Assembly (NCBI RefSeq): GCF_029893235.1
Contig: NZ_JARXWE010000007.1
Coordinates: 1 to 64,000 of the forward strand
DNA: 64,000 nt
From: Dysgonomonas sp. PH5-45
GTDB lineage: Bacteria; Bacteroidota; Bacteroidia; Bacteroidales; Dysgonomonadaceae
Direction of reading: 5' to 3'
Shown here: piece after piece, positions 1 through 64,000 of the stretch
Layout of the letters: every line of letters begins with the position of its first letter
Numbering within the stretch: the stretch's first letter is position 1
Position numbers and translations under genes: made by a program
The notes under the pieces: model-generated
Seen by the model: only the letters and a program-made list of their open reading frames with translations
Told to the model about the DNA's origin: nothing
The model's database searches: none

Positions 1-140
1 CCATAAACGATACAAAGATAAAACTTAAAACATTTATAGAAGCTAAAGCCTTGTACTAAAGTACATAGTTTTAACTAGCGGTCTTGAAAAATAAATCGTA
101 TCTTTATTGTCACTAACAATTCAGAGAGGGAAAACAGAGA

Positions 141-923
141 ATGAAACTCAGAACAGTAAATGCCGTCCGTTACATAAAACCGCTGCGCGAAGGCGGGTCT
201 TTGCCCGCGCTTGCCGATGCCGACGATGGCTTTAAGTATGTTGTAAAATTCCGTGGAGCAGGACATGGAACAAAAGCCTTGATTTCGGAACTGATTGGCG
301 GAATGGTAGCTCAGACATTGGGTTTTCATCTGCCCGAAATGGTGTTTGTGAATCTTGACGAAGCATTCGGACGAACCGAGGGCGATGAGGAGATTCAAGA
401 CCTGCTACAAGCCAGCAAAGGGCTGAACATGGGCTTGCACTTTCTGTCGGGAGCCTTCACCTTCGACCCCGTTGTGACCACCATCGACCCGCAAACAGCA
501 TCGCGCATCGTATGGATGGACGCTTTCTTGACCAACGTAGACCGCACGGCGCGCAACACCAACATGCTGATATGGCATCGGGAGTTGTGGCTCATAGACC
601 AAGGGGCATCGCTCTATTTTCACCATACATGGACAGGATGGGAAAAGTACGCCCTCACGCCCTTCAAGCAGATACAAGACCATGTGTTGCTACCCCAAGC
701 ATCCGAGTTGGAAGAAGCCGACAGCCATATGAAAGCCCTGCTCACAGACCAGACGTTGCGCCGGATAGTGGATACCCTGCCCGACGAGTGGCTGCAGTGG
801 GACGACACAGAACTGTTGCCTCAGGAAATAAGGGATGTTTACTACCACTACCTGACCCTGCGGCGCGATAATTCTGAAATATATTTAAACGAAGCTGTCA
901 ATGCAAGGAAATCACTTATATGA
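141..923 (+). CDS. HipA-like kinase-fold protein (HipA_2 type)
   Basis: A 260-residue protein resembling the short HipA-like kinase-fold proteins usually found next to a DUF3037 gene. A candidate ATP-binding lysine lies in YVVKFRG (K36). The kinase core follows as DAFLTNVDR...NTN (D127, N132, D134, N141), with a metal-binding-like IDQG (D153) in place of DFG. It lacks the separate N-terminal domain of full-length HipA toxins. Its end overlaps the next gene by 23 bp, so the two are almost certainly co-transcribed and translationally coupled. The substrate of the family is not established, and a toxin role is only inference. The start is the first ATG after an A-rich leader. Confidence 0.75.
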   Translation: MKLRTVNAVRYIKPLREGGSLPALADADDGFKYVVKFRGAGHGTKALISELIGGMVAQTLGFHLPEMVFVNLDEAFGRTEGDEEIQDLLQASKGLNMGLHFLSGAFTFDPVVTTIDPQTASRIVWMDAFLTNVDRTARNTNMLIWHRELWLIDQGASLYFHHTWTGWEKYALTPFKQIQDHVLLPQASELEEADSHMKALLTDQTLRRIVDTLPDEWLQWDDTELLPQEIRDVYYHYLTLRRDNSEIYLNEAVNARKSLI

Positions 924-1287
924 ATATGCCGTTATCCGTGCTGTTCCTTGTGTTGAGCGCGATGAGTTTGTGAACGTGGGCGTAATCTTGTTCTGCAAAC
1001 GTCAGAAATATATACGCACGCTTTACCGTGTAAACGAAGAACGCATACGAAGCCTGTCGGACGATTTCGATATCGACCTGCTGCACAATTACCTGCAAGC
1101 TTTCAGTAAGGTTTGCGACGGTGCGGCCAATTGCGGCCCTATCGCACGGATGGACGTACCCGAGCGTTTTCGCTGGCTGACGGCCGTACGCAGCTCTTCG
1201 CTGCAAACTACCCGTCCGCACCCCGGTTTTTCGCCCGATTTGGACAAGACCCTGCAAGCCTTGTTTGCGGAACAGGTGCTACTATAA
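901..1287 (+). CDS. DUF3037 family protein
   Basis: A 128-residue protein with the DUF3037 N-terminal signature YEYAVIRAVP followed by ERDEFVNVGVILFC, then a helical C-terminal half. It starts inside the last codons of the HipA-like gene (23-bp overlap). This two-gene arrangement recurs in many bacteria and suggests that the products act together. No catalytic motif is evident. It could be a partner or regulator of the kinase-like protein, but that rests only on gene linkage. Confidence 0.8.
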   Translation: MQGNHLYEYAVIRAVPCVERDEFVNVGVILFCKRQKYIRTLYRVNEERIRSLSDDFDIDLLHNYLQAFSKVCDGAANCGPIARMDVPERFRWLTAVRSSSLQTTRPHPGFSPDLDKTLQALFAEQVLL

Positions 1288-1337
1288 AAAAAGAGCCTCC
1301 CCCCTTTTCGGAAGAGAAAGAGATGAGAATAGACACA

Positions 1338-1376
1338 AAAAACGGCCAAAGAAGCATTTATTCTTTAGCCGTTTTT
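1338..1376. terminator. Bidirectional terminator hairpin
   Basis: Stem 1338-1353 pairs with 1361-1376 (AAAAACGGC with GCCGTTTTT, extended by AAAGAA with TTCTTT), with a 7-nt loop. A- and T-tracts flank it on the two strands. It lies between the convergent DUF3037 and DUF4270 genes and can serve both. Confidence 0.85.
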
Positions 1377-1401
1377 CGGTTTATAAGATAACTCTTTATA
1401 A

Positions 1402-2781
1402 CTATTCTTTAAACTTGGTGTAGGCGAACTTAAACTTCAGATTCTCGCCATCGGCACGCAGTATGGCCGTAGATGGCTTCATGTAGTGATACACGTTGGT
1501 GGTTGTTCCCGACGATGTGAGCTCCACATCAACCGGAACAAGAACAAACACAGGGTCGGTTGTCAGCCCCAGAGTGCGGTAATGAGAAATAAGCGACGAC
1601 AGGTTGTTGAAGTCGTACGTATTGGTGGTGGTGTTCAGACTTGCCAACACACGCGATTTTTCGTCTACAACCTTATACGACCGCTCAAAGAAGGCCGTCA
1701 TCGAATCTTTGTCGATAAGCAACAGACGCGAAGGACGCGAAGGGTTAATCCCGAAGAATGCGCTTTCTTTTTCGCTATATCCTTTCACATTGAGGCTTGC
1801 CATATTTATAACCAGCGATGTGTCAACAACGCCGTTCTTGTCGGTCATTTTGCTCAGTACATCTTGTAGGGGGAACTTAAACTCGGTACATACACCGGCA
1901 GGTGTTTTCAGATAAGTTGCCGTGGGGTCGTTAAATATCTCGTTGGGGATAGCGTTCTGCACACGGTTCATCTGAATCACTTCGGGCGTCGCGCTGAGGG
2001 TAAACAGAGCCATACGGACGGTATCGGCCGTATTGTCGTGGTTGCCCATGGGGTCGTTGTACGAATAATATATGTCGATAGACGAACCCGAGAGGTTGAT
2101 AAGCGCACCGCTGCCCATGGTGTTTGTCACATACATACCCTTGAAAAACTCGTTGAATGTTTTATCGTCATTAAAAGCATTGGAGTTGTGGTAAGCATCG
2201 TAAAAACGCTGCCCGAAACCGACTCCAAGGTCAACCGACAAAAGTCGTTGGAATACAGACGAGTTTGGCAGTTTGTTTTTTTGTACACCGGCTATCGAAT
2301 AGGCCGTTTGCCCCAAGAGGTCAGATTTGCTGTAATATTCGGCAGGGTCAAATTTTGTATAGAAATTGCGGTCGAGGCTCCGGTTCACTTCGTATACCGA
2401 AACGCCCATCTGCGCCGTGGTGTCGCCATAGAACGTGGTGAAATCGACCGAAAAGAAAACCGAGTCGATACTTATAAAACCTTCCTTAAAATACAAACTG
2501 TTTTTGCCGGGGTTGTAAAACTGGCACATGTAGTCAGACTTTACCTTGCCAAAGGTGGGGTCGTCATACTCGCCCAGCACCCCTTTTATGGTACGTGCGA
2601 ATATGGAGTCTTCCATCGACACGGTTTTGGCTGTCAGGTAAACCGAATCAACGCCAAACTCTACACCATCGCCCGGAGGGTAGATATTGCCCCCTAACTC
2701 TGTCAACGAATCGCCGCACGATGAAAAAATAAGGAAAAGCGCACAGATAGTGCTGTATATAAAAGATTTTACGTTCACCAT
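1402..2781 (-). CDS. DUF4270 family lipoprotein
   Basis: About 459 residues, read from the ATG at 2781 (MVNVKSF); a longer in-frame start lies upstream but would bury the signal peptide. A lipoprotein signal ends at FLIFSSCGDS, placing the lipidated Cys near residue 22. The body matches the Bacteroidota DUF4270 family: LGGNIYPPGDGVEF at the start, then repeated beta-rich stretches. Function unknown; probably an envelope lipoprotein. It lies just downstream of the starch-synthase-like gene and is probably read with it. This neighbourhood (DUF4270, starch synthase, panC, panD) is common in Bacteroidales. Confidence 0.8.
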   Translation of the reverse strand: MVNVKSFIYSTICALFLIFSSCGDSLTELGGNIYPPGDGVEFGVDSVYLTAKTVSMEDSIFARTIKGVLGEYDDPTFGKVKSDYMCQFYNPGKNSLYFKEGFISIDSVFFSVDFTTFYGDTTAQMGVSVYEVNRSLDRNFYTKFDPAEYYSKSDLLGQTAYSIAGVQKNKLPNSSVFQRLLSVDLGVGFGQRFYDAYHNSNAFNDDKTFNEFFKGMYVTNTMGSGALINLSGSSIDIYYSYNDPMGNHDNTADTVRMALFTLSATPEVIQMNRVQNAIPNEIFNDPTATYLKTPAGVCTEFKFPLQDVLSKMTDKNGVVDTSLVINMASLNVKGYSEKESAFFGINPSRPSRLLLIDKDSMTAFFERSYKVVDEKSRVLASLNTTTNTYDFNNLSSLISHYRTLGLTTDPVFVLVPVDVELTSSGTTTNVYHYMKPSTAILRADGENLKFKFAYTKFKE

Positions 2782-2869
2782 TATAATTTTGTTGTAATTA
2801 CAAATTCCGCCCAAATATCTGAAAAAAAATCTAACACTAAAGGCAGTAAATCCTTATTTTATGTTTTTT

Positions 2870-3682
2870 TTATGAATAGAGGCTGTCGTAAAAATTCTTG
2901 ATAGGGTCGACCGACGATTTCACATCCCCTTGGTAGGGTAGGAATTTCGTACCGCTTTCTTTGGCATAATCCAACACGGCGGGATTTATGTTTTCTTCGC
3001 TTTGGATAACGCCATCGGCATACTTCATCGCGAATTTGGTGAGCTTCACATAGTCCACATTGCCGTCAAGGTCGTTTATCTGGTCGTCCGATATTCCTTT
3101 CAGTTTGAGTTTGGAAGTAAATTTATCGGTAAACGATTGCTTGAAGCCATCGTTGTATAGCGAGTAAACCACCTTCGAGTTTTTGAAGCAGGGGTCGTCG
3201 GCGAAAGCCGATTTTATGTACAGCGGCGTCAAGGCCGTCATCCAGCCATGGCAGTGTATCACGTCGGGTATCCAGCGTAGTTTCTTTATTGTTTCGAGCA
3301 CACCGCGCACGTAAAAGATGCTGCGCTCGTCGTTGTCGGCAAACTCGTTGTCGGCATCGTCGGCAATGGTGTATTTGCGGTTAAAGAAATCGTCGTTATC
3401 AATAAAATACACCTGCATCCTTGCCGCTTGTATAGAAGCCACCTTAATGATAAGCGGATGGTCGGTATCGTCTATGATAAGGTTCATCCCCGACAAACGA
3501 ATAACCTCGTGCAACTGGTTGCGCCGTTCGTTTATATTGCCAAACTTTGGCATGAAGGTTCTGATTTCCTTACCCGATTCTTGTATAGCTTGTGGTAATT
3601 GTCTGCAATTTAATGAAATGGGAGATTCCGGCAGATACGGAGAAATTTCTTGTGTAATGAATAAAACTCTTTTAGCGCTCAT
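2870..3682 (-). CDS. Glycogen/starch synthase-like protein (GT5 N-terminal domain only)
   Basis: About 270 residues, read from MSAKRVLFI at 3682, which follows an A-rich leader and an upstream TATCTTTG box. It has the N-terminal glycogen synthase (GT5) fold: ITQEISPYLPES at the start, a central PDVIHCHGW motif, then VVYSLYNDGF. Full GT5 synthases are about 475 residues with a second ADP-glucose-binding domain, which is missing here. Bacteroidales commonly carry this short form. Activity as a synthase is therefore uncertain; a regulatory or accessory role is possible. It is divergent from panC. Confidence 0.75.
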   Translation of the reverse strand: MSAKRVLFITQEISPYLPESPISLNCRQLPQAIQESGKEIRTFMPKFGNINERRNQLHEVIRLSGMNLIIDDTDHPLIIKVASIQAARMQVYFIDNDDFFNRKYTIADDADNEFADNDERSIFYVRGVLETIKKLRWIPDVIHCHGWMTALTPLYIKSAFADDPCFKNSKVVYSLYNDGFKQSFTDKFTSKLKLKGISDDQINDLDGNVDYVKLTKFAMKYADGVIQSEENINPAVLDYAKESGTKFLPYQGDVKSSVDPIKNFYDSLYS

Positions 3683-3706
3683 TTTTTTTATTGGTAATTG
3701 AGAATA

Positions 3707-3740
3707 CAAAGATAATAAAAAAAAATCTGGTTTTTTGCAA
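3707..3740 (-). promoter_or_regulatory. Probable Bacteroidota promoter of the starch-synthase-like gene
   Basis: On the minus strand a TATCTTTG -7 box (3714-3707) lies 25 bp before the start codon. A weak TTGC -33 element sits at 3740-3737 with a 22-bp spacer. The -7 match is exact and the -33 match is poor. Confidence 0.45.
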
Positions 3741-3854
3741 CCCCCTTTCGTTAAATTTAAATACAAACCCTTTATTGGTGGTATAAAGGAGAGGCTTGTT
3801 TAAATCGTAAATGAGTGGCAACGCCGTTTTCAATCCGTTGGGCTAACCCTATAA

Positions 3855-4115
3855 TGCGCACTCAAAATATTTTAATTTGTGAATAACATATTTACAATCT
3901 TGGAATAAACAAACAATTAAAAAAATGTGGCGCATTGGGAAAGCAGATGGTAATTGTCTGAAAAACAACAAATATCCATCTTGTAATACTGAGTGGAACG
4001 AAGGATCTCGAACAAAAGACACATATAGATTTTTCACCTTGTTCAGAAGGACAAAAGACACAAATATTTATAATAAGCCGTTTGGCATAAATTCTCTGCA
4101 ACACACTACGGGTTA
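3855..4115. repeat. Diverged copy of the intergenic repeat family; no gene seen
   Basis: The 545-bp gap between divergent genes holds no convincing ORF. It contains decayed pieces of the dispersed repeat family, such as GAGTGGAACGAAGGATCTC near 3991 and CACTACGGGTT near 4102, which resemble the ends and middle of intact copies at 32.2, 46.2 and 61.4 kb. Confidence 0.5.
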
Positions 4116-4227
4116 AAAAAACTATAATCTTTTCTGTTTTCATAAATATTTAGTTGCTTTGCATCGTTTTTCGGGTTATGATGAAAAAACAACAACTAAC
4201 AATCGTTGGAAAGTATAATTTAAAACT

Positions 4228-5079
4228 ATGGTTCTATTCCATACCATAAAGGAACTCAAAGAGGCTATCGGACCGCTACGTATGGCGGGAAAAACCATCG
4301 GATTTGTGCCAACAATGGGTGCTTTGCACGAAGGACACATTTCGTTGGTGAAGGAGTGTTGCGCAGGCAACGACATTACGGTTGTCAGTATTTTTGTGAA
4401 CCCTACGCAGTTTAACAACCCTGACGACCTTGCCAAGTATCCACGCACGCTGGGGCAAGACATGGAGCTTCTGGAGGCAGAAACGGGAGCCGATTTTGTA
4501 TTCGCACCTTCGGTCGAGGAAGTTTATCCCGAGGCCGACACCCGTGTTTTCGACTTCGACCCTCTCGACAAGGTTATGGAAGGTACAGCCCGCCCCGGAC
4601 ACTTCAACGGTGTGGCGCAGGTGGTGAGCCGTCTTTTCGAGATTGTGAAACCCGATACGGCTTATTTTGGCGAAAAAGACTTTCAGCAGTTGGCAATAAT
4701 CAGACGGATGGTTGCCCAATTGCAAATGCCCATCGCGATACAGGGAATGCCCATCGTCCGCGAAAGCAACGGATTGGCAATGAGTAGCCGCAACACACGC
4801 CTGAGCGTCCAAGAACGGCAACAAGCCGCCATCATATACAAGGCATTGAAGCAAAGCGTCCGTGATGCGGAGCAAAAAACGGTAAACGAGGTAATAGCCC
4901 AAACCATAGCCACGATAAACGCCGAGCCCGGCTTTGAGGTAGAATATTTCGTTATTGCCGACGGAAACACTTTGCAGCCTATCGCCCAGTGGAGCGAAAC
5001 AGACTATGCCGTTGGGTGCATCACCGTATATTGCGGCGCGGTGCGTCTTATCGACAATATTACGTATTTCAGAAAATAA
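4228..5079 (+). CDS. panC: Pantothenate synthetase
   Basis: A 283-residue cytosolic enzyme that joins pantoate and beta-alanine with ATP to give pantothenate. It shows [10 protein letters not shown] (HIGH-like nucleotide-binding motif at 34-37), [15 protein letters not shown] and the KMSKS-equivalent region [10 protein letters not shown]. Its length is usual for the family. It is followed 39 bp later by panD, which makes the beta-alanine it needs, so the pair forms a vitamin B5 operon. The start is the only in-frame ATG that fits the family N-terminus. Confidence 0.97.
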
Positions 5080-5118
5080 GGTATTCAAACACAAAACAAC
5101 GATTTTCGAAACAGAGCG

Positions 5119-5475
5119 ATGAAAATAGAAGTTTTAAAATCAAAAATACATAGGGTTACCGTTACCGAGGCTAACCTCAACTACATTGGCAGTATCACCA
5201 TAGATGAAGACTTGCTCGATGCAGCCAACATCATTGCCGGCGAAAAAGTAAATATCGTGGACAATAACAATGGCGAACGCTTCGAAACCTATGTCATTAA
5301 AGGCAAGCGGGGGTCGGGCACGGTTTGTCTGAACGGGGCGGCGGCGCGCCGTGTGCAACCGGGCGACATCATCATCGTTATATCGTATGCCCTGCTCGAT
5401 TTTGAAGAAGCCAAAACCTTCAAACCGTGGGTTATCTTTCCCGATACACAAACCAACCGTTTGCTGAAGAAGTAA
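5119..5475 (+). CDS. panD: Aspartate 1-decarboxylase
   Basis: A 118-residue pyruvoyl enzyme that converts L-aspartate to beta-alanine for pantothenate and CoA synthesis. It carries the self-cleavage site YIGSITID, with Gly24-Ser25 as the expected break giving the pyruvoyl group on the larger fragment. The conserved N-terminus [18 protein letters not shown] is also present. It lies directly after panC in the same operon. A full-length copy. Confidence 0.97.
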
Positions 5476-5614
5476 TAACGTACCCACACTGATAGGCATT
5501 CTTTCCTTCCGGCTTTGCATATCCGCCCGAAAACAAGTAACGAAGCCTTGATGCGAAAATACGGATATGCACCAACAGAGTTTCGTGTAAACGTTTTTTA
5601 GATTAAAAAAATAT

Positions 5615-6940
5615 ATGTACTCGTATAAAGATATATGGCGGGTGAGCCTCCCTATCATGTTAGGGCTGCTTGCCCAAAACATAATGCAGATAGTGAACAC
5701 CCTCTTTCTGCGTCAGATAGGGAGCGTGGAGTTTACCGCATCGAACATTGCGGGTATTTACTACATAGCTTTCTTTATGTTGGCCTTCGGTTTCAGCGTG
5801 GGGGCGCAGATAATGATAAGCCGCCGCAATGGCGAAGGAAACCATTTCAGGATAGGCAGCATAGTGATACAAGGCATGCTGTTTCTGGAAGTGCTTGCCA
5901 TGGTGTTGTTCGGGCTGTCGAGCTACTTTTCGGCACACATGCTGCCGCTCATCATCAAGTCGCCCGAAGTTTGCGCCGCCGCCGAGCATTATCTCGAATG
6001 GCGTATGTATGGGTTCTTCATATCGTTCATCAACGTTATGTTCCGTTCTTTTTATGTGGGTATTGCCCGTACATCGGTGCTGACTATCAATGCCGTGATT
6101 ATGGCCACGGTAAACATCGTACTCGATTATGTGCTTATACTCGGCAACTTCGGTTTTCCGAGCATGGGTATTGCCGGGGCGGGTATCGCTTCACTGTCGG
6201 CCGAGGTAGCATCGGTTATCTTCTTCCTTATCTATACCTACAAGACGGTCGATTTGCGCAAGTATGGCTTCCACCGTATGCGTTTCGATTTCAGGATTGT
6301 AAAGAATATTCTTAACATCTCGGTTTTCACGATGGTGCAATACACCCTTTCGCTGTCTACATGGTTTATATTCTTTGTGGCGATAGAGAATCACGGGCTG
6401 CGCGATGCCGACATAGCCACCACCATCCGTGTGTTTTATATGGTGTTCTTCATCCCGATGAATGCCCTTGCCACTACTGCCAATACGCTTGTTGGCAACA
6501 CTATGGGGCTGGGTAAGATTGACGATGTTATCCCCCTCATAAAAAAAGTATGTAAGCTTATGCTGGCGGTTATTGTGGCAATGATGGCCGTAACCATCAT
6601 CATGCCCGAATACTGGATATCGCTGATAATGACCAGTAGCGACATGCAACTGGTGCGCGATGCCGTACCCGCGCTGCTTGTAGTGGTGTTTGCCCTGCCT
6701 TTCTGCGGATTGGGCTCGGTGGTGTTCAACTCGATATCCGGAACGGGAAACACACGCACGGCTCTTGCCTTCGAGATAGTGACACTGTTCCTCTATATGT
6801 TTGGCGTATGGCTCATCGTGATAGAGTGGAAAGCACCTGTTGCCGCTTGTTGGGCTGTGGAGTACATTTATTGGGGATTCCTGTTCCTGTTCTCGGTGCT
6901 TTATCTGAAATTCGGCAAATGGCAGCTCAAAAAGGTGTAA
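5615..6940 (+). CDS. MATE family multidrug/cation efflux transporter
   Basis: A 441-residue inner-membrane protein with about 12 hydrophobic segments and the MATE N-terminal pattern YKDIWRVSLPIMLGLLAQNI followed by VNTLFLRQIG. The second half repeats the fold, with ISGTGNTRTALAFEI in the conserved position. It probably exports drugs or organic cations using an ion gradient; the substrate cannot be read from sequence. It stands alone, 140 bp after panD. Confidence 0.85.
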   Translation: MYSYKDIWRVSLPIMLGLLAQNIMQIVNTLFLRQIGSVEFTASNIAGIYYIAFFMLAFGFSVGAQIMISRRNGEGNHFRIGSIVIQGMLFLEVLAMVLFGLSSYFSAHMLPLIIKSPEVCAAAEHYLEWRMYGFFISFINVMFRSFYVGIARTSVLTINAVIMATVNIVLDYVLILGNFGFPSMGIAGAGIASLSAEVASVIFFLIYTYKTVDLRKYGFHRMRFDFRIVKNILNISVFTMVQYTLSLSTWFIFFVAIENHGLRDADIATTIRVFYMVFFIPMNALATTANTLVGNTMGLGKIDDVIPLIKKVCKLMLAVIVAMMAVTIIMPEYWISLIMTSSDMQLVRDAVPALLVVVFALPFCGLGSVVFNSISGTGNTRTALAFEIVTLFLYMFGVWLIVIEWKAPVAACWAVEYIYWGFLFLFSVLYLKFGKWQLKKV

Positions 6941-6942
6941 AC

Positions 6943-7040
6943 ACCCCTCCCAACCTTCCTAAAATGGGGAGAGGCCGTGTTGTCACGGTTGAACGATAGT
7001 GAAACATCTCTTCCCTCAAAAGAGATTCCTCCTTTGTTTT
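6943..7040. repeat. Intergenic repeat fragments (G-rich element plus MITE fragment)
   Basis: 6943-6972 matches the G-rich element seen at 26.9 and 58.0 kb (CCCCTCCC...GGGGAGAGG). 6985-7036 is a minus-orientation fragment of the dispersed family-1 repeat (GTTGAACGATAGTGAAACAT then CTCTTCCCTCAAAAGAGATT). No gene lies here. Confidence 0.6.
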
Positions 7041-7146
7041 AATACGTAGGGATTACCAATTACTCAAGTTGTTAAAGATAACGGATTGTTTTCGGAATCT
7101 TATTTCCCGGTTCGCAGGGACGTTTCGGGTTACGCGCGCGTTGTGC

Positions 7147-7338
7147 TTAGCGAGATGATTGACGCTTTGCTTTCTTCTTTATCATAACAACTGCTCCCAC
7201 CAAGCCAAGGGCACAGCCAAATCCTTTCAGAAAACAAATTAAGTTTGCTTCAATCGGAAACAACTGCTCGGCCAATGAGGTCAATGAAAAAATAAGAATC
7301 CCGATATATAACAGATTGTTTTTCAGTTTGTTTCGCAT
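7147..7338 (-). CDS. Small membrane protein, unknown
   Basis: A 63-residue protein read from MRNKLKNNLLYIGI at 7338. It has two predicted membrane segments (about residues 8-22 and 33-55) and a basic tail ending KKKAKRQSSR. It lies 37 bp downstream of cdaA on the same strand, so it is probably in that transcript. No family is recognised. The longer ORF that opens upstream overlaps the end of cdaA and was not chosen. Confidence 0.5.
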   Translation of the reverse strand: MRNKLKNNLLYIGILIFSLTSLAEQLFPIEANLICFLKGFGCALGLVGAVVMIKKKAKRQSSR

Positions 7339-7375
7339 ATCGTTTCGTTTTAATGTTGAGGGTAAGAAAGACCGT

Positions 7376-8221
7376 TTAAGCGGGCGTAGCCTCTGTATCC
7401 TTATCGGAAGGGGCATTTGTTTCGTCCTGCGGTTTCTTTCCTTTTTTGTTTTTCTTGATAAGTGTTTTGAGAAGCATCTCCTGCAATTGTTCGGGAGTTA
7501 CGTTCTGCACTATGCTGTCGCCTATGGCGTAAGATATTTTACCTCTTTCTTCCGACACAACGATGGCTATGGCGTCCGTTTCCTGCGTTACGCCCAGAGC
7601 CGCCCTGTGGCGTAGGCCAAAGTGTTTGGGTATATCAGCCCTTTGCGACACTGGCAGAATGCAGCCTGCGGCCATAATTTTACGTTTGGCTATTATCATT
7701 GCGCCATCGTGCAGGGGTGTGTTTTTGAAAAATATATTCTCGATGAGGCGTGTGCTTATTTCGGCGTCGAGAATTTCGCCCGTTTGCTCAAAGTTGCCCA
7801 AACCTATTTCGCGCTCAATAACAATCAAAGCTCCCGTTTTTGTCTTTGCCATGTTCATACAAGCCAAAACCAACTGGGTTACATTGCTGTCTTGAACCGC
7901 CTCGCTCTTTTTTGCGCCAAACACCCTTGCCAAGTACTTAAAGGTGCGATTAGTGCCCAAGCTCACAAGGAAACGCCGTATCTCGTCCTGAAAAAGGATG
8001 ATGATTACCAACAACCCCACGTTCACAAACTTGTCGAGAATGGCGCCCATCAACCGCATTTGCAATACATGGGTTATCAGTATCCACAGGATGATGAAAG
8101 CCACAATGCCGTTAAAGATAGCCGTCATGCCCGAACGCTTCACCAAACGGTAAAGCTGGTACATAACCACTGCCGTGAGTATGATGTCTATTATATCCTT
8201 TATTCCGAAATGTTCGAGCAT
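7376..8221 (-). CDS. cdaA: Diadenylate cyclase CdaA
   Basis: A 281-residue membrane-bound enzyme that makes cyclic di-AMP from two ATP, a messenger controlling potassium and turgor. Three hydrophobic segments fill residues 10-77. The DAC domain then shows the catalytic DGA (172-174) in LHDGAMII and RHR (204-206) in LRHRAALG. It follows folP on the same strand with a 26-bp gap; this folP-cdaA linkage is usual in Bacteroidota. The last 30 residues are charged and low in complexity, as is common in the family. Confidence 0.93.
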   Translation of the reverse strand: MLEHFGIKDIIDIILTAVVMYQLYRLVKRSGMTAIFNGIVAFIILWILITHVLQMRLMGAILDKFVNVGLLVIIILFQDEIRRFLVSLGTNRTFKYLARVFGAKKSEAVQDSNVTQLVLACMNMAKTKTGALIVIEREIGLGNFEQTGEILDAEISTRLIENIFFKNTPLHDGAMIIAKRKIMAAGCILPVSQRADIPKHFGLRHRAALGVTQETDAIAIVVSEERGKISYAIGDSIVQNVTPEQLQEMLLKTLIKKNKKGKKPQDETNAPSDKDTEATPA

Positions 8222-8247
8222 ATACCGCGTTTTCTACAAAATTGGCA

Positions 8248-9087
8248 TCAAGATACTAATTGTTTCATTATCGTCACCGTTTCTACAGCTTCTTTAACAT
8301 CGTGCACCCGCAAAATATTAGCACCGTGTTCCAAGGCAAAAGCATTCAGCACGCTGGTAGCGTTGAGGCTTTGGGCAGGAGTTATATTCAGAAGTTTGTA
8401 TATCATAGACTTACGCGAAATACCCACCAGCAAAGGCAGTTCAAACACCTGAAATTTGTCCAGTTGGCGAAACAGCTCGTAGTTCTGCGCCAATGTTTTG
8501 CTGAAACCGAATCCGGGGTCAACAATCACATCGCAAACACCCAACTGACGGAGTTGGGCTATCTTCTCCGAGAAATAGAAGAAAATGTCCTGAACAAGGT
8601 CGTCGTACCCGGTGTACTGTTGCATGGTTTGAGGCATACCCCGCATGTGCATCAGTATGTATGGTACGTGCAGGTTGGCAACAGTTTGGAACATGTTTGC
8701 GTCAATCTGGCCGCCCGATATGTCGTTCACGATAGCCACGCCGTATTCTTCAACCGCACAGCGCGCCACATCGGCATAAAACGTGTCGATAGAAAAAATC
8801 GCATCGGGAAACTCGCTGTTCAAGACGGGCATAGCCCCCCGTAGGCGTTCTATTTCCTCTTGGGCGGTAAGCAGGGTTGATGTAGGCGTTGTAGACTGCG
8901 CACCGATGTCGATAATGCGTCCGCCTTCGCCGATAATCTGGGCGGCACGTTCCACAATTTCCTTCTGGGTTTGCTTGCGGCTACCCGAAAAAAACGAATC
9001 GGGCGTGATGTTGAGAATACCCATCACAAGCGGATTGTTTTCCAGATTCCACAATTCGCCTTTTATGTTTATGGTGAGGTGGTTCAT
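8248..9087 (-). CDS. folP: Dihydropteroate synthase
   Basis: A 279-residue cytosolic folate enzyme that joins p-aminobenzoate to dihydropterin pyrophosphate, and the target of sulfonamides. Conserved motifs are MGILNITPDSFF (pterin and phosphate loop), DIGAQST, VNDISGG, MHMRG, VDPGFGFSKT and GISRKSMI. Length is normal. It is upstream of and probably co-transcribed with cdaA, and 15 bp downstream of the M24 peptidase gene, giving a three-gene run on this strand. Confidence 0.97.
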   Translation of the reverse strand: MNHLTINIKGELWNLENNPLVMGILNITPDSFFSGSRKQTQKEIVERAAQIIGEGGRIIDIGAQSTTPTSTLLTAQEEIERLRGAMPVLNSEFPDAIFSIDTFYADVARCAVEEYGVAIVNDISGGQIDANMFQTVANLHVPYILMHMRGMPQTMQQYTGYDDLVQDIFFYFSEKIAQLRQLGVCDVIVDPGFGFSKTLAQNYELFRQLDKFQVFELPLLVGISRKSMIYKLLNITPAQSLNATSVLNAFALEHGANILRVHDVKEAVETVTIMKQLVS

Positions 9088-9102
9088 TGCGTGTTGTTTC
9101 TC

Positions 9103-10278
9103 TTACAGTTCTATAATATTTTCTTCTATCGGCGTGAGGTTTTCTATGCCTCCGGCTGTAACCAGATATGTGTTTTCTATCCCCACGGGGCCTACACCGG
9201 GTATCACATACTTGGGTTCGAGGGCAAAAACGATGTTTTCTTCCAGTAAATCCTTAGAACGGGGCATCAGCACAGGTACTTCGTTTATTTCTATGCCTAC
9301 GCCGTGGCCAACAAATTTGGCTTGCTGTTTAGTCCCCATAAAATAGGGTTCGAGGCCGTGTTTTTTAGTTACATCAACTGCCATGTTGTACAAATCGGCA
9401 CAGGGAGTACCCACGCGGGCTGTGTCGCGGGCTATGTTGTGTATCTCGATGGATGCCTGATGGGCTTTAAGTGCCAAATCGGAAGTTTTACCAACGGAAT
9501 ATACACGCGATAGGTCGGTCATCCACGGCGTGTAGTTACCCGCCAAATCGACCATAATGGTCTGTCCTTTGCCAATCACAGCTCCGCAAGCACCTATCGG
9601 CAGCGATGGCGATACACCTTTTCCACCCAGCGCGAAATCGAAGGGCGATGGTTCTTCGGCATTCTCGCCCGCCAGTAGGCTGCCTTGGTAAACGTCCATG
9701 TTTTCGCCATAAGTACGGAAAAGCCCCGACGAACCGTGCAGCAGCATCTCACGCTCTATCTCGGCTTGTAGCGCAACGTCGGTCATCCCATGCCTGTATA
9801 GCGAGGGGATAAGCCCATAGACGGCCATATGACGCTCGGCGCAAATCCTTACCTGACTTATCTCCAAATCGGTTTTCACGCTCCGTTGCTTGCGTAGCAA
9901 AGGCGAAGCATCTACCGTTTCCTTTATATTCAATGCGCCTATCAGGCGGTTGCAACTGTTGTACGACAGTGCGTCGGCCTCAAGCAATACCTTTGTGGGC
10001 AGAGGTAAACCCCTGTTTTGCAGTTCTTCGGCAATCTGTTCGGGTTTGCGGATAAACACCGTATTGGGTAGCCATACGTCCGAAGGACGCTTCACAAAAT
10101 GCAAAGCCTCGCCCTCGGCTGGCAGATAGAAGTATCCGGCATAGATAATGCCTGTTGTGTAAAACACATTTACCGAGGTAGACAGGATGCAAGCATCCGC
10201 ACCTAAGCAACGCACAGTTTCCTGCAACCGTGCCGTGCGCATCTTTATATCTTTATTAAGTTCAGTTTGATAATCCAT
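9103..10278 (-). CDS. M24 family metallopeptidase (Xaa-Pro aminopeptidase/prolidase-like)
   Basis: A 391-residue cytosolic pita-bread-fold peptidase. The N-terminal creatinase-like domain spans about 1-140 and the catalytic domain the rest. Metal ligands are visible: two Asp in VDLAGNYTPWMTDLSRVYS, His in GHGVGIEINE, Glu in LEPKYV and Glu in GIENTYLV. It probably removes residues next to proline from peptides. It is the first gene of a run with folP and cdaA. A TACTTTTG -7-like box lies at 10318-10311 on the minus strand, 33 bp before the start. Confidence 0.88.
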   Translation of the reverse strand: MDYQTELNKDIKMRTARLQETVRCLGADACILSTSVNVFYTTGIIYAGYFYLPAEGEALHFVKRPSDVWLPNTVFIRKPEQIAEELQNRGLPLPTKVLLEADALSYNSCNRLIGALNIKETVDASPLLRKQRSVKTDLEISQVRICAERHMAVYGLIPSLYRHGMTDVALQAEIEREMLLHGSSGLFRTYGENMDVYQGSLLAGENAEEPSPFDFALGGKGVSPSLPIGACGAVIGKGQTIMVDLAGNYTPWMTDLSRVYSVGKTSDLALKAHQASIEIHNIARDTARVGTPCADLYNMAVDVTKKHGLEPYFMGTKQQAKFVGHGVGIEINEVPVLMPRSKDLLEENIVFALEPKYVIPGVGPVGIENTYLVTAGGIENLTPIEENIIEL

Positions 10279-10437
10279 AATATCTAATCGTTTTTTTTAA
10301 ATCATGAATGCAAAAGTATGAAAGAATATTGCACAAAAAAACGGACAGGTTAATTAAAATGTTAGCATTTCATAATAATATTACTACATCCGAAAAATGT
10401 ATTTTTACCGGTATTGATAATACAGCGTTTTGTCGTT

Positions 10438-10472
10438 CTGAAGGAGGGAGCGCCTCGCCCTCCCCCCCTTCA
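10438..10472 (-). terminator. GC-rich hairpin after the phage late operon
   Basis: CTGAAGG (10438-10444) pairs with CCTTCAG (10466-10472), and the inner G- and C-rich arms also pair. It lies just past the last stop codon of the minus-strand phage operon. There is no clear T-run after it, so its role as a terminator is likely but not certain. Confidence 0.45.
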
Positions 10473-10477
10473 GCATC

Positions 10478-11059
10478 TTAAAACTTGTATTTGAGGCTCA
10501 CGTCCATGCCTTTCCGGTCGAAGTCGGTCACATAGCGGAACTCTACACCCAAACGGTGATAAAACACTCCGCCACCGATGCCCATTCCACCCAGCGATGA
10601 ATACGACGCCGACACAAACGGCTGCCATACGGGCTGCCGGGCAACGGTCACTTCTTTGTGAATGGGGATGAACTCATAACTAAGCCTTTGCAGCGAATTG
10701 TACTGAACCGAAAGGTCTACATCGAGCCGTCCGTTGCGGTCGTCAAAGAGGGTTTGCTTGTAGCTGCGGCAGGCTGTCCAGTCTTCCACAATCTTAGCCG
10801 AATCTACCACCTGCACCACAAGCCTATCGACCGTATCGGTACGGTAAACGTAAACAGGCTTCGCCGGAATTTCAACCCTGTATGGCTGCGGTACTTCCAC
10901 TATCTGCTTCACCGTATCGCCTTTCACATATTTTATTTCTTCTTTTTCGTTGATTAACTGCCTGCCAAGCAGAAAACCCGCCAAAAAGCAAAGCAAACCC
11001 ACGGCAATGCTTACCCAATGCCTGCTCATACCTCCAAAGTTCTTTTTGCCCGGCTCCAA
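10478..11059 (-). CDS. Phage lysis-cassette protein, DUF6808-like, possible spanin
   Basis: 193 residues with one N-terminal membrane anchor (about 15-30), a charged stalk with paired Thr-Asp-Val repeats (GDTVKQIVEV, RTDTVDRLVVQ), and a beta-rich C-terminal half ending in an outer-membrane-like aromatic (KYKF). It overlaps the end of the GH19 endolysin gene by 34 bp. Position and layout suggest an envelope-spanning lysis factor, but the spanin role is inference. It resembles the DUF6808 proteins of Bacteroidales prophages. It is the last gene of the late operon. Confidence 0.5.
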   Translation of the reverse strand: MEPGKKNFGGMSRHWVSIAVGLLCFLAGFLLGRQLINEKEEIKYVKGDTVKQIVEVPQPYRVEIPAKPVYVYRTDTVDRLVVQVVDSAKIVEDWTACRSYKQTLFDDRNGRLDVDLSVQYNSLQRLSYEFIPIHKEVTVARQPVWQPFVSASYSSLGGMGIGGGVFYHRLGVEFRYVTDFDRKGMDVSLKYKF

Positions 11060-11559
11060 AGCAAGCAGCGGTCGTCGTAACCGTTGTATCCGCCGTTGAT
11101 GATTCGGGTTATTTTTTTGAATGAATTGATGGTATTAAGGTCGGCAAGGTCGTTCAACCCCCGATTGTGCCACCACCAGCAAGCCGAGCGCACGGCATAT
11201 TCGGGCGAAGCAAGTAAGTTGGGATTGGCAAGCAAGTCGATACCGAAAGCCTCCGAAACCTGCTTGTAGTTGCTGCGCCCGGTTATCTGAATCAATCCGC
11301 GCCCTTTGAACTTCACGCCATCGCCTTTGTACACATTGCCCAAATCGCGGCGACCCTCGTAAGCCTTGCCCGAAGCTATTTCTTCCATATACCGAAGCTG
11401 CCCCGACTCGTGCCCTACCTGAGCCAGAAAAGCAGCCCTGCGCATGGGTGTGTTTATCTCGTAAACCTCCATAAACTGGTTCAGAAAAGGCAGCAAAAGC
11501 TCTATACGGCTCTGCTTAGCCTGTGGATATATTGTTTTAACTTGTTCTATTGTTATCAT
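11026..11559 (-). CDS. Glycoside hydrolase family 19 endolysin
   Basis: About 177 residues read from MITIEQVKTIYP at 11559; an upstream Met would add a lysine-rich tail. GH19 features are AFLAQVGHESGQL with the catalytic Glu, then KFKGRGLIQITGRSNY and the Trp-rich SACWWWHNRGLNDLAD. It should cleave peptidoglycan and burst the host cell from the periplasm, released by the holin upstream. It overlaps the holin gene by 23 bp and the next gene by 34 bp, a compact lysis cassette. No signal peptide, consistent with holin-dependent release. Confidence 0.88.
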   Translation of the reverse strand: MITIEQVKTIYPQAKQSRIELLLPFLNQFMEVYEINTPMRRAAFLAQVGHESGQLRYMEEIASGKAYEGRRDLGNVYKGDGVKFKGRGLIQITGRSNYKQVSEAFGIDLLANPNLLASPEYAVRSACWWWHNRGLNDLADLNTINSFKKITRIINGGYNGYDDRCLLWSRAKRTLEV

Positions 11560-11986
11560 TTTTTGTTTCCTCCTTTTCTTCTTCAAATTCAATCAAATCC
11601 GCTTTCTTGCCAAGCAGCTTATAAAATTTCACTTTCACCCGCTTGCCCCGTGCCGCATAATAGTTTACGTAAACACTCTCGGCTTCGATGCAGTATATCA
11701 CCAAGAGCATAATCAGCGGAAGCAGCTCTATGCCAAACGGTTGCCCAAAAGCCTTACCGAAGGCATAAGCCATAACAATCCACATGACGAAGCCTATTAT
11801 TTTATCGACCGTACGCCTCACCGCCCGCGAAAACTTAACCAACTCGCCCCGGTAGCGCGAAGCCGCTATGCCAAACCGCAGGTCGGCACAGGTAAGAGCC
11901 AAAGCCGCCAGCAAAAGCCATTTTGCCCAAACAAAGAAGTGGAACAAGCCAATCAGAAAATTGTCTGTATATGATATTGTATTCAT
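11537..11986 (-). CDS. Phage holin
   Basis: 149 residues with hydrophobic segments at about 15-35, 60-80 and 85-105 and a charged, acidic C-terminal tail (EFEEEKEETK). Pattern and length fit the family 4 holins of Bacteroidales phages. It should form membrane lesions that let the GH19 enzyme reach the wall. It starts the lysis cassette and overlaps the endolysin start by 23 bp. Confidence 0.75.
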   Translation of the reverse strand: MNTISYTDNFLIGLFHFFVWAKWLLLAALALTCADLRFGIAASRYRGELVKFSRAVRRTVDKIIGFVMWIVMAYAFGKAFGQPFGIELLPLIMLLVIYCIEAESVYVNYYAARGKRVKVKFYKLLGKKADLIEFEEEKEETKNDNNRTS

Positions 11987-12087
11987 TTTGTACTGAAAGT
12001 TTATGTTTTAACAATTCGTGAAAAAATTAAGAGGCCGACCAAAAATGTTTTACTATTTCTTTTCTGGCCAGCCTCTGTGTTTATAGA

Positions 12088-12324
12088 TTAGATGAACATA
12101 AGGAGAGACCTCCCCGTCTCCTCGCTCCAATAGGCTGCGGTGCTAACCGACTGGTTTTCCAGCACATCCGCTTCGGCAGTGTTATAACTGGCAGAAGTAA
12201 CCGATTGGCTTTCCAGCACATCCGCTTCGGCTGTGTTATAACTGGCAGAAGTAACCGATTGCAGGATATCCTTTTCTTCTACCAAAGCCGACCCGTAGCT
12301 GATATTACTTATATGCTCTTCCAT
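12088..12324 (-). CDS. Small phage protein with tandem 17-residue repeats
   Basis: About 78 residues from MEEHISNISYG at 12324, 4 bp after the stop of the fibre-like gene. The middle carries two and a half near-identical repeats: SVTSASYNTAEADVLESQ, then SVTSASYNTAEADVLENQ, then a degraded SVSTAAYWSEETG. The repeats are also near-identical in DNA, pointing to recent duplication. Function unknown. Its place between the fibre gene and the lysis cassette suggests a small tail-tip or decoration protein, but this is only positional. Confidence 0.6.
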   Translation of the reverse strand: MEEHISNISYGSALVEEKDILQSVTSASYNTAEADVLESQSVTSASYNTAEADVLENQSVSTAAYWSEETGRSLLMFI

Positions 12325-12328
12325 AGGC

Positions 12329-14482
12329 TTACATAGCATTAAGGGTGGTTATGGGGATGCGCACTTGCATGAATGTGCCTGTAATGTCGAAGGCTGGCGA
12401 TTTGATGCCGTTCACCCCCGTAAATTCGGAGTAGAAATCGGGATGTCCGGAAGCAATGTAATTGCCGTCACTGTCTGTCCGCATTTCATTTGCCGCAGGC
12501 GAATTGTTGGCTTTCATACAACGGCAATCGTCCGGGTTCAGATGGAAATAGTAAGGCTTTTGCTTATCTTTCCAGAAATCTTCGTCGATATTCTCAGCGT
12601 TAAAATCGAAGTCCTGCGCCCAGCATCTACGCAAATGGCATGCGCCCTTAAGAGTGAATGTGGTTGTGTCGGTAGCAAGAAACGAACTGAGGCATGGGTA
12701 TGTTTTGCCATTATAAGTAACCGTTCCCGATGTATCGCCTATCGAATTGGGAGCCACAAAATACCAATAACCGGACGACAAGCTTCCCGATGTGATTTTA
12801 TCGCTCGGAATACTCTCCACAATACGTAATTGTACGGTCTGATAATTGATAACATCGCGTACGGGGAGTATCACGGCATTGCTGCTCGGTGTGAACGATT
12901 CCACTCCACTGACGCCCATAAACACATTGTTGCGGGTAACGAGCGACGAGCTGTAAGTAGTGCCTTTGTAAGTCACGGTTGCCTCGTTGTTGTCGTCCGA
13001 GCGAACGATATACATCGTATCGGGTTCGATAGAGGTGTTGGCCTCTATCATCTTTGAGCCATCCCAATAATACTTTTGGTCGTTGTGAACGAATAAACGG
13101 TCGGTAAGCGGTTTTCCACTTCCATCCGCATAATTATCACGACCTACCCAATTGTTATAATACGTATCGCCCACTTTGGCGGCAAATGTATTTTGCCCTG
13201 CAAACATTCCCTTACAGAATACAATGGCTTCGGGCGTTGCCGTAGTACTCATTTGTACAGGCACGGCAACCGTGATGCCATCGAAAGGCTGGTTTAGCGA
13301 CTCGTTTACACCGTCTATTTTATCGAGCTTATGGCCAAAAGCAAAAGTGCTATCTACGGCTACGCCACTATCCACGGGCAGATTGTGCAGTATGTTGAGC
13401 ATATTCAGCTTTCGCAAGCCGCCCAGCCAGATTATGTTACTGTCTATGTACCCTTCGGTGCGAACGGTGGTGTCGGCATCGAGGGTAATATTATTATCGG
13501 ATATCGCAATACTTTCCTTTGGGCTATCCGCATTGAACGAAGCCGCCGCCGTACCATCAGAGGCTATGACTATCGGCTTAACCGTTTGGTTGGAATAACC
13601 GAAGTATATACCCCTTGTTTTTGCAAAGCTGTCTATTTCGCCGCCCTCGATAACATCGTAATCGCCCGCTACGGAGTTGTTGGAAAACACCCAGCGACCC
13701 GCCGGCACATTCGCACCGCCATATTCCGTATAAGCAGGGATATTTGTTATTCCGGCGGCTGTACATCTGTCAACGAAATTCTGACGCAACTCGTCGGCTG
13801 TGTTGCCTGTAAGCAATGTTGCTTCCGTTTCAGTGCCAATCCGGAAAGCCACACGGTCAAATGCCATGTACGTGTTAGATATATTTATCATGTCTGCTTG
13901 CGTAATAATCACACTCCCTCGCACAAATAGCGATGATTGAGAGTATGCGTAGTTCAACACAGGAGATAGTGCAAATCCCGCAGGGTCAACAAATGTTGAT
14001 TGATATATGTAGTACATCCATGTGGCTGCCTTATGATAAATACAATTATATTTTATCTTATTAGTTGCATTGCCCATGGCAACCCAAGAGCTAACGGCAG
14101 ATTCTTTAAGTTCACACCTTTTGTAATACGACGCAACACTACCTATACCCACAACGCGTTGTATGGTCGCATCGCAAATGGACATATATCTACCCGATGT
14201 TTGATTCGAAGTATTCAACACATCTATTACCGTACGATTTATTCCATGCCCTACAATAAACTGAAAGCCGGGGGGATTAGTTGGCATTGTCGCGATTTGC
14301 GGGAAATAACCTATACCAAGAATATTATTCCCTATTTGTGTCATATAGGAATTATTCCATGGGTCGTTTGATGTCCCATTGCTATTGTTTCTGCCAAGTA
14401 CACTAAAAAACCTCGCCGTACTTTTATCAACAATTGCTCCGTACGCATCGTAATACATATCTTTCCATCCGTACTTATCCAT
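12329..14482 (-). CDS. Putative phage tail fibre/receptor-binding protein
   Basis: A 717-residue protein rich in Ser, Thr, Asn and Gly with few charged clusters and no signal peptide. The C-terminal third has repeated short modules of the form VTYxGxTYxxxL (VTYKGTTYSSSL and VTYNGKTYPCLS), each followed by a beta stretch. This is typical of tail fibres and host-binding proteins. It overlaps the preceding 73-residue gene by 8 bp and is followed by the repeat protein and lysis genes. No family is named with confidence. The first 200 residues are more AT-rich in codons than the rest, as in mosaic adhesins. Confidence 0.5.
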   Translation of the reverse strand: MDKYGWKDMYYDAYGAIVDKSTARFFSVLGRNNSNGTSNDPWNNSYMTQIGNNILGIGYFPQIATMPTNPPGFQFIVGHGINRTVIDVLNTSNQTSGRYMSICDATIQRVVGIGSVASYYKRCELKESAVSSWVAMGNATNKIKYNCIYHKAATWMYYIYQSTFVDPAGFALSPVLNYAYSQSSLFVRGSVIITQADMINISNTYMAFDRVAFRIGTETEATLLTGNTADELRQNFVDRCTAAGITNIPAYTEYGGANVPAGRWVFSNNSVAGDYDVIEGGEIDSFAKTRGIYFGYSNQTVKPIVIASDGTAAASFNADSPKESIAISDNNITLDADTTVRTEGYIDSNIIWLGGLRKLNMLNILHNLPVDSGVAVDSTFAFGHKLDKIDGVNESLNQPFDGITVAVPVQMSTTATPEAIVFCKGMFAGQNTFAAKVGDTYYNNWVGRDNYADGSGKPLTDRLFVHNDQKYYWDGSKMIEANTSIEPDTMYIVRSDDNNEATVTYKGTTYSSSLVTRNNVFMGVSGVESFTPSSNAVILPVRDVINYQTVQLRIVESIPSDKITSGSLSSGYWYFVAPNSIGDTSGTVTYNGKTYPCLSSFLATDTTTFTLKGACHLRRCWAQDFDFNAENIDEDFWKDKQKPYYFHLNPDDCRCMKANNSPAANEMRTDSDGNYIASGHPDFYSEFTGVNGIKSPAFDITGTFMQVRIPITTLNAM

Positions 14483-14696
14483 TGTTCACCTCGCTTTCTT
14501 CTGTTAGGGCTACTAAAACTCTCCCTGTGGAGTATATCATTAGGGTTGCGTTGTCTGTATTTATGATACAGCCGCCGTCAAAAGATTGCTTTTGGGCTTC
14601 GGAGGCAAAGACCTGAAATTCTTTCGATTGCCTGTCAAGCATCAGCAAATCGTCTACCTGATAGGTATTTTCGTTATGTTTTATTTCGTATTTCAT
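14475..14696 (-). CDS. Small phage protein, unknown
   Basis: 73 residues (MKYEIKHNENTYQVDD start), acidic, probably a single small domain. It is packed between the 359- and 717-residue tail-type genes, with 5 bp before and an 8-bp overlap after, so it belongs to the late operon. A fibre-assembly helper is possible, but nothing in the sequence shows it. Confidence 0.6.
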   Translation of the reverse strand: MKYEIKHNENTYQVDDLLMLDRQSKEFQVFASEAQKQSFDGGCIINTDNATLMIYSTGRVLVALTEESEVNNG

Positions 14697-14701
14697 AGTT
14701 A

Positions 14702-15781
14702 TTATTGATTTACACGGGTGAATAAATAAACTGTCGCAACACTGTCGACTGTTGCGCGGGTAACACGCAGCAAAGCATCGGTCGGTAACATTGCGCTCAG
14801 GTCGATGCTCGTATCAGCATCCAATGGGATATTTGTCCAATTGGTTGAACTGTCGTTTGGTTTTACTTCCAGCTTCAGCAGGTTCTTGCCGGTTGCCTTG
14901 TAGATGGTCATTGCCTCGCCTATCGGTAATATATTTTCCGTGAGTTCCGTAACAAAGGCTATGCGGCGTTCAAATCTCGCACTGTTGAAGGCTTCGGCCA
15001 AATCCGTACCGTTCCACAAATACAACCTGTCGTCACACGAATAAACCTTGTTGGGGAAGGGACAGTCCGTGCCGAAAACATCCTTCGTATTGTAGTAAGT
15101 GAAGGTAACGTCATCGCCGGGTATCACATTGGTATATACAACATTGCCATCGTTATTGATTCTCGCGCCAAAACAACGGGATGCCGTGCTGTAATAAATA
15201 CCCTCGAACGTGCCATCCGCACCCACTTTTTGGATAGGAGTATCAATAAAGCCCTCGAAGACAGGGTTTACCAAATCGTGATACACAACCGGGACATTGT
15301 CGCCGTTCAGTTTGTCGGCTTTGTTGTTCAATTCCGAAAGTGTGTCGACATTGTAATCGGCCAACGTTTTCCATTTTTCGTAAGTAGCATTACCCCCTAC
15401 AATAGCCCCCCATCGCCAAATAATTGTACCACGAGCCGCCGTGGCCGTTAGGTCGATGGTTCCATCTTCCTTAACGAGCAAATCGCCAAAAACAACCTGC
15501 ACAGTCCTGTTGGGTTGCGCTCGCCAAGTCATTACCTGATAGGTAGATACACGGCCTGTTATGTCTACACTCCAATTCTTTTTGCCTTCCGTAGTTGTGT
15601 ATTCGGCAATAGTATCGAGCGATGCTATAAAATCAGAAAATGAATCGAACGATTTTGTGCTCCAACTACTGTCTTTTATAATATCCTCAAGCACCCCGCC
15701 AACACGCTCGGCGGTATTAGCACCGGCTTCGGTTTCTTCTTTTATTTGTGTGGCTCTGCTTAATAAAGTTTCGTCTGCCAT
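14702..15781 (-). CDS. Putative phage tail/baseplate-associated protein
   Basis: A 359-residue soluble protein. Residues 1-45 look like a helical attachment segment (DETLLSRATQIKEETEAGAN), and the rest is beta-rich with WNGTDLAEAF and FERRIAFVTE. N-terminal helices of this kind occur in tail fibre or neck appendage proteins of Bacteroidales phages. It follows the connector-like gene by 5 bp and leads into the fibre-like genes. The exact role is not determinable from sequence. Confidence 0.5.
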   Translation of the reverse strand: MADETLLSRATQIKEETEAGANTAERVGGVLEDIIKDSSWSTKSFDSFSDFIASLDTIAEYTTTEGKKNWSVDITGRVSTYQVMTWRAQPNRTVQVVFGDLLVKEDGTIDLTATAARGTIIWRWGAIVGGNATYEKWKTLADYNVDTLSELNNKADKLNGDNVPVVYHDLVNPVFEGFIDTPIQKVGADGTFEGIYYSTASRCFGARINNDGNVVYTNVIPGDDVTFTYYNTKDVFGTDCPFPNKVYSCDDRLYLWNGTDLAEAFNSARFERRIAFVTELTENILPIGEAMTIYKATGKNLLKLEVKPNDSSTNWTNIPLDADTSIDLSAMLPTDALLRVTRATVDSVATVYLFTRVNQ

Positions 15782-15786
15782 AATTT

Positions 15787-16317
15787 TTAATCTCCTATTA
15801 TTGAAATTCGTAATCTGTTTTTTTGCTTACCTCCGCCAAAAGCCGCGAAATGATCTTTGCGGGCTTGCAGGTATGCCAAGCACTCGCCCATATAGGTGTC
15901 GGCCACTGTGCGGGCATCTTTCTCGGCAGCAAGGCGTTCCTGCAATTCGGCTTGAGTGGAATACTGGTCTTGTTTTTCGACAAAACCGAAACGGGTAACC
16001 GAAAAGCTGGTTTGCCGCACCAACCGCGCATACACATAATAGTTGAGCGCCATGCGCAAGCCTGCAAACTCACGAAGGTTGCCTCGGCAGTCTTCGTACT
16101 GCCCACCATCCATCAATTGGGCAAAGTCGGGCAAGCCGGCAGGCGGATTATCGCCAGCCCACTCTTTGAGCTGCACGTAAAGGGCATCGCCAAGCTGAGG
16201 TTTCACATCGAGCCGTTCGGCCTCGTCGATACAAAGACCGATACGGCCATCGTCAACGTGTTTCGACACGAAGCGCGTGTTCTGTTTTATCTGTTCAATT
16301 GTTGTCAGTTGTTTCAC
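15787..16317 (-). CDS. DUF6712-like phage protein (probable head-tail connector)
   Basis: A 176-residue protein starting MKQLTTIEQIKQNTRFVSKH, followed by helices (DEAERLDVKPQLGDALYVQL, LRMALNYYVYARLV), like DUF6712 proteins of Bacteroidales phages. It overlaps the end of the portal gene by 23 bp. All-helical proteins directly after the portal are usually head completion or connector subunits; that is an inference from position and predicted fold. Confidence 0.6.
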   Translation of the reverse strand: MKQLTTIEQIKQNTRFVSKHVDDGRIGLCIDEAERLDVKPQLGDALYVQLKEWAGDNPPAGLPDFAQLMDGGQYEDCRGNLREFAGLRMALNYYVYARLVRQTSFSVTRFGFVEKQDQYSTQAELQERLAAEKDARTVADTYMGECLAYLQARKDHFAAFGGGKQKNRLRISIIGD

Positions 16318-17458
16318 TCGATACGTATTTTAAAGGTTCAATCGTAAAGTCGGTAGTGGGCACAGCCATGTGCCAATACCTGAATATCTTATCGAAAGCA
16401 CGCTCTATCATGCGGCGTTGCGTTCCGGTAACCGTAGAATAATTTTCGTAAGCCTCAACAAGCACCTCGCTCGAAAAGCCCAAGCTCCCCTTGCGGATGC
16501 GATGCCATGCCTCCTGCCCAAAAGCAGAATAGATTTTCTCGCAAGCCGTATCGCTGGTCACGCTATAATCCTGATCGTAATTTGTTCCGCCAAAAGACAC
16601 AAACTGAGGCACTTCCTCATCGTACTCTACTTCCACGTGCAGAATCTTATTGGTGTTTACATCGCCCTGAATCTTAGCCACTTCTTCGGCAATGGAGAGC
16701 GAATCGAAAGCCGATTCCTCGTTTTCGGCCGATATGTTCATGCCCCGCTTTGTGACAAGCATGCCCGAAGGATTGAAGTTGTTGCGGGTATTGCGGTAGG
16801 CGATGTTCGACAAGCCTTCTTCGGTCGACATCTGAGTAACCACACAGTCGTAAACGGCTTTCGGATACTCTTGCTTACCTGCGCTCGACACCCAGAGAAT
16901 CTGCCCCTTGTAAGCTTCCAATCCGCCGGCATCGGCAATCTGCTTCTGCACAGTGTCTTTGTCGGGATTGAAGATGTCGATATAATCGACCGTATCGCGT
17001 GTGGGGCGAAGCACCTTCGTGCCGCGGCGTTTGGTTCCGCTCCAATCAACAAAGACCGCAATGCGCGACACAAAGCCCTGCTCGTCTTCCTCGCCCAAGC
17101 GGCAATTCTCGAACGGAACGTGGTACACCTCAACTATTTCGCCCAAAGCATCGTAATTGACGTGGAGGGCAAATCCATCGAAGGAGGCAAGGTCGTCGGC
17201 CACCTGTTGCAGAATGTCGTCGGCCGTGTCGCCCATCGCATTGAGTACCGTCTCGGCAAAAGCCACATCCTTGAACCCGTTGCCCTGAATGAACTGAACG
17301 TAACGGTTCAGGCAGCTTGCCCCCGACTCGGAGTTTGCCACAATGGCCTTGATATCCTGCGGATAGAGGTTGTTATGATTGTAAGCCTGAATGCCAAGGT
17401 GGGCGATGGAAGGCACATCTATCCGTTTTTCGGCATCTTTTACTGTTTTTACATTCAT
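16295..17458 (-). CDS. Phage portal protein
   Basis: A 387-residue protein resembling portals of Bacteroidales siphoviruses: an N-terminal helical wing (YPQDIKAIVANSESGASCLN), the DGFALHVNYD beta region, a central stem region with YRNTRNNFNPSGML, and a C-terminal clip with QRRMIERAFDKIFRYWH. It would form the 12-mer ring through which DNA enters the head. It is slightly short for a portal (many are 400-500). It overlaps the preceding gene by 4 bp. Unusually, it lies downstream of the capsid and tail tube genes and about 31 kb from the terminase. Confidence 0.65.
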   Translation of the reverse strand: MNVKTVKDAEKRIDVPSIAHLGIQAYNHNNLYPQDIKAIVANSESGASCLNRYVQFIQGNGFKDVAFAETVLNAMGDTADDILQQVADDLASFDGFALHVNYDALGEIVEVYHVPFENCRLGEEDEQGFVSRIAVFVDWSGTKRRGTKVLRPTRDTVDYIDIFNPDKDTVQKQIADAGGLEAYKGQILWVSSAGKQEYPKAVYDCVVTQMSTEEGLSNIAYRNTRNNFNPSGMLVTKRGMNISAENEESAFDSLSIAEEVAKIQGDVNTNKILHVEVEYDEEVPQFVSFGGTNYDQDYSVTSDTACEKIYSAFGQEAWHRIRKGSLGFSSEVLVEAYENYSTVTGTQRRMIERAFDKIFRYWHMAVPTTDFTIEPLKYVSSETTDNN

Positions 17459-17952
17459 GGGTTAATGTGTTTTCTCTGTTTTTTTACTCGTTTTGGTTGA
17501 TTTTCGGTTTGCAGGGCTGCTTCCGTTTCGTTTTCGGGTGTTTCTTCACTGCTTTGCGGTTGGGGTTCGTCTTGTTCTATAAGCTCCTTCCAGTTTTCGG
17601 GATAGCGTGAGAAAAGACCGATACGGTGCGGATTGTCTTTGAGCCAAAGCAAGGCTATCTGGTCGGTCATGTTAGCGTTGGTCACAATTTCTTTGAAACG
17701 TGCCGATTGGAGAACAACTCCGTTGCATAATCTGAATTTTGACATAGGTCTGAGTCCGTGTTTTTTTAAGGTTGTGTACATTTCTATAAAAGCATCGTTG
17801 TAGCATCGGCCACACGAAGTTCGTGCGAAGGGGCGGAAAGTTATCCGCTCGTAGTACTGTTCTATAAACCTGCGGTCGGAAGAAGAAAGCCCGCCCGACA
17901 AGGAGCGAGCTTTCATTTCTTGAAGCAGGCTCATGATTTCCTGCTCTGTCAT
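17455..17952 (-). CDS. Phage protein, unknown
   Basis: About 165 residues from MTEQEIMSLLQEM at 17952, which sits clear of the tail tube gene; the longer ORF would overlap that gene by more than 100 bp. It is basic and helical with three Cys (SCGRCYN, RLCNG) that could bind metal, and ends in an acidic, Gln/Glu-rich low-complexity tail. The CGRCYNDAFIEMY pattern recalls small proteins encoded beside portals in Bacteroidales prophages. Role unknown. It overlaps the portal start by 4 bp. Confidence 0.6.
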   Translation of the reverse strand: MTEQEIMSLLQEMKARSLSGGLSSSDRRFIEQYYERITFRPFARTSCGRCYNDAFIEMYTTLKKHGLRPMSKFRLCNGVVLQSARFKEIVTNANMTDQIALLWLKDNPHRIGLFSRYPENWKELIEQDEPQPQSSEETPENETEAALQTENQPKRVKKQRKHINP

Positions 17953-17971
17953 GATGTTGGTTGGCGGGGGA

Positions 17972-18580
17972 TTAAGCCTGTGCTTCGTCGAGCAAAGTTT
18001 TAAATGCCGCTGTCGAAGCTTCGGCCGAACCCGCGTAAAGGAATAGAGCCGATTTTGGCACTTTTGTTTCGGTAAGAACAACGTTCCATCCGCCTTCGGT
18101 ATCGTCCGAATATTTGTCGTTTTCTAAGGTTGAAGCCTTCAAGCCTTGGTAATAACCAACTATCTGGTAAGTAGCTGCTCCCGGACTTGTTGTTTTTTGC
18201 AAGCCTTTGTATTTGTTTTCGTAAACGACAACAAATTCGCCGGTTGCCAACGCGTCGATAATCTGAGCCACTTCGGGGCCGTTATCAAGAATCACGAAGC
18301 CAAGGTTGTTGGTAAAAGTCTTGCGGTTTGTACCTTCTTCCATCGTTGTGGTGGTTCCGCTGAAAGGAGTTGGCGTAGGCACATAAATTTTGTAACCTTT
18401 CGTTCCTTCGTTCAGAGTCAGTTTTTCGATAATATTCTTATTATCATTATTGAATGCGACTTCCGAAAATTTTATATCCTTACGGTTGATTATCACACCG
18501 TTTGCTTCGATACCTTTCACTACAAGGTCTTCGCATGTTACTTCGATATCTTTTTCTAAGATTCCATCACAATATCCCAT
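17972..18580 (-). CDS. Putative major tail tube protein
   Basis: A 202-residue beta-rich protein starting MGYCDGILEKDIEVTCEDLV, with small hydrophobic strands and no signal peptide, like the tail tube proteins of Bacteroidales siphoviruses. It is read from a leader AACACAAACACTTAAAACAC shared with the capsid gene, the usual sign here of a highly expressed structural gene. It would polymerise into the tail tube around the tape measure. The assignment is by size, fold pattern and place, not by a decisive motif. Confidence 0.5.
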   Translation of the reverse strand: MGYCDGILEKDIEVTCEDLVVKGIEANGVIINRKDIKFSEVAFNNDNKNIIEKLTLNEGTKGYKIYVPTPTPFSGTTTTMEEGTNRKTFTNNLGFVILDNGPEVAQIIDALATGEFVVVYENKYKGLQKTTSPGAATYQIVGYYQGLKASTLENDKYSDDTEGGWNVVLTETKVPKSALFLYAGSAEASTAAFKTLLDEAQA

Positions 18581-18690
18581 AATAATTTTTGTGTTTTAAG
18601 TGTTTGTGTTAAAAATTTAATTGTTTGTTGTTTTGTTTGTTTCATCGTCTTCTCCCATTCGAGGGGGGGGAGGAAGCCAAATGGAGTGTT

Positions 18691-19770
18691 TTAGTATCCG
18701 AAACGAACAAGGTCGTTTTCCCAGACAAGCGTACCTATCTCGTCACGAACGAGCATACGGTTCACTTGGTCGTCTTTCGAGAACCAGATATCGAGTTCGC
18801 CAACCAGATTTTCGGAAGCTACACCCGCCCAAAGAGCCGAACGAGAGGCGTAAACCACACGGTGAGGCTTGTTGTAAGTGGTTCCGTTGTCTTCGAAGGC
18901 GGCAATCATATCGTCCCAGATAGGCAAAGCGATGATTTCCTGACCGTTGAACTTGGTTGCGCTGATGAATCCGTCGAAAAGCGATTCCCATTGCAGGTCT
19001 GAGCCTGTGGTGCGCTTCACGTCGATAGCCAAAGCATCGGCAAACGATTGAGTTGCCAAAACAACCTTGTCTGAAGCCTGACGCAAACGCATGTCGGCGT
19101 TGTAAATCAAATCGTCGAAGATGGCTGTTGCCACGCCGGCAGCGCGAAGGTCGTCGCGTTGCGCCTTGTAAGTAGCCGAGCCATTGGCGTCTATTTCAAC
19201 ATGTTGATCGGGATTGGCTGCCGTAAGAGCAAACAAGCGTTTGAAAAGTCCGTCGCACACATCGAAGTATTTTGTGTCGACAGTGTCGGTTACAATACCG
19301 CCCGCCGATACGTTCTTAGCGTCTTTGTCGCCAAACCAGAACAAACGCCACAACATGCGTGTCAATGCTTCGCGCAGGCGAGGCTCAACGATAAGGTCTA
19401 TGTAGTCTGTACCTGTAAGGTCGGCAACGCTCGTTTTTGTACGCATCGCATAGCGAACCAATGTTTCTTTAAGGTCTTTGTAGCAGATTTCTTCGGCTAC
19501 GGTAAATTCGCCCAAATCCCACTCTTTTTCTTGGGTGGCGATAGCCGTTGCGTTAAACTGCGGACGGCAGGCGTTCTGAATTTCGCCCACAAGCCCCATG
19601 TTGCCTATTCCGCCTATCTTTTTGCCATGAATGGCTCCGGGCTGAACGGTGAGTACCTTTTCAATAGCTTCGCTCTGAAGCACCGATAAGAACAGAAGCT
19701 CGCGCAAATTGGTTACGGCTCCGTTATCGGGAGTTAGGTTTTTAATAAAATCTTGTCCTGTACTTGCCAT
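18691..19770 (-). CDS. Phage major capsid protein
   Basis: A 359-residue protein with the layout of HK97-fold capsid proteins in Bacteroidales phages: an N-terminal arm (MASTGQDFIKNLTPDNGAVT), the E-loop and P-domain region, then a long helix (YIDLIVEPRLREALTRMLWR), and a C-terminal A-domain with IIALPIWDDMI and VYASRSALWAG. It directly follows the ClpP-type protease and scaffold gene, the normal order. It forms the DNA-containing head. It has the same leader motif as the tail tube gene. The ORF is intact. A run of eight G/C pairs at about 18664-18671 lies just downstream. Confidence 0.78.
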   Translation of the reverse strand: MASTGQDFIKNLTPDNGAVTNLRELLFLSVLQSEAIEKVLTVQPGAIHGKKIGGIGNMGLVGEIQNACRPQFNATAIATQEKEWDLGEFTVAEEICYKDLKETLVRYAMRTKTSVADLTGTDYIDLIVEPRLREALTRMLWRLFWFGDKDAKNVSAGGIVTDTVDTKYFDVCDGLFKRLFALTAANPDQHVEIDANGSATYKAQRDDLRAAGVATAIFDDLIYNADMRLRQASDKVVLATQSFADALAIDVKRTTGSDLQWESLFDGFISATKFNGQEIIALPIWDDMIAAFEDNGTTYNKPHRVVYASRSALWAGVASENLVGELDIWFSKDDQVNRMLVRDEIGTLVWENDLVRFGY

Positions 19771-19826
19771 GATTTAAAATATTTGTGTTTTTAAGTGTTT
19801 GTGTTAAAATGAAGTGTAACGATTAC

Positions 19827-20930
19827 TTATTTGAATCCCCGTTTTTCTTTTTCTTCGGCCAGTTTTTTAGATACGAGGCTTTCTTTGCGATAAGTCATAC
19901 GGGCATTGTTGCCGGCACGCCCCGATGGTTTGTAAACCGAACGGTATCCTTTCAGCAGTTTGCCTGCGCCGCCTGCAATCTTAACGGCGTTCAGTATGCG
20001 GATATCGTCTTGGCTCTTGGCCAAAGCTTTAGCGGTGGCTAACTGTTCCTTCAGAAGCTGAATTTCGTCGAGAGCCTCTTGCAAGGCGGCTTCGATAGCC
20101 GAAAACTGGTCGCCTGTGGCTGGAGCGGCTGTTTCTTTCTCATCGCCTTCGGCCGATGCCTCTACGATGTCGGTGATAACTCCGCCTTCTACCACTATGA
20201 TGCGTCCGTCGGGCATCGCAAATTCGCCATCAGGCTCGGCTGTGTCGCCAATCTGAGGTTCGCCCTCAGTGCGGTCTACAAACAGCGTCAGCCCATCGAC
20301 TGTTGTAAGGTCTAACATATACGACCTCACTCTGCTACGGCTGCCGCGTCTGCCAAGCAGCCCTGCAATAAATGATTTTGCCATTTTTTTTCGTTTTGTT
20401 TTGTTATGTGTTAATAAATCGGGGCTCTGGTTATAGCGTGCAAAAGCTATGTGCTTTGCCTCCGTTGCGAACCCCATTGCAACGGCTTGTGTTTGCGAGA
20501 TGTAGCTTTCGGTTTCCATCAACGCCGAGAGGGTTTTACGGTCGAGGCGTGTGCGTTCGGCATAGATACCTTCGGCTTGCAGTTCCTTTTGCTCAATCCA
20601 GTCGGCAATGGTGCGAAGGTCTGCACTGTCGCCCGACACCCCGTCCACGAAAGGATTGTGAATCATGATTGGGCAACCCGCTATGCGGCGCGTACCTGCA
20701 AGGAAGATAATGGAAGCTGCCGAAGCACAATTCTCGACACACTCTGTGGTAACCTCACGGTTGAGGTTCTTGAGGTAGTTGTAGATAGAAAAGCCGACAT
20801 CCAAATCGCCGCCCACCGAGTTAATTTTGACGTGAATTCCGCCGGCGTTTTCTTTCTCTACCTGTTCGATAACCGAAAGGAGCGAAACCTCTCCTTTCTC
20901 GTTTCCGATTATTCCATTAATTTCTATCAT
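19827..20930 (-). CDS. Head maturation protease (ClpP-like) with scaffold-like C-terminus
   Basis: About 367 residues from MIEINGIIGNEKG at 20930. Residues 1-175 are a ClpP-fold serine protease: INSVGGDLDVG, a catalytic-type Ser in NCASAASII (S73) and His in MIHNP (H91). Residues 275-320 form a coiled coil (AIEAALQEALDEIQLLKEQL), as in protease-scaffold fusions that guide capsid assembly and are then cut away. It is the first gene of the main late operon, 45 bp after the shared late-promoter motif. The longer ORF start upstream overlaps that promoter and was rejected. Confidence 0.85.
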   Translation of the reverse strand: MIEINGIIGNEKGEVSLLSVIEQVEKENAGGIHVKINSVGGDLDVGFSIYNYLKNLNREVTTECVENCASAASIIFLAGTRRIAGCPIMIHNPFVDGVSGDSADLRTIADWIEQKELQAEGIYAERTRLDRKTLSALMETESYISQTQAVAMGFATEAKHIAFARYNQSPDLLTHNKTKRKKMAKSFIAGLLGRRGSRSRVRSYMLDLTTVDGLTLFVDRTEGEPQIGDTAEPDGEFAMPDGRIIVVEGGVITDIVEASAEGDEKETAAPATGDQFSAIEAALQEALDEIQLLKEQLATAKALAKSQDDIRILNAVKIAGGAGKLLKGYRSVYKPSGRAGNNARMTYRKESLVSKKLAEEKEKRGFK

Positions 20931-20974
20931 TGTAATTTTGTGTTTGTGTGGAAGGCCCTTTTCTTCTTGAACCT

Positions 20975-20994
20975 GTTCTAATTTACGAAAAAAC
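20975..20994 (-). promoter_or_regulatory. Late-promoter motif upstream of the protease-capsid operon
   Basis: The minus strand reads GTTTTTTCGTAAATTAGAAC. It matches 16 of 20 positions of the motif at 25034-25053 and 52125-52144. It lies 45 bp before the protease start and is the only candidate promoter of the long operon to 10478. Confidence 0.7.
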
Positions 20995-21253
20995 AATCCG
21001 CAAAACGAATAATGCAACCTCTAAGCACTGCAATCCGTTTTCAGTGTATAACAGTATAATAAACAACATATTACACACCAAACACATAAATAAAAGGAAA
21101 CAAAAAGGAGCTGAATGCTGAAATGCGGTTGCAGTTACCCAGAGCAGAAGAGCAATTAATGAAAAGTTTTATTTTTCTGATTTTTGGGCTTCAAACACCA
21201 TTCTTTATCAATAATTTTATTACCTTGCACCTTGAATCATTCTGACTTAATTG

Positions 21254-21475
21254 ATGGATACGAAAACGCTGGAAGAAAAGTTAGACTCGCTCGGAATTAA
21301 AGAAACGGCATACTCGTTCGACGGAACACTTAAAAACAGTGCCCTGAACATGTTTCAAGATAATAATAAGTGGGAAGTTTTCTTTTGCGACGAAGATGGG
21401 GAGCGCACCATCGTTGATATTTTCGATACCGAAGCCGAAGCTTGCGAAGCTATCTATAAGATTTTTTGGATTTGA
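21254..21475 (+). CDS. Small acidic protein, unknown
   Basis: About 73 residues from MDTKTLEEKLDSLG. A compact alpha-beta protein with WEVFFCDEDGERTIVDIFDTEAEAC, a pattern seen in small immunity or antitoxin-like proteins, but no family is claimed. It is on the plus strand, against the surrounding minus-strand phage genes, and lies between the protease promoter and the next phage gene, so it is not part of the late operon. Confidence 0.6.
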   Translation: MDTKTLEEKLDSLGIKETAYSFDGTLKNSALNMFQDNNKWEVFFCDEDGERTIVDIFDTEAEACEAIYKIFWI

Positions 21476-21594
21476 TTCCTCTTCTGTTTTTTTGATTGTT
21501 ACGGAGTTGATACGTGTTTGCAAGAGGGAATCGCTCTTGCTTGGTTAAAAAAAAGAATTGTAAATAAATAAGGCAAATAAAACAAACTTAAAGA

Positions 21595-21885
21595 ATGTTG
21601 ATAATACACAATCGTGTTATGAGAACCTGTATTTTATATACCCTGGTTTCAGTGATTCTTATTGCACTGTATTTTATTTCCAACTATTTTGGATTCCCTA
21701 AAACCGAGATAGCACTTATCGTTGCTATACTGAGTGCCATATTGGCTATTGCAAACTTCGTGTCCGAACGCAACAACAACCGCCGCACCCGTAGCCGTCA
21801 GACATTCCTCTGGGCGGTAGTGGTTACAGCGGTTGTAATGATATTGCTGAGCGGATATTTGCTCTACGATTCTTTGTTAGTTTAA
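21595..21885 (+). CDS. Small membrane protein, unknown
   Basis: 96 residues with three hydrophobic segments (about 11-30, 36-55 and 73-93) split by a basic loop ERNNNRRTRSRQ. No family is recognised. It is on the plus strand, convergent with the 76-residue phage gene, overlapping its end by 9 bp. An internal start at 21619 is also possible; 21595 was kept because its leader is A-rich. Confidence 0.6.
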   Translation: MLIIHNRVMRTCILYTLVSVILIALYFISNYFGFPKTEIALIVAILSAILAIANFVSERNNNRRTRSRQTFLWAVVVTAVVMILLSGYLLYDSLLV

Positions 21886-22107
21886 ATCGCGTCCAAGACG
21901 TTTTATGATATCGTAAAACGTACGTTCGGTAATATCGTATTCGTCCGAAAGAACGGCTGCGATATATACTTTTTTGTGCCCTTCTCCCTCAAGGCGAAGG
22001 TATTCGGAATACATCTCCAGATACTGTACATCCTTCGGATTGGCTCCGGCTTGCAGAATGCTTTCAACTAAAGGACGGGCAAAGGTAAGTGCTTCAAATA
22101 CTTTCAT
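21877..22107 (-). CDS. Small phage-linked protein, unknown
   Basis: 76 residues, two or three helices (MKVFEALTFARPLVESILQA; ITERTFYDIIKRLGRD). The C-terminal part looks like a small helix-turn-helix. It has its own late-promoter motif (22150-22168) and a long ACACAAACAC-type leader, and so is counted as a member of the phage regulon. It could be a structural helper or a small DNA-binding regulator; the latter would be interesting because no other late activator is visible. Confidence 0.6.
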   Translation of the reverse strand: MKVFEALTFARPLVESILQAGANPKDVQYLEMYSEYLRLEGEGHKKVYIAAVLSDEYDITERTFYDIIKRLGRDLN

Positions 22108-22149
22108 ACTGTGTTGTGTGTGTGCTTATTTTTGTGTGTTTGTGTATAT

Positions 22150-22168
22150 GATCTAATATAACGATTTT
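22150..22168 (-). promoter_or_regulatory. Late-promoter motif upstream of the 76-residue gene
   Basis: The minus strand reads TCGTTATATTAGATC, matching the TATATTAGA core of the other late motifs, 43 bp before the start codon. The T-run is weaker here. Two near-direct copies of ACTTGCAAAATA lie upstream, between 22170 and 22222. Confidence 0.55.
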
Positions 22169-22234
22169 CGGGCTATTTTGCAAGTTTCGCTGAACTTATT
22201 TTGCAGCAAAACTTGCAAAGGTTTTCTGTTTTTT

Positions 22235-24979
22235 TTACAAAGCCCGGTAGTTGTCTACCACCTGAACACGAGCATCGGTATTGTTAATCTCCTCGACCGA
22301 CACTACGGGGTTGGGCATCTGTGCCACCGCCCTCGAAAAAGCCCGTGCCAACATCTCCTCGCCCATCACCTGAGCCGACACCTGTCCCGTTGAGAAAGGC
22401 ACACCGCCACCCAACTGGTTGAAAGCCGACAAAATAGGCGAAAACATAGACGTAGCCCTTGCCGTAAGCACACTTTCGCCATTGCTCAACATAGCCGGAA
22501 TGTCGTCCGATGTTCCCGAACCGGGGCCCGTTATCAAACCTCCTTCGGCTTTTTTCTGGGTATCTGCCGATTTTGTTGAAGCTTTGGGTGCTTTTTCTGA
22601 ATTCAGCAATTTCTTTGCCTTGGCAACATTAGTCATAACCGCACCAACGGCAACACCTATTTGAGCTACATAATCGAACGCTGTTCCACCTTTCGCTGCT
22701 TTTACCGCATTGGCTATTGCCTCAGCCGAAGCTACTCCAATATTAAACAGTGCCATTGCCTTATTGAACGAAGCCATTGCCGCACTTTCTTCTGCCCAAG
22801 CGCCAAACAAATCTTCAAGCCCTGCCCCTACAGCTTTAATGCCGTCGAATGTTTTTTGTAAGTTTTCGTAACGTTTTGCTGTGGCTTCTTTTTCAAGAGC
22901 TTCCTTTTCTTGCTCTAATTGCAGCTTTCTATTCATGTATTCGACGTCCGTTTCGTCCTCCAACTGACGCAGACTATTTATCTCAGCTTTTTTTTGCTCT
23001 ATTCTCATGGTGAGCGTATCCTGTCCATCAAGCTGAGCCTGCATTATCTGGTTTTGCCACTCAATCTGACGCTGATTGTTGAGGGTTGCATTATGAGTTT
23101 CACGCGCCTGAACTTCCTGCTTCCTGTATTTTTCATTAATTGCTTCAACATCTGCCCCTGTTTTTTTGGCTGCTTCTACTTCGGCCAAACGTTGGGCTTC
23201 CAATTGCTGCAATTTCAGCGTCAGTTCTTCTTCCGAGCCTTTCTTTACAGTAGCAAGCTTATTTTCAACATCAATTCTGACTCGCTCTTTCTCTTTTTGG
23301 GTGTGTTGGTCTAATAAATCCGCCAATTCTTTATTAGAGTTTTTCTGAAGTTCTATTTGTTTATCCTTCGATTTTTGTTTTATCAAGCTTATTTCTTCAG
23401 CAGTTAGTTCTGTATCGAGTAAGATTGCCGCTTCCTGCTCTCGAGTCAATAATTCTTGTTGTGCATAAAATTCTATCAGTGAAGCAACCCTCTCTTCATA
23501 ACTCTTATTTTCGTCATCTGCTATTTCTCTTGCGGCCTTAGCTTTTTGGTTTATCTCGTATTCTGTTGTTTCCTGAATAGTTTTCATTCTTCGGGCTTCT
23601 TCCTCTTTGGTCAAATCACCTGAAGATGAATAAGGTGTTGTTGGTTTTTCATCTTCTACTGGACCTTCTTTAAATATGACATTGGCATTATCTATTGACT
23701 TTTCAAGTTTTTTATTTGCGTCTTTATATAACTGGATATCAATATTTAGACTTTTAATTAACTTATTATACCGTTCTACTGCATCATCTTTAGATTTATT
23801 TTCTATTAGCGCAGATGTTGAAGCAGCAGCATTAGCAAGTCCAAACGAAGGTATAGGTACATTGTTTGTTGAATTTCTTCCTTTTGTGACTTTAGCCGCA
23901 TCTTCTGCTTCCTTTTTTTTCGCCAATAAATTTGTTCGCTTTTCTTCTAACTCAAGTATTTTAATCTCGTTCTGGACAATCTTATCTGCAGCAGCTCTTG
24001 CCCTTGCAGTCTTAAGAATAGATTTCGTTAAATTATCGTATGCTGTGGCTCCTTTACCTGCTAAAATTTCTTCGGTAGACATATTTTCAAAATACTTGGG
24101 ATACCTTCTTTGGAGTTCTTTAGCCGCGGCCAACCTTTCTTCATTCGATTTATTTACATTTTGCGTTGCTTTATAAAGCAATCTCAATTCTACTTGTTCT
24201 TTTTTAGCATTTTTAGCTCCATCCAACATTGCTTCATTCACATTTTCTTTTACGAGGCGGGCTTGTTGTGCTATTTTTTCCTGCTCCTCTCTCCATTCCT
24301 TGTATTTTTCAATCAAGGACGAGACTATCATTGACAGAATAACTAAACCAATCTGCGCAAGCCCACCAGCAGCCGCTTTGCTTAATCCAAACGACTTAGC
24401 TAAATTGTTTTGCGCCTTCCCCAAAAGATTTGTAGCAATTTCCGACGACTGAATTTTCTCTACCAACGTTCCAACCTGTGGATTCACAGCTTTCAACAGT
24501 TCCATTAAGCCACTGTCTATATTTTTGTAACTTCCCAGATTAGTTTGTAAATCCTTACTCGCTTTTTCGGCTTTATTTATTTCCAATTGCAAGTTTTTCA
24601 TTTTAGTTAAGAGAGCCGTTCCTTTTGCGCTTTCGCGCTCTGCTTTACTTAAATTATCAAACTCTTTTGTGGTACTTACTAATTTTGAACGCAAACTATT
24701 TAAACTGCTTTCGTGTGCCGTTTCGGATAGAATGCTGCCCATAATCGCTTTTTCATACATCTTCATTTGTTCTTGTGCCGCTTTTACCTCCACATTAAGC
24801 ATCTTTAGCGATTTTTTATAGCTTTCGGACGACTTATCGTTCTGAAAAGTGTCTTTCAAATCTTTGATCTGATTTTTCAAAGCCTTTATTTTTGCCTGAC
24901 ATTCGGCCATGCCCTCTATTGCAGATTTGTACTGCACCTTGATATCAATAAGCACTTCCTGCTTTGTTTTCTTTGCCAT
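22235..24979 (-). CDS. Phage tail tape measure protein
   Basis: A 914-residue protein, the longest of the phage set. It has long coiled coils at about 10-170 and 420-690 (many KQLE/EEK heptads), a hydrophobic segment at about 203-220 (GLAQIGLVILSMIVSSLIEK), and a Gly/Ala-rich hydrophobic stretch at about 740-800, as in tape measures that set siphovirus tail length and form a membrane channel at infection. At about 150 residues per 200-250 A of tail, the tail would be long. It is transcribed alone from its own late-promoter motif. The N-terminal two thirds are more AT-rich than the C-terminus. Confidence 0.85.
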   Translation of the reverse strand: MAKKTKQEVLIDIKVQYKSAIEGMAECQAKIKALKNQIKDLKDTFQNDKSSESYKKSLKMLNVEVKAAQEQMKMYEKAIMGSILSETAHESSLNSLRSKLVSTTKEFDNLSKAERESAKGTALLTKMKNLQLEINKAEKASKDLQTNLGSYKNIDSGLMELLKAVNPQVGTLVEKIQSSEIATNLLGKAQNNLAKSFGLSKAAAGGLAQIGLVILSMIVSSLIEKYKEWREEQEKIAQQARLVKENVNEAMLDGAKNAKKEQVELRLLYKATQNVNKSNEERLAAAKELQRRYPKYFENMSTEEILAGKGATAYDNLTKSILKTARARAAADKIVQNEIKILELEEKRTNLLAKKKEAEDAAKVTKGRNSTNNVPIPSFGLANAAASTSALIENKSKDDAVERYNKLIKSLNIDIQLYKDANKKLEKSIDNANVIFKEGPVEDEKPTTPYSSSGDLTKEEEARRMKTIQETTEYEINQKAKAAREIADDENKSYEERVASLIEFYAQQELLTREQEAAILLDTELTAEEISLIKQKSKDKQIELQKNSNKELADLLDQHTQKEKERVRIDVENKLATVKKGSEEELTLKLQQLEAQRLAEVEAAKKTGADVEAINEKYRKQEVQARETHNATLNNQRQIEWQNQIMQAQLDGQDTLTMRIEQKKAEINSLRQLEDETDVEYMNRKLQLEQEKEALEKEATAKRYENLQKTFDGIKAVGAGLEDLFGAWAEESAAMASFNKAMALFNIGVASAEAIANAVKAAKGGTAFDYVAQIGVAVGAVMTNVAKAKKLLNSEKAPKASTKSADTQKKAEGGLITGPGSGTSDDIPAMLSNGESVLTARATSMFSPILSAFNQLGGGVPFSTGQVSAQVMGEEMLARAFSRAVAQMPNPVVSVEEINNTDARVQVVDNYRAL

Positions 24980-25033
24980 ACTATTATTTGTGTTTGTGTT
25001 AAGTTTATAAAAAATGTGTATAGTTTGTGGTAT

Positions 25034-25053
25034 GTTCTAATATACAAAAAATA
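25034..25053 (-). promoter_or_regulatory. Late-promoter motif upstream of the tape measure gene
   Basis: The minus strand reads TATTTTTTGTATATTAGAAC, identical over all 20 bp to 52125-52144 upstream of the tail module 27 kb away. It lies 55 bp before the tape measure start, followed by the AACACAAACACAAATAATAG leader. Confidence 0.75.
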
Positions 25054-25159
25054 GGCGAACTTTCCAAGAGCCGATGAAAACTCTTTACAGTAAAAAACTC
25101 TGGAATATTTCTTTTTTACTTACTTTTGTTCTGAAACAAAAAACAGAACTATTTCAGAT

Positions 25160-25897
25160 ATGAAAAAACTAACTTTTTTATTTATCATTTCTTGTTGTTT
25201 ACTGTCTTGTTCTAATATAAACAGAAAGCCTTATTTCGAATACGGTAATAAAGAACAGAACGAATTTGTCCGAAAACTTTATGTAAATAGCTGCGCTATA
25301 AATGAAACATATAACGAAATAAAAAAAGCCGATATACAACAACAATTCGACCAAAACGTACTTTCGTATATGGACTCTGTAAAAGTATTGACCAACTGGA
25401 TTGGATGGATAACAGATATTGAACTAACAGACCGATATTACGAAGGTTCTAAATTTAAAGAACTTTCATTTAAAATAAATATTAAGATAAGCGAATTTGT
25501 TCATTTAACACTATACCATTCAGAGTTTATATATGCCGATAGCCTTAAGAACAACTATATGTACAATAAGGTAAAAGAGCTTGATGGTTATTCGAATGTC
25601 TTCTTCGATGGAATAATAAAGAAAAAAGGAAATACAATTGATTATAAGTACGAAGAAGCATCCACATCACCCAATTATAAATTTTATGTAACAGACATAA
25701 GTCAAGAAAAACTCAATTCCGAATTACCTCCAAATCTGAAGAAAGCGATAAATCTCAGTTGCGAGTATATAAATAACTTAGACAATGAAGAACTTAAGCA
25801 ACAATTAGATTCTCAGGTAAATACACTACCAGCTGAGCAGAAAGATTATTACAGCAGGGTTTCCTTTTATTACCTATCAAATTGGCTTGAACAATAA
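25160..25897 (+). CDS. Lipoprotein, unknown (paralogue of next gene)
   Basis: 245 residues; signal peptide with lipobox CCLLSCSN (lipidated Cys about 17). The mature part shares layout with the next gene: (E/Y)QN near the start, DSV..L.NW.G.I.D in the middle, YNKVKEL...V(F/Y)FDGI, and YVTDIS before the C-terminal helix. An exact TACTTTTG -7 box lies at 25121-25128. Codon use is much more AT-rich than in its paralogue. Likely an envelope protein; function unknown. Confidence 0.7.
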   Translation: MKKLTFLFIISCCLLSCSNINRKPYFEYGNKEQNEFVRKLYVNSCAINETYNEIKKADIQQQFDQNVLSYMDSVKVLTNWIGWITDIELTDRYYEGSKFKELSFKINIKISEFVHLTLYHSEFIYADSLKNNYMYNKVKELDGYSNVFFDGIIKKKGNTIDYKYEEASTSPNYKFYVTDISQEKLNSELPPNLKKAINLSCEYINNLDNEELKQQLDSQVNTLPAEQKDYYSRVSFYYLSNWLEQ

Positions 25898-25938
25898 TAA
25901 ATACGCTTATACCTCATTAAAACAGAACTATTTCAGAT

Positions 25939-26721
25939 ATGAAAAAACTTATCTTTGCCATTGCCTGTGCCGCATGCGTACTTTCGGCCTGCAACAACAA
26001 AAAAACGGCGGAAGAGCCTCAAACCTACGCCCAGTTTCAGAACGAAGAGCAAAACCGCTTCTGCTCGCTGATTGACGCCAGCTTGAACGGAAAGATGAAA
26101 CCGGCTGAACTCGAAGAAAAAATGCTCGGATTCATCGACTCGATGGTAGTGTTCAACAACTGGAAAGGAACCATCAAAGACGTTAATATTAAAGACGAAC
26201 TGAAACTCGAATTTAAGGAAAACTACGATAAAATACTCTCTTTCACCATCACCGTAAAAGATTCGGGCAAGGTGGACCAAGATTTCTATTACGCGCGCCG
26301 CATCCCTTTCAAAAAGGTGAAAACCGACCATATCTACAATACCGTGAAAGACCTTACCAACGGAACGGAAGTGTATTTCGACGGAATTGTTGAGCAAATA
26401 GGATTCAAAATCTCGTACAAAAACGACACGGCAGCCACAAAAACCCTGCCCGCAATGGATTTCACGGTGACCGACATCAGCACCGCCGAACGTCCGCAGG
26501 CACTTTCTACAAACGTGAAGCGAGTGGTTGAAATCTATTCAATTTTTGGGCGCAACAAGAAAGAAAAGAAAGATTGGCTCAACAAAGAGTTGCAGCCCGA
26601 AGCCGATTCGCTCATCAAACTGCTTACCCCGCAGGAGAAAATATACAGCGACTATGCTTACGACTATTTCATTAACGGAAACGTGAACGCCGACAAATGG
26701 GTGGTATACGTCTCTAAATAA
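25939..26721 (+). CDS. Lipoprotein, unknown (paralogue of preceding gene)
   Basis: 260 residues; lipobox VLSACNN (Cys about 16). The core matches the preceding gene (FIDSMVVFNNWKGTIKDVNI, YNTVKDL..G..VYFDGIV, FTVTDIS). The 28 bp around its start (AACAGAACTATTTCAGATAT then GAAAAAAC) repeat those of the paralogue, so the leader was duplicated with the gene. It ends before a very strong terminator. Function unknown. Confidence 0.7.
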   Translation: MKKLIFAIACAACVLSACNNKKTAEEPQTYAQFQNEEQNRFCSLIDASLNGKMKPAELEEKMLGFIDSMVVFNNWKGTIKDVNIKDELKLEFKENYDKILSFTITVKDSGKVDQDFYYARRIPFKKVKTDHIYNTVKDLTNGTEVYFDGIVEQIGFKISYKNDTAATKTLPAMDFTVTDISTAERPQALSTNVKRVVEIYSIFGRNKKEKKDWLNKELQPEADSLIKLLTPQEKIYSDYAYDYFINGNVNADKWVVYVSK

Positions 26722-26763
26722 AAAAGAATCAATATTATCCTTTTTGTAAAAAAAGTGAGTGCC

Positions 26764-26805
26764 AGAGAGGGGATGTTCGTCCGAACATCCCCTCTCTCTC
26801 TTTTG
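26764..26805 (+). terminator. Strong terminator after the lipoprotein pair
   Basis: A perfect 16-bp stem, 26764-26779 with 26782-26797 (arms AGAGAGGGGATGTTCG and CGAACATCCCCTCTCT), followed by CTCTTTTG. Confidence 0.85.
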
Positions 26806-27081
26806 TTTTATTTATGTTTATATTTTGTTTATTGTTGTCGCACAGTGTGGTATGCACTCAAGAACATGCTTTACCCTGCGATAAGGGTAACGTTAAGGCC
26901 AAATATTTTTTGGTAGTGACGGAGGGGTTGAGCGTGTAATTATACACCCACCCCGCCTCCCCAAAGGGGAAGGGGAAGCTTCCACTCCTGTCATGCTGAC
27001 GAAAGGAAACATATCTTTTTCGCTGGTGTGTTTCAAAGGTAGGAGCGGCATCTGCTTCGCTGATAAACTAACCGCCAAATA
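26806..27081. repeat. Intergenic stretch with G-rich repeat, no gene
   Basis: No coding signal was seen. 26942-26978 is a reverse copy of the G-rich element found at 58006 and 58315 (CACCCCGCCTCCCC then AAAGGGGAAGGGG). A short TGTCATGCTGACGAAAGGAA piece near 26987 resembles the ends of the dispersed MITE-like repeats. Confidence 0.5.
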
Positions 27082-27792
27082 CTACCGGCGACGGTTGCGA
27101 TGCACTTCTATGACATTAAAAATCTGCGCTACATCGTTGAGCGACAGCACCCTGTCGTCATATTCCGAATTGAGCGAATGCAGGGTTATTGTGCCCTGTT
27201 CGGTATCGTGCTCGGTAATGCGCTTCACCAAAATGCCTTCCGTGCGATGCACTACAATAAAATCCCACTTATTGATGTGCAGCTTGTATTTCCAGAGTTC
27301 TCGTTTTATTTCGCGCCCCAACAGGCGGTCGCCCTCCAGTATGCTTTCTTCCGTGCCGTTGTTCATGCTCTCGCCTTTTACTTCAAACATCATGTAGCGT
27401 CCCTTCAGCTCGTGGTCTACCAATACGGGAACCAAGGGCAGGGCGTCTATATAATCGGCATCGCTGTATCCGCACAAATAGCCAGCGTAGGCATACTGGC
27501 TCACCAAAGGCACATACTGCACATTGGCCACATTGGCGGGTACAGGCACGGGAATATCGGCCGCTGTGGGGTTGAGCATATTGCCGTTGCCGGTAAGAAG
27601 CCACTCCTTGTTTATGTTCATCTGAACACAAATCTTATTGATGATACTTTCGCCTATCGTACGGTTTCCGTTAAGCATCTGCGAAAAATTAGGACGGCTG
27701 ATATTTGCCGCATCGGCAAAGGCTCCATCGGTTTCGTAACCTAACTCTTTTTTTATCAGCAGGATGCGTTCTATTATACTACTTTCGGTCAT
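27082..27792 (-). CDS. Phage-type repressor: XRE helix-turn-helix plus S24 peptidase domain
   Basis: About 236 residues from MTESSIIERILLIKK at 27792; the longer ORF would run through the operators. Residues 1-70 are an XRE helix-turn-helix (GAFADAANISRPNFSQML). Residues 92-220 are a LexA/CI-type S24 domain with catalytic Ser142 (VKGESM) and Lys190 (LVKRI). An Ala-Gly pair at 103-104 (YAYAGY) fits the self-cleavage site. It probably holds a phage promoter shut and is inactivated by RecA-stimulated self-cleavage after DNA damage. TCATTTGA sites flank its upstream region. Confidence 0.85.
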   Translation of the reverse strand: MTESSIIERILLIKKELGYETDGAFADAANISRPNFSQMLNGNRTIGESIINKICVQMNINKEWLLTGNGNMLNPTAADIPVPVPANVANVQYVPLVSQYAYAGYLCGYSDADYIDALPLVPVLVDHELKGRYMMFEVKGESMNNGTEESILEGDRLLGREIKRELWKYKLHINKWDFIVVHRTEGILVKRITEHDTEQGTITLHSLNSEYDDRVLSLNDVAQIFNVIEVHRNRRR

Positions 27793-27811
27793 AGAGCAAA
27801 TGTTAAAAATA

Positions 27812-28053
27812 TCATTTGAGAACAAAATAATGTTCAAAATATTTGCATGAATTATCAAATGAACATATCTTTGTCTTGTAATCATCACCCGACATGCTTG
27901 CCGTACCTACGGGGCTGTCAATGAGTGCAAAGATAGCAAAACCATTAGAAAAACAATAGTTATGAACGTGAATAAAACGCAAGAAAGCAATTTTCGGGGC
28001 AATACGCAAGAACATACAAAGGCCTTGCCCGTAAGTGGTAAATGTTCATTTGA
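27812..28053. promoter_or_regulatory. Candidate repressor operators (three TCATTTGA sites)
   Basis: The near-palindrome TCATTTGA/TCAAATGA occurs at 27812-27819, 27855-27862 and 28046-28053, each next to a TGTTC or GAACA half-site. The middle copy lies inside the spacer of the rightward promoter, where a bound repressor would block RNA polymerase. The first is 20 bp from the repressor start and could allow autoregulation. Confidence 0.55.
27842..27873 (+). promoter_or_regulatory. Rightward phage-type promoter overlapping an operator
   Basis: TTTG (27842-27845), a 20-bp spacer, then TATCTTTG (27866-27873): an exact Bacteroidota promoter, with transcription predicted from about 27880 to the right. 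It is divergent from the repressor gene and covered by the middle operator. Confidence 0.75.
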
Positions 28054-28139
28054 AATTCAGAACCGCCTTTCGGCTCCGAATCCTGCCGGCAAAACTAACA
28101 CAACAACCGGCAGTGACCACTATTGCTCCCGGGCAAGGC
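28022..28139 (+). ncRNA. Structured region downstream of the repressed promoter
   Basis: Nested inverted repeats: GCCTTGCCCG (28022-28031) with CGGGCAAGGC (28130-28139), AGTGGT (28034-28039) with ACCACT (28116-28121), and TGCCGG (28084-28089) with CCGGCA (28107-28112), plus a GCC-TTTC-GGC hairpin near 28064. It would fold as a branched RNA in the transcript from 27880. A 74-codon ORF (27962-28186) covers the same DNA; either may be the functional product. Confidence 0.45.
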
Positions 28140-28263
28140 TTTTAAACTATAATACCAAGCGTATCTTTACGATACGGGCAGGTTGAATCTTAATCCACCT
28201 GAAAGCAAACTGAAAACAAGAGCACTTCAACGACCGTTCCCAATGCTTTGAGAAGACTGTTTA

Positions 28264-28515
28264 CTAAGAAAAAGAGTAAAACTTAAACGAAAGCGTATTG
28301 TCTTCTTCGGCATCGTCGTTAGTCTCAAGCAAAACCTTCACTACCAACCTGTTTTTACGCACAAGACGGCTCAACGTAGGCGACGACTCGATTTTGGTAG
28401 AGATAATCTCCTTGATTTTGTACCCCTCGGGTATCAGTTTTTTTAGTATGCTCTCAAGGTTCTTATGCCCTTCGGCGGTAATCTCTGTAAACAGAGTTGC
28501 AGTTATAAGTTTCAT
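28264..28515 (-). CDS. Small protein, unknown
   Basis: 83 residues (MKLITATLFTEITAEGHKNL start) with an alpha-beta pattern and an acidic tail (ETNDDAEEDNTLSF). It lies on the minus strand between the rightward phage promoter and the plus-strand genes from 29123, so it is antisense to any long early transcript. No family is recognised. Confidence 0.55.
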   Translation of the reverse strand: MKLITATLFTEITAEGHKNLESILKKLIPEGYKIKEIISTKIESSPTLSRLVRKNRLVVKVLLETNDDAEEDNTLSFKFYSFS

Positions 28516-29122
28516 AACATCGGGGTTTTACAAGTGCTTGCGGTGTTTTATTGTTCTTTCATATCACATTATGCCAAATCGTTTGCCGAACAAACAGCAA
28601 AAAGATTTTTTCATGACAGCATTGTGTTTTAAACAGAGAAGTCATCAAGGGTATTTATCACCCCCTTGAACGGGAACCAAAGCACACATCAGATAAAAAT
28701 CAGGTGTACATCACTTTATTTACAATACAACAAATAGACTATGCTATTAATTATTACTTCGATATTACAAATATATGCAAAACAATCTAAAACACAACAT
28801 ATTGTATATTAAAAAATTATAAGTATTCTAAAATGCTTTTCCCCGTAAATCACCGTCTTGCATCGGGCAGATGGTAAGAACACACGGGCGCGGGGCATAC
28901 CGTACCCAAGAGGGTGTATCAATAGTAAATTTTAATCTCTTTTTGTCCTTCTGCACCGTAGGGAAGAATCTCCTTTTACAGGAAAAGATGTTTCACTATC
29001 GTTCAACATGACAGTAGAGTATATCAATTTGATACCATCAATCGGCTTTTGACACACGCTCCATTCTTCTGAATTTTTTAAGAGATAGAAAACAAATTTT
29101 CAGGTCAGTAAAATATTGACTC
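28516..29122. other. Gene-free stretch
   Basis: About 600 bp without a convincing gene. The middle (28690-28830) is very AT-rich. From 28908 it holds a complete family-1 MITE-like repeat. Confidence 0.6.
28908..29057. repeat. MITE-like family-1 repeat, copy at 28.9 kb
   Basis: About 150 bp starting AAGAGGGTGTATCAATAGTA and ending CGGCTTTTGACACAC. It contains the shared core CGTAGGGAAGAATCTCC and GATGTTTCACTATCGTTCAA. The core is near-identical to the copies at 39.0, 51.7 and 52.8 kb. Confidence 0.65.
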
Positions 29123-29494
29123 ATGGCTATTCTTGCGCAAAAAACGGAACAAAACAAGCAGCTTTTCATAGCTCTCACAGGCACTTATGCCGACGTGGAA
29201 TCTATTGTTTCAGAGCTGATTGACGAGGTAAAACAGCTCGATGCATGGTTTGCAAAAGTGCAAACGGTTGAACTCTCGAAACCCGAATTCATAATAGAGG
29301 CCGAAGTGATTAAGGACGACGACGAAACCCGCCTGCTACACCTCTATGCCATGACTCACCGCTTGGATGCCCTCGACGAACTTGAAGAAGCGCTTCGCCA
29401 CAGGCTGACAGAAGAAATAGAATGCCTCGACGCACACCGCATCCCCCTGCTGGCACAAGCCCGGCAAATAGCTTGCGAGCAACTGTCGGCATAA
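29123..29494 (+). CDS. Unknown helical protein, probably phage early gene
   Basis: A 123-residue, strongly acidic, all-helical protein (DVESIVSELIDEVKQLDAWF; ALDELEEALRHRLTEEI). It is the first plus-strand gene after the repressor region and is followed by a boxA-like site and the replication-type genes. No family is recognised; its position suggests an early phage or accessory function. Confidence 0.6.
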   Translation: MAILAQKTEQNKQLFIALTGTYADVESIVSELIDEVKQLDAWFAKVQTVELSKPEFIIEAEVIKDDDETRLLHLYAMTHRLDALDELEEALRHRLTEEIECLDAHRIPLLAQARQIACEQLSA

Positions 29495-29527
29495 GGCTTT
29501 TACACAAACACACACCCATACAGCCTC

Positions 29528-29561
29528 GCCCTTGCGCGGTAGGGCAATAGTTCTTTGACAT
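29528..29561 (+). promoter_or_regulatory. boxA-like antitermination site with upstream hairpin
   Basis: AGTTCTTTGACAT (29549-29561) resembles the boxA element of Bacteroidota rRNA leaders and spacers. Just before it, GCCCT (29528-29532) and AGGGC (29541-29545) form a 5-bp hairpin with an 8-nt loop. Together they recall a phage nut site, with the order of parts reversed. Confidence 0.35.
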
Positions 29562-29604
29562 CTTGAAAACACAAAAACCAACAGCAAAAAACATTAGTAA
29601 CCTT

Positions 29605-29770
29605 CTGTGGTGCATTTAAAGAGTTTATATCAAACAACTTATTATAAACACCTTACAGCATTTATCATTGAGTCGCCTACGCTCCTCGAACGTTGTTTCT
29701 GAGCAAAGCGAAGAATCTCTGTATTTTTTCATTCAAGATACTTCGTTGCACTCAAGATGACAAAATGGAT
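29605..29770. repeat. Family-2 repeat, partial copy
   Basis: Begins with the terminal motif TGGTGCATTTAAAGAGTTTA and carries the shared segments GAGCAAAGCGAAGAATCTCT and TTCGTTGCACTCAAGATGAC. The right terminal repeat is missing. Confidence 0.6.
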
Positions 29771-29821
29771 AAATCCACCACGAATTTAGTAACCAACACT
29801 TTAAAACAACATAGAAACATT

Positions 29822-30037
29822 ATGAGCACAGTATATGAATATTTTTCGGAAGCCGAACTGCGCGATATGCGCGAGCAAGGACAAATAACAATCAACACTC
29901 TGAAACAAAATCAACCACCCATGAAACGCATACGCATCAACAAAAACACCATCATCGAAATTGCCGAAGGCAAGAGCATAAAACAAGTACTCCGCCGCTT
30001 GAACGAAGGGCGAAAACGCTTTTACATGGCCGATTGA
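29822..30037 (+). CDS. Small phage-type protein, unknown
   Basis: About 71 residues from MSTVYEYFSEAELRDMR at 29822; upstream in-frame Mets lie inside the repeat and were not used. It is basic in the second half (KRIRINKNTIIEIAEGKSIK). The leader AACACTTTAAAACAACATAG resembles the phage gene leaders. It may bind DNA, but no motif proves it. Confidence 0.55.
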   Translation: MSTVYEYFSEAELRDMREQGQITINTLKQNQPPMKRIRINKNTIIEIAEGKSIKQVLRRLNEGRKRFYMAD

Positions 30038-30173
30038 AGCCGACTTCTTTTTTTAACACACAAACTACACACGCACAAACTTTTTTTTTCAAAACCATGA
30101 GGGGGCTGTCCCTACAAAAAGACAGCCCCCACCCTAACTTTTAAAACGAACAAAACCATCAAACCGACACAGC

Positions 30174-30863
30174 ATGAACTATATTGAACTGATAAACCAC
30201 TTCTGGCGGCTGAACAAAGAGCATTCGTTCACCCCGACCGAAACCCAACTCTATTTTAAGCTGCTCGACACTTGCAATTCGCTGGGGTGGAAAAATCCGT
30301 TCAACCACTCAAACCGTTTCATCTGTGGCGAAATAGGCATTTCGGAACCCGCTTTGGCGAGGGCACGCCGGCGATTGCGCGACTGCGGGCTGCTCACCTA
30401 TCGCAGCGGTACATCCCGATACCAAAACACGGTTTATACCCTTACGCCTCCACCGGCCAGCTATACGCAAACCGTAGCCTCCGCGCAGGCAACCACAAGC
30501 CTCAAAGCCAAAACCGAGAAAACGGGCAAAACCGAGAAAACGGGCAAAACCGCAGTCACAAAAAAAACAGCAGCTACAAAACCCAAAAACAAACAACGGG
30601 CATTCACTCCACCAACCAAAGCGGCGGTCGAAAAATACTTCACCAACGAAAAAAATCTGCCGCAAGCCGATTCCAAAAAACTTGCCGAACGCTTCGTAAG
30701 CTTCTACAAAAGCAAGAACTGGATGGTGGGGCGCAATGCCATGACCGATTGGAAAGCCGCTGCCGACAGTTGTCCCGCATGGCTCAACGCCACGCCACCC
30801 GCCGTACGGGGCAAACCCAAGGAAACGCCTTTCAGCAACGACCACAAGTACCAGAAATTCTAA
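30174..30863 (+). CDS. Phage replication organiser-like protein
   Basis: 229 residues. Residues 1-95 form a winged helix seen in Bacteroidales phage and plasmid replication proteins (MNYIELINHFWRLNKEHSFT, LYFKLLDTCNSLGWKNPF, then ISEPALARARRRLRDCGLL). Residues 105-150 are a Lys/Thr-rich linker with a duplicated KTEKTGKTEKTGK repeat. Residues 150-215 form a DnaD-like C-terminal domain ending in an MTDWKAAADSCPAW patch. It would bind the origin and recruit the helicase loader encoded at 32516. Confidence 0.65.
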   Translation: MNYIELINHFWRLNKEHSFTPTETQLYFKLLDTCNSLGWKNPFNHSNRFICGEIGISEPALARARRRLRDCGLLTYRSGTSRYQNTVYTLTPPPASYTQTVASAQATTSLKAKTEKTGKTEKTGKTAVTKKTAATKPKNKQRAFTPPTKAAVEKYFTNEKNLPQADSKKLAERFVSFYKSKNWMVGRNAMTDWKAAADSCPAWLNATPPAVRGKPKETPFSNDHKYQKF

Positions 30864-30949
30864 GCCCTGCCCTGTGGGCGGTTTACAATATTTATTGTAT
30901 TTTTGAAGCAAAACAAACAGAGAATCAATGAATGTAAAATTAAACTCAC

Positions 30950-31381
30950 ATGTATAAACTCACAAACCATAAAACGCTGATATTAGTCGCCTTTGTGTTG
31001 ACCTTTGCCGTAGTATTATGCACATCGTGCAGCAGTTCGGCTGATGAGGTAGACCTCACCGGGCGGTGGGAAAGTTCATCGGACGAAGGTGGCGGAAAGC
31101 ACATCATAGAATTCTTCTCGTACAACGACTCGCTCGATGTATATTCCCTGCGAATGTCGCAATACACGGTAGACGCCAACGGGCAGACCTCCGTCCCCGA
31201 TTCTTCGCGATGGATGGCACGATACAGGATTCTGGACAAGAACGTGGTTCTGTACACCCCCGACCCCCATTTTTACACAGGCACACAAACCCAGAGCCGC
31301 CAAGTGCTGTTCCGCACAAAAAACGACGGAAACACCCTTTGGATATACGGACAGGATTACATCTTGCAAAAAGCACTGTAA
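30950..31381 (+). CDS. Small lipoprotein, lipocalin-like
   Basis: 143 residues; signal peptide ending LCTSCSSS (Cys about 27). The mature part is a short beta-barrel-like domain (DLTGRWESSSDEGGGKHIIE; YRILDKNVVLYTPD), similar in plan to the lipoprotein at 33138. It sits between two phage replication-type genes, out of place for a phage, and is probably a chromosomal envelope protein or cargo gene. Confidence 0.65.
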   Translation: MYKLTNHKTLILVAFVLTFAVVLCTSCSSSADEVDLTGRWESSSDEGGGKHIIEFFSYNDSLDVYSLRMSQYTVDANGQTSVPDSSRWMARYRILDKNVVLYTPDPHFYTGTQTQSRQVLFRTKNDGNTLWIYGQDYILQKAL

Positions 31382-31395
31382 AAATGTAGAGCGAA

Positions 31396-31734
31396 TCAGG
31401 CTTTTTCGGGAAAATCTTTGCGCAAGCCCAACAATTGGCTCCAAACGAGTTCTTTTTGTTTGGTTTCGGTTTGTAGTCTGCGCATCTGGCGCAATGCCGA
31501 ATCCAACTCACCGTTGAGCCGCTTTAGGGTTTCGCCCTCTTTGGTGCAAGCGCGCCAAAGCCGTCTTGCGTAAACACCCAACAGAACCAAAAACACAAGC
31601 AACAAAAACGGAACGATAAACCTCGCCACAAAAGCGTATTCAAGAAACAGACCTATAAACAAGACTGCGGTTATCACAGCCCAGACAGCCAACAGGCAGA
31701 TTGCGAAAGTTTTGTTTGAGTTCGATTTTTTCAT
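31396..31734 (-). CDS. Small membrane protein with cytoplasmic coiled coil
   Basis: About 112 residues from MKKSNSNKTFAICLLAV at 31734. Two membrane segments (about 9-30 and 35-58) are followed by a helical tail (LKRLNGELDSALRQMRRLQT). It has a long structured 5' leader (see 31768-31888) and a TAACTTTG -7 box at 31951-31944. No family is recognised. Confidence 0.6.
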   Translation of the reverse strand: MKKSNSNKTFAICLLAVWAVITAVLFIGLFLEYAFVARFIVPFLLLVFLVLLGVYARRLWRACTKEGETLKRLNGELDSALRQMRRLQTETKQKELVWSQLLGLRKDFPEKA

Positions 31735-31767
31735 GCGATTTATAAAAAAGGACGTGGAACTCACTCG

Positions 31768-31888
31768 CTCAAACTAAGAGGCACTGGTATACCCAAAATC
31801 ACAAGACAAGCAAGCCCACGCCTTTAGAGGCATAAGCAGTACCCATCTCTCGTGATTTAAAAAATTACCAGTTTTCTTAGTTTAAGAG
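31768..31888 (-). ncRNA. Structured 5' leader or short inverted-repeat element
   Basis: Paired arms over 120 bp: AAACTAAGA (31771-31779) with TCTTAGTTT (31875-31883), ACTGGTA (31783-31789) with TACCAGT (31866-31872), AATCAC (31797-31802) with GTGATT (31852-31857), and an inner GCC-TTTAGA-GGC hairpin (31820-31831). On the minus strand it ends 34 bp before the membrane protein start. It could be a leader regulator, a separate small RNA, or a tiny mobile element. Confidence 0.5.
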
Positions 31889-32515
31889 AATAAGCATGAT
31901 TATGTAAATTTTTTTGGGGCAACGCTTTGCCCTTCTGTACGAACAAAGTTAAAAAAAATCTTTACAGCATCATTTTTATTCTATTCCAAAAGTGAAATTT
32001 CGGACAAAAAATCATCTATTATAAAAAAGGATATATCAAAACAGTAATGCAACCCAATTAAAGTGAAGAATCTCTGTACTTTTTATAAAGATCCTTCGTT
32101 TTATGTAAGGAAAACAAAAAGGAATAGGCATCTGCTTGACAAGTAAAAAACCGTTAGGCAAGAAGCAATCACAACAAGATTTCGTATCAAAATTAAAACT
32201 TAAAGAACCATTTTTTATACTGATTCAAACCGTGGTACATTTAGAGAGTTTATGTCATATCTGTCATTCTGACCATAGGGAAGAATCTCTTTTTGACACA
32301 CACAGAAGAGATGTTTCACTATCGTTCAACATGACAAAAAAATAACTTATTATAAATATTTTATAGCATCTGTCATTCTGACCGTAGGGAAGAATCTTTG
32401 TACTTTTTATTATAGATCCTTCATTGCATTCAGGATGACAGATAGCGAGCTTTTATTTTCTAAAGGCACTACAAGTTGATTCAAAAAAAAACAGTAACCA
32501 AACAATAACAATCAT
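31889..32515. other. Gene-free stretch with repeat element
   Basis: No gene was seen. It contains a GGGCAA-CGCT-TTGCCC hairpin near 31914-31930, and a complete family-2 repeat at 32228-32478 just before the DnaC-like gene. Confidence 0.6.
32228..32478. repeat. MITE-like family-2 repeat, copy at 32.2 kb
   Basis: Inverted ends ACCGTGGTACATTTAGAGAG and TTCTAAAGGCACTACAAGTT. The inside carries both core segments, CATTCTGACCATAGGGAAGA with TTCACTATCGTTCAACATGA, and GATCCTTCATTGCATTCAGG. It ends 38 bp before the DnaC-like gene. Confidence 0.7.
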
Positions 32516-33118
32516 ATGGAAACGATAACCACCCCATCGCTCGATGGCGTTTGCGCCGAAATGCAACGCCACGGAATGAAACTACCCGCCCCAAAAGTAC
32601 GGATACACATTGCCGATGCACAAGCAAAAATGGAACAGGCACTCCGTTTTTTTCTGAAAGCCGAAGCCCGCGAGCCTGTTTGGTTGCCCGAATACGACGA
32701 GGTATGCCAATGGCTGCAAGATAACCGTGGGCGGGGATTGTTCCTCTATGGCAATTGCGGACGAGGCAAAACCCTGCTGGGGAGGTATGTGCTGCCGGCC
32801 CTGCTGTTGCAGCATTATCAGAAAGTGGTGACGGTGTACGAAGCTCAGGAGATGAACATGAAGCTCGACGAGGTGCTTCTGCGGCACATCGTTTCGATAG
32901 ACGACATCGGAACCGAAGGTCTTTGCAACACGTACGGAAACAAGCGCATGGCCTTTGCCGAGGTGATGGACGCCGCCGAGAAGCAAGGCAAACTCGTAAT
33001 AGCGACCACTAACTTGGGTGTGCGGGAAATCCGCGCGCAGTATGGCGACCGCGTTTTGGAGCGCATAGTGGCTACCACACGCCGCATTCTTTTTGAGGGC
33101 GAAAGCCTCCGCTACTGA
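32516..33118 (+). CDS. DnaC-like helicase loader ATPase
   Basis: A 200-residue AAA+ ATPase with Walker A GNCGRGKT (79-86), Walker B IVSIDDIG (125-131), sensor I IATTNL, and the Arg-rich IVATTRRILFEG end, as in phage DnaC/IstB-type loaders. It loads the replicative DNA helicase. The expected partner is the winged-helix protein at 30174, but lipoprotein and membrane genes and a MITE now separate them. Intact. Confidence 0.85.
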   Translation: METITTPSLDGVCAEMQRHGMKLPAPKVRIHIADAQAKMEQALRFFLKAEAREPVWLPEYDEVCQWLQDNRGRGLFLYGNCGRGKTLLGRYVLPALLLQHYQKVVTVYEAQEMNMKLDEVLLRHIVSIDDIGTEGLCNTYGNKRMAFAEVMDAAEKQGKLVIATTNLGVREIRAQYGDRVLERIVATTRRILFEGESLRY

Positions 33119-33137
33119 AGGCTGCCTTGCCGCCCCG

Positions 33138-33545
33138 TTATTTCTCTTTTTTATAGACGGACGGCAGTTCCTGCCGGAAGGGTTCGTCCATGTATTGCAG
33201 GGTGAGGTGGTCTCCATCGCGATAGTACATCACTCTGAAAGTCCTTATATCAGAGCCGGGAAACATCCACTGAAAGTACAGGTAATCTTCTTCGATGGTA
33301 TAGGGTACATCACGCAGGTAGTAGGCTATGTCGTTATAGTCCGTTTTTCCGTTGGGGTGTATATATCGGCTGTAGTTCGAAAAACGGTTGTCGTCCGAAA
33401 ATTCCACATAAAACTCATAATGCCCGCCTTCGCCGGTGGGCTGTGTGTGGGTTGCCTTCCAACGGCCTTTCACCACGTTTTCCTTATTATCGTCGCACGA
33501 AACAACAACAAGAGCCAACAAAAACAACAGTAAAAATTTTTTCAT
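33138..33545 (-). CDS. Small lipoprotein, lipocalin-like
   Basis: About 135 residues from MKKFLLLFLLALVVVSCDDN at 33545 (Cys about 17 followed by DDN). The mature part is beta-rich: KGRWKATHTQPTGEGGHYEF, then YIHPNGKTDYNDIAYYLRD. Its plan resembles 30950-31381 and 57564-57920. Probably a surface or periplasmic lipoprotein; function unknown. It is convergent with the DnaC-like gene, 20 bp apart. Confidence 0.65.
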   Translation of the reverse strand: MKKFLLLFLLALVVVSCDDNKENVVKGRWKATHTQPTGEGGHYEFYVEFSDDNRFSNYSRYIHPNGKTDYNDIAYYLRDVPYTIEEDYLYFQWMFPGSDIRTFRVMYYRDGDHLTLQYMDEPFRQELPSVYKKEK

Positions 33546-33695
33546 AACACAAACCTTAAATTTAGCATACACCTTTTGTTGTCGTCTTTTTTTGTCATGC
33601 TGACGGCATGAAGCATCAACCAATCTCGTAAAGATAAAACACAGACACCTTTCGCAGCAAAACTACTTCTTCCTTTTTAACAATTTAAAATTTAT

Positions 33696-33726
33696 TTTGG
33701 TTCATTGCGCATAAAAATTACCTTTG
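33696..33726 (+). promoter_or_regulatory. Bacteroidota promoter of the MBOAT gene
   Basis: TTTG (33696-33699), 19-bp spacer, TACCTTTG (33719-33726). An exact consensus match, 28 bp before the start codon. Confidence 0.75.
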
Positions 33727-33753
33727 TTTAGCTAAATAATTGCCACACACCGC

Positions 33754-35193
33754 ATGTTTTTTAATTCGCTGCAATACGCCCTGTTTTTGCCGTTTGTTTT
33801 TATAATCTACTGGTTTTTGCTAAAGAACGATTATAAGAAACAGAACGTAATGCTGCTCGTTGCCAGCTATGTGTTTTACGGCTGTTGGGATTGGCGTTTC
33901 CTCTTTCTGCTGGCGTTTTCGACCCTCCTTTGCTACATGGCGGGCACGTACATACACAATGCCAAAAGGCAGGTGTGGCGAAAGACGTGGCTCGTTGTGG
34001 GCACGGTCGTGAATCTGGCATTTCTGGGTTTCTTCAAATATTACAATTTTTTCATCGAATCGTTTGCCGGACTTATTTCTGCAATCGGCTTCACGCCCCA
34101 CCTCACCACGCTTAGTATCGTTTTGCCGGTGGGCATATCGTTCTATACTTTTCATGGGCTGTCGTACGTGTTCGATATTTACTACCGGCGCATCACGCCC
34201 ACAAAGAGCGTTGTTTCGTACAGTCTTTTCGTGGCTTTCTTCCCGCTTTTGGTGGCAGGCCCCATAGAGCGAGCCACGCACCTGTTGCCACAGATAGAAA
34301 AACCACGTAGTTTTGATTACCACAAAGCCATAGACGGGCTGCGGCAGATACTCTGGGGGCTGTTTAAGAAAGTTGTTATTGCCGACCAATGCGCCATGTT
34401 TGCCGACGAGATATTCAACAACAGCCACATGTACAGCGGCAGCACGCTTGTTGTGGGGGCGTTGTTTTTCACGATGCAGATATACGGCGATTTTTCGGGG
34501 TATTCCGACATTGCTCTGGGTTCGGCTCGTTTGTTGGGTTTCGACCTGCTCAAGAACTTCAACTTTCCTTACTTCTCGCGCGATATAGCCGAATTCTGGC
34601 GGCGGTGGCACATATCGCTCTCCTCGTGGTTCAAAGACTATCTTTACATTCCGCTGGGCGGCAGTCGCCGAGGGATGGCAATAACCATACGCAACACATT
34701 CATTATCTTTTTGGTAAGCGGATTCTGGCACGGAGCCAACTGGACGTTCATAGTTTGGGGCGGGCTGCACGCCTTGTATATAATGCCTTCCGTTGTCACG
34801 AAGCGCAACCGCCGGCACTTGGATGTGGTGGCGCAAGGCAAATTGCTGCCTTCGCTCAGCGAAACAGGTCAGTTGGTGCTGACTTTTGCTTTGGCGGCTT
34901 TTGCTTGGATATTTTTTCGCGCCTCCAGCATGGAGCATGCCTTAAACTATATAAAAGGAATATTCACCGCCCGGTTATTTGCCGTGCCTCAACAGTATTC
35001 GCTCGCTATCTTTGTTTTAGTTGTGGTTTTTATTGTCATCGAATGGTTGGGCAGGGAAAACAACTATGCCATAGAAGCCATCGGCGGCAAGGTGAAATCG
35101 AGATTCTTGCGCTGGATTTTCTACTATGCGGTAGCTCTCCTTGTGTTCTTATACTCCGGTGGGCAGCAATCGTTTATCTACTTTCAGTTTTGA
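33754..35193 (+). CDS. MBOAT O-acyltransferase (AlgI/PatA/DltB-like)
   Basis: A 479-residue polytopic membrane enzyme. Family signature: HGLSYVFDIYYRR, PLLVAGPIERATHLLPQI, then WRRWHISLSSWFKDYLYIP (His286) and the catalytic SGFWHGANW (His326). It transfers acyl groups, often acetate, to cell-surface or exported polysaccharides across the inner membrane. Usual partners (AlgX/AlgJ/SGNH-type proteins) are not adjacent here. It has its own consensus promoter. The acceptor is unknown. Confidence 0.9.
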   Translation: MFFNSLQYALFLPFVFIIYWFLLKNDYKKQNVMLLVASYVFYGCWDWRFLFLLAFSTLLCYMAGTYIHNAKRQVWRKTWLVVGTVVNLAFLGFFKYYNFFIESFAGLISAIGFTPHLTTLSIVLPVGISFYTFHGLSYVFDIYYRRITPTKSVVSYSLFVAFFPLLVAGPIERATHLLPQIEKPRSFDYHKAIDGLRQILWGLFKKVVIADQCAMFADEIFNNSHMYSGSTLVVGALFFTMQIYGDFSGYSDIALGSARLLGFDLLKNFNFPYFSRDIAEFWRRWHISLSSWFKDYLYIPLGGSRRGMAITIRNTFIIFLVSGFWHGANWTFIVWGGLHALYIMPSVVTKRNRRHLDVVAQGKLLPSLSETGQLVLTFALAAFAWIFFRASSMEHALNYIKGIFTARLFAVPQQYSLAIFVLVVVFIVIEWLGRENNYAIEAIGGKVKSRFLRWIFYYAVALLVFLYSGGQQSFIYFQF

Positions 35194-35323
35194 GTTGATT
35201 CCAACCGGAAAAGCTTAGGCCAACTATTTGTCGATTGTTTGGGGGTTTCTGTCGATTGTTTTTGTTTTCCGTCCTTCTTATTCATTATTTTGCTGATATT
35301 CTTAACAAAACATAAAAAAGCAT

Positions 35324-35815
35324 ATGAAGCAAAAATTATTTCTACTAATGGCGTTTCTGGCAATCGCAACAGTGACGCTCCATGCGCAAACACAGCTGAT
35401 TGTCAAAAACAGCGATGGAAGGGAAAGCACCTTCGGGCTTTCGTCCCTGCGGAAAATAACATTCACAGACACCAATATCGAAATTCACGACATGGACGGA
35501 ACAAGCAGCCTTACGCCCATACAATCGACCGTGTCGCTAAAGTTTGCCGAGTCTGTTTCGGCAGGCATCGAAACAGATGTTGCGCAGGCAACTCCCGAAG
35601 CTTATGTATATCCCAATCCCGCAGCCGGTTATATCCGCCTGAACGGGCTGCCCGATGACGCTGACTACAACGTTAAAATATATACTGCCAACGGAATGGC
35701 GATCCTCTCCACCGTTCTGCATTCGGCATCCGATGCGATAGACGTCGGCAGCTTGCCGTCAGGGCTTTATCTGCTGAAAGTGAACAATCAGGTATTTAAA
35801 TTCCGAAAATTATGA
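35324..35815 (+). CDS. Secreted protein with T9SS type A sorting domain
   Basis: 163 residues; signal peptide ending VTLHAQ (about 22). The N-terminal part resembles the short SDGRESTFGLSSLRKITFTD repeat found at the front of the next protein. The C-terminal 75 residues form a type A sorting domain (YVYPNPAAGYIRL; GLYLLKVNNQVFKFRKL), marking export by the type IX system and attachment at the surface. It is translationally coupled to the next gene by a 4-bp overlap. Confidence 0.8.
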   Translation: MKQKLFLLMAFLAIATVTLHAQTQLIVKNSDGRESTFGLSSLRKITFTDTNIEIHDMDGTSSLTPIQSTVSLKFAESVSAGIETDVAQATPEAYVYPNPAAGYIRLNGLPDDADYNVKIYTANGMAILSTVLHSASDAIDVGSLPSGLYLLKVNNQVFKFRKL

Positions 35816-37779
35816 AAAAGACATTATCACTCATCATATGCCTGATTTTTGGCATAACGCTCTTTGCGCAAGACAGCCTCTATGTTTATAAAACAGACCA
35901 AACGGTGACGCCCTTCCGCATTGCCGAAGTAGACAGCCTGCGCTTCAGTCAGGATGCGGCCAACCTGTATATCGTCAAGACAGACCAAACAACAGCCAGC
36001 CTGTCGCTTGCCGAGGTAGACAGCATCACCTTCTGGCGCCACGATGTTGTTTCCATCACTTACTCCAATGGCACTGCCAGTATTGTGAACCCGTTGGCAG
36101 GGCAAGGAGTGGAGGTAGAGGCAGACGGAGCACGCGTAACGGTGACTTCCACCATCGCCGACAAACAAGTCAGATATCTGCTCAACGGAACAACGCCCGA
36201 GGGCATGTTCAAAATTTATAGCGACTATAAGTTCGAACTCGCCCTCAACGCAGTGGAAATAACAAACCCCAACGGAGCAGCCATCAACATACAATCGGGC
36301 AAGAAAGTGACGGTCACCCTCATAGACGGAACCACAAGTTGCCTCACTGATGGCGCGAAATATACTGCCACGCCCGACGGCGAAGACGAGAAATCGACCT
36401 TCTTCAGCGAAGGGCAACTCAATTTTAAAGGCCAAGGAACCCTCAATCTGCAAGCTTATTATAAACATGCCATTTGCAGCGACGACTACATACGCATAAA
36501 AAGCGGCAACATCATCGTGACCGGCGCCGCCAAAGACGGGCTGCACTGCAACGATTACTTCCGCATGGATGGTGGTACGCTCACCATTACCTCCGAGGGC
36601 GACGCCCTTGAGGTGGAAGAAGGATACATAGAAATAAACGGGGGAACAATCAACGTCAATGCCGTAGGCGACGGGTTGAAAACATCGTACAAGGGCACAG
36701 ACCTATCGCCTTACATCGAGGTAGCGGGCGGAACGATTGATGTTACCGTTACGGGCGACGCATCGAAGGCCATCAAATCGAAAGGCGATGTAACCATCGG
36801 CAGCGGCAACATTACGCTGCAAACAACAGGAAACGCTTATTACGACACCGACGATGCCGACACAAGCTCATCGGCAGGCATCAAGTGCGACGGCAACCTG
36901 CTCATTGAGAACGGAAACATCGGCATCAACAGTTCGGGTTCGGGCGGCAAGGGCATCAACGTAGACGGTACGCTGCACGTTAAAGGCGGAAACATCTCGG
37001 TTGTCACCACCGGAAACCAATATGTGTACGACCGCGATAACGACACCGCCGCCAAAGCCATAAAAAGCGATGGCAACCTCACCATCGACGGCGGATACAT
37101 CACCATACAAACATCGCGCACCGAAGCCGAAGGACTGGAAAGCAAAGACACGCTTACCATCAACGACGGAACGATAGTTATAAACGCTTACGACGATGCC
37201 ATCAACGCCTCCAACCACATACAAATAAACGGCGGGAAGGTATATAGTTACAGCGCCACGAACGATGGCATAGACTCGAACGGAACACTCACCATTACCG
37301 GCGGAATAGTGTTCTCGTCGGGCACAACCGCCCCCGAAGAAGGTTTCGACTGCGACCAAAACGCCTTCAAGATAACAGGCGGCATACTGATAGGCACGGG
37401 TGGAGCAACCAGCACCCCCACATCGAACCTATGCACACAACAAACCGTTGTTTATAGCACATCGGGCGTAACAGCCGGACAGATGTTCCACCTGCGCGGT
37501 TCGGACGCAGCGGAAATCGTATCGGTAAAAGTGCCTCGTGCATACAACTCGATGACTATGCTCATCAGCACACCCCATATTGCCCAAGGAACAGGTTATA
37601 CAATATACAAAAACGGAACTATGAGCGACGATGCCCAAGACTTCCAAGGACTGTACACAAGCGGTACATACACCCCCGGAACATCGGCAACGACATTCAC
37701 CACAAGTACCACATCGAGAGTTACCAACGTCGGAGCAAGCGGCGGTGGCCCCGGTGGCGGCCCGGGAGGACACCCGTAA
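35812..37779 (+). CDS. Large surface protein with carbohydrate-binding beta-helix (Cthe_2159-like)
   Basis: A 655-residue exported protein; signal peptide ends GITLFAQ (about 20). Residues 20-80 hold two YxxKTDQT...AEVDSxxF repeats. Residues 190-560 form a right-handed beta-helix of repeated IKSDGNLTIDGGYITIQT-type coils with many GxIxVxxxGD turns, as in the Cthe_2159 calcium- and polysaccharide-binding domain. The tail is GGGPGGGPGGHP. It lacks a clear sorting domain, unlike its coupled upstream neighbour. It probably binds acidic polysaccharide. Confidence 0.75.
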   Translation: MKKTLSLIICLIFGITLFAQDSLYVYKTDQTVTPFRIAEVDSLRFSQDAANLYIVKTDQTTASLSLAEVDSITFWRHDVVSITYSNGTASIVNPLAGQGVEVEADGARVTVTSTIADKQVRYLLNGTTPEGMFKIYSDYKFELALNAVEITNPNGAAINIQSGKKVTVTLIDGTTSCLTDGAKYTATPDGEDEKSTFFSEGQLNFKGQGTLNLQAYYKHAICSDDYIRIKSGNIIVTGAAKDGLHCNDYFRMDGGTLTITSEGDALEVEEGYIEINGGTINVNAVGDGLKTSYKGTDLSPYIEVAGGTIDVTVTGDASKAIKSKGDVTIGSGNITLQTTGNAYYDTDDADTSSSAGIKCDGNLLIENGNIGINSSGSGGKGINVDGTLHVKGGNISVVTTGNQYVYDRDNDTAAKAIKSDGNLTIDGGYITIQTSRTEAEGLESKDTLTINDGTIVINAYDDAINASNHIQINGGKVYSYSATNDGIDSNGTLTITGGIVFSSGTTAPEEGFDCDQNAFKITGGILIGTGGATSTPTSNLCTQQTVVYSTSGVTAGQMFHLRGSDAAEIVSVKVPRAYNSMTMLISTPHIAQGTGYTIYKNGTMSDDAQDFQGLYTSGTYTPGTSATTFTTSTTSRVTNVGASGGGPGGGPGGHP

Positions 37780-37818
37780 AAACCAGTTTTTTTCATCTTA
37801 GTTTTTTTAGAGACCCCT

Positions 37819-37860
37819 AAAGCCTGAGTATCGCATTGCGGTGCTTGGGCTTTATTTTTG
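37819..37860 (+). terminator. Terminator after the carbohydrate-binding protein
   Basis: AAAGCCTGAG (37819-37828) pairs imperfectly with CTTGGGCTTT (37844-37853) and is followed by ATTTTTG. Confidence 0.7.
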
Positions 37861-37952
37861 ATATTATTGGCTAAAAAGTTAAAAATATTTGATATCACGA
37901 AACATATGTATATATTTATCCCCGCAATAAATTTTAATACCTCGTCCCGATA

Positions 37953-38549
37953 GTGAAGAAGTACACTGTTCTGTTTATCATACTCGTACTATGTGCTTGT
38001 TCGCAGCAAAAGCAAGATGTGGAATGGGATAATATCCCCTTGGCCGAAGGCGATTTGGTATTTCGCAAAGGCTTAGGCACAAAAACACGGGCCGTGCTTC
38101 ATGTCGATACACTGGGGATATACAGCCATGTGGGCATTGTAGTTGTGCAGGATTCTGTTTTCAGAGTTGTTCACATTACTCCCGGAGAGAGAGAAGCAGA
38201 CGAAAATGTAGACAGAATAAAAATTGAGGATTTAAGCCAATTCTGGGCCACTGACAGAGCCAAGAACGGCGCTGTTTACCGATTACGCAACAATGGTTCG
38301 GGAAAAACAGCCGCCCAACAAGCCCTGCGGTTGCTGCAAAAAGGTATCTTGTTCGACCACGATTATCGCCTTGCCGACACCACGCAGATGTATTGCACCC
38401 AGTTGGTTTGGTACGCATACCAACAGGCAGGCAGGGATATAACTTCCGGCAAACGAAGCGACCTGAACGTGCCCCTATATTCGGGTTTATACATTCTCCC
38501 GTCGGATATTTATACAAACCAAGACTTACAATTAATATACAAATTCTAA
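37953..38549 (+). CDS. YiiX-like permuted papain-fold lipoprotein
   Basis: 198 residues with a GTG start (no nearby ATG; the signal peptide begins here) and a lipoprotein signal ending VLCACSQQ. The permuted NlpC/P60-like fold shows LAEGDLVFRKG, YSHVGIVVV with the active-site His, and YCTQLVWYAYQQAG with the catalytic Cys. YiiX-type proteins probably cleave amide or ester bonds in lipids or peptides; the substrate here is unknown. It sits alone between terminator and DUF4878 gene. Confidence 0.82.
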   Translation: MKKYTVLFIILVLCACSQQKQDVEWDNIPLAEGDLVFRKGLGTKTRAVLHVDTLGIYSHVGIVVVQDSVFRVVHITPGEREADENVDRIKIEDLSQFWATDRAKNGAVYRLRNNGSGKTAAQQALRLLQKGILFDHDYRLADTTQMYCTQLVWYAYQQAGRDITSGKRSDLNVPLYSGLYILPSDIYTNQDLQLIYKF

Positions 38550-38586
38550 ATTTATCAAAGTTTAATCCTTTAAAAAAAAGTACATT

Positions 38587-39000
38587 ATGAAAAAAGTATT
38601 CAATTTTTTGGCAATAGCGGTTATTGCTTTGTTGTTTGCAAGTTGTAGCGACAACTCTCCGGCAGGAATCGAAAAAGCTATCTACAACCAGATGCAAAAA
38701 GGCGATTTTGAAAAAGCCGTAGAAACAATGATTAGCAACATGGACGGATACGACAAAGACAACGACAAGTCGGCCGAAGAAAAAGCTCAGGTCATCGCAG
38801 CATTCGCAGCCAAAGCTAAACAAGGCGCGGAAGCCAAAGGCGGAATAAAAAGCTTCGAAATAGTAAACGAAGATATTGCCGAAGACGGGCTTACAGCCAC
38901 CGTTAGCACCAAAGTTATTTACGGAGACGGTTCGGAAGACACAAAAGATACTTCGTACATAAAGAAAGACGGCAAGTGGAAAATCAAGATGGATAAATAA
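38587..39000 (+). CDS. DUF4878-like lipoprotein
   Basis: 137 residues; lipobox LFASCSDN (Cys about 20). The mature domain has the SnoaL/NTF2-like pattern of DUF4878: a helical start (AIYNQMQKGDFEKAVETMIS), then strands ending KKDGKWKIKMDK. It is 37 bp downstream of the YiiX-like gene and may share its transcript. Function unknown. Confidence 0.8.
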   Translation: MKKVFNFLAIAVIALLFASCSDNSPAGIEKAIYNQMQKGDFEKAVETMISNMDGYDKDNDKSAEEKAQVIAAFAAKAKQGAEAKGGIKSFEIVNEDIAEDGLTATVSTKVIYGDGSEDTKDTSYIKKDGKWKIKMDK

Positions 39001-39015
39001 TACAACATCGTATAA

Positions 39016-39170
39016 AAGAGGGTGTCCTAAAAGTAGATTGATGCTATCAAATTGATATTCTCTGATTGTCATGTTGAACGATAGTGAAACATCTCTTCCC
39101 TCAAAAGAGATTCTTCCCTACGGTCAGAATGACAAAAAGAAATCAAAATTTACTTTTGGGACACCCTCTT
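39016..39170. repeat. Complete MITE-like family-1 repeat
   Basis: 155 bp with 22-bp inverted ends that differ at two positions (AAGAGGGTGTCCTAAAAGTA left; complement of right AAGAGGGTGTCCCAAAAGTA). The core is GTTGAACGATAGTGAAACAT then GATTCTTCCCTACGGTCAGA. No ORF of its own. The best-preserved copy in the window. Confidence 0.75.
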
Positions 39171-39192
39171 GTTATTTCTGTATGCCCTGTAA

Positions 39193-39549
39193 CTAAATAT
39201 GCTCTTCGATAAAATCTTTCAGCACCAGAGCATGGTTGCGTGTGGCATTCTTCGATGCGTAAAGCAAGGTCACCACATCGTAGCCACTTGCCGTAGCTAT
39301 AAAGTCTTTAACCGCTGCCGACAGATTCAGCTCGGCCCTATATCTCGCCACGAACTCCGTCCAGTTATTATCGGTATTCTGATGAAACCATTTGCGTAAA
39401 TCGGCCGAGGGTGCAATGTTTTTTGCCCACATATCGTAGTGTAAGGCTTCTTTTTTCACCCCACGAGGCCATAGGCGGTCTACAAAAACCCTGAAACCGT
39501 CGCCAGCTTCAGGGTCATCATATACTCGTTTCAGTTTTATTGTTGTCAT
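39193..39549 (-). CDS. DUF488 family protein
   Basis: A 118-residue cytosolic protein with the DUF488 marks VKLKRVYD-like start, FVDRLWPRGVKKE, MWAKNIAPSADLRKWF and TLLYASKNATRNHALVL. Full length. Function of the family is not settled. It stands alone between a MITE copy and the T9SS surface genes. Confidence 0.9.
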   Translation of the reverse strand: MTTIKLKRVYDDPEAGDGFRVFVDRLWPRGVKKEALHYDMWAKNIAPSADLRKWFHQNTDNNWTEFVARYRAELNLSAAVKDFIATASGYDVVTLLYASKNATRNHALVLKDFIEEHI

Positions 39550-39591
39550 AGTTGTTTTATTTTTTGAAACAACCGTACACGCTTTTTTGTT

Positions 39592-41466
39592 TTATCGTAC
39601 CACAAGCTTCACTGCCTGTCCGTTTACCACAAGCAGATACACGCCTTGAGGTTCTTCGACGCGTAACGTTGCCTGTGTGCCATTCAATTGTACAGTTTGC
39701 AACAATTGCCCCGACACATTGTAGAGCCGTGCCGTAGTTGCCAGCGGTTCTGCCGATAGGATGCGAACTTCTTCGCCACTGTTCAATACACTCGGATACA
39801 CATTGATGCCTGCCGGATGGCTACCGTCTTCTGTTATGGAAGAAGTTCCCTCCGCAATGCCACGAACACCATACGAAGCTGGTTTGCCTGTCTCATAATT
39901 GACGAAGGTAAGGACATCGCCCTCTGTTACTCCTTTCAACTGTAAGATATTATTGCCGGCTTGCAAGCCGTTGAAAACACCTATCAGTTCTGCCATACCG
40001 TTTTTATAAACTTCCACCCGTTCGGATGCAGTTATCAGGTTAAGGGTTACATCTGCCGATTGCCATCCGCCGATAACCACCGGTACGCTCTGCCACTGGA
40101 AATAAGGCAAGGCACGATTATCGCTGCGCACAGCCCACGTACCCGAAAAGTCCCAACCCATAGCCGTATAAGCAGCTTGAGTGTAAAGTTCGCTCATAGG
40201 TTTGTCGGCTCCGTCCCCACTTGCAGCATCGGTACTTGTTATTGTTTGCCCATTTACGAGCATCGCTTCGTTGGCATAATTGTTAAACAAAATAAGATTA
40301 TCATTATCATAAAGCCCTAAGATACGACCTATACTACTTTCTTCAGCTTTTATACTATCCATAGTAGCAATACTGTTTTGAATAGTAAGCATTCCTTCTT
40401 GGCTTACTATCGCCCCAGTCACCCCTCCTATATGCGCATGTAAGCTACCTGCTGATATATTACCGGCAGCATAACAGTTTTCTATCATTGTTGTGGAGTT
40501 TCTTTTTTTGCTTTCCTCTAATCCATTAACCAGAAAACCAGCTATCCCTCCTATACAACAATCAAAAGCATTGGTCAATATATCACCATAGTTGTAACAA
40601 TTTTTTATATGGAGTACATTTAATAGTGCCGACGATAACGTATTAACTTCTCCGAGGGCAACAATTCCCCCTATATAAATCCGTTCACTGTTATCCTCTT
40701 CCTCAACAATGATCGTTCCCGTATTATAACATTCATCCAAAACAATTCCTCTGTATCCATCTAACTGGTAAGAAGTATTATGAGCAGCACCCAATACACC
40801 TCCAATATAGATAGGATAAGAAGATGTTGCATGTCCTACAATTACTCCCCTGTTGCTACATTTACTTATTGTGACAGTAGCCATACTTGGCCTCTTTATA
40901 AAAGTATACACAGTACCAACAATTCCTCCTATAAAACACCCTCCTGTAATTTTACTACTATTACTACATGCATGGATAGTTGTTGTTTGGCTGAAATAGG
41001 TATTATATATAAATCCAGCTATACTACCAACGTGAGAATATTGTCTATCAACACACTTTATAGAGCCTCCGTCAATATGCAGACTATCAATATATGCACC
41101 GCTAAACAAGCCGCTAAACAGTCCGGCAAAAGAGTAATCGCTGGTAGAGGTCGGTAGATCAATATTCATATTTTTGATTTTATGTCCGCCCCCATGCAAA
41201 CTACCTCGAAAAAATTTATATGAATCAAAAATATTGTCAGACGCTCCTATCGGTGTCCAGTTTTCGCCACTCAGGTCAATATCGTTCATCAAACGGAAGT
41301 GTACACCCTTGTTCGAAAGCCCCAGATAGTTGTTCAGGTTTTCGAGTTGTTGGCGATTGGTTATTTGGTAAGGATTAGATTCCGAACCGTCGCCACCCGC
41401 AAAATCGTTTGCTATTAGACCGCAAAAGGTGAGCAACAGGCAAAGGGTAATGGTTAATTTTTTCAT
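39592..41466 (-). CDS. Large T9SS-sorted surface protein (paralogue A)
   Basis: 624 residues; signal peptide MKKLTITLCLLLTFCGLIAN. After DGSESNPYQITNRQQLENL comes a repeated GLUG-like beta-helix (YIGGVLGA, CIGGIAGF, HIGGVTGA coils about every 40 residues). A type A sorting domain ends the protein (INVYPSVLNSGEEVRIL ... GVYLLVVNGQAVKLVVR). The last ~235 residues are almost identical to paralogue B; the middle differs and is AT-richer. Probably a surface adhesin or binding protein. Confidence 0.8.
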   Translation of the reverse strand: MKKLTITLCLLLTFCGLIANDFAGGDGSESNPYQITNRQQLENLNNYLGLSNKGVHFRLMNDIDLSGENWTPIGASDNIFDSYKFFRGSLHGGGHKIKNMNIDLPTSTSDYSFAGLFSGLFSGAYIDSLHIDGGSIKCVDRQYSHVGSIAGFIYNTYFSQTTTIHACSNSSKITGGCFIGGIVGTVYTFIKRPSMATVTISKCSNRGVIVGHATSSYPIYIGGVLGAAHNTSYQLDGYRGIVLDECYNTGTIIVEEEDNSERIYIGGIVALGEVNTLSSALLNVLHIKNCYNYGDILTNAFDCCIGGIAGFLVNGLEESKKRNSTTMIENCYAAGNISAGSLHAHIGGVTGAIVSQEGMLTIQNSIATMDSIKAEESSIGRILGLYDNDNLILFNNYANEAMLVNGQTITSTDAASGDGADKPMSELYTQAAYTAMGWDFSGTWAVRSDNRALPYFQWQSVPVVIGGWQSADVTLNLITASERVEVYKNGMAELIGVFNGLQAGNNILQLKGVTEGDVLTFVNYETGKPASYGVRGIAEGTSSITEDGSHPAGINVYPSVLNSGEEVRILSAEPLATTARLYNVSGQLLQTVQLNGTQATLRVEEPQGVYLLVVNGQAVKLVVR

Positions 41467-41644
41467 AGCTTTATTTCTGAATAATTGTGTTTAAAACACA
41501 AAGATGTTTTATAAAATTCATAAAAACAAATCAATTTTTCAAAAACAAATGTTTAAATAAAAACCTGCCTGAATACTCAAAAGAAACTCAGGCAGGTTGT
41601 CTTATTTTTCTGAAGAAGAAAAAAATCAGATGTATCTATATTTT

Positions 41645-43741
41645 TTATCGTACCACAAGCTTCACTGCCTGTCCGTTTATCACAAGCAGGTACACGCCCT
41701 GAGGTTCTTCGACGCGTAACGTTGCCTGTGTGCCCTTCAATTGTACCGTTTGCAACAATTGCCCCGACACATTGTAGAGCCGTGCCGTGGTTGCCAGCGG
41801 TTCTGCCGATAGGATGCGGACTTCTTCGCCACTGTTCAATACATTCGGATACACAGTGATGCCTGCCGGATGGCTACCGTCTTCTGTTATGGAAGAAGTT
41901 CCCTCCGCAATGCCACGAACGCCATACGAAGCTGGTTTGCCTGTCTCATAATTGATGAAGGTAAGGACATCGCCCTCTTTCACTCCTTTCAACTGCAAGA
42001 TATTATCGCCGGCTTGCAAGCCATTGAAAACGCCTATCAGTTCTGCTGTACCTTCTTTATAAACTTCCACCCGTTCGGATGCAGATATCAGGTTAAGGGT
42101 TACATCTGCCGATTGCCATCCGTCAATAACCACCGGTGCGCTCTGCCACTGAAAATAAGGCAAGGCACGATTATCGCTGCGCACAGCCCACGTACCCGAA
42201 AAGTCCCAACCTATAGCCGTATAAGCAGCTTGAGTGTAAAGTTCGCTCATAGGTTTGTCGGCTCCGTCCCCACTTGCAGCATCGGTACTTGTTATTGTTT
42301 GCCCATTTACGAGCATCGCTTCGTTGGCATAGTTGTTCTTTAGGGTAACGCCGGCGGGTATGTCGCAACCCAAAATACGGGAAGTTTCTCTACCTTCTAT
42401 ATATGCCTGTGCCGCCACGCAGTTCTGTATGGTAGCCGCACCTATTGTATTATTGATATAACCAACCAAGCCGCCTACATTTGCTCCGTCAACGAAGATA
42501 TCACCTCCGGCATAGCTGTTTTCGATTGTTACGGTAGGGGTTGCTCCATCGAATGTGAAATAGCCCGCCAATCCTCCGGCATAGCTATTTTCCTCTTTAA
42601 CTGTCATTTCGTTATGATTGTAGCAATCGTTGAGGTGAATAACCACCCCTTCCAGATTATCGGCAGCGGCAGCATAACCGTAACCCAAGATACCGCCGGC
42701 AAACGACTCTTCGCGGTCTACTCCCGTTCGGATTGAGCCGGAGTTGCAACACCTTTCCATTTCTATCAGTCCCGAAACTCTGGAACCGCCTCTGAAACTA
42801 TTGCCATAACCCAAAATACCGCCCGTGCAAAGGGTATTTCCTTTTGAACTGATAACCGCGCCTATGTTGTTGCAATCTGTAAAGCTTACCGTGCCCGAAG
42901 CTGTTTTAAATCCTGCCGCCTCGCTATAACCCGCGATACCGCCCGTAAACGAAGAATAAGCCTCTCCGCCTGTCACCATGCCGATATTTATACAGCCTTC
43001 TATCGCAACGGCTGCCGTACCCGAGTTGATGCCAAAGCCCGAAGCCTCGCCCACTATTCCTCCGGTGTACGATGCGCTGTATGAGTCTATTCCACCCCAT
43101 ACCTGGCCATTGTTGGTGCAGTTGCTTATCGTTAACGAAACTCTTCCGGGACTGTAGTTCGCGCCTTTACCCACTATTCCACCTGTATAAGTGAGGCCTG
43201 CCGAACCGCCAAATACCTCCGCGCTGCTGCCGCAAGCGTAAATATTAACATCGCTACCCACTTGAGGTTTGGTAGACACATACCCGGCTATTGCCCCTGT
43301 GTACGAATAGTGCTTGCCGCCACCCTGTATGTTGCCTCCTATTATATGCAGGCTGTCAATGTACGCGCCGGCATACAATGCCCCAAAGAGGCCGGCAAAG
43401 CAGTAATCGTCCGCGTTGGACGACAGGTTGATGCGTATATTCTTGATTTTGAAACCACCTCCATGCAATTTTCCGCAAAAAGTATTCGTAAAATCTAACG
43501 TATCGGGCTGCCCTATCGGTGCCCAGAATTCGCCACTCAGGTCAATATCGTTCATCAAACGGAAGTGCAGGTCTCCATGCTCTTCGCCCAGATAATACTT
43601 CAGGCTTTCCAACTGTTGACGGTTGGTTATTTGATAAGGATTAGATTCCGAGCCGTCACCGTCCGTAAAGTCAACTGCCTGTTTTGCCCAAACACTGCAA
43701 AAGGCAAGTAATAAACAAAGTGTAAAAGTTAGTTTTTTCAT
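41645..43741 (-). CDS. Large T9SS-sorted surface protein (paralogue B)
   Basis: 698 residues; signal peptide ends AFCSVWAKQ. Same plan as paralogue A: DGSESNPYQITNRQQLESL, then GLUG-type coils (TGGIVGKG, FTGGIAGYS, CTGGILGYG, AGGLAGYF), then a C-terminal type A sorting domain. It has more coils than A and GC-richer codons in the middle. DNA 41646-42336 is a near-identical direct repeat of 39595-40283. Confidence 0.8.
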   Translation of the reverse strand: MKKLTFTLCLLLAFCSVWAKQAVDFTDGDGSESNPYQITNRQQLESLKYYLGEEHGDLHFRLMNDIDLSGEFWAPIGQPDTLDFTNTFCGKLHGGGFKIKNIRINLSSNADDYCFAGLFGALYAGAYIDSLHIIGGNIQGGGKHYSYTGAIAGYVSTKPQVGSDVNIYACGSSAEVFGGSAGLTYTGGIVGKGANYSPGRVSLTISNCTNNGQVWGGIDSYSASYTGGIVGEASGFGINSGTAAVAIEGCINIGMVTGGEAYSSFTGGIAGYSEAAGFKTASGTVSFTDCNNIGAVISSKGNTLCTGGILGYGNSFRGGSRVSGLIEMERCCNSGSIRTGVDREESFAGGILGYGYAAAADNLEGVVIHLNDCYNHNEMTVKEENSYAGGLAGYFTFDGATPTVTIENSYAGGDIFVDGANVGGLVGYINNTIGAATIQNCVAAQAYIEGRETSRILGCDIPAGVTLKNNYANEAMLVNGQTITSTDAASGDGADKPMSELYTQAAYTAIGWDFSGTWAVRSDNRALPYFQWQSAPVVIDGWQSADVTLNLISASERVEVYKEGTAELIGVFNGLQAGDNILQLKGVKEGDVLTFINYETGKPASYGVRGIAEGTSSITEDGSHPAGITVYPNVLNSGEEVRILSAEPLATTARLYNVSGQLLQTVQLKGTQATLRVEEPQGVYLLVINGQAVKLVVR

Positions 43742-43792
43742 ATTTTATAGTTAATAAATTTCAGCCTGAAAATTGTTGCCGTGCTTTGGGGC

Positions 43793-44728
43793 TTATATCC
43801 TTTCGGGGCTTTTTTTGCGTTCGTAATAAAAAATTACGGATGCCACAAAAACCAGCATTATGAGCGAGCATACAACCGAACCTTCGAACCCGAAGCTACC
43901 GCCGTTTATAGCATTCTGCGTAGGATATTTGAGTTTAAAGACCGACTCGGTGAGCGTTCCACTCACATTGTATCCGCACACAGGCCCTTGCACAAAGTTC
44001 CAGAAGAGGTGCAACCCTATCGGGAACCACAGGTTGCGTGTGTAGATGTAAGTCACGCCCAGCATCAGCCCCGCGATGAAAAGGTTGAGCATGGGCAAAA
44101 AGCCCATATTGGGATTGAAGGCGTGCATCGTGGCAAACACAAACGATGATATGGCTAAGGCCGCGAAACGGTTGGTAGAGCCCATCAGCATACCAAGCAT
44201 ATATCCGCGGCATATGATTTCTTCGTTGAACGACACGGCGGCAAACATCAGCAAAGCAAGCAACAAACTGCCCACGTTTACCTGAACCGACACCACCTCT
44301 ATCTGCCCCATCGCCAACAGGATGCCAAAGCCCAACAGCATCAAGCCCGTAGCAAAAAGCGACCCCCATACAAAATCCCATTTATGACCTTTCAGGGCGA
44401 AGCCTAAATCCTTAATTTTCTTTTGCTCTATTACACACCAAAACAAGTATATAACCCCTAAAACCCCTGCCACCGAAAACACGGTCGACAGCGTTTGCAT
44501 CTCTAAATTGAGACCTCCCGTCGAGGTCACCATAACTTCTTCAATAAAATTTTTCCCGAGTGTACCCAAGCCCAATAAATGACCTAAGCCCAGCCCCATC
44601 AGTTGCGCTATGCCCATCGCAAAACTCGCCACAAACACAAAGCCCGCCACAAGCAGGAGGCTGACGTGTAACTTTTTTTTGGGCGATTCGCCCGTAGGTT
44701 GTTGTGCAGAAGTAGAAGTGTTCATCAT
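43793..44728 (-). CDS. CPBP family intramembrane protease
   Basis: A 311-residue protein with about eight membrane segments. The three CPBP motifs are present: EEIICRG (Glu-Glu pair and Arg), FVFATMHAFNP, and HLFWNFVQG. The family (CaaX protease/bacteriocin-processing) includes Rce1-like glutamic peptidases; some act in bacteriocin immunity or protein maturation. No bacteriocin gene is nearby. Start chosen at MMNTSTSAQQ. Confidence 0.88.
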   Translation of the reverse strand: MMNTSTSAQQPTGESPKKKLHVSLLLVAGFVFVASFAMGIAQLMGLGLGHLLGLGTLGKNFIEEVMVTSTGGLNLEMQTLSTVFSVAGVLGVIYLFWCVIEQKKIKDLGFALKGHKWDFVWGSLFATGLMLLGFGILLAMGQIEVVSVQVNVGSLLLALLMFAAVSFNEEIICRGYMLGMLMGSTNRFAALAISSFVFATMHAFNPNMGFLPMLNLFIAGLMLGVTYIYTRNLWFPIGLHLFWNFVQGPVCGYNVSGTLTESVFKLKYPTQNAINGGSFGFEGSVVCSLIMLVFVASVIFYYERKKSPERI

Positions 44729-44786
44729 CTTTTGTGTTTTTTATATTCGTATTATAAAAAAGGTTTAATTGTTTTTCTCGTTGTGC

Positions 44787-45950
44787 TTATTTAATCTTTG
44801 TCCTTGCCAAAGTGAAGTTACCGTTCAGCCGCAAATACACACCCATGCTGTAATCTACCCGCCCCGCGTTCATGTCGGTATAAGCCTCTATGTGCGCACC
44901 CAACGAAACTTCTTTGCGCACCGGATACGAATACGCCAGCTTGGTTGTGAGCAAACTGCGCTTAGGCAAGGTTTTGCCGGGATAAAGCAGGTTGAACGAC
45001 GAGAAAAGCGGTTCGCCTTGAAAAGCGTAAAAATGCCGCGCATACCAATAGCCCATCATAAACGAGAAACGCTTGGCATCGAGCCTCATCACAGGATAAA
45101 TACCGAAGCCGCTGTCGTAAGGGCGCAACGACTTATCGGGCAGCTTATCGTAATAGCCCGCCACATAAAAGCTGAAGGTGGCCTTACGGATAAAGTTGCT
45201 GCGGCCGAAGGTTGTTTCGGCAGTGATGCCCGTTGCCAGATTTCCGGCAACAATCATTCGTTCTTTCGATTGGTCTATCTGCCCTCCCTGATGATAAATA
45301 AGCAATTGCAAGGGCACACTCACTTTCAGTTCGCTCTGCGGCGAGCTTATCACGGCGCGTGCCGACGCTCCGAAGGTAAGCACTTCGGGAACCGTGTCGC
45401 CATGCTCTATAAAGCGTTCCCAGTTTACCCACACATCGGCAAAGTAACGCTTGCCGTCGTCGTACAGGAACTGCAAGCCGCTTTCGGGGCGTTGCGTATA
45501 GTGGCGTTCCCATTGGTAAAGGGGTTCTATCAGGCGATGGTTTACACCTCCGTACAGATTGCCCAGAACGACATTCATTTTTGGTGTGATGGCATACTGC
45601 ACACGGGCAAAGATGCTATTGATGTAGGTTGTCCCTTTTTTTTGCTGGTCGCCCGAATAGTACAAGCCCACCGCACCCAATTCGGCACGCAGCTTGTCGC
45701 TAAACTGATATCCGATCTTAGGTATGAACTCTGTTCCGGGCAGGGTAGCCCCTTTGGCTATGGGATTGAAGTATTCGTTGTTCTTGAAGAAACCAACCGC
45801 ATCGACCGATAGGTACAGCTTGCTGCTGTCGGCCTCCGATATCTGCGGCGATGTGCGTAACCTGTCGGGATACCATTGTGCCCGAAGGGTGGCAGGTATC
45901 AACAAAATGAAAAAGAGGGTAAAAACGCTCAGAAATCTTAAATGCGGCAT
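44787..45950 (-). CDS. Outer-membrane beta-barrel protein, unknown
   Basis: About 387 residues from MPHLRFLSVFTLFF at 45950; signal peptide ends PATLRAQ. The rest has alternating amphipathic strands (KLYLSVDAVGFFKNNEY; LRAELGAVGLYYSGD) and ends in short aromatic strands, as in barrel proteins. No family recognised. A TACATTTG -7-like box lies at 45988-45981. Confidence 0.65.
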   Translation of the reverse strand: MPHLRFLSVFTLFFILLIPATLRAQWYPDRLRTSPQISEADSSKLYLSVDAVGFFKNNEYFNPIAKGATLPGTEFIPKIGYQFSDKLRAELGAVGLYYSGDQQKKGTTYINSIFARVQYAITPKMNVVLGNLYGGVNHRLIEPLYQWERHYTQRPESGLQFLYDDGKRYFADVWVNWERFIEHGDTVPEVLTFGASARAVISSPQSELKVSVPLQLLIYHQGGQIDQSKERMIVAGNLATGITAETTFGRSNFIRKATFSFYVAGYYDKLPDKSLRPYDSGFGIYPVMRLDAKRFSFMMGYWYARHFYAFQGEPLFSSFNLLYPGKTLPKRSLLTTKLAYSYPVRKEVSLGAHIEAYTDMNAGRVDYSMGVYLRLNGNFTLARTKIK

Positions 45951-46573
45951 TGTATAGTGCAAACAGTCTATAAAAACACACAAATGTACCTGTTTATTAC
46001 GTAAACTCTGCCTTTTTATTTCTTTTTAATACAGCAATCGGGGCGGTTTTTTGTTTATTTATCAAACCAATAGCAAGCTGTACTTTTTTTAGTAATTGTT
46101 TAAATTTTTCAAGAATATGATTTTAAGAGATAAGACGAGTTATTTCGCAGTCAAAATTTTTGAACTTAGCGGGCTAAACGATAAAATTTCGGACAAGCAA
46201 AGAGCCGTTTTGGAATTAAAATACTTCATTGAACCCATAGTGCATTTAGAAAATAAAAGCTCGTTATTTGAAAAATAAAATATATCTGTCATCCTGAGTG
46301 TAACGAAGGATCTTTAATGAAAAAAAAACACAGATTCTTCACTTTGTTCAGAACAACAAATACTATAAGATATTTATAATAAGTTATTTTTTTGTCATGT
46401 TGAACGATAGTGAAACATCTCTTCTGTGTGTGTCGAAAGAGATTCTTCCCTATGGTCAGAAACAACGTTCGAGGAGCGTAGGCGACTCAATGACAGATAT
46501 GACATAAGCTCTCTAAATGCATTACGTGTTTCATTGATTAAAATTTAAACAGTTACTTAATAGTTTGTCCGGT
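45951..46573. other. Gene-free stretch with repeat element
   Basis: Between the outer-membrane and PAP2 genes. Apart from the promoter region of the former, it is mostly the family-2 repeat at 46233-46530. A 60-codon ORF at 46096 runs into the repeat and is not believed. Confidence 0.6.
46233..46530. repeat. MITE-like family-2 repeat, copy at 46.2 kb
   Basis: Left end ACCCATAGTGCATTTAGA and right end CTCTAAATGCATTACGTGTT form inverted repeats. Contains both core segments in the opposite orientation to the 32.2- and 47.5-kb copies. About 298 bp, non-coding. Confidence 0.7.
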
Positions 46574-47398
46574 TCAGAACGCACAATGAAAGCCCAATCC
46601 TGCCCAATTACTGCCAAAGGCGGGATTCACCGTTAGCGACTGCTGCCTATCGCCCAAGCGTATTGTTTTTGACAACCATGGCAAAAGCAAATATCCAACC
46701 TCAACGCTGAGCATTCCCCAGCCTGCTCCGGCCACAACATCGCTCAGCCAATGCCTGTTTTCGGTCATCCGCAATATGCCTACGGCTGTGGCGGCAACGT
46801 ATCCGCCCACACCTATCCAAGGCGAAACGTGGCGGTATTCCTTCATCAGTATATGCGCCCCTATAAAGGCGGCTGTGGTATGGCTCGAAGGAAAAGAGTT
46901 TCGTTCGCTCCCATCGGGACGACGGCGGCCAATCAGCGATTTAGCCACATAGTTCGTACCCAAGCCTATCATCGCCGACGATGCCGAAACCAGCATCCTG
47001 TCTTTGAAGCTGTGGCGGGCGGGCACTCCGCACCAGTCGAGCACAAAAATGGCGGTGGCTGGCGCAAAAACAAGAGCCTCGTCTACCAAATCGGGGAAAC
47101 CCGAATGACGGCTCAATTCTTTCTGTACTTCTTTGTCGATATTTTTTCTTAACCAAGGTGTGGAATAGACGGTCACTCCGGCAGCAACAAGGGCGGTGGG
47201 CACAATGAGTTTTTTGACCGAAAAAGCGGTTGCCTCATCATCAGCCCCAAAAGCTTCACTACCGAGCGTGTCGGGCACAATCACCGGCACTGTGTATTCT
47301 TCCGCATCGCCTTCTGTCGGCATGGCATGCAGATTAAATGCAACAGCAAACAGCACGGCCAAGGTTACAGCCTTCTTTATAAAGCACATATTTCTCAA
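46574..47398 (-). CDS. PAP2 family phosphatase
   Basis: 274 residues; signal peptide ends FNLHAMP. The acid phosphatase motifs are intact: KSLIGRRRP (motif 1), SFPSSHT (motif 2), and RMTENRHWLSDVVAG (motif 3, catalytic His and Asp). It probably dephosphorylates lipid phosphates, for example undecaprenyl diphosphate or lipid A, at the periplasmic face. Exact substrate unknown. A TATCTTTG -7 box lies at 47424-47417. Confidence 0.88.
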   Translation of the reverse strand: MRNMCFIKKAVTLAVLFAVAFNLHAMPTEGDAEEYTVPVIVPDTLGSEAFGADDEATAFSVKKLIVPTALVAAGVTVYSTPWLRKNIDKEVQKELSRHSGFPDLVDEALVFAPATAIFVLDWCGVPARHSFKDRMLVSASSAMIGLGTNYVAKSLIGRRRPDGSERNSFPSSHTTAAFIGAHILMKEYRHVSPWIGVGGYVAATAVGILRMTENRHWLSDVVAGAGWGMLSVEVGYLLLPWLSKTIRLGDRQQSLTVNPAFGSNWAGLGFHCAF

Positions 47399-47479
47399 TA
47401 TTTAGATGTACTCAAGCAAAGATAGAAAGAATCTTGCGAAATAAGCCAAGAGGAAGAATCAGAACAGTTATTCTTTGTA

Positions 47480-47737
47480 ACCCGTAGTGCATTTAGAGAG
47501 TTTATGCCATATTTGTCATTCTGACCGTAGAGAAGAATCTTTTTTCTGACAGAAGAGATGTTTCACTATCGTTCAACATGACAAAAAAATAACTTATTAT
47601 AAACATTTTATAGCATTTGTCCTTCTGAGCAAAGCGAAGAATCTCTGTGTTTTTTCCATTATAGGCGACTCAATGACAAAATGAATATATCTTAGTTTTC
47701 AGATAATTAGCTTTTGTTTTCTGAATACACTATGGGT
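47480..47737. repeat. MITE-like family-2 repeat next to the terminase genes
   Basis: Left end ACCCGTAGTGCATTTAGAGA, right end CTGAATACACTATGGGT. Internal segments as in the 32.2-kb copy, same orientation. It ends 55 bp from the stop codon of the terminase large subunit, at the edge of that phage module. Confidence 0.7.
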
Positions 47738-47792
47738 GCGCAATACGATACTTTAAACAAACAGATAAACAGCGTAGGCTGTTTTCAGGCAA

Positions 47793-49007
47793 TCACTCCA
47801 TCCGTGTGGTGCGTACTTTGGGTTTGCCTATGCGTTTTGCCTGCCCCAGCTTGTTGAGGGCAACGTAGCGAATGGCGTCCAGGGCGTGATTGTTGGCATC
47901 GACAGGCTCATTGATGGTGTGCCCCTCGCGGCTTTTTTTCCATTTGTAGGCAAGAACCTCACGGCAGATATTCTCGCTGCGGCGGGTGATGTTGAGGCGG
48001 TAACGGCGCAAGATGTCGATGCCGTTTTTCACACTGTCGGGGCCTTTGTGCGCTGCCTCTACACGAAAACCCATGTTGCGAAGTTCGGCAATGCTTTTAG
48101 GCTCGGCACTGTCGGCTACGATGTTTACATCGGCGGTTATGTCGTTCTCGCGCAATACGGAGGCAATATCGGGGTTGGTAAGCCCTTGGCGGTAGCATAT
48201 TTCGTCCAAAAACAGCTCTCCTCCCGAAAGCCGTATATCGACAATGGCCGTGGGGTCGTTCGTGAAGCCGAAGTCCACACCCAACCACCGGTGTTTGGCA
48301 TCGTGGGGAACGGCATCCACCAGTTGCCATTGGCTGAAGATAAGCCCTTCTACCCTGCCCGTCAGCCCCCGTGCGTAGATGCGGAAAAGCTCATCGTCGG
48401 CAATCGACTCTATGCGGCGGTGTTCGTCGTCGCTCAAAAAAGGGTTGTGCCTATGGTCTGAAATAATGAGTTCAACATCGGGGTTGCCTATCAGCTTATC
48501 GTGCACCCAAAAGCGATGCGTGGGATTGTAGTCTATAAATACGCGGTGGCGGGTACGGATGGCAAGCTGCCAATAAATGTCGTACCCTATACCGTTGGCC
48601 TCGTTCACGAAGAGGATATCACGCTTTCCGCTGCGGGCGTCTTGCTCGTCGGTATAGCTTTTGAACTCGATGATAGACCCGTTGCGGCATGTAAATATGC
48701 GGTCGCTCTCGTTGGGGCGGGCAAACCATTGATGGTACAGGCGGCTACCCATCCATATGTTCTTGGCATCGCGATACGCCCCCGACCTCAGGTTCGGGAT
48801 ATCCTGCCCCACAACCGTCGTCACCAGATTAGGCTGCTGCATGCTCAAGGTAAAGAGCAAATCGAGGATGGCGTAAGTCTTGCCCGAACTTGTCCCTCCC
48901 TGATTCACCACCACCCGTTTGGGCGATGTGTAGTTCTTTATGAAAAGCGGCGGTTTGCTGAGTTTTTGCCGATTAGCGTCCATCAACATCGTTCTCATTT
49001 TGGGCAA
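47793..49007 (-). CDS. Phage terminase large subunit
   Basis: A 404-residue DNA-packaging motor. ATPase half: Walker A GGTSSGKT (37-44), Walker B ILFVNEAN (131-138). Nuclease half: GVDFGFTNDPTAI (Asp245), VADSAEPKS, and DANNHALDAIRYV near the C-terminus with the third acidic cluster. It cuts concatemeric DNA and pumps it through the portal. Overlaps the small subunit gene by 35 bp. Intact, but 23 kb or more from the portal and capsid genes. MRTMLMDAN at 48998 is an alternative start. Confidence 0.93.
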   Translation of the reverse strand: MPKMRTMLMDANRQKLSKPPLFIKNYTSPKRVVVNQGGTSSGKTYAILDLLFTLSMQQPNLVTTVVGQDIPNLRSGAYRDAKNIWMGSRLYHQWFARPNESDRIFTCRNGSIIEFKSYTDEQDARSGKRDILFVNEANGIGYDIYWQLAIRTRHRVFIDYNPTHRFWVHDKLIGNPDVELIISDHRHNPFLSDDEHRRIESIADDELFRIYARGLTGRVEGLIFSQWQLVDAVPHDAKHRWLGVDFGFTNDPTAIVDIRLSGGELFLDEICYRQGLTNPDIASVLRENDITADVNIVADSAEPKSIAELRNMGFRVEAAHKGPDSVKNGIDILRRYRLNITRRSENICREVLAYKWKKSREGHTINEPVDANNHALDAIRYVALNKLGQAKRIGKPKVRTTRME

Positions 49008-49488
49008 AGGTTTGTGCTTTCACTCCTGTCATGGGGGCAATCAGGAAGTGGGCGTTCATCGTATCGCCTGTCATTTCAATTTTTTCCTTAAAAGCAGCCA
49101 CGTTCACATGCCGCCCAATCAGTTCGAGGGCTTTCAGGGCATTCGTAGCGTCAAATTCGTACACGGCATTGCCTTGACTATCGGTCACTTCCTTGCCTCT
49201 CTGCGTTTTTGGTTCCACTTGCTGCATACATCGCTCGTGCAAGGCCACAGCCTGACGCAGTACGTAGTCCGAATCTATTTGCAAACGCCTATTGCGCTCG
49301 TCCATCAGATTTTGTACACAAAGCTGCACATTGGCGTTTTTAAGCAAGCGGCTTCCTAAATGCTTTGCCGAACGGGAGCTATATCCGGCACGGACAGCGG
49401 CCTGCGTTGCATTAAAGTCGATGAGGTACTCCCTGCAAAAAACTTCCTGCCGGGGAGTAAGTAGATTGTGTTTCTGACTGTCAGTCAT
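48973..49488 (-). CDS. Phage terminase small subunit
   Basis: About 171 residues from MTDSQKHNLLTPRQEVF at 49488; the longer ORF covers the promoter. The terminase_2 signature LTPRQEVFCREYL-DFNATQAAVRAGY is followed by SAKHLGSRLLKNANV, a DNA-binding helix-turn-helix. It recognises the packaging start and recruits the large subunit. The leader AACACAAACCCC and a late-promoter motif lie directly upstream. Confidence 0.9.
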   Translation of the reverse strand: MTDSQKHNLLTPRQEVFCREYLIDFNATQAAVRAGYSSRSAKHLGSRLLKNANVQLCVQNLMDERNRRLQIDSDYVLRQAVALHERCMQQVEPKTQRGKEVTDSQGNAVYEFDATNALKALELIGRHVNVAAFKEKIEMTGDTMNAHFLIAPMTGVKAQTFAQNENDVDGR

Positions 49489-49517
49489 ACAATAAAATAG
49501 TTTTGGGGTTTGTGTTA

Positions 49518-49537
49518 TCTCTAATATAATAAAAAAC
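49518..49537 (-). promoter_or_regulatory. Late-promoter motif upstream of the terminase genes
   Basis: The minus strand reads GTTTTTTATTATATTAGAGA: T-run plus TATATTAGA core, 30 bp before the small subunit start. Confidence 0.65.
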
Positions 49538-49699
49538 AATGAGATATGGAAATAAATAGCACACAAAAGTAATGACGGCAACTCATTTCGAACTCACGTT
49601 AGTTTAATAAAAGCAGATAAAAAACGGATATTACAAAAATTGTTTATCTTTGGCACAAAGAAAAAATGTACATAAATTTTAACTTGTCAGAAAAACACT

Positions 49700-50053
49700 A
49701 TGAAAAAGTTATTTCTTTTAGCCTTACTTGCCTGCTTATTTGCAGCCTGTGGCGATGACGACGACGAAGTGGTAACCACTTATTCTATCAGGCAAAACAT
49801 TGCCGATGTACTGCCCAATGCAACCACATACTATTATGTGTATGGCTCTAACTTCGAGCACCGCAGCTTGGGCAACCTCGAAGCCAATAAAGCCTCTAAG
49901 GCAGAGCAGGTAAACTCTAACATAAGCCAGATATTTGTTGTTTACGGAGCAAATCACGAATACCGTGTCGATACCGTATTCCGCTTGGAGGAAGGCAAAA
50001 AACATAACTTCGAGATAAAACCCGGAACGCGTGTAGTTCCTTTCGAGCCTTAA
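49700..50053 (+). CDS. Small surface lipoprotein, unknown
   Basis: 117 residues; lipobox LFAACG (Cys about 17) followed by DDDDE, an acidic run like the Bacteroidota surface-export signal, so it is probably displayed outside. The mature part is short, with YYYVYGSNFEHRSLGN. Divergent from the terminase genes. A TATCTTTG -7 box at 49645-49652 lies upstream and a strong terminator follows. Function unknown. Confidence 0.7.
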   Translation: MKKLFLLALLACLFAACGDDDDEVVTTYSIRQNIADVLPNATTYYYVYGSNFEHRSLGNLEANKASKAEQVNSNISQIFVVYGANHEYRVDTVFRLEEGKKHNFEIKPGTRVVPFEP

Positions 50054-50080
50054 CCGGAAAATACACCTTATAAGATAGAA

Positions 50081-50108
50081 AAACCTCGGCGGTCGCCGAG
50101 GTTTTTTG
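50081..50108 (+). terminator. Terminator after the 49.7-kb lipoprotein
   Basis: AACCTCGGC (50082-50090), loop GGTC, GCCGAGGTT (50095-50103), then TTTTTG. It can also serve the converging DUF3307 gene. Confidence 0.9.
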
Positions 50109-50132
50109 TTTTTTATCCGAGGAAAGAAAAAA

Positions 50133-50891
50133 CTACAACAAAGCCTTCACCACCAATCCCGTTATAATGGCAACAAAGAAACTCGAAAACGTGCCTATAA
50201 GCACATATTCGGTCAGTTTAAGGTTGCGTCCGGGCTTCAAATCGCCAAAGCGGAATATCGACTTTGCGGCCAGCAGGAAACCTACGGCAGCCATATTGCC
50301 CGTCAGGATGAACGTCAGGGTCATTGTGCGCTCCAGATAGCCGATATATTGCCCTGCTTTTTCGAGCGTTTGGCTTTCTTGGGTGGTTAGCAGCTTATCG
50401 TTCGCCATCTTACTTTCTTTCACATCGGGCTTCCACCTGTTTATGAACAGCGAGATGGCAAGCGAGGTTGGTTTCAGCATCAGCAAATAAGCTATGGCCA
50501 CGCCCCACACACGGCGGATGGAAAAGAAGTCGGCAAACAACCCGCCAAACCCTTCGTACTGCCCGGTAACAACCAGCCAAAGAAGCACTATGACCGAAAG
50601 ATGCAAAATCTGGTCTGCCACAAAATGCCAGATGCTACGCCGTTGTATCGAGGTTTTCCACCAATCAATAGCAAAGTGCGTAACAAATATCACTACGGGA
50701 ATGTACCAGCAAACCCATTGCGCCACCACAAGATATGCCATCGCCCCATGCAAAAACGCATGCAGGAGCAAGGCTTTTGTCCGCATCGCGCTGTTGGACG
50801 ACAGTTTTGCCTCCACCATCTTGACAGGTTGCAACACAAAATCGCAAACGATGTGCGCAAACAGCAGCTTAAGTAAGATTATCCAATCCAT
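50133..50891 (-). CDS. DUF3307 family membrane protein
   Basis: 252 residues with about six membrane segments. DUF3307 marks: LLKLLFAHIVCDFVLQP at the start and THFAIDWWKT in the third segment. DUF3307 genes in Bacteroidota often follow a SatD gene, as here, with a 23-bp overlap. Function unknown; it may be a membrane partner of SatD. Confidence 0.85.
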   Translation of the reverse strand: MDWIILLKLLFAHIVCDFVLQPVKMVEAKLSSNSAMRTKALLLHAFLHGAMAYLVVAQWVCWYIPVVIFVTHFAIDWWKTSIQRRSIWHFVADQILHLSVIVLLWLVVTGQYEGFGGLFADFFSIRRVWGVAIAYLLMLKPTSLAISLFINRWKPDVKESKMANDKLLTTQESQTLEKAGQYIGYLERTMTLTFILTGNMAAVGFLLAAKSIFRFGDLKPGRNLKLTEYVLIGTFSSFFVAIITGLVVKALL

Positions 50892-51561
50892 AGTTTAAGT
50901 TTATTTTTAAGAGTTCAAGTTTTATTGTTTTACTCATGTACCTGTTCACATAACCAAAAATTAGCGAAAAACGGCTTGTAATAAGCAATTTATTAACTGC
51001 CTGTGGCGATTTATTTATCTGCTCTGCAATATCCTTTTGCGATAACAATGGATTTAGCCAAAACGGGTAAATAACCGAAGCTTGCGTAGCCGTCCAACCC
51101 GACATAATATCATCGGCAAAGGCGGTGCTGACTCTCAGTTCTTTATTAAAATCTTCATCGGGAGTGAGTATTGCTATGCGATGATTCCGCCCAAGATTAT
51201 CGAAAGCCTGCCCCGACAAGCGAAAGGCTTCACCGTCCGATTCCGTTACTTTTTCCGCAATAAACTCTCCCTTGCCAACACCTATACCCATACGGGCATC
51301 CCAGCGGATATCACCCTCTGAATGAGATATCAATGAAGCTCTTATCAATATCGCAATATATAATGATGATTTCGGATATTCAACTATACACTGAAAACTA
51401 TCGCCCCGGTATATCTCCATAGTTACTTTACCAAGCTTTTCATCGGCGTTTATATCCGCAATAGTGTTTTTGAGCGTGGCGAGCAGTTTTTCGCGTCCGC
51501 CTGCCTCCAAAATCCGTGTGGAATCAACAATATCGCCTGTTATTACTCCTATCCAACTCAT
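50869..51561 (-). CDS. SatD family regulator-like protein
   Basis: 230 residues. The SatD-type N-terminal domain starts GVITGDIVDSTRI and has YRGDSFQCIV and DARMGIGVG. The C-terminal 50 residues form a helix-turn-helix (LSQKDIAEQINKSPQAVNKL). It is the first gene of the SatD-DUF3307 pair. SatD proteins are thought to act in stress or acid responses, but the role is weakly known. The palindrome array at 51891-51968 lies 330 bp upstream. Confidence 0.8.
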   Translation of the reverse strand: MSWIGVITGDIVDSTRILEAGGREKLLATLKNTIADINADEKLGKVTMEIYRGDSFQCIVEYPKSSLYIAILIRASLISHSEGDIRWDARMGIGVGKGEFIAEKVTESDGEAFRLSGQAFDNLGRNHRIAILTPDEDFNKELRVSTAFADDIMSGWTATQASVIYPFWLNPLLSQKDIAEQINKSPQAVNKLLITSRFSLIFGYVNRYMSKTIKLELLKINLNYGLDNLT

Positions 51562-51578
51562 AATACTTCCCTTTTTTA

Positions 51579-51866
51579 TTATAAATGCTTTATAGTATTT
51601 GTCTTTCTGAACAAAGTGAAGAATCTCTGTGTTGTTTTATTAAAGATCCTTTGTTACACTCAGGAGTTCCAAAAATCGATTGATAGTATCAAATTGATAT
51701 ACTCTCTGTTGTCATGTTGAACGATAGTGAAACATCTCTTCCTGTAAAAGGAGATTCTTCCCTACGGTCAGAAGGACAAAAAGAAATCAAAAATTACTGC
51801 CAAGTCACTCTCTTTATCATGATTTTTCAGATAAAGAGCTTTTATTTCCTAAACATACTACGAGTC
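51579..51866. repeat. Composite repeat: family-2 element with nested family-1 element
   Basis: 51579-51665 and 51813-51866 are family-2 segments, with the right end CCTAAACATACTACGAGTC. Between them, 51665-51812 is a family-1 core with inverted ends diverged. This suggests one element inserted in the other, or a recombinant. Confidence 0.55.
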
Positions 51867-51890
51867 AAAGATAATACTTTATTCCAGAAA

Positions 51891-51968
51891 ATCAACCAAA
51901 ATAGGTTGATTAAATACAAATCAACTGAAAAAGGTTGATATTTCGCAAATCAACCAAAAATAGTTGAT
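51891..51968. promoter_or_regulatory. Array of three 20-bp palindromes at 29-bp period
   Basis: 51891-51910 ATCAACCAAAATAGGTTGAT, 51920-51939 ATCAACTGAAAAAGGTTGAT and 51949-51968 ATCAACCAAAAATAGTTGAT. Each is a 7-bp inverted repeat with a 6-bp centre, starting exactly 29 bp apart. It looks like an operator or iteron array for a dimeric DNA-binding protein. It lies between the SatD and tail-module genes. Confidence 0.75.
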
Positions 51969-52124
51969 GCAAAAATTTACCTCTATCATTTCTTCTCCAC
52001 CCCATTTTAACAGAAGAGATGCTTCGCTCCCGCTCAGCATGACAAAACGGTTGATTACACAAACCCACTGAAACAAGGCTTCACCCGAAACAAATTAAAT
52101 ACCGTTTTACTTTTTTTATTGCCT

Positions 52125-52144
52125 TATTTTTTGTATATTAGAAC
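52125..52144 (+). promoter_or_regulatory. Late-promoter motif upstream of the tail module
   Basis: TATTTTTTGTATATTAGAAC, identical over 20 bp to the tape-measure site. 67 bp before the first gene, followed by AACAAACACAAAC and AACACTTAAAGG leader segments. Confidence 0.75.
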
Positions 52145-52210
52145 GAAAGGTTGCCCCCGATGCAGCCACCAACAAACACAAACTTTTTTTTTAACACTTA
52201 AAGGTATTTT

Positions 52211-52768
52211 ATGCAAATCACAACAAAAACCTCTTACAAGGATTTTCTGTTAATGGTCGAGATTTTCCACTTGGGCGACAAGGAACTGACCGAGATTTTT
52301 GAACGGGTGAAAGACCACCCTCTACCCCAAGAGTTCGACGTTGACTTCGATTCGCTCGTTTTTGGGCAACTATGTCAATTGCAGCAGATGAAAACCGTGG
52401 GCGACCTCTTCGTCAACTCCTTCTACATTCTACTCAAGATGCCCGAAGCCGAACTCATGCAGCACACAGCAGCCGATTGCCTCAGGTTTATTTGGCACGT
52501 AAAAACACAGTTGGAGCGCATCACCGAGCTTTTCAGCGCTATCCACTACAAACCCTCGCCCGAAGAGGTAAGGGCTGGTATAGAGAAAATGAATCACGGA
52601 TTTTTCGGTACTGCCGACTGGTACGCCCGCCGCATGGGTATCACCGACCACGAGGAAGTGTTCCAAACCAACTGGATGCGCATATACAAAGCCATGAAGA
52701 TAGACTTCGAGAACAACCGCTTTGAACAGAACTACCGCAAAGTGATTGAGCAAAAAAATAAACGGTAA
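52211..52768 (+). CDS. Putative tail assembly chaperone
   Basis: A 185-residue helical acidic protein (FLLMVEIFHLGDKELTEIFE; FIWHVKTQLERITELFSAIH; ADWYARRMGITDHEEVFQTN). Size and pattern fit the tail assembly chaperones that bind the tape measure and normally precede its gene. Here the tape measure gene is 27 kb away, yet both carry the same 20-bp promoter. The assignment is inference. First gene of the tail module; a MITE-like repeat follows it. Confidence 0.45.
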   Translation: MQITTKTSYKDFLLMVEIFHLGDKELTEIFERVKDHPLPQEFDVDFDSLVFGQLCQLQQMKTVGDLFVNSFYILLKMPEAELMQHTAADCLRFIWHVKTQLERITELFSAIHYKPSPEEVRAGIEKMNHGFFGTADWYARRMGITDHEEVFQTNWMRIYKAMKIDFENNRFEQNYRKVIEQKNKR

Positions 52769-52826
52769 ACATTCTCTTTACAATCATTTGTCATTCTGAG
52801 CGTTAGCGAATAATCTATTTCGCTAT

Positions 52827-52965
52827 TGTCAAAAGTAAATTTTAATTTCTTTTTGTCATTCTGACCGTAGGGAAGAATCTCCTTTTACAGGAAAAGATGT
52901 TTCACTATCGTTCAACATGACAGTAGAGTATATCAATTTGATACCATCAATCGACTTTTGACACA
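52827..52965. repeat. MITE-like family-1 repeat inside the tail module
   Basis: Inverted ends TGTCAAAAGTAAA and TCGACTTTTGACACA. The core is near-identical to that of the 28.9-kb copy. It separates the chaperone-like gene from the next tail gene without breaking either. Confidence 0.7.
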
Positions 52966-53030
52966 CCCATGACAAAAAGAACAAATAACATCTTTCAAGA
53001 TAATATTAAAATTTAAACACAAACTTTATT

Positions 53031-53468
53031 ATGGTAGAAACTAAAATCAGGCAGATTGTCGAAAAAATCGGCGGACTGCACTACGAATTCAACGACTGGA
53101 CGCGCACCAACGCCACCATCGACTACACCTCCCTGCCCGTGTGCGTAAACGTATTGCCCGTATCGGGGAAACTTTCGAACAAAAACGGAAACCTGCGCGA
53201 CTATCCCAACTGCCTTATCGCTTTCATGGACAAGGCCGAACTCGACTTCGAAGGAGCCGAAAACGAAATCACCGTCAACCGCATGAAAGGCTATGCAAAA
53301 CGCTTCATTGCCGAAGCCAACCGTTCGGGGTTGTTCCAGCCCATCACCGCCGATGTGCCTTACTCCGTGGTTTACGACTTTCTGGATGCCAACCTTACGG
53401 GCATCGCCATCGAGCTGCAACTCAAAGAATCGGTGGGCGATTGTCTGGATAACACGCTGAACCCATGA
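53031..53468 (+). CDS. Phage structural protein, unknown (tail module)
   Basis: A 145-residue alpha-beta protein (MVETKIRQIVEKIGGLHYEF; TSLPVCVNVLPVSGKLSNK; VVYDFLDANLTGIAIELQLK). Matching small proteins lie in neck or tail modules of Bacteroidales siphoviruses. Its leader TTTAAACACAAACTTTATT is phage-type. Overlaps the next gene by 4 bp. A tail terminator or neck role is possible. Confidence 0.55.
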   Translation: MVETKIRQIVEKIGGLHYEFNDWTRTNATIDYTSLPVCVNVLPVSGKLSNKNGNLRDYPNCLIAFMDKAELDFEGAENEITVNRMKGYAKRFIAEANRSGLFQPITADVPYSVVYDFLDANLTGIAIELQLKESVGDCLDNTLNP

Positions 53469-53938
53469 GTGGCGAAGCCAACATCGCACCCTTGCTCAAC
53501 GACCTCTGCCAGAGCATTGCCCGCGGTTATCTGACGGCAGCCCAGCAGGCTTACGGGGCAGACCGTGTAACCCTTGCCCAAGAGGAAGAGGCTTTTACGA
53601 TAGAGGGCGACGACAACGCCTCCTTTCTGCACTGGTTATCGGAGCAGGAGCAGCAACCCCTCAACCTGTTCCAAGCCGTCAGGTTATGGATCGAAGAAGA
53701 AGGCGCCGCATACAAAAACATTCCTTACATACGCAAGGAGTCGGAACGGTGGAAACCCCGCTATACGCCCCAAGAGCGTGGATTGATGAGCCTTTCGGGA
53801 AAGATTGCCTACAAAATGCAGCAAGAAGGCGTCAGCCTGAAAAACCCGCAACCTACAGCTCAAGACGCCGAAGTAGACACCCAAGAGATAGAAGCACTCA
53901 TCGGCGAGGCGCTATCCGATATTATTTCACAACTTTAA
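53465..53938 (+). CDS. Phage structural protein, possible head-tail joining protein
   Basis: 157 residues, mostly helical, with VRLWIEEEGAAYKNIPYIRK then PRYTPQERGLMSLSGKIAYK, a pattern seen in neck/tail completion proteins of Bacteroidales phages. It starts within the end of the previous gene (ATGA overlap) and precedes the 378-residue gene by 28 bp. The role is inferred from context. Confidence 0.55.
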   Translation: MSGEANIAPLLNDLCQSIARGYLTAAQQAYGADRVTLAQEEEAFTIEGDDNASFLHWLSEQEQQPLNLFQAVRLWIEEEGAAYKNIPYIRKESERWKPRYTPQERGLMSLSGKIAYKMQQEGVSLKNPQPTAQDAEVDTQEIEALIGEALSDIISQL

Positions 53939-53966
53939 AATCACTCACAAGAAAAAAATAAACACA

Positions 53967-55103
53967 ATGGCACAAAAATCAACCGATACACTAAGCGTTT
54001 CGTATCCCGACCTTGGGTTCGCGTTCAACCCTATCACCCTGCGTTTCACCTACACGCCCGATATTCAGCCCGAAACCGAGATACGTGTTCTGGCAAACGG
54101 AATAGAACTGGTGCGCGAAACCCGCGACCAAGAGGTAACGTTCGACCTCTCGGCTGTGGCACGTTCGCTTTTCGACCGCGACCGCTTCCACCACATCCCT
54201 TTCTTCGACAATGTTCTCTGTAAAACGCTATCCGTCAGCATAACATCCACAACCACAACCGACGAGGAAGAAGCCGAAATCAACATCGCTATCCCCGTCA
54301 TTTGGGGTGCTTTGCAGATTGGCGAAACCTACTCTCAAAGCAAAACACTCACCATGTTTCGCGGATATCCCTTCACCGTGCCTTACTACGAAGGACGGAC
54401 AACCCGTTTCAGCTACACCTTGCAGTATGGCGGCCAGAGGTATCTCGTAACGGTAAACAACAACTCCAAAGGCTCCACCCCAAAATACAACCTCCCCTTA
54501 CCCGACGACTTGGACGAGAGCATCCACAAAGTGGAATACATCATGGGCGGACAGAACGTGCAGGTAGGCCCTTTCGATTATACCTTCGACGATTCGTTCC
54601 TCGTTTACGAAAAACAGGCGGGCGGCAACGACTTGCTGATGACCGTAAACATCGAAACACCCTGCTACAACGACGGATTTTACCTCCGCTGGATAAACCG
54701 CTGGGGCGAATGGAACTACTATCTTTTCCGCAAGAAGGGCGAATCGACACAGGTGGCCGATTCGAGCATCGTTTTCGACCCCTATTTCGACACCATCGAC
54801 TTCACCGACGGATACCACGTAGGCACAGGGAAAACGGTAGGCAAAACAGCCCAGAAAACCATTCAACTGTACGCTTCGCTGGTCGATGCCGACACCTACG
54901 ACTTCCTTTCGCAGATAGCACAATCACCTGTCGTAGATCTGTTTATGGGATACGCCGAGCAGGAAGTGGATGGCCAGCCGCAAACCATAGCCCGTTGGGC
55001 AAGCGTGCGCACCCAAGCCGCTACCTTTGCAAAGGGCAAAGACCATTTGCAGGACTTCGAGCTGAACATGCTTATCCCTCAAACACAAACCCTTAACCTT
55101 TAA
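53967..55103 (+). CDS. Phage tail protein (distal tail/baseplate-type), putative
   Basis: A 378-residue beta-rich soluble protein with no signal peptide (STDTLSVSYPDLGFAFNPIT; FRGYPFTVPYYEGRTTRFSY; WGEWNYYLFRKKGEST). The C-terminal half has a fold-like stretch ending DLFMGYAEQEVDGQPQTIA. Its place before the large tail protein suggests a distal-tail or baseplate hub component. No decisive motif. Confidence 0.5.
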   Translation: MAQKSTDTLSVSYPDLGFAFNPITLRFTYTPDIQPETEIRVLANGIELVRETRDQEVTFDLSAVARSLFDRDRFHHIPFFDNVLCKTLSVSITSTTTTDEEEAEINIAIPVIWGALQIGETYSQSKTLTMFRGYPFTVPYYEGRTTRFSYTLQYGGQRYLVTVNNNSKGSTPKYNLPLPDDLDESIHKVEYIMGGQNVQVGPFDYTFDDSFLVYEKQAGGNDLLMTVNIETPCYNDGFYLRWINRWGEWNYYLFRKKGESTQVADSSIVFDPYFDTIDFTDGYHVGTGKTVGKTAQKTIQLYASLVDADTYDFLSQIAQSPVVDLFMGYAEQEVDGQPQTIARWASVRTQAATFAKGKDHLQDFELNMLIPQTQTLNL

Positions 55104-55123
55104 CAAAAAAACCGACTTACCAG

Positions 55124-57493
55124 ATGAGAGAAGTATTTATAAACAACCAGCGGGTAGATATGGAAGGCGATGGCTATGCCGCCATGATATACCCTTCGCC
55201 CATCTTCAAGGATTTGAGCAGCATACAGTCTAACGGAACCACCACCTTCACCCTGCCCAAAACCGAGCGTAACCTTGCCATCATCGGTTGCAGCGACCAA
55301 GCCGACGTGCGCGGCGATTTTCCGTACAGCGAATATACCTTCGAGGAATACCGCAACGGTATCCCCGTTATCCATAACGGGCGATGCAAGCTGCTGAAAA
55401 TAGGTGAAAAAATTGAACTGGCCACCGTATGGGGGCCAAAGGTAAATATGAGCGACTTGCTCAAAAAGAAGCTCACCGAACTTGAGCCTTACTCCGTCAC
55501 CCGCGACGAAGACGGAAAACCACATTACAGCAAACCAGAAGCCAGCGAATCAGAAAACTTCGTTACATGGAGTTCGGGTACATCTTTTCTTTCGGCCGAC
55601 AGTAACGACGATTTCGGCTTCCTCTGTGCCGACTTCGGCATGGGGGTTAAAGACACCCGCTACATGCACCCCTCGGCACGCGCCACCTACGTTATAGACC
55701 AGATTGGCGCGAATATGGGCATGGATATCCGCTTCAAGAACGACGAGGTGAGGCAAACCCTTGCTCACAAATGGCTGCCACTGCCCACACGCAATGCCAA
55801 TATACTGACTTGGACAAGAAACAGCGATTATAAGTTTCCGAAAAGGTTCTTGAATTCGTTCGACGATAACCTCGGATACAACATAACCAATGTTGAAGTT
55901 ATAACCCCCAACCAGAATTCTGAAATTCTGAAAGAATACCCCGAAACTCCCGGAAACTACGCCTTTTCGATGTATGGAGAGATTTGCCTTTCGGTAGAAT
56001 ACTTCCTCAGAGAAAACTACTGGGTGAGGGAATACGGTTATTCCTGGGACGATATCCGCTACAAGGAAGTGGTTGTGCGGAAAGACGAAGACCAACCCGA
56101 AGAAATTGTAGACCTGAGGGGCGATACCACCATGTATAACGTCGAAATATCGTATGCCGGAAACACTTACCTTTTCCCTTTAGAAGAAAAAGCACAAACC
56201 TACCGCGAGTATTTCAAGGGGGGACACCCCCTTAACGCGCCGGGAACCAACAGCCCCTTCTGGGACATGCGCCTGGTTGTTGTCCCCATCAGCGAGGAGG
56301 TGGCTAAGTTTGTGGAGTTCACTGCCGAACCCAGCGACAGCAACGTTGATAGAGCCACCGACATGTATGCCACAATGAGGCTACGCAAAAGGATAGTCAC
56401 CGACGGAAAGGTTAGCTTCCGCTATTACGAGATTCCCTTCAGTACAGATGTGCGCTACAATCCCGGCGGATTTGAAACAGACCCGCTGCCCGGCTCGTCC
56501 GAGGGGTTGAACAAAAATCCGGAGATAGGCAACGGAATGCCCTCCTCCATTATCGAAGGAGGGGGAGGAAACCCTTCCGGCCCCATGTTTTGTTACCTGC
56601 CCACCTCGGCAAACTGGGTAACCGTATTCTTTACCCTCTACAAGCGCCCCGACGAGGTGAAGCCCGGAGAGTCGTTCCCCATACTGCATAACCTGCCAGA
56701 TATTACCTGCCTCGACTTCATGAAGTCTATCATGCAGATGTATGGCCTATATCCGCAGTATTTACCAAAGGAAAACGTCCTCGAGCTGGTTTCTATCGAC
56801 CATATATACCAACGCGTGCCCGAAGCCGACAACTGGAACGGCCGCCTTGTTGCAAACAAGGGAATCATACCCATAGAGCACACCATAAACGACTATGCGC
56901 AAAAAAACTGGATGCGATACACGCAAGACGATGTGAAGCGCACCGATGCCGACGGTTTTGTGGTGGTAAACAATACCGCGCTCAGCGACGAGAAAAACAT
57001 CTTCGAGATTAAGTTTGCAATTACCGAAAACCACAACGGGCGTGTAAACGACAATTCTCAGCGATCCGTGTTCGCGTACATGCCCTGCTACGAACCCGGC
57101 AAAGTAACCGACGACGAGCCAAAGCCCGAACCAACATTCAGAGGGAAAATTAAACCAAGACTATTGAGTGAGGGAGAATATAATATATCTGCTAATTCCC
57201 AAAAAAAAATAAAAAAGCTAATCTTTGATAAGCCTCTTCAGTTCGGTTCTTTCACACTCAAGGAAGACGAAGTATGCTTGATACCTGTCTATTACAGTAA
57301 ATACCAACGGGTGGTGCGCCGCCCTGTGGCCATTGAGTGCTCGGTATATATGAGCGATATGGATATACACCGCTTTGAGGCAACCCGTCCTGTTTATCTG
57401 AAAGGACAGTACTGGATGCCTATACAGGTTAGTATAGATGCAAAAAATCTGGCAAAGTGTAAGCTACTACTGATGCCGGAGACGACGAAGTAA
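55124..57493 (+). CDS. Large phage tail protein, putative tail tip/baseplate
   Basis: A 789-residue protein. The start MREVFINNQRVDMEGDGYAA and following FKDLSSIQSNGTTTFTLPKT match large tail proteins encoded after the tape measure in Bacteroidales phages. The middle holds VGFLC-ADFGMG-type beta regions, and DYAQKNWMRYTQDDVK lies near 600. DNA at about 57135-57240 (residues 670-705) is much more AT-rich than the rest, like a replaced segment. Last gene of the tail module; a bidirectional terminator follows. Confidence 0.55.
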   Translation: MREVFINNQRVDMEGDGYAAMIYPSPIFKDLSSIQSNGTTTFTLPKTERNLAIIGCSDQADVRGDFPYSEYTFEEYRNGIPVIHNGRCKLLKIGEKIELATVWGPKVNMSDLLKKKLTELEPYSVTRDEDGKPHYSKPEASESENFVTWSSGTSFLSADSNDDFGFLCADFGMGVKDTRYMHPSARATYVIDQIGANMGMDIRFKNDEVRQTLAHKWLPLPTRNANILTWTRNSDYKFPKRFLNSFDDNLGYNITNVEVITPNQNSEILKEYPETPGNYAFSMYGEICLSVEYFLRENYWVREYGYSWDDIRYKEVVVRKDEDQPEEIVDLRGDTTMYNVEISYAGNTYLFPLEEKAQTYREYFKGGHPLNAPGTNSPFWDMRLVVVPISEEVAKFVEFTAEPSDSNVDRATDMYATMRLRKRIVTDGKVSFRYYEIPFSTDVRYNPGGFETDPLPGSSEGLNKNPEIGNGMPSSIIEGGGGNPSGPMFCYLPTSANWVTVFFTLYKRPDEVKPGESFPILHNLPDITCLDFMKSIMQMYGLYPQYLPKENVLELVSIDHIYQRVPEADNWNGRLVANKGIIPIEHTINDYAQKNWMRYTQDDVKRTDADGFVVVNNTALSDEKNIFEIKFAITENHNGRVNDNSQRSVFAYMPCYEPGKVTDDEPKPEPTFRGKIKPRLLSEGEYNISANSQKKIKKLIFDKPLQFGSFTLKEDEVCLIPVYYSKYQRVVRRPVAIECSVYMSDMDIHRFEATRPVYLKGQYWMPIQVSIDAKNLAKCKLLLMPETTK

Positions 57494-57512
57494 AAAACAC
57501 TCTAAAGACGAA

Positions 57513-57546
57513 AAAGGTTTACTCGATTGAGTAAACCTTTTTACAT
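57513..57546. terminator. Bidirectional terminator after the tail module
   Basis: AAAGGTTTACTC (57513-57524), loop GATT, GAGTAAACCTTT (57529-57540), with A's before and T's after. Serves the tail module and the converging lipoprotein gene. Confidence 0.9.
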
Positions 57547-57563
57547 TTTATAACACATTCACA

Positions 57564-57920
57564 TTAATCAACTTTACGTGTATATTTATATTCGTATGTA
57601 TCACCGAATTCATCTATATATATGAGAGTTAATTTATTATTTGCAATTGTATATTTGTATGTAAAATCTTTATAAATTAATTTATTACCATCTACTTTAT
57701 ATTTGCCATGTTCATTTGTTTCTAATTTTTTGGTTCGCTCTTTATTCCACTCTTCTTCATAAGAAGTAAAATCAGAGGTATAGACACGTACCCAATAGTA
57801 ATTTACTCCTTCTCGTTCCCATACACCTTCCACAGGGTTAAAGTATTCGGGTTCGTCATCGTCACTACCACAGGCGGCTAAAAGGCAAGCAAGCAAAAGC
57901 AAAGTCAGTATCTTTTTCAT
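57564..57920 (-). CDS. Small surface lipoprotein, lipocalin-like
   Basis: 118 residues; lipobox LLAACG followed by SDDDE, the acidic surface-export signal of Bacteroidota, so probably outward-facing. The mature part is a short beta-barrel-like domain (VEGVWEREGVNYYWVRV, then strands of alternating Tyr and Lys). It has an exact consensus promoter (57988-57958) and converges with the phage tail module. Function unknown. Confidence 0.7.
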   Translation of the reverse strand: MKKILTLLLLACLLAACGSDDDEPEYFNPVEGVWEREGVNYYWVRVYTSDFTSYEEEWNKERTKKLETNEHGKYKVDGNKLIYKDFTYKYTIANNKLTLIYIDEFGDTYEYKYTRKVD

Positions 57921-57957
57921 AATCAGTTTATGTGTTTATGTTAATTTTTAAACTTTT

Positions 57958-57988
57958 CAAAGATAAGGAATTTTTGCAATGCGGCAAA
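57958..57988 (-). promoter_or_regulatory. Bacteroidota promoter of the 57.6-kb lipoprotein
   Basis: Minus strand TTTG (57988-57985), 19-bp spacer, TATCTTTG (57965-57958). Confidence 0.75.
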
Positions 57989-58355
57989 TATTTTGCGGCT
58001 CTGTCCCCTCCCCTTGGGGGAGGACGGGTGGGGTGATTTTCCTGCGCGGAATCGGAAGATTCCTTGCCTTCCTTTTTTCCGAAGCGACAAAAGGAAGCAA
58101 AACCGCTTTTTCGGCACACTTCTCGGCGACCCGTTACAAACTCGGCAGCCATGATGAAACAAAACTCGGACTTACAGTCCTCAAACAACATTTCATCTTG
58201 TTATGGCTGTTCCTCGTTTAACGGGTTCCCCGCCTGCAAAGCCGATGCCGTTCCGCCTTGCGGGCACACGCTCGAAAAAGAGATGCTTCATCACCGTTCA
58301 ACACGGTATGGAATATCCCCTCCCCTTTGGGGAGGACGGGTGGGGTGAACAAACG
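57989..58355. repeat. Gene-free stretch with two G-rich repeat copies
   Basis: 58006-58041 and 58315-58350 share CCCCTCCCCTT-GGGGAGGACGGGTGGGGTGA (27 of about 30 bp). Between them lies non-coding DNA with short low-complexity stretches and a repeat-like GAGATGCTTCATCACCGTTC fragment. No believable ORF. Confidence 0.6.
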
Positions 58356-58359
58356 CAAA

Positions 58360-58391
58360 GAGGCAGATTATCTTCTCAAATAATCTGCCTC
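58360..58391 (-). terminator. Terminator-like hairpin after the structured RNA
   Basis: GAGGCAGATTAT (58360-58371) pairs with ATAATCTGCCTC (58380-58391). On the minus strand it is followed by TTTGCGTTTG. It lies 3 bp beyond the base of the RNA at 58394-58580. Confidence 0.6.
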
Positions 58392-58393
58392 TT

Positions 58394-58580
58394 GTAAAAG
58401 GAAGTCGTACTGATGGAATAAGCCGAAACTCCTTATGACAGGATTTGAGTGCCTCGGTCCCTTTGTAATCCACTGCGCTAAGCAATCCCGAAGGATGTGG
58501 CCCGCCATTAGAACCGATGAGCTTGTCTCGGTATAAATCTTTTACTGATGAGTTTCCCAATCGATCAGCACGACTTTTAC
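58394..58580 (-). ncRNA. Candidate structured RNA, rod-like (possibly 6S-type)
   Basis: 187 nt whose two ends pair: GTAAAAG (58394-58400) with CTTTTAC (58574-58580), then TCGTACTGAT (58405-58414) with ATCAGCACGA (58564-58573; one G-U pair). Inner pairs: GAAACTC (58425-58431) with GAGTTTC (58550-58556), CCAC (58470-58473) with GTGG (58497-58500), and ATCC-CGAA-GGAT (58485-58496). On the minus strand a TATATTTG -7 box (58628-58621) lies upstream and a hairpin follows (58391-58360). The long bulged rod resembles 6S RNA; identity is not proven. Confidence 0.55.
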
Positions 58581-58668
58581 TTTTATATCTTTAACTAACA
58601 ATTACTCTTAATTGGTATCTCAAATATACGTTTTCATTTCCAAATATGCAAGTAAATTTACATTTATT

Positions 58669-58842
58669 TTATCTTTTTTTGTTTGCATTGCAATGGCAAC
58701 CGCCACAGCCGCACGCATCGCTACGGCCTTTGGGGGTGGAAAAAAAACGGTATATCTTGCCCAGAACGATAGCTGCTATCAATATGCCTACCGCACCCAC
58801 TATAATTTCTTGCATCATAAAGCTATCAAATATCTCTTTCAT
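58669..58842 (-). CDS. FeoB-associated Cys-rich membrane protein
   Basis: About 57 residues from MKEIFDSFMMQEIIVGAVG. One membrane segment (about 12-30), a short basic stretch, then the Cys cluster SDACGCGGCHCNANKKR. Such proteins are typically encoded after FeoB and may help iron transfer. Follows the feoAB fusion by 39 bp on the same strand. Confidence 0.85.
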   Translation of the reverse strand: MKEIFDSFMMQEIIVGAVGILIAAIVLGKIYRFFSTPKGRSDACGCGGCHCNANKKR

Positions 58843-58881
58843 ATATAAACAACGATAAGCCAAAAACGTTCACAGCATAAG

Positions 58882-61359
58882 TCAGAAAAATAACGAGCCT
58901 ATCTGGTAAACCAAAAACGAAACCAACCACGCCACACCCGTAGAATAAGCAACGCTAAACAAAGCCCACTTCCACGTACGCGACTCCTCCTTTATGGCCG
59001 CAACGGTGGCTATACAGGGCATATATATAAGCGTAAACAACAGGAAGCTCACAACCACAATCAGCGAAAAACTCTTTGTGCCATCGGGTTGTGTGTCGTT
59101 GGCCAAACGGACTTCGAGCGACTTCTGGTCTTCCGAATCGCCCGTATAAAGCACTCCCAGAGTACTCACAACCACTTCCTTGGCCGCCATACCCGAAACA
59201 AGGCTCACGCTCATCTTCCAGTCGAAACCCAAGGGACGCATCACCGGCTCCACAAATTGCCCTATACGCCCTATATACGAACCCTGCTGGCGTTCTATAT
59301 TATGTGTGCGCCGCATTTCTTCAATCCGGCTGTCTTTTTCCTGTTCCGATATTGTTCCGCCATTATAACTGGCTTCCACTTGCGCCACATTGTTGTTGAA
59401 CTGTGCGTCAATCTCCCTGTCTAACGGGAAATACCCAAGAAACCAAATAATTATGGAGGCAACAAGGATTATCCCACCCATTTTGCGGAGATACTGTTTC
59501 GATTTATCCCACATATGAATCCCTACCGAACGGAAGGTTGGCATGCGGTAAGGCGGCAGCTCCATAACGAAAGGCGTATCTTCTTCGGGAAACAAAAAAC
59601 GCTTGAACAACCGTGCCGAAACAACAGCCAAAAGAATGCCCGTAAAATACAGCCCAAACAAAGCCAAGCTTGCGTGCCGGCCAAAGAAAACGCCCACAAA
59701 CAACAGATAAACAGGCAGGCGGGCACTACACGACATGAAAGGATTGATAAGCATGGTTATCATGCGGCTGTTGCGACTTTCGATAGTGCGGGTTGCCATA
59801 ATTGCCGGAACATTGCACCCAAAGCCCATAATCAGCGGAATGAACGACTTGCCATGCAAGCCCATCTTGTGCATCACCCTATCCATGATGAATGCCGCAC
59901 GCGCCATATAGCCCGAATCTTCCATGAAGGATATAAATGCGTACAGAATAAGTATATTGGGCAGGAACACTATTACGCCCCCTACTCCGCCTATTATACC
60001 GTCCACGATGAGGTCTTTCAGCATTCCCGCGGGCATATATCCCCGCACCCAGTTGCCAATGAGGGCTACACCCTGTTCTATCCACTCCATGGGATAGCTC
60101 CCAAGGGTAAACGTACACTCAAACATCAGCCAAAGGAAGAAGAAGAACAGCGGAAAACCTACGTATTTGTTTGTAACAATGGCATCCAAGACGCGCGTCA
60201 TTTCCGACCCACGCGTTTTTTCCCTCAGCGTTTCTTTCAGTGCCCCTGCCACAAAGCCGTAGCGGGCGTTGGTTATTGCCGACTCGGTGTCTTCGTTCAG
60301 TATCGTTTCCACGTTTTTCACCTCGCTGTCGCGGAGAGCAAAAACCTCGGCGCACCCCTCCAGATGCGAAACATAATGGTTTATGTCCTTGTCTTTTTCG
60401 AGCAGTTTTACCGAGATGTAGCGGTCGGGAAACTTCAACTGCCCGCTGTACTGTTTCTCTATATCTATATTGAGCTTACTTATAGAATTTTCGATAGTGT
60501 TGCCGTAGTATATCTTTACGTGCTTCACCACCTTGTCGGTACCCTCATAAACACGGATAGCGGCATCAAAAAGGTCTGAAATCCCGATATTCGATTTGCC
60601 GACAGTCGGCACTATGGGTACACCTATCAGTTCGGCAAGTTTTTTATGGTTCAGTTGGCTGCCGCTTGCCGTCAGCTCGTCGTACATGTTGAGTGCCATA
60701 ACCATCGGCACTTGCATATCTATCAGTTCGGTGGTCAGGTACAGGTTGCGCTCCAGATTGGATGCCGCCACCACGTTAATCACCACATCGGGTTTTTCGT
60801 CAACCAGATATTGACGCACGTAAAGTTCTTCCGGAGTATATGCCGATATGGAATACGTACCGGGAAGGTCAACGATACGGAAGGTATAACCGCCGTGTTT
60901 GAAACGCCCTTCCTTCGAGTCGACCGTAACACCGCTGTAATTACCCACATGCTCGTGTGCACCCGATGCCACGTTAAACAGCGATGTTTTTCCGGCATTA
61001 GGATTGCCCACCAAAGCCACTTTTATAACTTTGGGGCCGTTGGTGTTTTCGGTTTTTCTTACGTTATGTTCTTTGCTGTGCTGCAATTCGTCGAACAAGA
61101 TATCTTCGGCTTGCACGGCGTGTATTTCGGCCTGTTCGGGATACACAACCTCTATCAGTTCGGCCTCGCTCTTACGGAGCGAAACCTCGTAGTCCATTAT
61201 CTGGTATTTTTTAGGGTCGCGAAGCGGTGCGTTGAGTATCACCTTTACGGTTTTCCCCTTGATGAACCCCATTTCGAGGATTCGCTTCCTGAAGGCTCCG
61301 CTACCATTGACTTTCACGATGATGCCTTTTTCTCCCGTCTGTAAATCTGAAAGAAGCAT
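58882..61359 (-). CDS. feoB: Ferrous iron transporter, FeoA-FeoB fusion
   Basis: An 825-residue inner-membrane Fe(II) importer. Residues 1-72 are a FeoA SH3-like domain (LLSDLQTGEKGIIVKVNGSG; ILEMGFIKGKTV). The FeoB G domain follows with G1 GNPNAGKTS (118-126), G3 DLPGTYS and G4 NMYDE. About ten membrane segments with the two Gate-type regions fill 400-825 (FGCNVPAIMATRTI; SGMAAKEVVVSTLGVLY). FeoA-FeoB fusion is the usual form in Bacteroidota. A Cys-rich small protein follows in the operon. Confidence 0.96.
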   Translation of the reverse strand: MLLSDLQTGEKGIIVKVNGSGAFRKRILEMGFIKGKTVKVILNAPLRDPKKYQIMDYEVSLRKSEAELIEVVYPEQAEIHAVQAEDILFDELQHSKEHNVRKTENTNGPKVIKVALVGNPNAGKTSLFNVASGAHEHVGNYSGVTVDSKEGRFKHGGYTFRIVDLPGTYSISAYTPEELYVRQYLVDEKPDVVINVVAASNLERNLYLTTELIDMQVPMVMALNMYDELTASGSQLNHKKLAELIGVPIVPTVGKSNIGISDLFDAAIRVYEGTDKVVKHVKIYYGNTIENSISKLNIDIEKQYSGQLKFPDRYISVKLLEKDKDINHYVSHLEGCAEVFALRDSEVKNVETILNEDTESAITNARYGFVAGALKETLREKTRGSEMTRVLDAIVTNKYVGFPLFFFFLWLMFECTFTLGSYPMEWIEQGVALIGNWVRGYMPAGMLKDLIVDGIIGGVGGVIVFLPNILILYAFISFMEDSGYMARAAFIMDRVMHKMGLHGKSFIPLIMGFGCNVPAIMATRTIESRNSRMITMLINPFMSCSARLPVYLLFVGVFFGRHASLALFGLYFTGILLAVVSARLFKRFLFPEEDTPFVMELPPYRMPTFRSVGIHMWDKSKQYLRKMGGIILVASIIIWFLGYFPLDREIDAQFNNNVAQVEASYNGGTISEQEKDSRIEEMRRTHNIERQQGSYIGRIGQFVEPVMRPLGFDWKMSVSLVSGMAAKEVVVSTLGVLYTGDSEDQKSLEVRLANDTQPDGTKSFSLIVVVSFLLFTLIYMPCIATVAAIKEESRTWKWALFSVAYSTGVAWLVSFLVYQIGSLFF

Positions 61360-61380
61360 AGATTCTTATAATACTTAATA

Positions 61381-61547
61381 ACTCGTAGTGCATTTAGAGA
61401 GTTTTTGTCAAATAGCTTATTATAAACATTTTATAATGTTTGTCCTTCTGAGCAAAGCGAAGAATCTCTGTATTTTTCATTTAAGATCCTTCGTTACACT
61501 CAGGATGACAGATAACGAGCTTTTATTTTCTAAATGCACTACGGGTA
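61381..61547. repeat. MITE-like family-2 repeat (short form)
   Basis: 167 bp with inverted ends ACTCGTAGTGCATTTAGAGA and TAAATGCACTACGGGT. It has the family-2 core (GAGCAAAGCGAAGAATCTCT; GATCCTTCGTTACACTCAGG) but lacks the family-1-like insert of the longer copies. Confidence 0.7.
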
Positions 61548-61592
61548 ATACTTAATACTTTCTTTTTTTACGTATTCTAAACTCAGAACAAC

Positions 61593-61626
61593 AAAGGTCG
61601 TTTTTTTTCTTCAAAAAACGACCTTT
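61593..61626. other. Long hairpin between divergent feoAB and ohr
   Basis: AAAGGTCGTTTTTT (61593-61606) pairs perfectly with AAAAAACGACCTTT (61613-61626), loop TTTTCTTC-type. No gene ends here on either strand, so it is either a terminator of an unseen transcript or a regulatory palindrome. Confidence 0.55.
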
Positions 61627-61768
61627 ATTTAAAACAAATATAAATAAGAGAACCTATATATTCAAAAAAAACGATAATTCATCCGCATGCGCATAAACAT
61701 TTTTACTCGCCTCTGCGTTATAAATCCGAATGCAACAACTAAAAAAGTAAAAATAAAACTATTTAATT

Positions 61769-62191
61769 ATGAAAGCATTATACACAACTACCGTAACGGC
61801 AACAGGCGGAAGAGACGGAAAAATACGTTCGGAAGACGGAATAATAGATATGAGCCTGCAAACACCCAAAGAAATGGGCGGACGCGGAGGAGCAACCAAC
61901 CCTGAGCAACTTTTCGCGGCAGGTTATGCCGCATGCTTCGGTAGCGCACTCAACTTGGTTTTGCGGCAGGCAAAACTTCATGCTCAAAGCAGTGAGGTAA
62001 CAGCCGAAGTAAGTATCGGGGAGAATGGCAAGGGAGGTTTCTGCTTTGCCGTGAAATTGTTGGTAAACATAAAAGGCATAGACCCTAAGCAAGCCCAAGA
62101 AGCTGTTGAAAAAGCGCATCATGTTTGCCCCTATTCTAACGCCACTCGTGGAAATATTGAGGTTGAAACAAAACTGATAACCCTCTCTTAA
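61769..62191 (+). CDS. ohr: Organic hydroperoxide resistance protein (Ohr/OsmC family)
   Basis: 140 residues of cytosolic thiol peroxidase that reduces organic hydroperoxides. The two redox cysteines are present, Cys56 (GYAACFGSAL) and Cys120 (AHHVCPYSNATRGNI), with the N-terminal TATGGRDGKIRSEDG and TNPEQLFAAGYAAC context. Normal length. The ATG at 61769 fits the family start. Stands alone. Confidence 0.95.
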   Translation: MKALYTTTVTATGGRDGKIRSEDGIIDMSLQTPKEMGGRGGATNPEQLFAAGYAACFGSALNLVLRQAKLHAQSSEVTAEVSIGENGKGGFCFAVKLLVNIKGIDPKQAQEAVEKAHHVCPYSNATRGNIEVETKLITLS

Positions 62192-62368
62192 TATATAACA
62201 AGAGGCTGGCTCAACAAGGTATTTTCTTTAAATATCTATTTGTCGTTGAGTGGCCCACGTTCCTCGAATGCTATTCCTGAACGAAATGAAGGATCTTTGC
62301 ACTTTCGGTTCAAGGTTCTTCGTTTCACTCAGGGCGGCAAAAAACACTATACCCTCGGGGCTTCAATA

Positions 62369-62962
62369 TCAGAAATTGAACGTATAACCAATCGAATAGA
62401 AGAGGCGGTCGCCGTATGGCGAGTACTTGTCTTGCACCACGTCATACTGTATCATTGCCGTCATAGGACCTAAGCGCACACCCGCACCCACAAGCACGGC
62501 AGGGACAAATTTTTCGATTTTTTCTTCATACCCGTAGCCATCGTCCCACTTTTGCCACATACGGTTTATTTCGGGCTGAACCATCAGTACAAGAAAATTG
62601 ACAGGATATAGGCGGCCATACAGGTTAAGTCCAAAATAGCTGCCCTTATACGTGCCGAAAGTATAATCGTCTTTATAATAAGTATAGGTAAACCCTACTC
62701 CGGCGTTAAACATTTTGGAAAAATCGTACCCTACCTGCGGAGCAACATTTATCAGGGTATAATCGCCAAACTGAAGCCCCAGAGTTCCACCGAGAGTAAG
62801 CTTGCGGACATCGAATTTGAACCCTTCCGTTTTTTGCTCCTCTTGCTGAATTTTGGTTTGTTGCTTTGGTTTACTTTTGGGTTCTTCTATCGAAAATCCG
62901 TATTGGGCACTTGCGTTCAAACACACGGCCAGCAATATAAGGTTAAGTAGTATCCGTTTCAT
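62369..62962 (-). CDS. Outer-membrane beta-barrel protein, unknown
   Basis: 197 residues; signal peptide ends CLNASAQ. A Lys/Gln-rich stretch (KPKQQTKIQQEEQKTE) precedes an eight-strand-type barrel (LTLGGTLGLQFGDYTLINVA; FTYTYYKDDYTFGTYKG), ending FYSIGYTFNF with the terminal Phe of barrel proteins. An exact consensus promoter lies upstream (63030-63000). Function unknown. Confidence 0.75.
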   Translation of the reverse strand: MKRILLNLILLAVCLNASAQYGFSIEEPKSKPKQQTKIQQEEQKTEGFKFDVRKLTLGGTLGLQFGDYTLINVAPQVGYDFSKMFNAGVGFTYTYYKDDYTFGTYKGSYFGLNLYGRLYPVNFLVLMVQPEINRMWQKWDDGYGYEEKIEKFVPAVLVGAGVRLGPMTAMIQYDVVQDKYSPYGDRLFYSIGYTFNF

Positions 62963-62999
62963 TGTTCTTTTGTTTTGTATGTTTCTGTACTTATAGAGC

Positions 63000-63030
63000 C
63001 AAAGGTAATTCTGTTTTTCGGTATAACAAA
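63000..63030 (-). promoter_or_regulatory. Bacteroidota promoter of the outer-membrane protein
   Basis: Minus strand TTTG (63030-63027), 19-bp spacer, TACCTTTG (63007-63000). The -33 box abuts the gapA terminator stem. Confidence 0.75.
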
Positions 63031-63057
63031 AAAGAGAAACCCGAAAGTTTCTCTTTT
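63030..63057 (-). terminator. Terminator of gapA
   Basis: AAAAGAGAAAC (63030-63040) pairs with GTTTCTCTTTT (63047-63057), with A/T tracts on both sides. 35 bp past the gapA stop codon. Confidence 0.85.
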
Positions 63058-63091
63058 TCTCTATTTTATGTCGGGGGGGGACAGTAAATTG

Positions 63092-64000
<909 letters not shown>

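Follow-up and report, generated by a model that had tools for sequence, protein, structure and literature searches.

Gene transfer agents (GTAs) whose genes are known are few, and come from alphaproteobacteria, Brachyspira and, recently, Faecalibacterium. They are defined as tailed-phage-like particles, built of caudoviricete-derived proteins, that encapsidate mostly random host DNA and deliver it to other cells (PMC9662315). Their genome is fully endogenised, often at multiple loci, is not or cannot be fully packaged, and is inherited mostly vertically, co-diverging with the host (PMC9662315). The genes of RcGTA in Rhodobacter capsulatus are dispersed over five loci (PMC9662315), and BaGTA of Bartonella keeps its particle genes and a phage-type replication module in the chromosome, with run-off replication (PMC2697382, PMC6899734).

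The window, by which we mean the whole 64,000-nucleotide stretch of Dysgonomonas sp. PH5-45 that was analysed (a draft assembly of 75 contigs), holds a complete and intact tailed-phage particle set: small and large terminase (terS/terL), portal, protease, probable capsid, tube, tape measure, baseplate, fibres and lysis genes. As in RcGTA, tailed-phage particle genes lie in several places, and no integration genes were seen. Unlike RcGTA, the set is found in a different phylum, has a CI/S24 repressor, replication genes and a full TerS, and occupies one island; the likeness to RcGTA is one of gene content and arrangement, and packaging and transfer are presumed. It may also be compared with BaGTA, since particle genes and a phage-type replication module again share the chromosome, although amplification in the window would be hypothetical. 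PBSX of Bacillus subtilis, a domesticated and defective prophage, has a full complement of particle genes under an SOS-responsive repressor; the window likewise has complete particle genes under an SOS-type repressor, whereas PBSX forms one contiguous cluster. Bacteroides phage BS-TP3 (PQ571276) has homologous protease, capsid, tube, portal, adaptor, tail and tape measure genes, and prophages like it occur in Prevotella corporis (L128), a Prevotella MAG (L175) and a Ca. Azobacteroides MAG (L104). Unlike the window, BS-TP3 and these prophages have the genes contiguously in canonical order, and BS-TP3 also carries integrases and more replication genes in a genome of 57.5 kb. Two other comparisons run through what follows: Dysgonomonas sp. 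520 (G093), carrier of the nearest orthologous particle set, and a related set of the same kind in the sister genera g3 and g4, which we call the Dysgonomonas-type set (G008:C10, G026, G037 and others).

An island of particle genes between a peptidase gene and feoB

The peptidase gene (9103-10278) and feoB (58882-61359) that flank the phage genes are direct neighbours, about 0.7 kb apart, in two genomes of the same genus. The intervening 10.3-58.9 kb is therefore one insertion of about 48.6 kb relative to these congeners, from both of which it is absent; neither congener has a portal or terL gene. This corrects the preliminary description, which had placed the phage genes at separated chromosomal loci; the gene blocks that it had described at 10.5-25.0, 47.8-49.5 and 52.2-57.5 kb are real, with PHROG and Pfam matches there. 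The late genes form three units on both strands, where contiguous relatives have one canonical operon, and their order differs from the canonical order of those phages.

The first block (10478-24979, minus strand) begins with a lysis cassette. A spanin-like membrane protein (10478..11059), assigned by position, has no family match; G093 and G008:C10 each have a spanin-like ORF in the corresponding position. It is followed by a chitinase-like GH19 endolysin (11026..11592; phrog_181, E=3.8e-62; PF00182; 61% to G093) and a holin (11537..11986), whose PF05105 match is slightly under the cut-off and which has 60-62% identity to the Dysgonomonas-type set and at most 47% in deposited phages. The tail fibre or receptor-binding protein (12329..14482) is 50% identical in its C-terminal part to the G008:C10 fibre, a small fibre-associated protein (14475..14696) has its homologue between the G008:C10 fibre genes, and a second fibre protein (14702..15781) matches phrog_38537 (E=9e-5). 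The head-tail adaptor (15787..16317; phrog_24616; 68% to G093) takes its role from its position beside the portal gene (16295..17458; phrog_11226, E=7e-138; 83% to G093, 49% to BS-TP3). A conserved structural-module protein (17455..17952; phrog_37138) and a tail tube or head-tail protein (17972..18580; phrog_21217; 79% to G093) precede the probable major capsid gene (18691..19770; phrog_38780, E=2e-135, PHROG function unknown). The capsid identity rests on synteny, from the position and the annotation of the BS-TP3 homologue; the AlphaFold model was poor (mean pLDDT 40.5) and the PDB held no sequence match. The block ends with a ClpP-like head maturation protease (19827..21017; phrog_94/1684; PF00574), a small conserved protein (21877..22107; phrog_17790; 88% to G093) and the tape measure protein (22235..24979; phrog_37298, phrog_20660).

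An early module follows. Its CI/LexA-type repressor, with HTH and peptidase S24 domains (27082..27888, minus; phrog_4; PF00717), is 69% identical to G093:C7:6545-7345. Homologues of two small genes (28264..28515, minus; 29123..29494, plus) adjoin the G093 repressor, and a third (29819..30037, plus) has a 51% homologue in the G093 early locus, where no homologue of the O/DnaD-like replication initiator (30174..30863, plus; phrog_19658, phrog_270; 34% to G008:C10) was seen. The DnaC-like helicase loader (32516..33118, plus) is 51-61% identical to 16 chromosomal homologues in the family and 25-33% at best to those of deposited phages. The repressor and replication-type genes noted in the earlier account are thus present and intact.

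That account had also described ordinary chromosomal genes between the blocks. For at least one pair this may not hold: an outer-membrane-type (OMP-type) gene (44787..45983, minus) has a 53% homologue only in G093 among eight genomes, on the contig of the G093 particle block, and the adjoining PAP2 phosphatase gene (46574..47398, minus; PF01569) has a 46% homologue beside it there. Because the G093 copies of the pair sit with the repressor module, the pair may belong to the element.

The packaging block (47793-49581, minus) comprises the large terminase (47793..49007; PF17288, PF04466), whose Walker A motif and RNase-H aspartates are invariant in the alignment, and the small terminase (48973..49581; PF03592 across residues 41-171), of which close copies in the family were found only in G000 and G093. 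A scan of viral_contigs with the window terL found no relative. The tail module (52211-57493, plus) consists of genes A (52211..52768; phrog_28240), B (53031..53468; phrog_33245; 83% to G093, 47% to BS-TP3) and C (53465..53938; phrog_31246), a distal tail gene D (53967..55103; phrog_37065) and a baseplate/tip gene E (55124..57493; phrog_33698) with N-terminal similarity to a Dysgonomonas-type 870-aa gene (E=5e-5). No particle ORF is interrupted, and for most of them the match to a PHROG family runs over the full length; neither an integrase, a transposase nor any other recombinase was found among the window ORFs scanned against PHROG and Pfam; on both points the first description stands.

One clean insertion of prophage-like size, with terS, repressor and replication genes intact and a patchy presence in the genus, is what would be expected if one temperate prophage, about 48 kb long, had entered between the peptidase gene and feoB, gained cargo and been rearranged internally, yet had stayed packageable and mobile. 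Cargo would here mean the MBOAT, secreted-protein, PAP2/OMP and lipoprotein genes, and mobility would perhaps come from an unrecognised recombinase or from hitch-hiking on another element. We regard this prophage as unlikely. Of two marks of an active prophage, a recombinase was not found among the ORFs scanned, and the late genes lack the contiguous, canonical order; the two island ends, whose limits are approximate, share just one A-rich 10-base word; and in G093 the orthologous genes are dispersed yet intact.

Orthologous and related sets elsewhere in the family

The G093 set lies intact among housekeeping genes in five loci: terS-terL; tape measure b with tail genes A-E; a head-to-lysis block; tape measure a; and the repressor with PAP2/OMP. 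It spans at least 84 kb, that is, 84 kb of one contig plus a second contig. Identity to the window is 87% for the capsid, 83% for the portal and 72% for terL. Two breaks are common to both genomes: the tail genes lie away from terS-terL, and the tape measure away from gene E. G093 lacks dnaC but has kept its particle genes. In the locus-order comparison suggested earlier, orthologues thus occupy five loci in G093, and the peptidase-feoB site is empty in the congeners; G093 is the one genome from which dispersed orthologues of the window set are known. Synonymous sites between the two sets are near saturation, as in host genes, and the divergence is therefore old. The dN/dS comparison, also suggested earlier, gave upper bounds of 0.04-0.12 for most particle genes and 0.18 for the endolysin.

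These values bear on a second account, in which a defective prophage is decaying after recent break-up by repeat-mediated rearrangement and gene insertion, its genes being intact because too little time has elapsed. The absence of the element from the congeners agrees with it, as do nine copies of a dispersed repeat of about 150-170 bp within the island, some of them between phage genes. However, all particle genes are open despite near-saturated synonymous sites, the related g3/g4 set is retained across species, and repeats are as dense within the island (9 in 48.6 kb) as outside it (8 in 42.7 kb), so that the repeats are unsupported as the cause of the break-up. Recent decay is in our view a rather poor explanation. 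It is very improbable that unrelated contigs were joined at such repeats into a chimera, as a 75-contig draft with many repeats might allow: the copies examined are 67-96% identical and none is exact, the PAP2/OMP linkage recurs in G093, and dispersal recurs there and in the single-contig genomes G026 and G037.

In those two genomes the Dysgonomonas-type set is scattered over 493 kb (G026) and 185 kb (G037). It occurs as single copies in nearly all g3/g4 species: of the 23 genomes with completeness of 90% or more and contamination of 5% or less, 22 have portal and terL. Capsid and portal are under purifying selection (dN/dS about 0.01-0.16), and distances track those of feoB (Mantel r=0.84 for portal, 0.82 for terL; range 0.51-0.84 over capsid, terL and portal). 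At the level of sequence, the g3/g4 set has the genomic features by which GTAs are defined, and shares vertical inheritance and purifying selection with RcGTA. In common with the window it has the terL family (42-45%), holin (60%), fibre (50%), repressor, replication protein and DnaC loader (52%), and no integrase was seen with it; some g4 genomes, like G093 and in contrast to BaGTA, have particle genes without dnaC. It differs from the window in its wider dispersal and lineage-wide conservation, in having no close TerS copy near terL, and in its capsid and portal: the window portal is 24% identical to that of g3/g4, and both window proteins are of another phage lineage. The best-supported domesticated set is therefore only partly related to that of the window.

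Two further candidates were set aside. Beside the tail-tip gene of the window and of G093, as of eight Dysgonomonas-type genomes, lies a lipocalin-like lipoprotein gene, and the window protein was matched by a profile built with the signal peptide included. A search of 1.36 Mb with a model confined to the mature part, however, found the eight Dysgonomonas-type copies only and neither the window nor the G093 protein, so that homology was rejected and the lipoprotein is kept as a putative Dysgonomonas-type partner. The near-universal terL matches in Mucilaginibacter look like ordinary prophages rather than another dispersed system, the tail genes being contiguous after terL where readable.

A particle possibly owned by the host lineage

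The preliminary description had suggested a GTA-like or otherwise domesticated system, or a prophage dispersed by rearrangement but under selection, and had counted the repressor and replication-type genes against a classic GTA. The GTA-like reading gains strong support from the dispersed G093 set and from the conserved, vertically inherited g3/g4 sets under purifying selection. Counted in its favour in the window are the caudoviricete-derived terminase, portal, protease, tape measure, tail and endolysin genes (PHROG/Pfam), complete and intact without a visible recombinase, and blocks that are broken relative to contiguous phages. Counted against it are the single insertion, whose 48.6 kb would fit a head sized for the 57.5-kb genome of the BS-TP3 class, as the G093 set and the 493- and 185-kb sets should not; the lack of portal and terL in both congeners, so that co-inheritance within the genus is unsupported; and the intact TerS with its full domain, along with the replication genes. 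We put the chances at about even that the particle set in the window is domesticated and GTA-like, owned by the host lineage and less dispersed than its relatives. More tentatively, Dysgonomonadaceae-type bacteria may carry vertically inherited GTAs whose particle genes are scattered yet intact (with distances of up to about 490 kb between some single genes), the window being a second such system, of another phage lineage and at an earlier stage of dispersal.

If the GTA-like reading is right, a phage-derived particle system has apparently been taken over by the host lineage, its capsid, tail, packaging and lysis functions controlled by an S24 (SOS-type) repressor, and with no visible means to integrate or excise; the window set itself would be past self-propagation. 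Once the repressor was inactivated, the late blocks, though separate, would be turned on in trans. Particle assembly would follow, and the terminase would package chromosomal DNA, which we propose because genes so scattered cannot be packaged together as a single genome. The window replication module may also amplify neighbouring DNA, by analogy with the Bartonella agent. Holin and endolysin would then release the particle, and its fibres would deliver the DNA to relatives, as in a GTA.

Fibres, lysis genes and an SOS-type repressor would suit a bacteriocin equally, and conservation fits both jobs alike, so a domesticated particle with a task other than DNA delivery, such as a PBSX-like killer particle, has to be weighed; we think it improbable. 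Pure tailocins lose their head genes, whereas capsid, portal and a terL with invariant catalytic residues are kept here, as expected if DNA packaging matters. This argument is weak because PBSX also packages DNA.

Implications for Bacteroidota

Our search of open-access papers found no GTA in Bacteroidota or Dysgonomonas; a GTA-like system here would, as far as that literature shows, be the first in the phylum. At one extreme in this family the sets are compact (about 30 kb), at the other they are scattered nearly gene by gene, and its genomes therefore record the passage from phage to host organ and the order of gene loss. They also call for caution with virus catalogues, in which pieces of these sets appear as short proviruses. 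If cultured relatives in Dysgonomonas do possess a GTA-like system, Bacteroidota, a phylum dominant in the gut, would have a means of exchanging genes that the host itself owns, and one that could be studied in a tractable model.

A particle gene set in a single island

ORF calling and family searches found a complete siphovirus-like particle set in the window with every ORF open, and no recombinase among the window ORFs scanned, which bears out the preliminary description of an intact set lacking integrase and transposase genes. The late block (24979 to 10478, minus strand) encodes a tape measure, the product of a small conserved gene, a ClpP-like protease, the probable major capsid protein, a tube-type protein, portal, adaptor, fibres, holin, endolysin and a spanin-like protein. 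The small and large terminase subunits lie at 49581-47793 (minus) and five tail genes at 52211-57493 (plus); the early module (27.1-33.1 kb) consists of an S24 repressor, small genes, an O-like replication protein and a DnaC-like loader.

These blocks had been thought to occupy three separate chromosomal loci, but they form one island. Its flanking genes, peptidase and feoB, are adjacent, about 0.7 kb apart, in both congeners (G001 and G002), so 10.3-58.9 kb is a single insertion relative to those genomes; dacA and folP are collinear in G002. Portal and terL are absent from both congeners, and a deletion in their ancestor would be a less simple explanation than insertion. Comparison of the island ends revealed no shared word beyond one A-rich 10-mer.

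In Bacteroides phage BS-TP3 (PQ571276), and in contiguous loci from Prevotella corporis and two MAGs (one Prevotella, one Ca. Azobacteroides), a single strand carries terL first, then tail A-E, the tape measure, the small gene, the protease and the capsid gene; in BS-TP3 and locus L012, tube, portal and adaptor come next. The window departs from this order at terL/tail A and tail E/tape measure, and its tail module is inverted.

Between the phage blocks lie genes for lipoproteins, MBOAT, Por-secretion, Cthe_2159, DUF488, GLUG, CAAX protease, OMP-type, PAP2, DUF3307 and SatD proteins. Non-phage genes are present as described, but the PAP2-OMP pair, seemingly ordinary chromosome in the window, may belong to the element: it adjoins the repressor module in Dysgonomonas sp. 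520 (G093), the only one of eight genomes tested in which the OMP gene was found. Small lipoprotein genes flank most phage blocks (25160-26721, 33138-33623, 49700-50053, 57564-57920); five were recognised by eye in the island (a sixth pattern match looks spurious), and the 42.7 kb outside it gave three pattern matches, one spurious. The SatD-DUF3307 pair (50133-51561) adjoins terS, and in two further Bacteroidota loci (L133, L145) such a pair sits upstream of terL at a distance of 3-9 kb; DUF3307 also has a match to phrog_2470, a family of phage morons. Dispersed repeats of about 150-170 bp, in two families, one with 'gaagaatct...caggatgac'-like ends, occur at 28908-29062, 29607-29776, 32262-32440, 39018-39170, 46287-46493, 47512-47656, 51604-51798, 52829-52966 and 61385-61510; there are 57 matches genome-wide, with 17 places on the window contig, and their density is equal inside and outside the island.

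Dispersed sets in relatives

Locus order and dN/dS, the comparisons proposed in the preliminary description, were examined for G093, which carries the nearest orthologous set (identity: capsid 87%, portal 83%, terL 72%, tail B 83%, repressor 69%) in five loci. Contig C7 holds PAP2, OMP, two small genes and the repressor (1.3-7.3 kb), the small gene to spanin (62.6-73.2 kb) and a second tape measure (83.9-85.8 kb), spanning 84 kb on this contig alone; C68 holds one tape measure with tail A-E (112.8-119.8 kb) and terS-terL (139.6-141.2 kb). The intervening genes, judged from their sequences, encode enolase, rhomboid, ABC-F proteins and the like, and dnaC was not found in G093. The terL-tail and tail-tape measure breaks are common to G093 and the window. 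Between the window and G093 synonymous sites are near saturation, as for feoB and peptidase; the upper bound on dN/dS is 0.18 for endolysin and lies in the range 0.04-0.12 for the capsid, portal, tube, adaptor, terL, terS, tail A, tail B and small genes. The two G093 tape measures differ (628 and 638 aa; C7:83944-85830 and C68:117884-119800; L045, L085) and serve one particle set, possibly giving two tail lengths.

A related set was surveyed in two sister genera of the same family, g3 and g4, with terL, portal and capsid queries in 23 genomes (at least 90% complete, at most 5% contaminated; genus and family names, Dysgonomonas sp. 520 apart, are inferred). Portal and terL were present as single copies in 22 of the 23; capsid was missing from three, and one match was partial. 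In single-contig genome G026, terL lies at 4.539 Mb, portal at 4.986, tape measure at 5.000, protease-capsid-tube-fibre-spanin at 5.016-5.023 and dnaC/repO at 5.031-5.032; in G037, also a single contig, portal lies at 2.796 Mb, capsid at 2.830, two tail genes at 2.842 and terL at 2.979. Dispersal varies within the family, since G008 and G027 retain a compact set of about 30 kb. Locus flanks are collinear between species (for example, terL neighbours 97% and 92% identical, G026 versus G009). At dS <1.5, capsid and portal had dN/dS values of 0.01-0.16, and terL values of 0.04-0.19. Pairwise dN correlated with that of feoB, with r=0.84 for portal, r=0.82 for terL and r=0.51 for capsid (p=0.001 in each case); the unlinked portal and terL loci were also correlated with each other (r=0.84). 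The dnaC gene evolves faster (median dN/dS 0.27) and is absent more often. A 201-aa protein without a family match (L101:19314-19919 and homologues) follows dnaC in G008, G009, G016 and G026 and may be a late regulator of the dispersed set. In all eight readable loci of this Dysgonomonas type (L100:7313-7801, L088:14061-14495, L264-L268, L271) a lipoprotein gene with the motif FVWNGDWNDPNDPNY..YNPIEG.W is convergent to a baseplate-like gene, and it was found nowhere else in the 1.36 Mb searched; it is a possible conserved partner, for example in release, immunity or adsorption.

Among IMG/VR phages with a contiguous set, the closest carry capsids of about 50% identity on contigs of about 38 kb with one-strand order. 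Several short IMG/VR entries look like fragments of the g3/g4 (Dysgonomonas-type) set: L286-L291 and L294, of 10-16 kb apart from one of 39.7 kb, are listed there as proviruses.

Three window genes match the g3/g4 set: dnaC at 51-61%, holin at 60-62% and fibre at about 50%. Their matches in deposited phage genomes are only weak (dnaC 25-33%; holin 47%, partial). Capsid and portal come from a BS-TP3-like lineage, the portal being 24% identical to that of g3/g4. The window therefore holds the same kind of system, with modules partly in common and a different head and tail. Of the 80 best terL relatives (L105-L182), the majority come from Mucilaginibacter species and lie in contiguous prophages; phages of this kind look near-universal in the genus.

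Probable gene transfer agent-like domestication

The definition of a gene transfer agent (GTA) asks, of genomic data, for vertical inheritance, purifying selection and a location away from prophage context (PMC9662315). The g3/g4 set shows vertical inheritance and purifying selection without prophage context. The proposal of a GTA-like or domesticated particle draws its strength from the dispersed sets of G093 and g3/g4; against it in the window stand the single island of packageable size, its absence from congeners and the retention of replication genes and TerS. The window TerS is a full Terminase_2 protein with close copies only in its own genome and G093; g3/g4 matches are few and weak, on contigs other than that of the conserved terL, except for one small low-completeness contig.

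Random packaging and delivery are putative, so the window set is classed as GTA-like and not as a GTA proper. GTA-like domestication is strongly indicated for the g3/g4 and G093 sets and is probable for that of the window, which probably works like a GTA.
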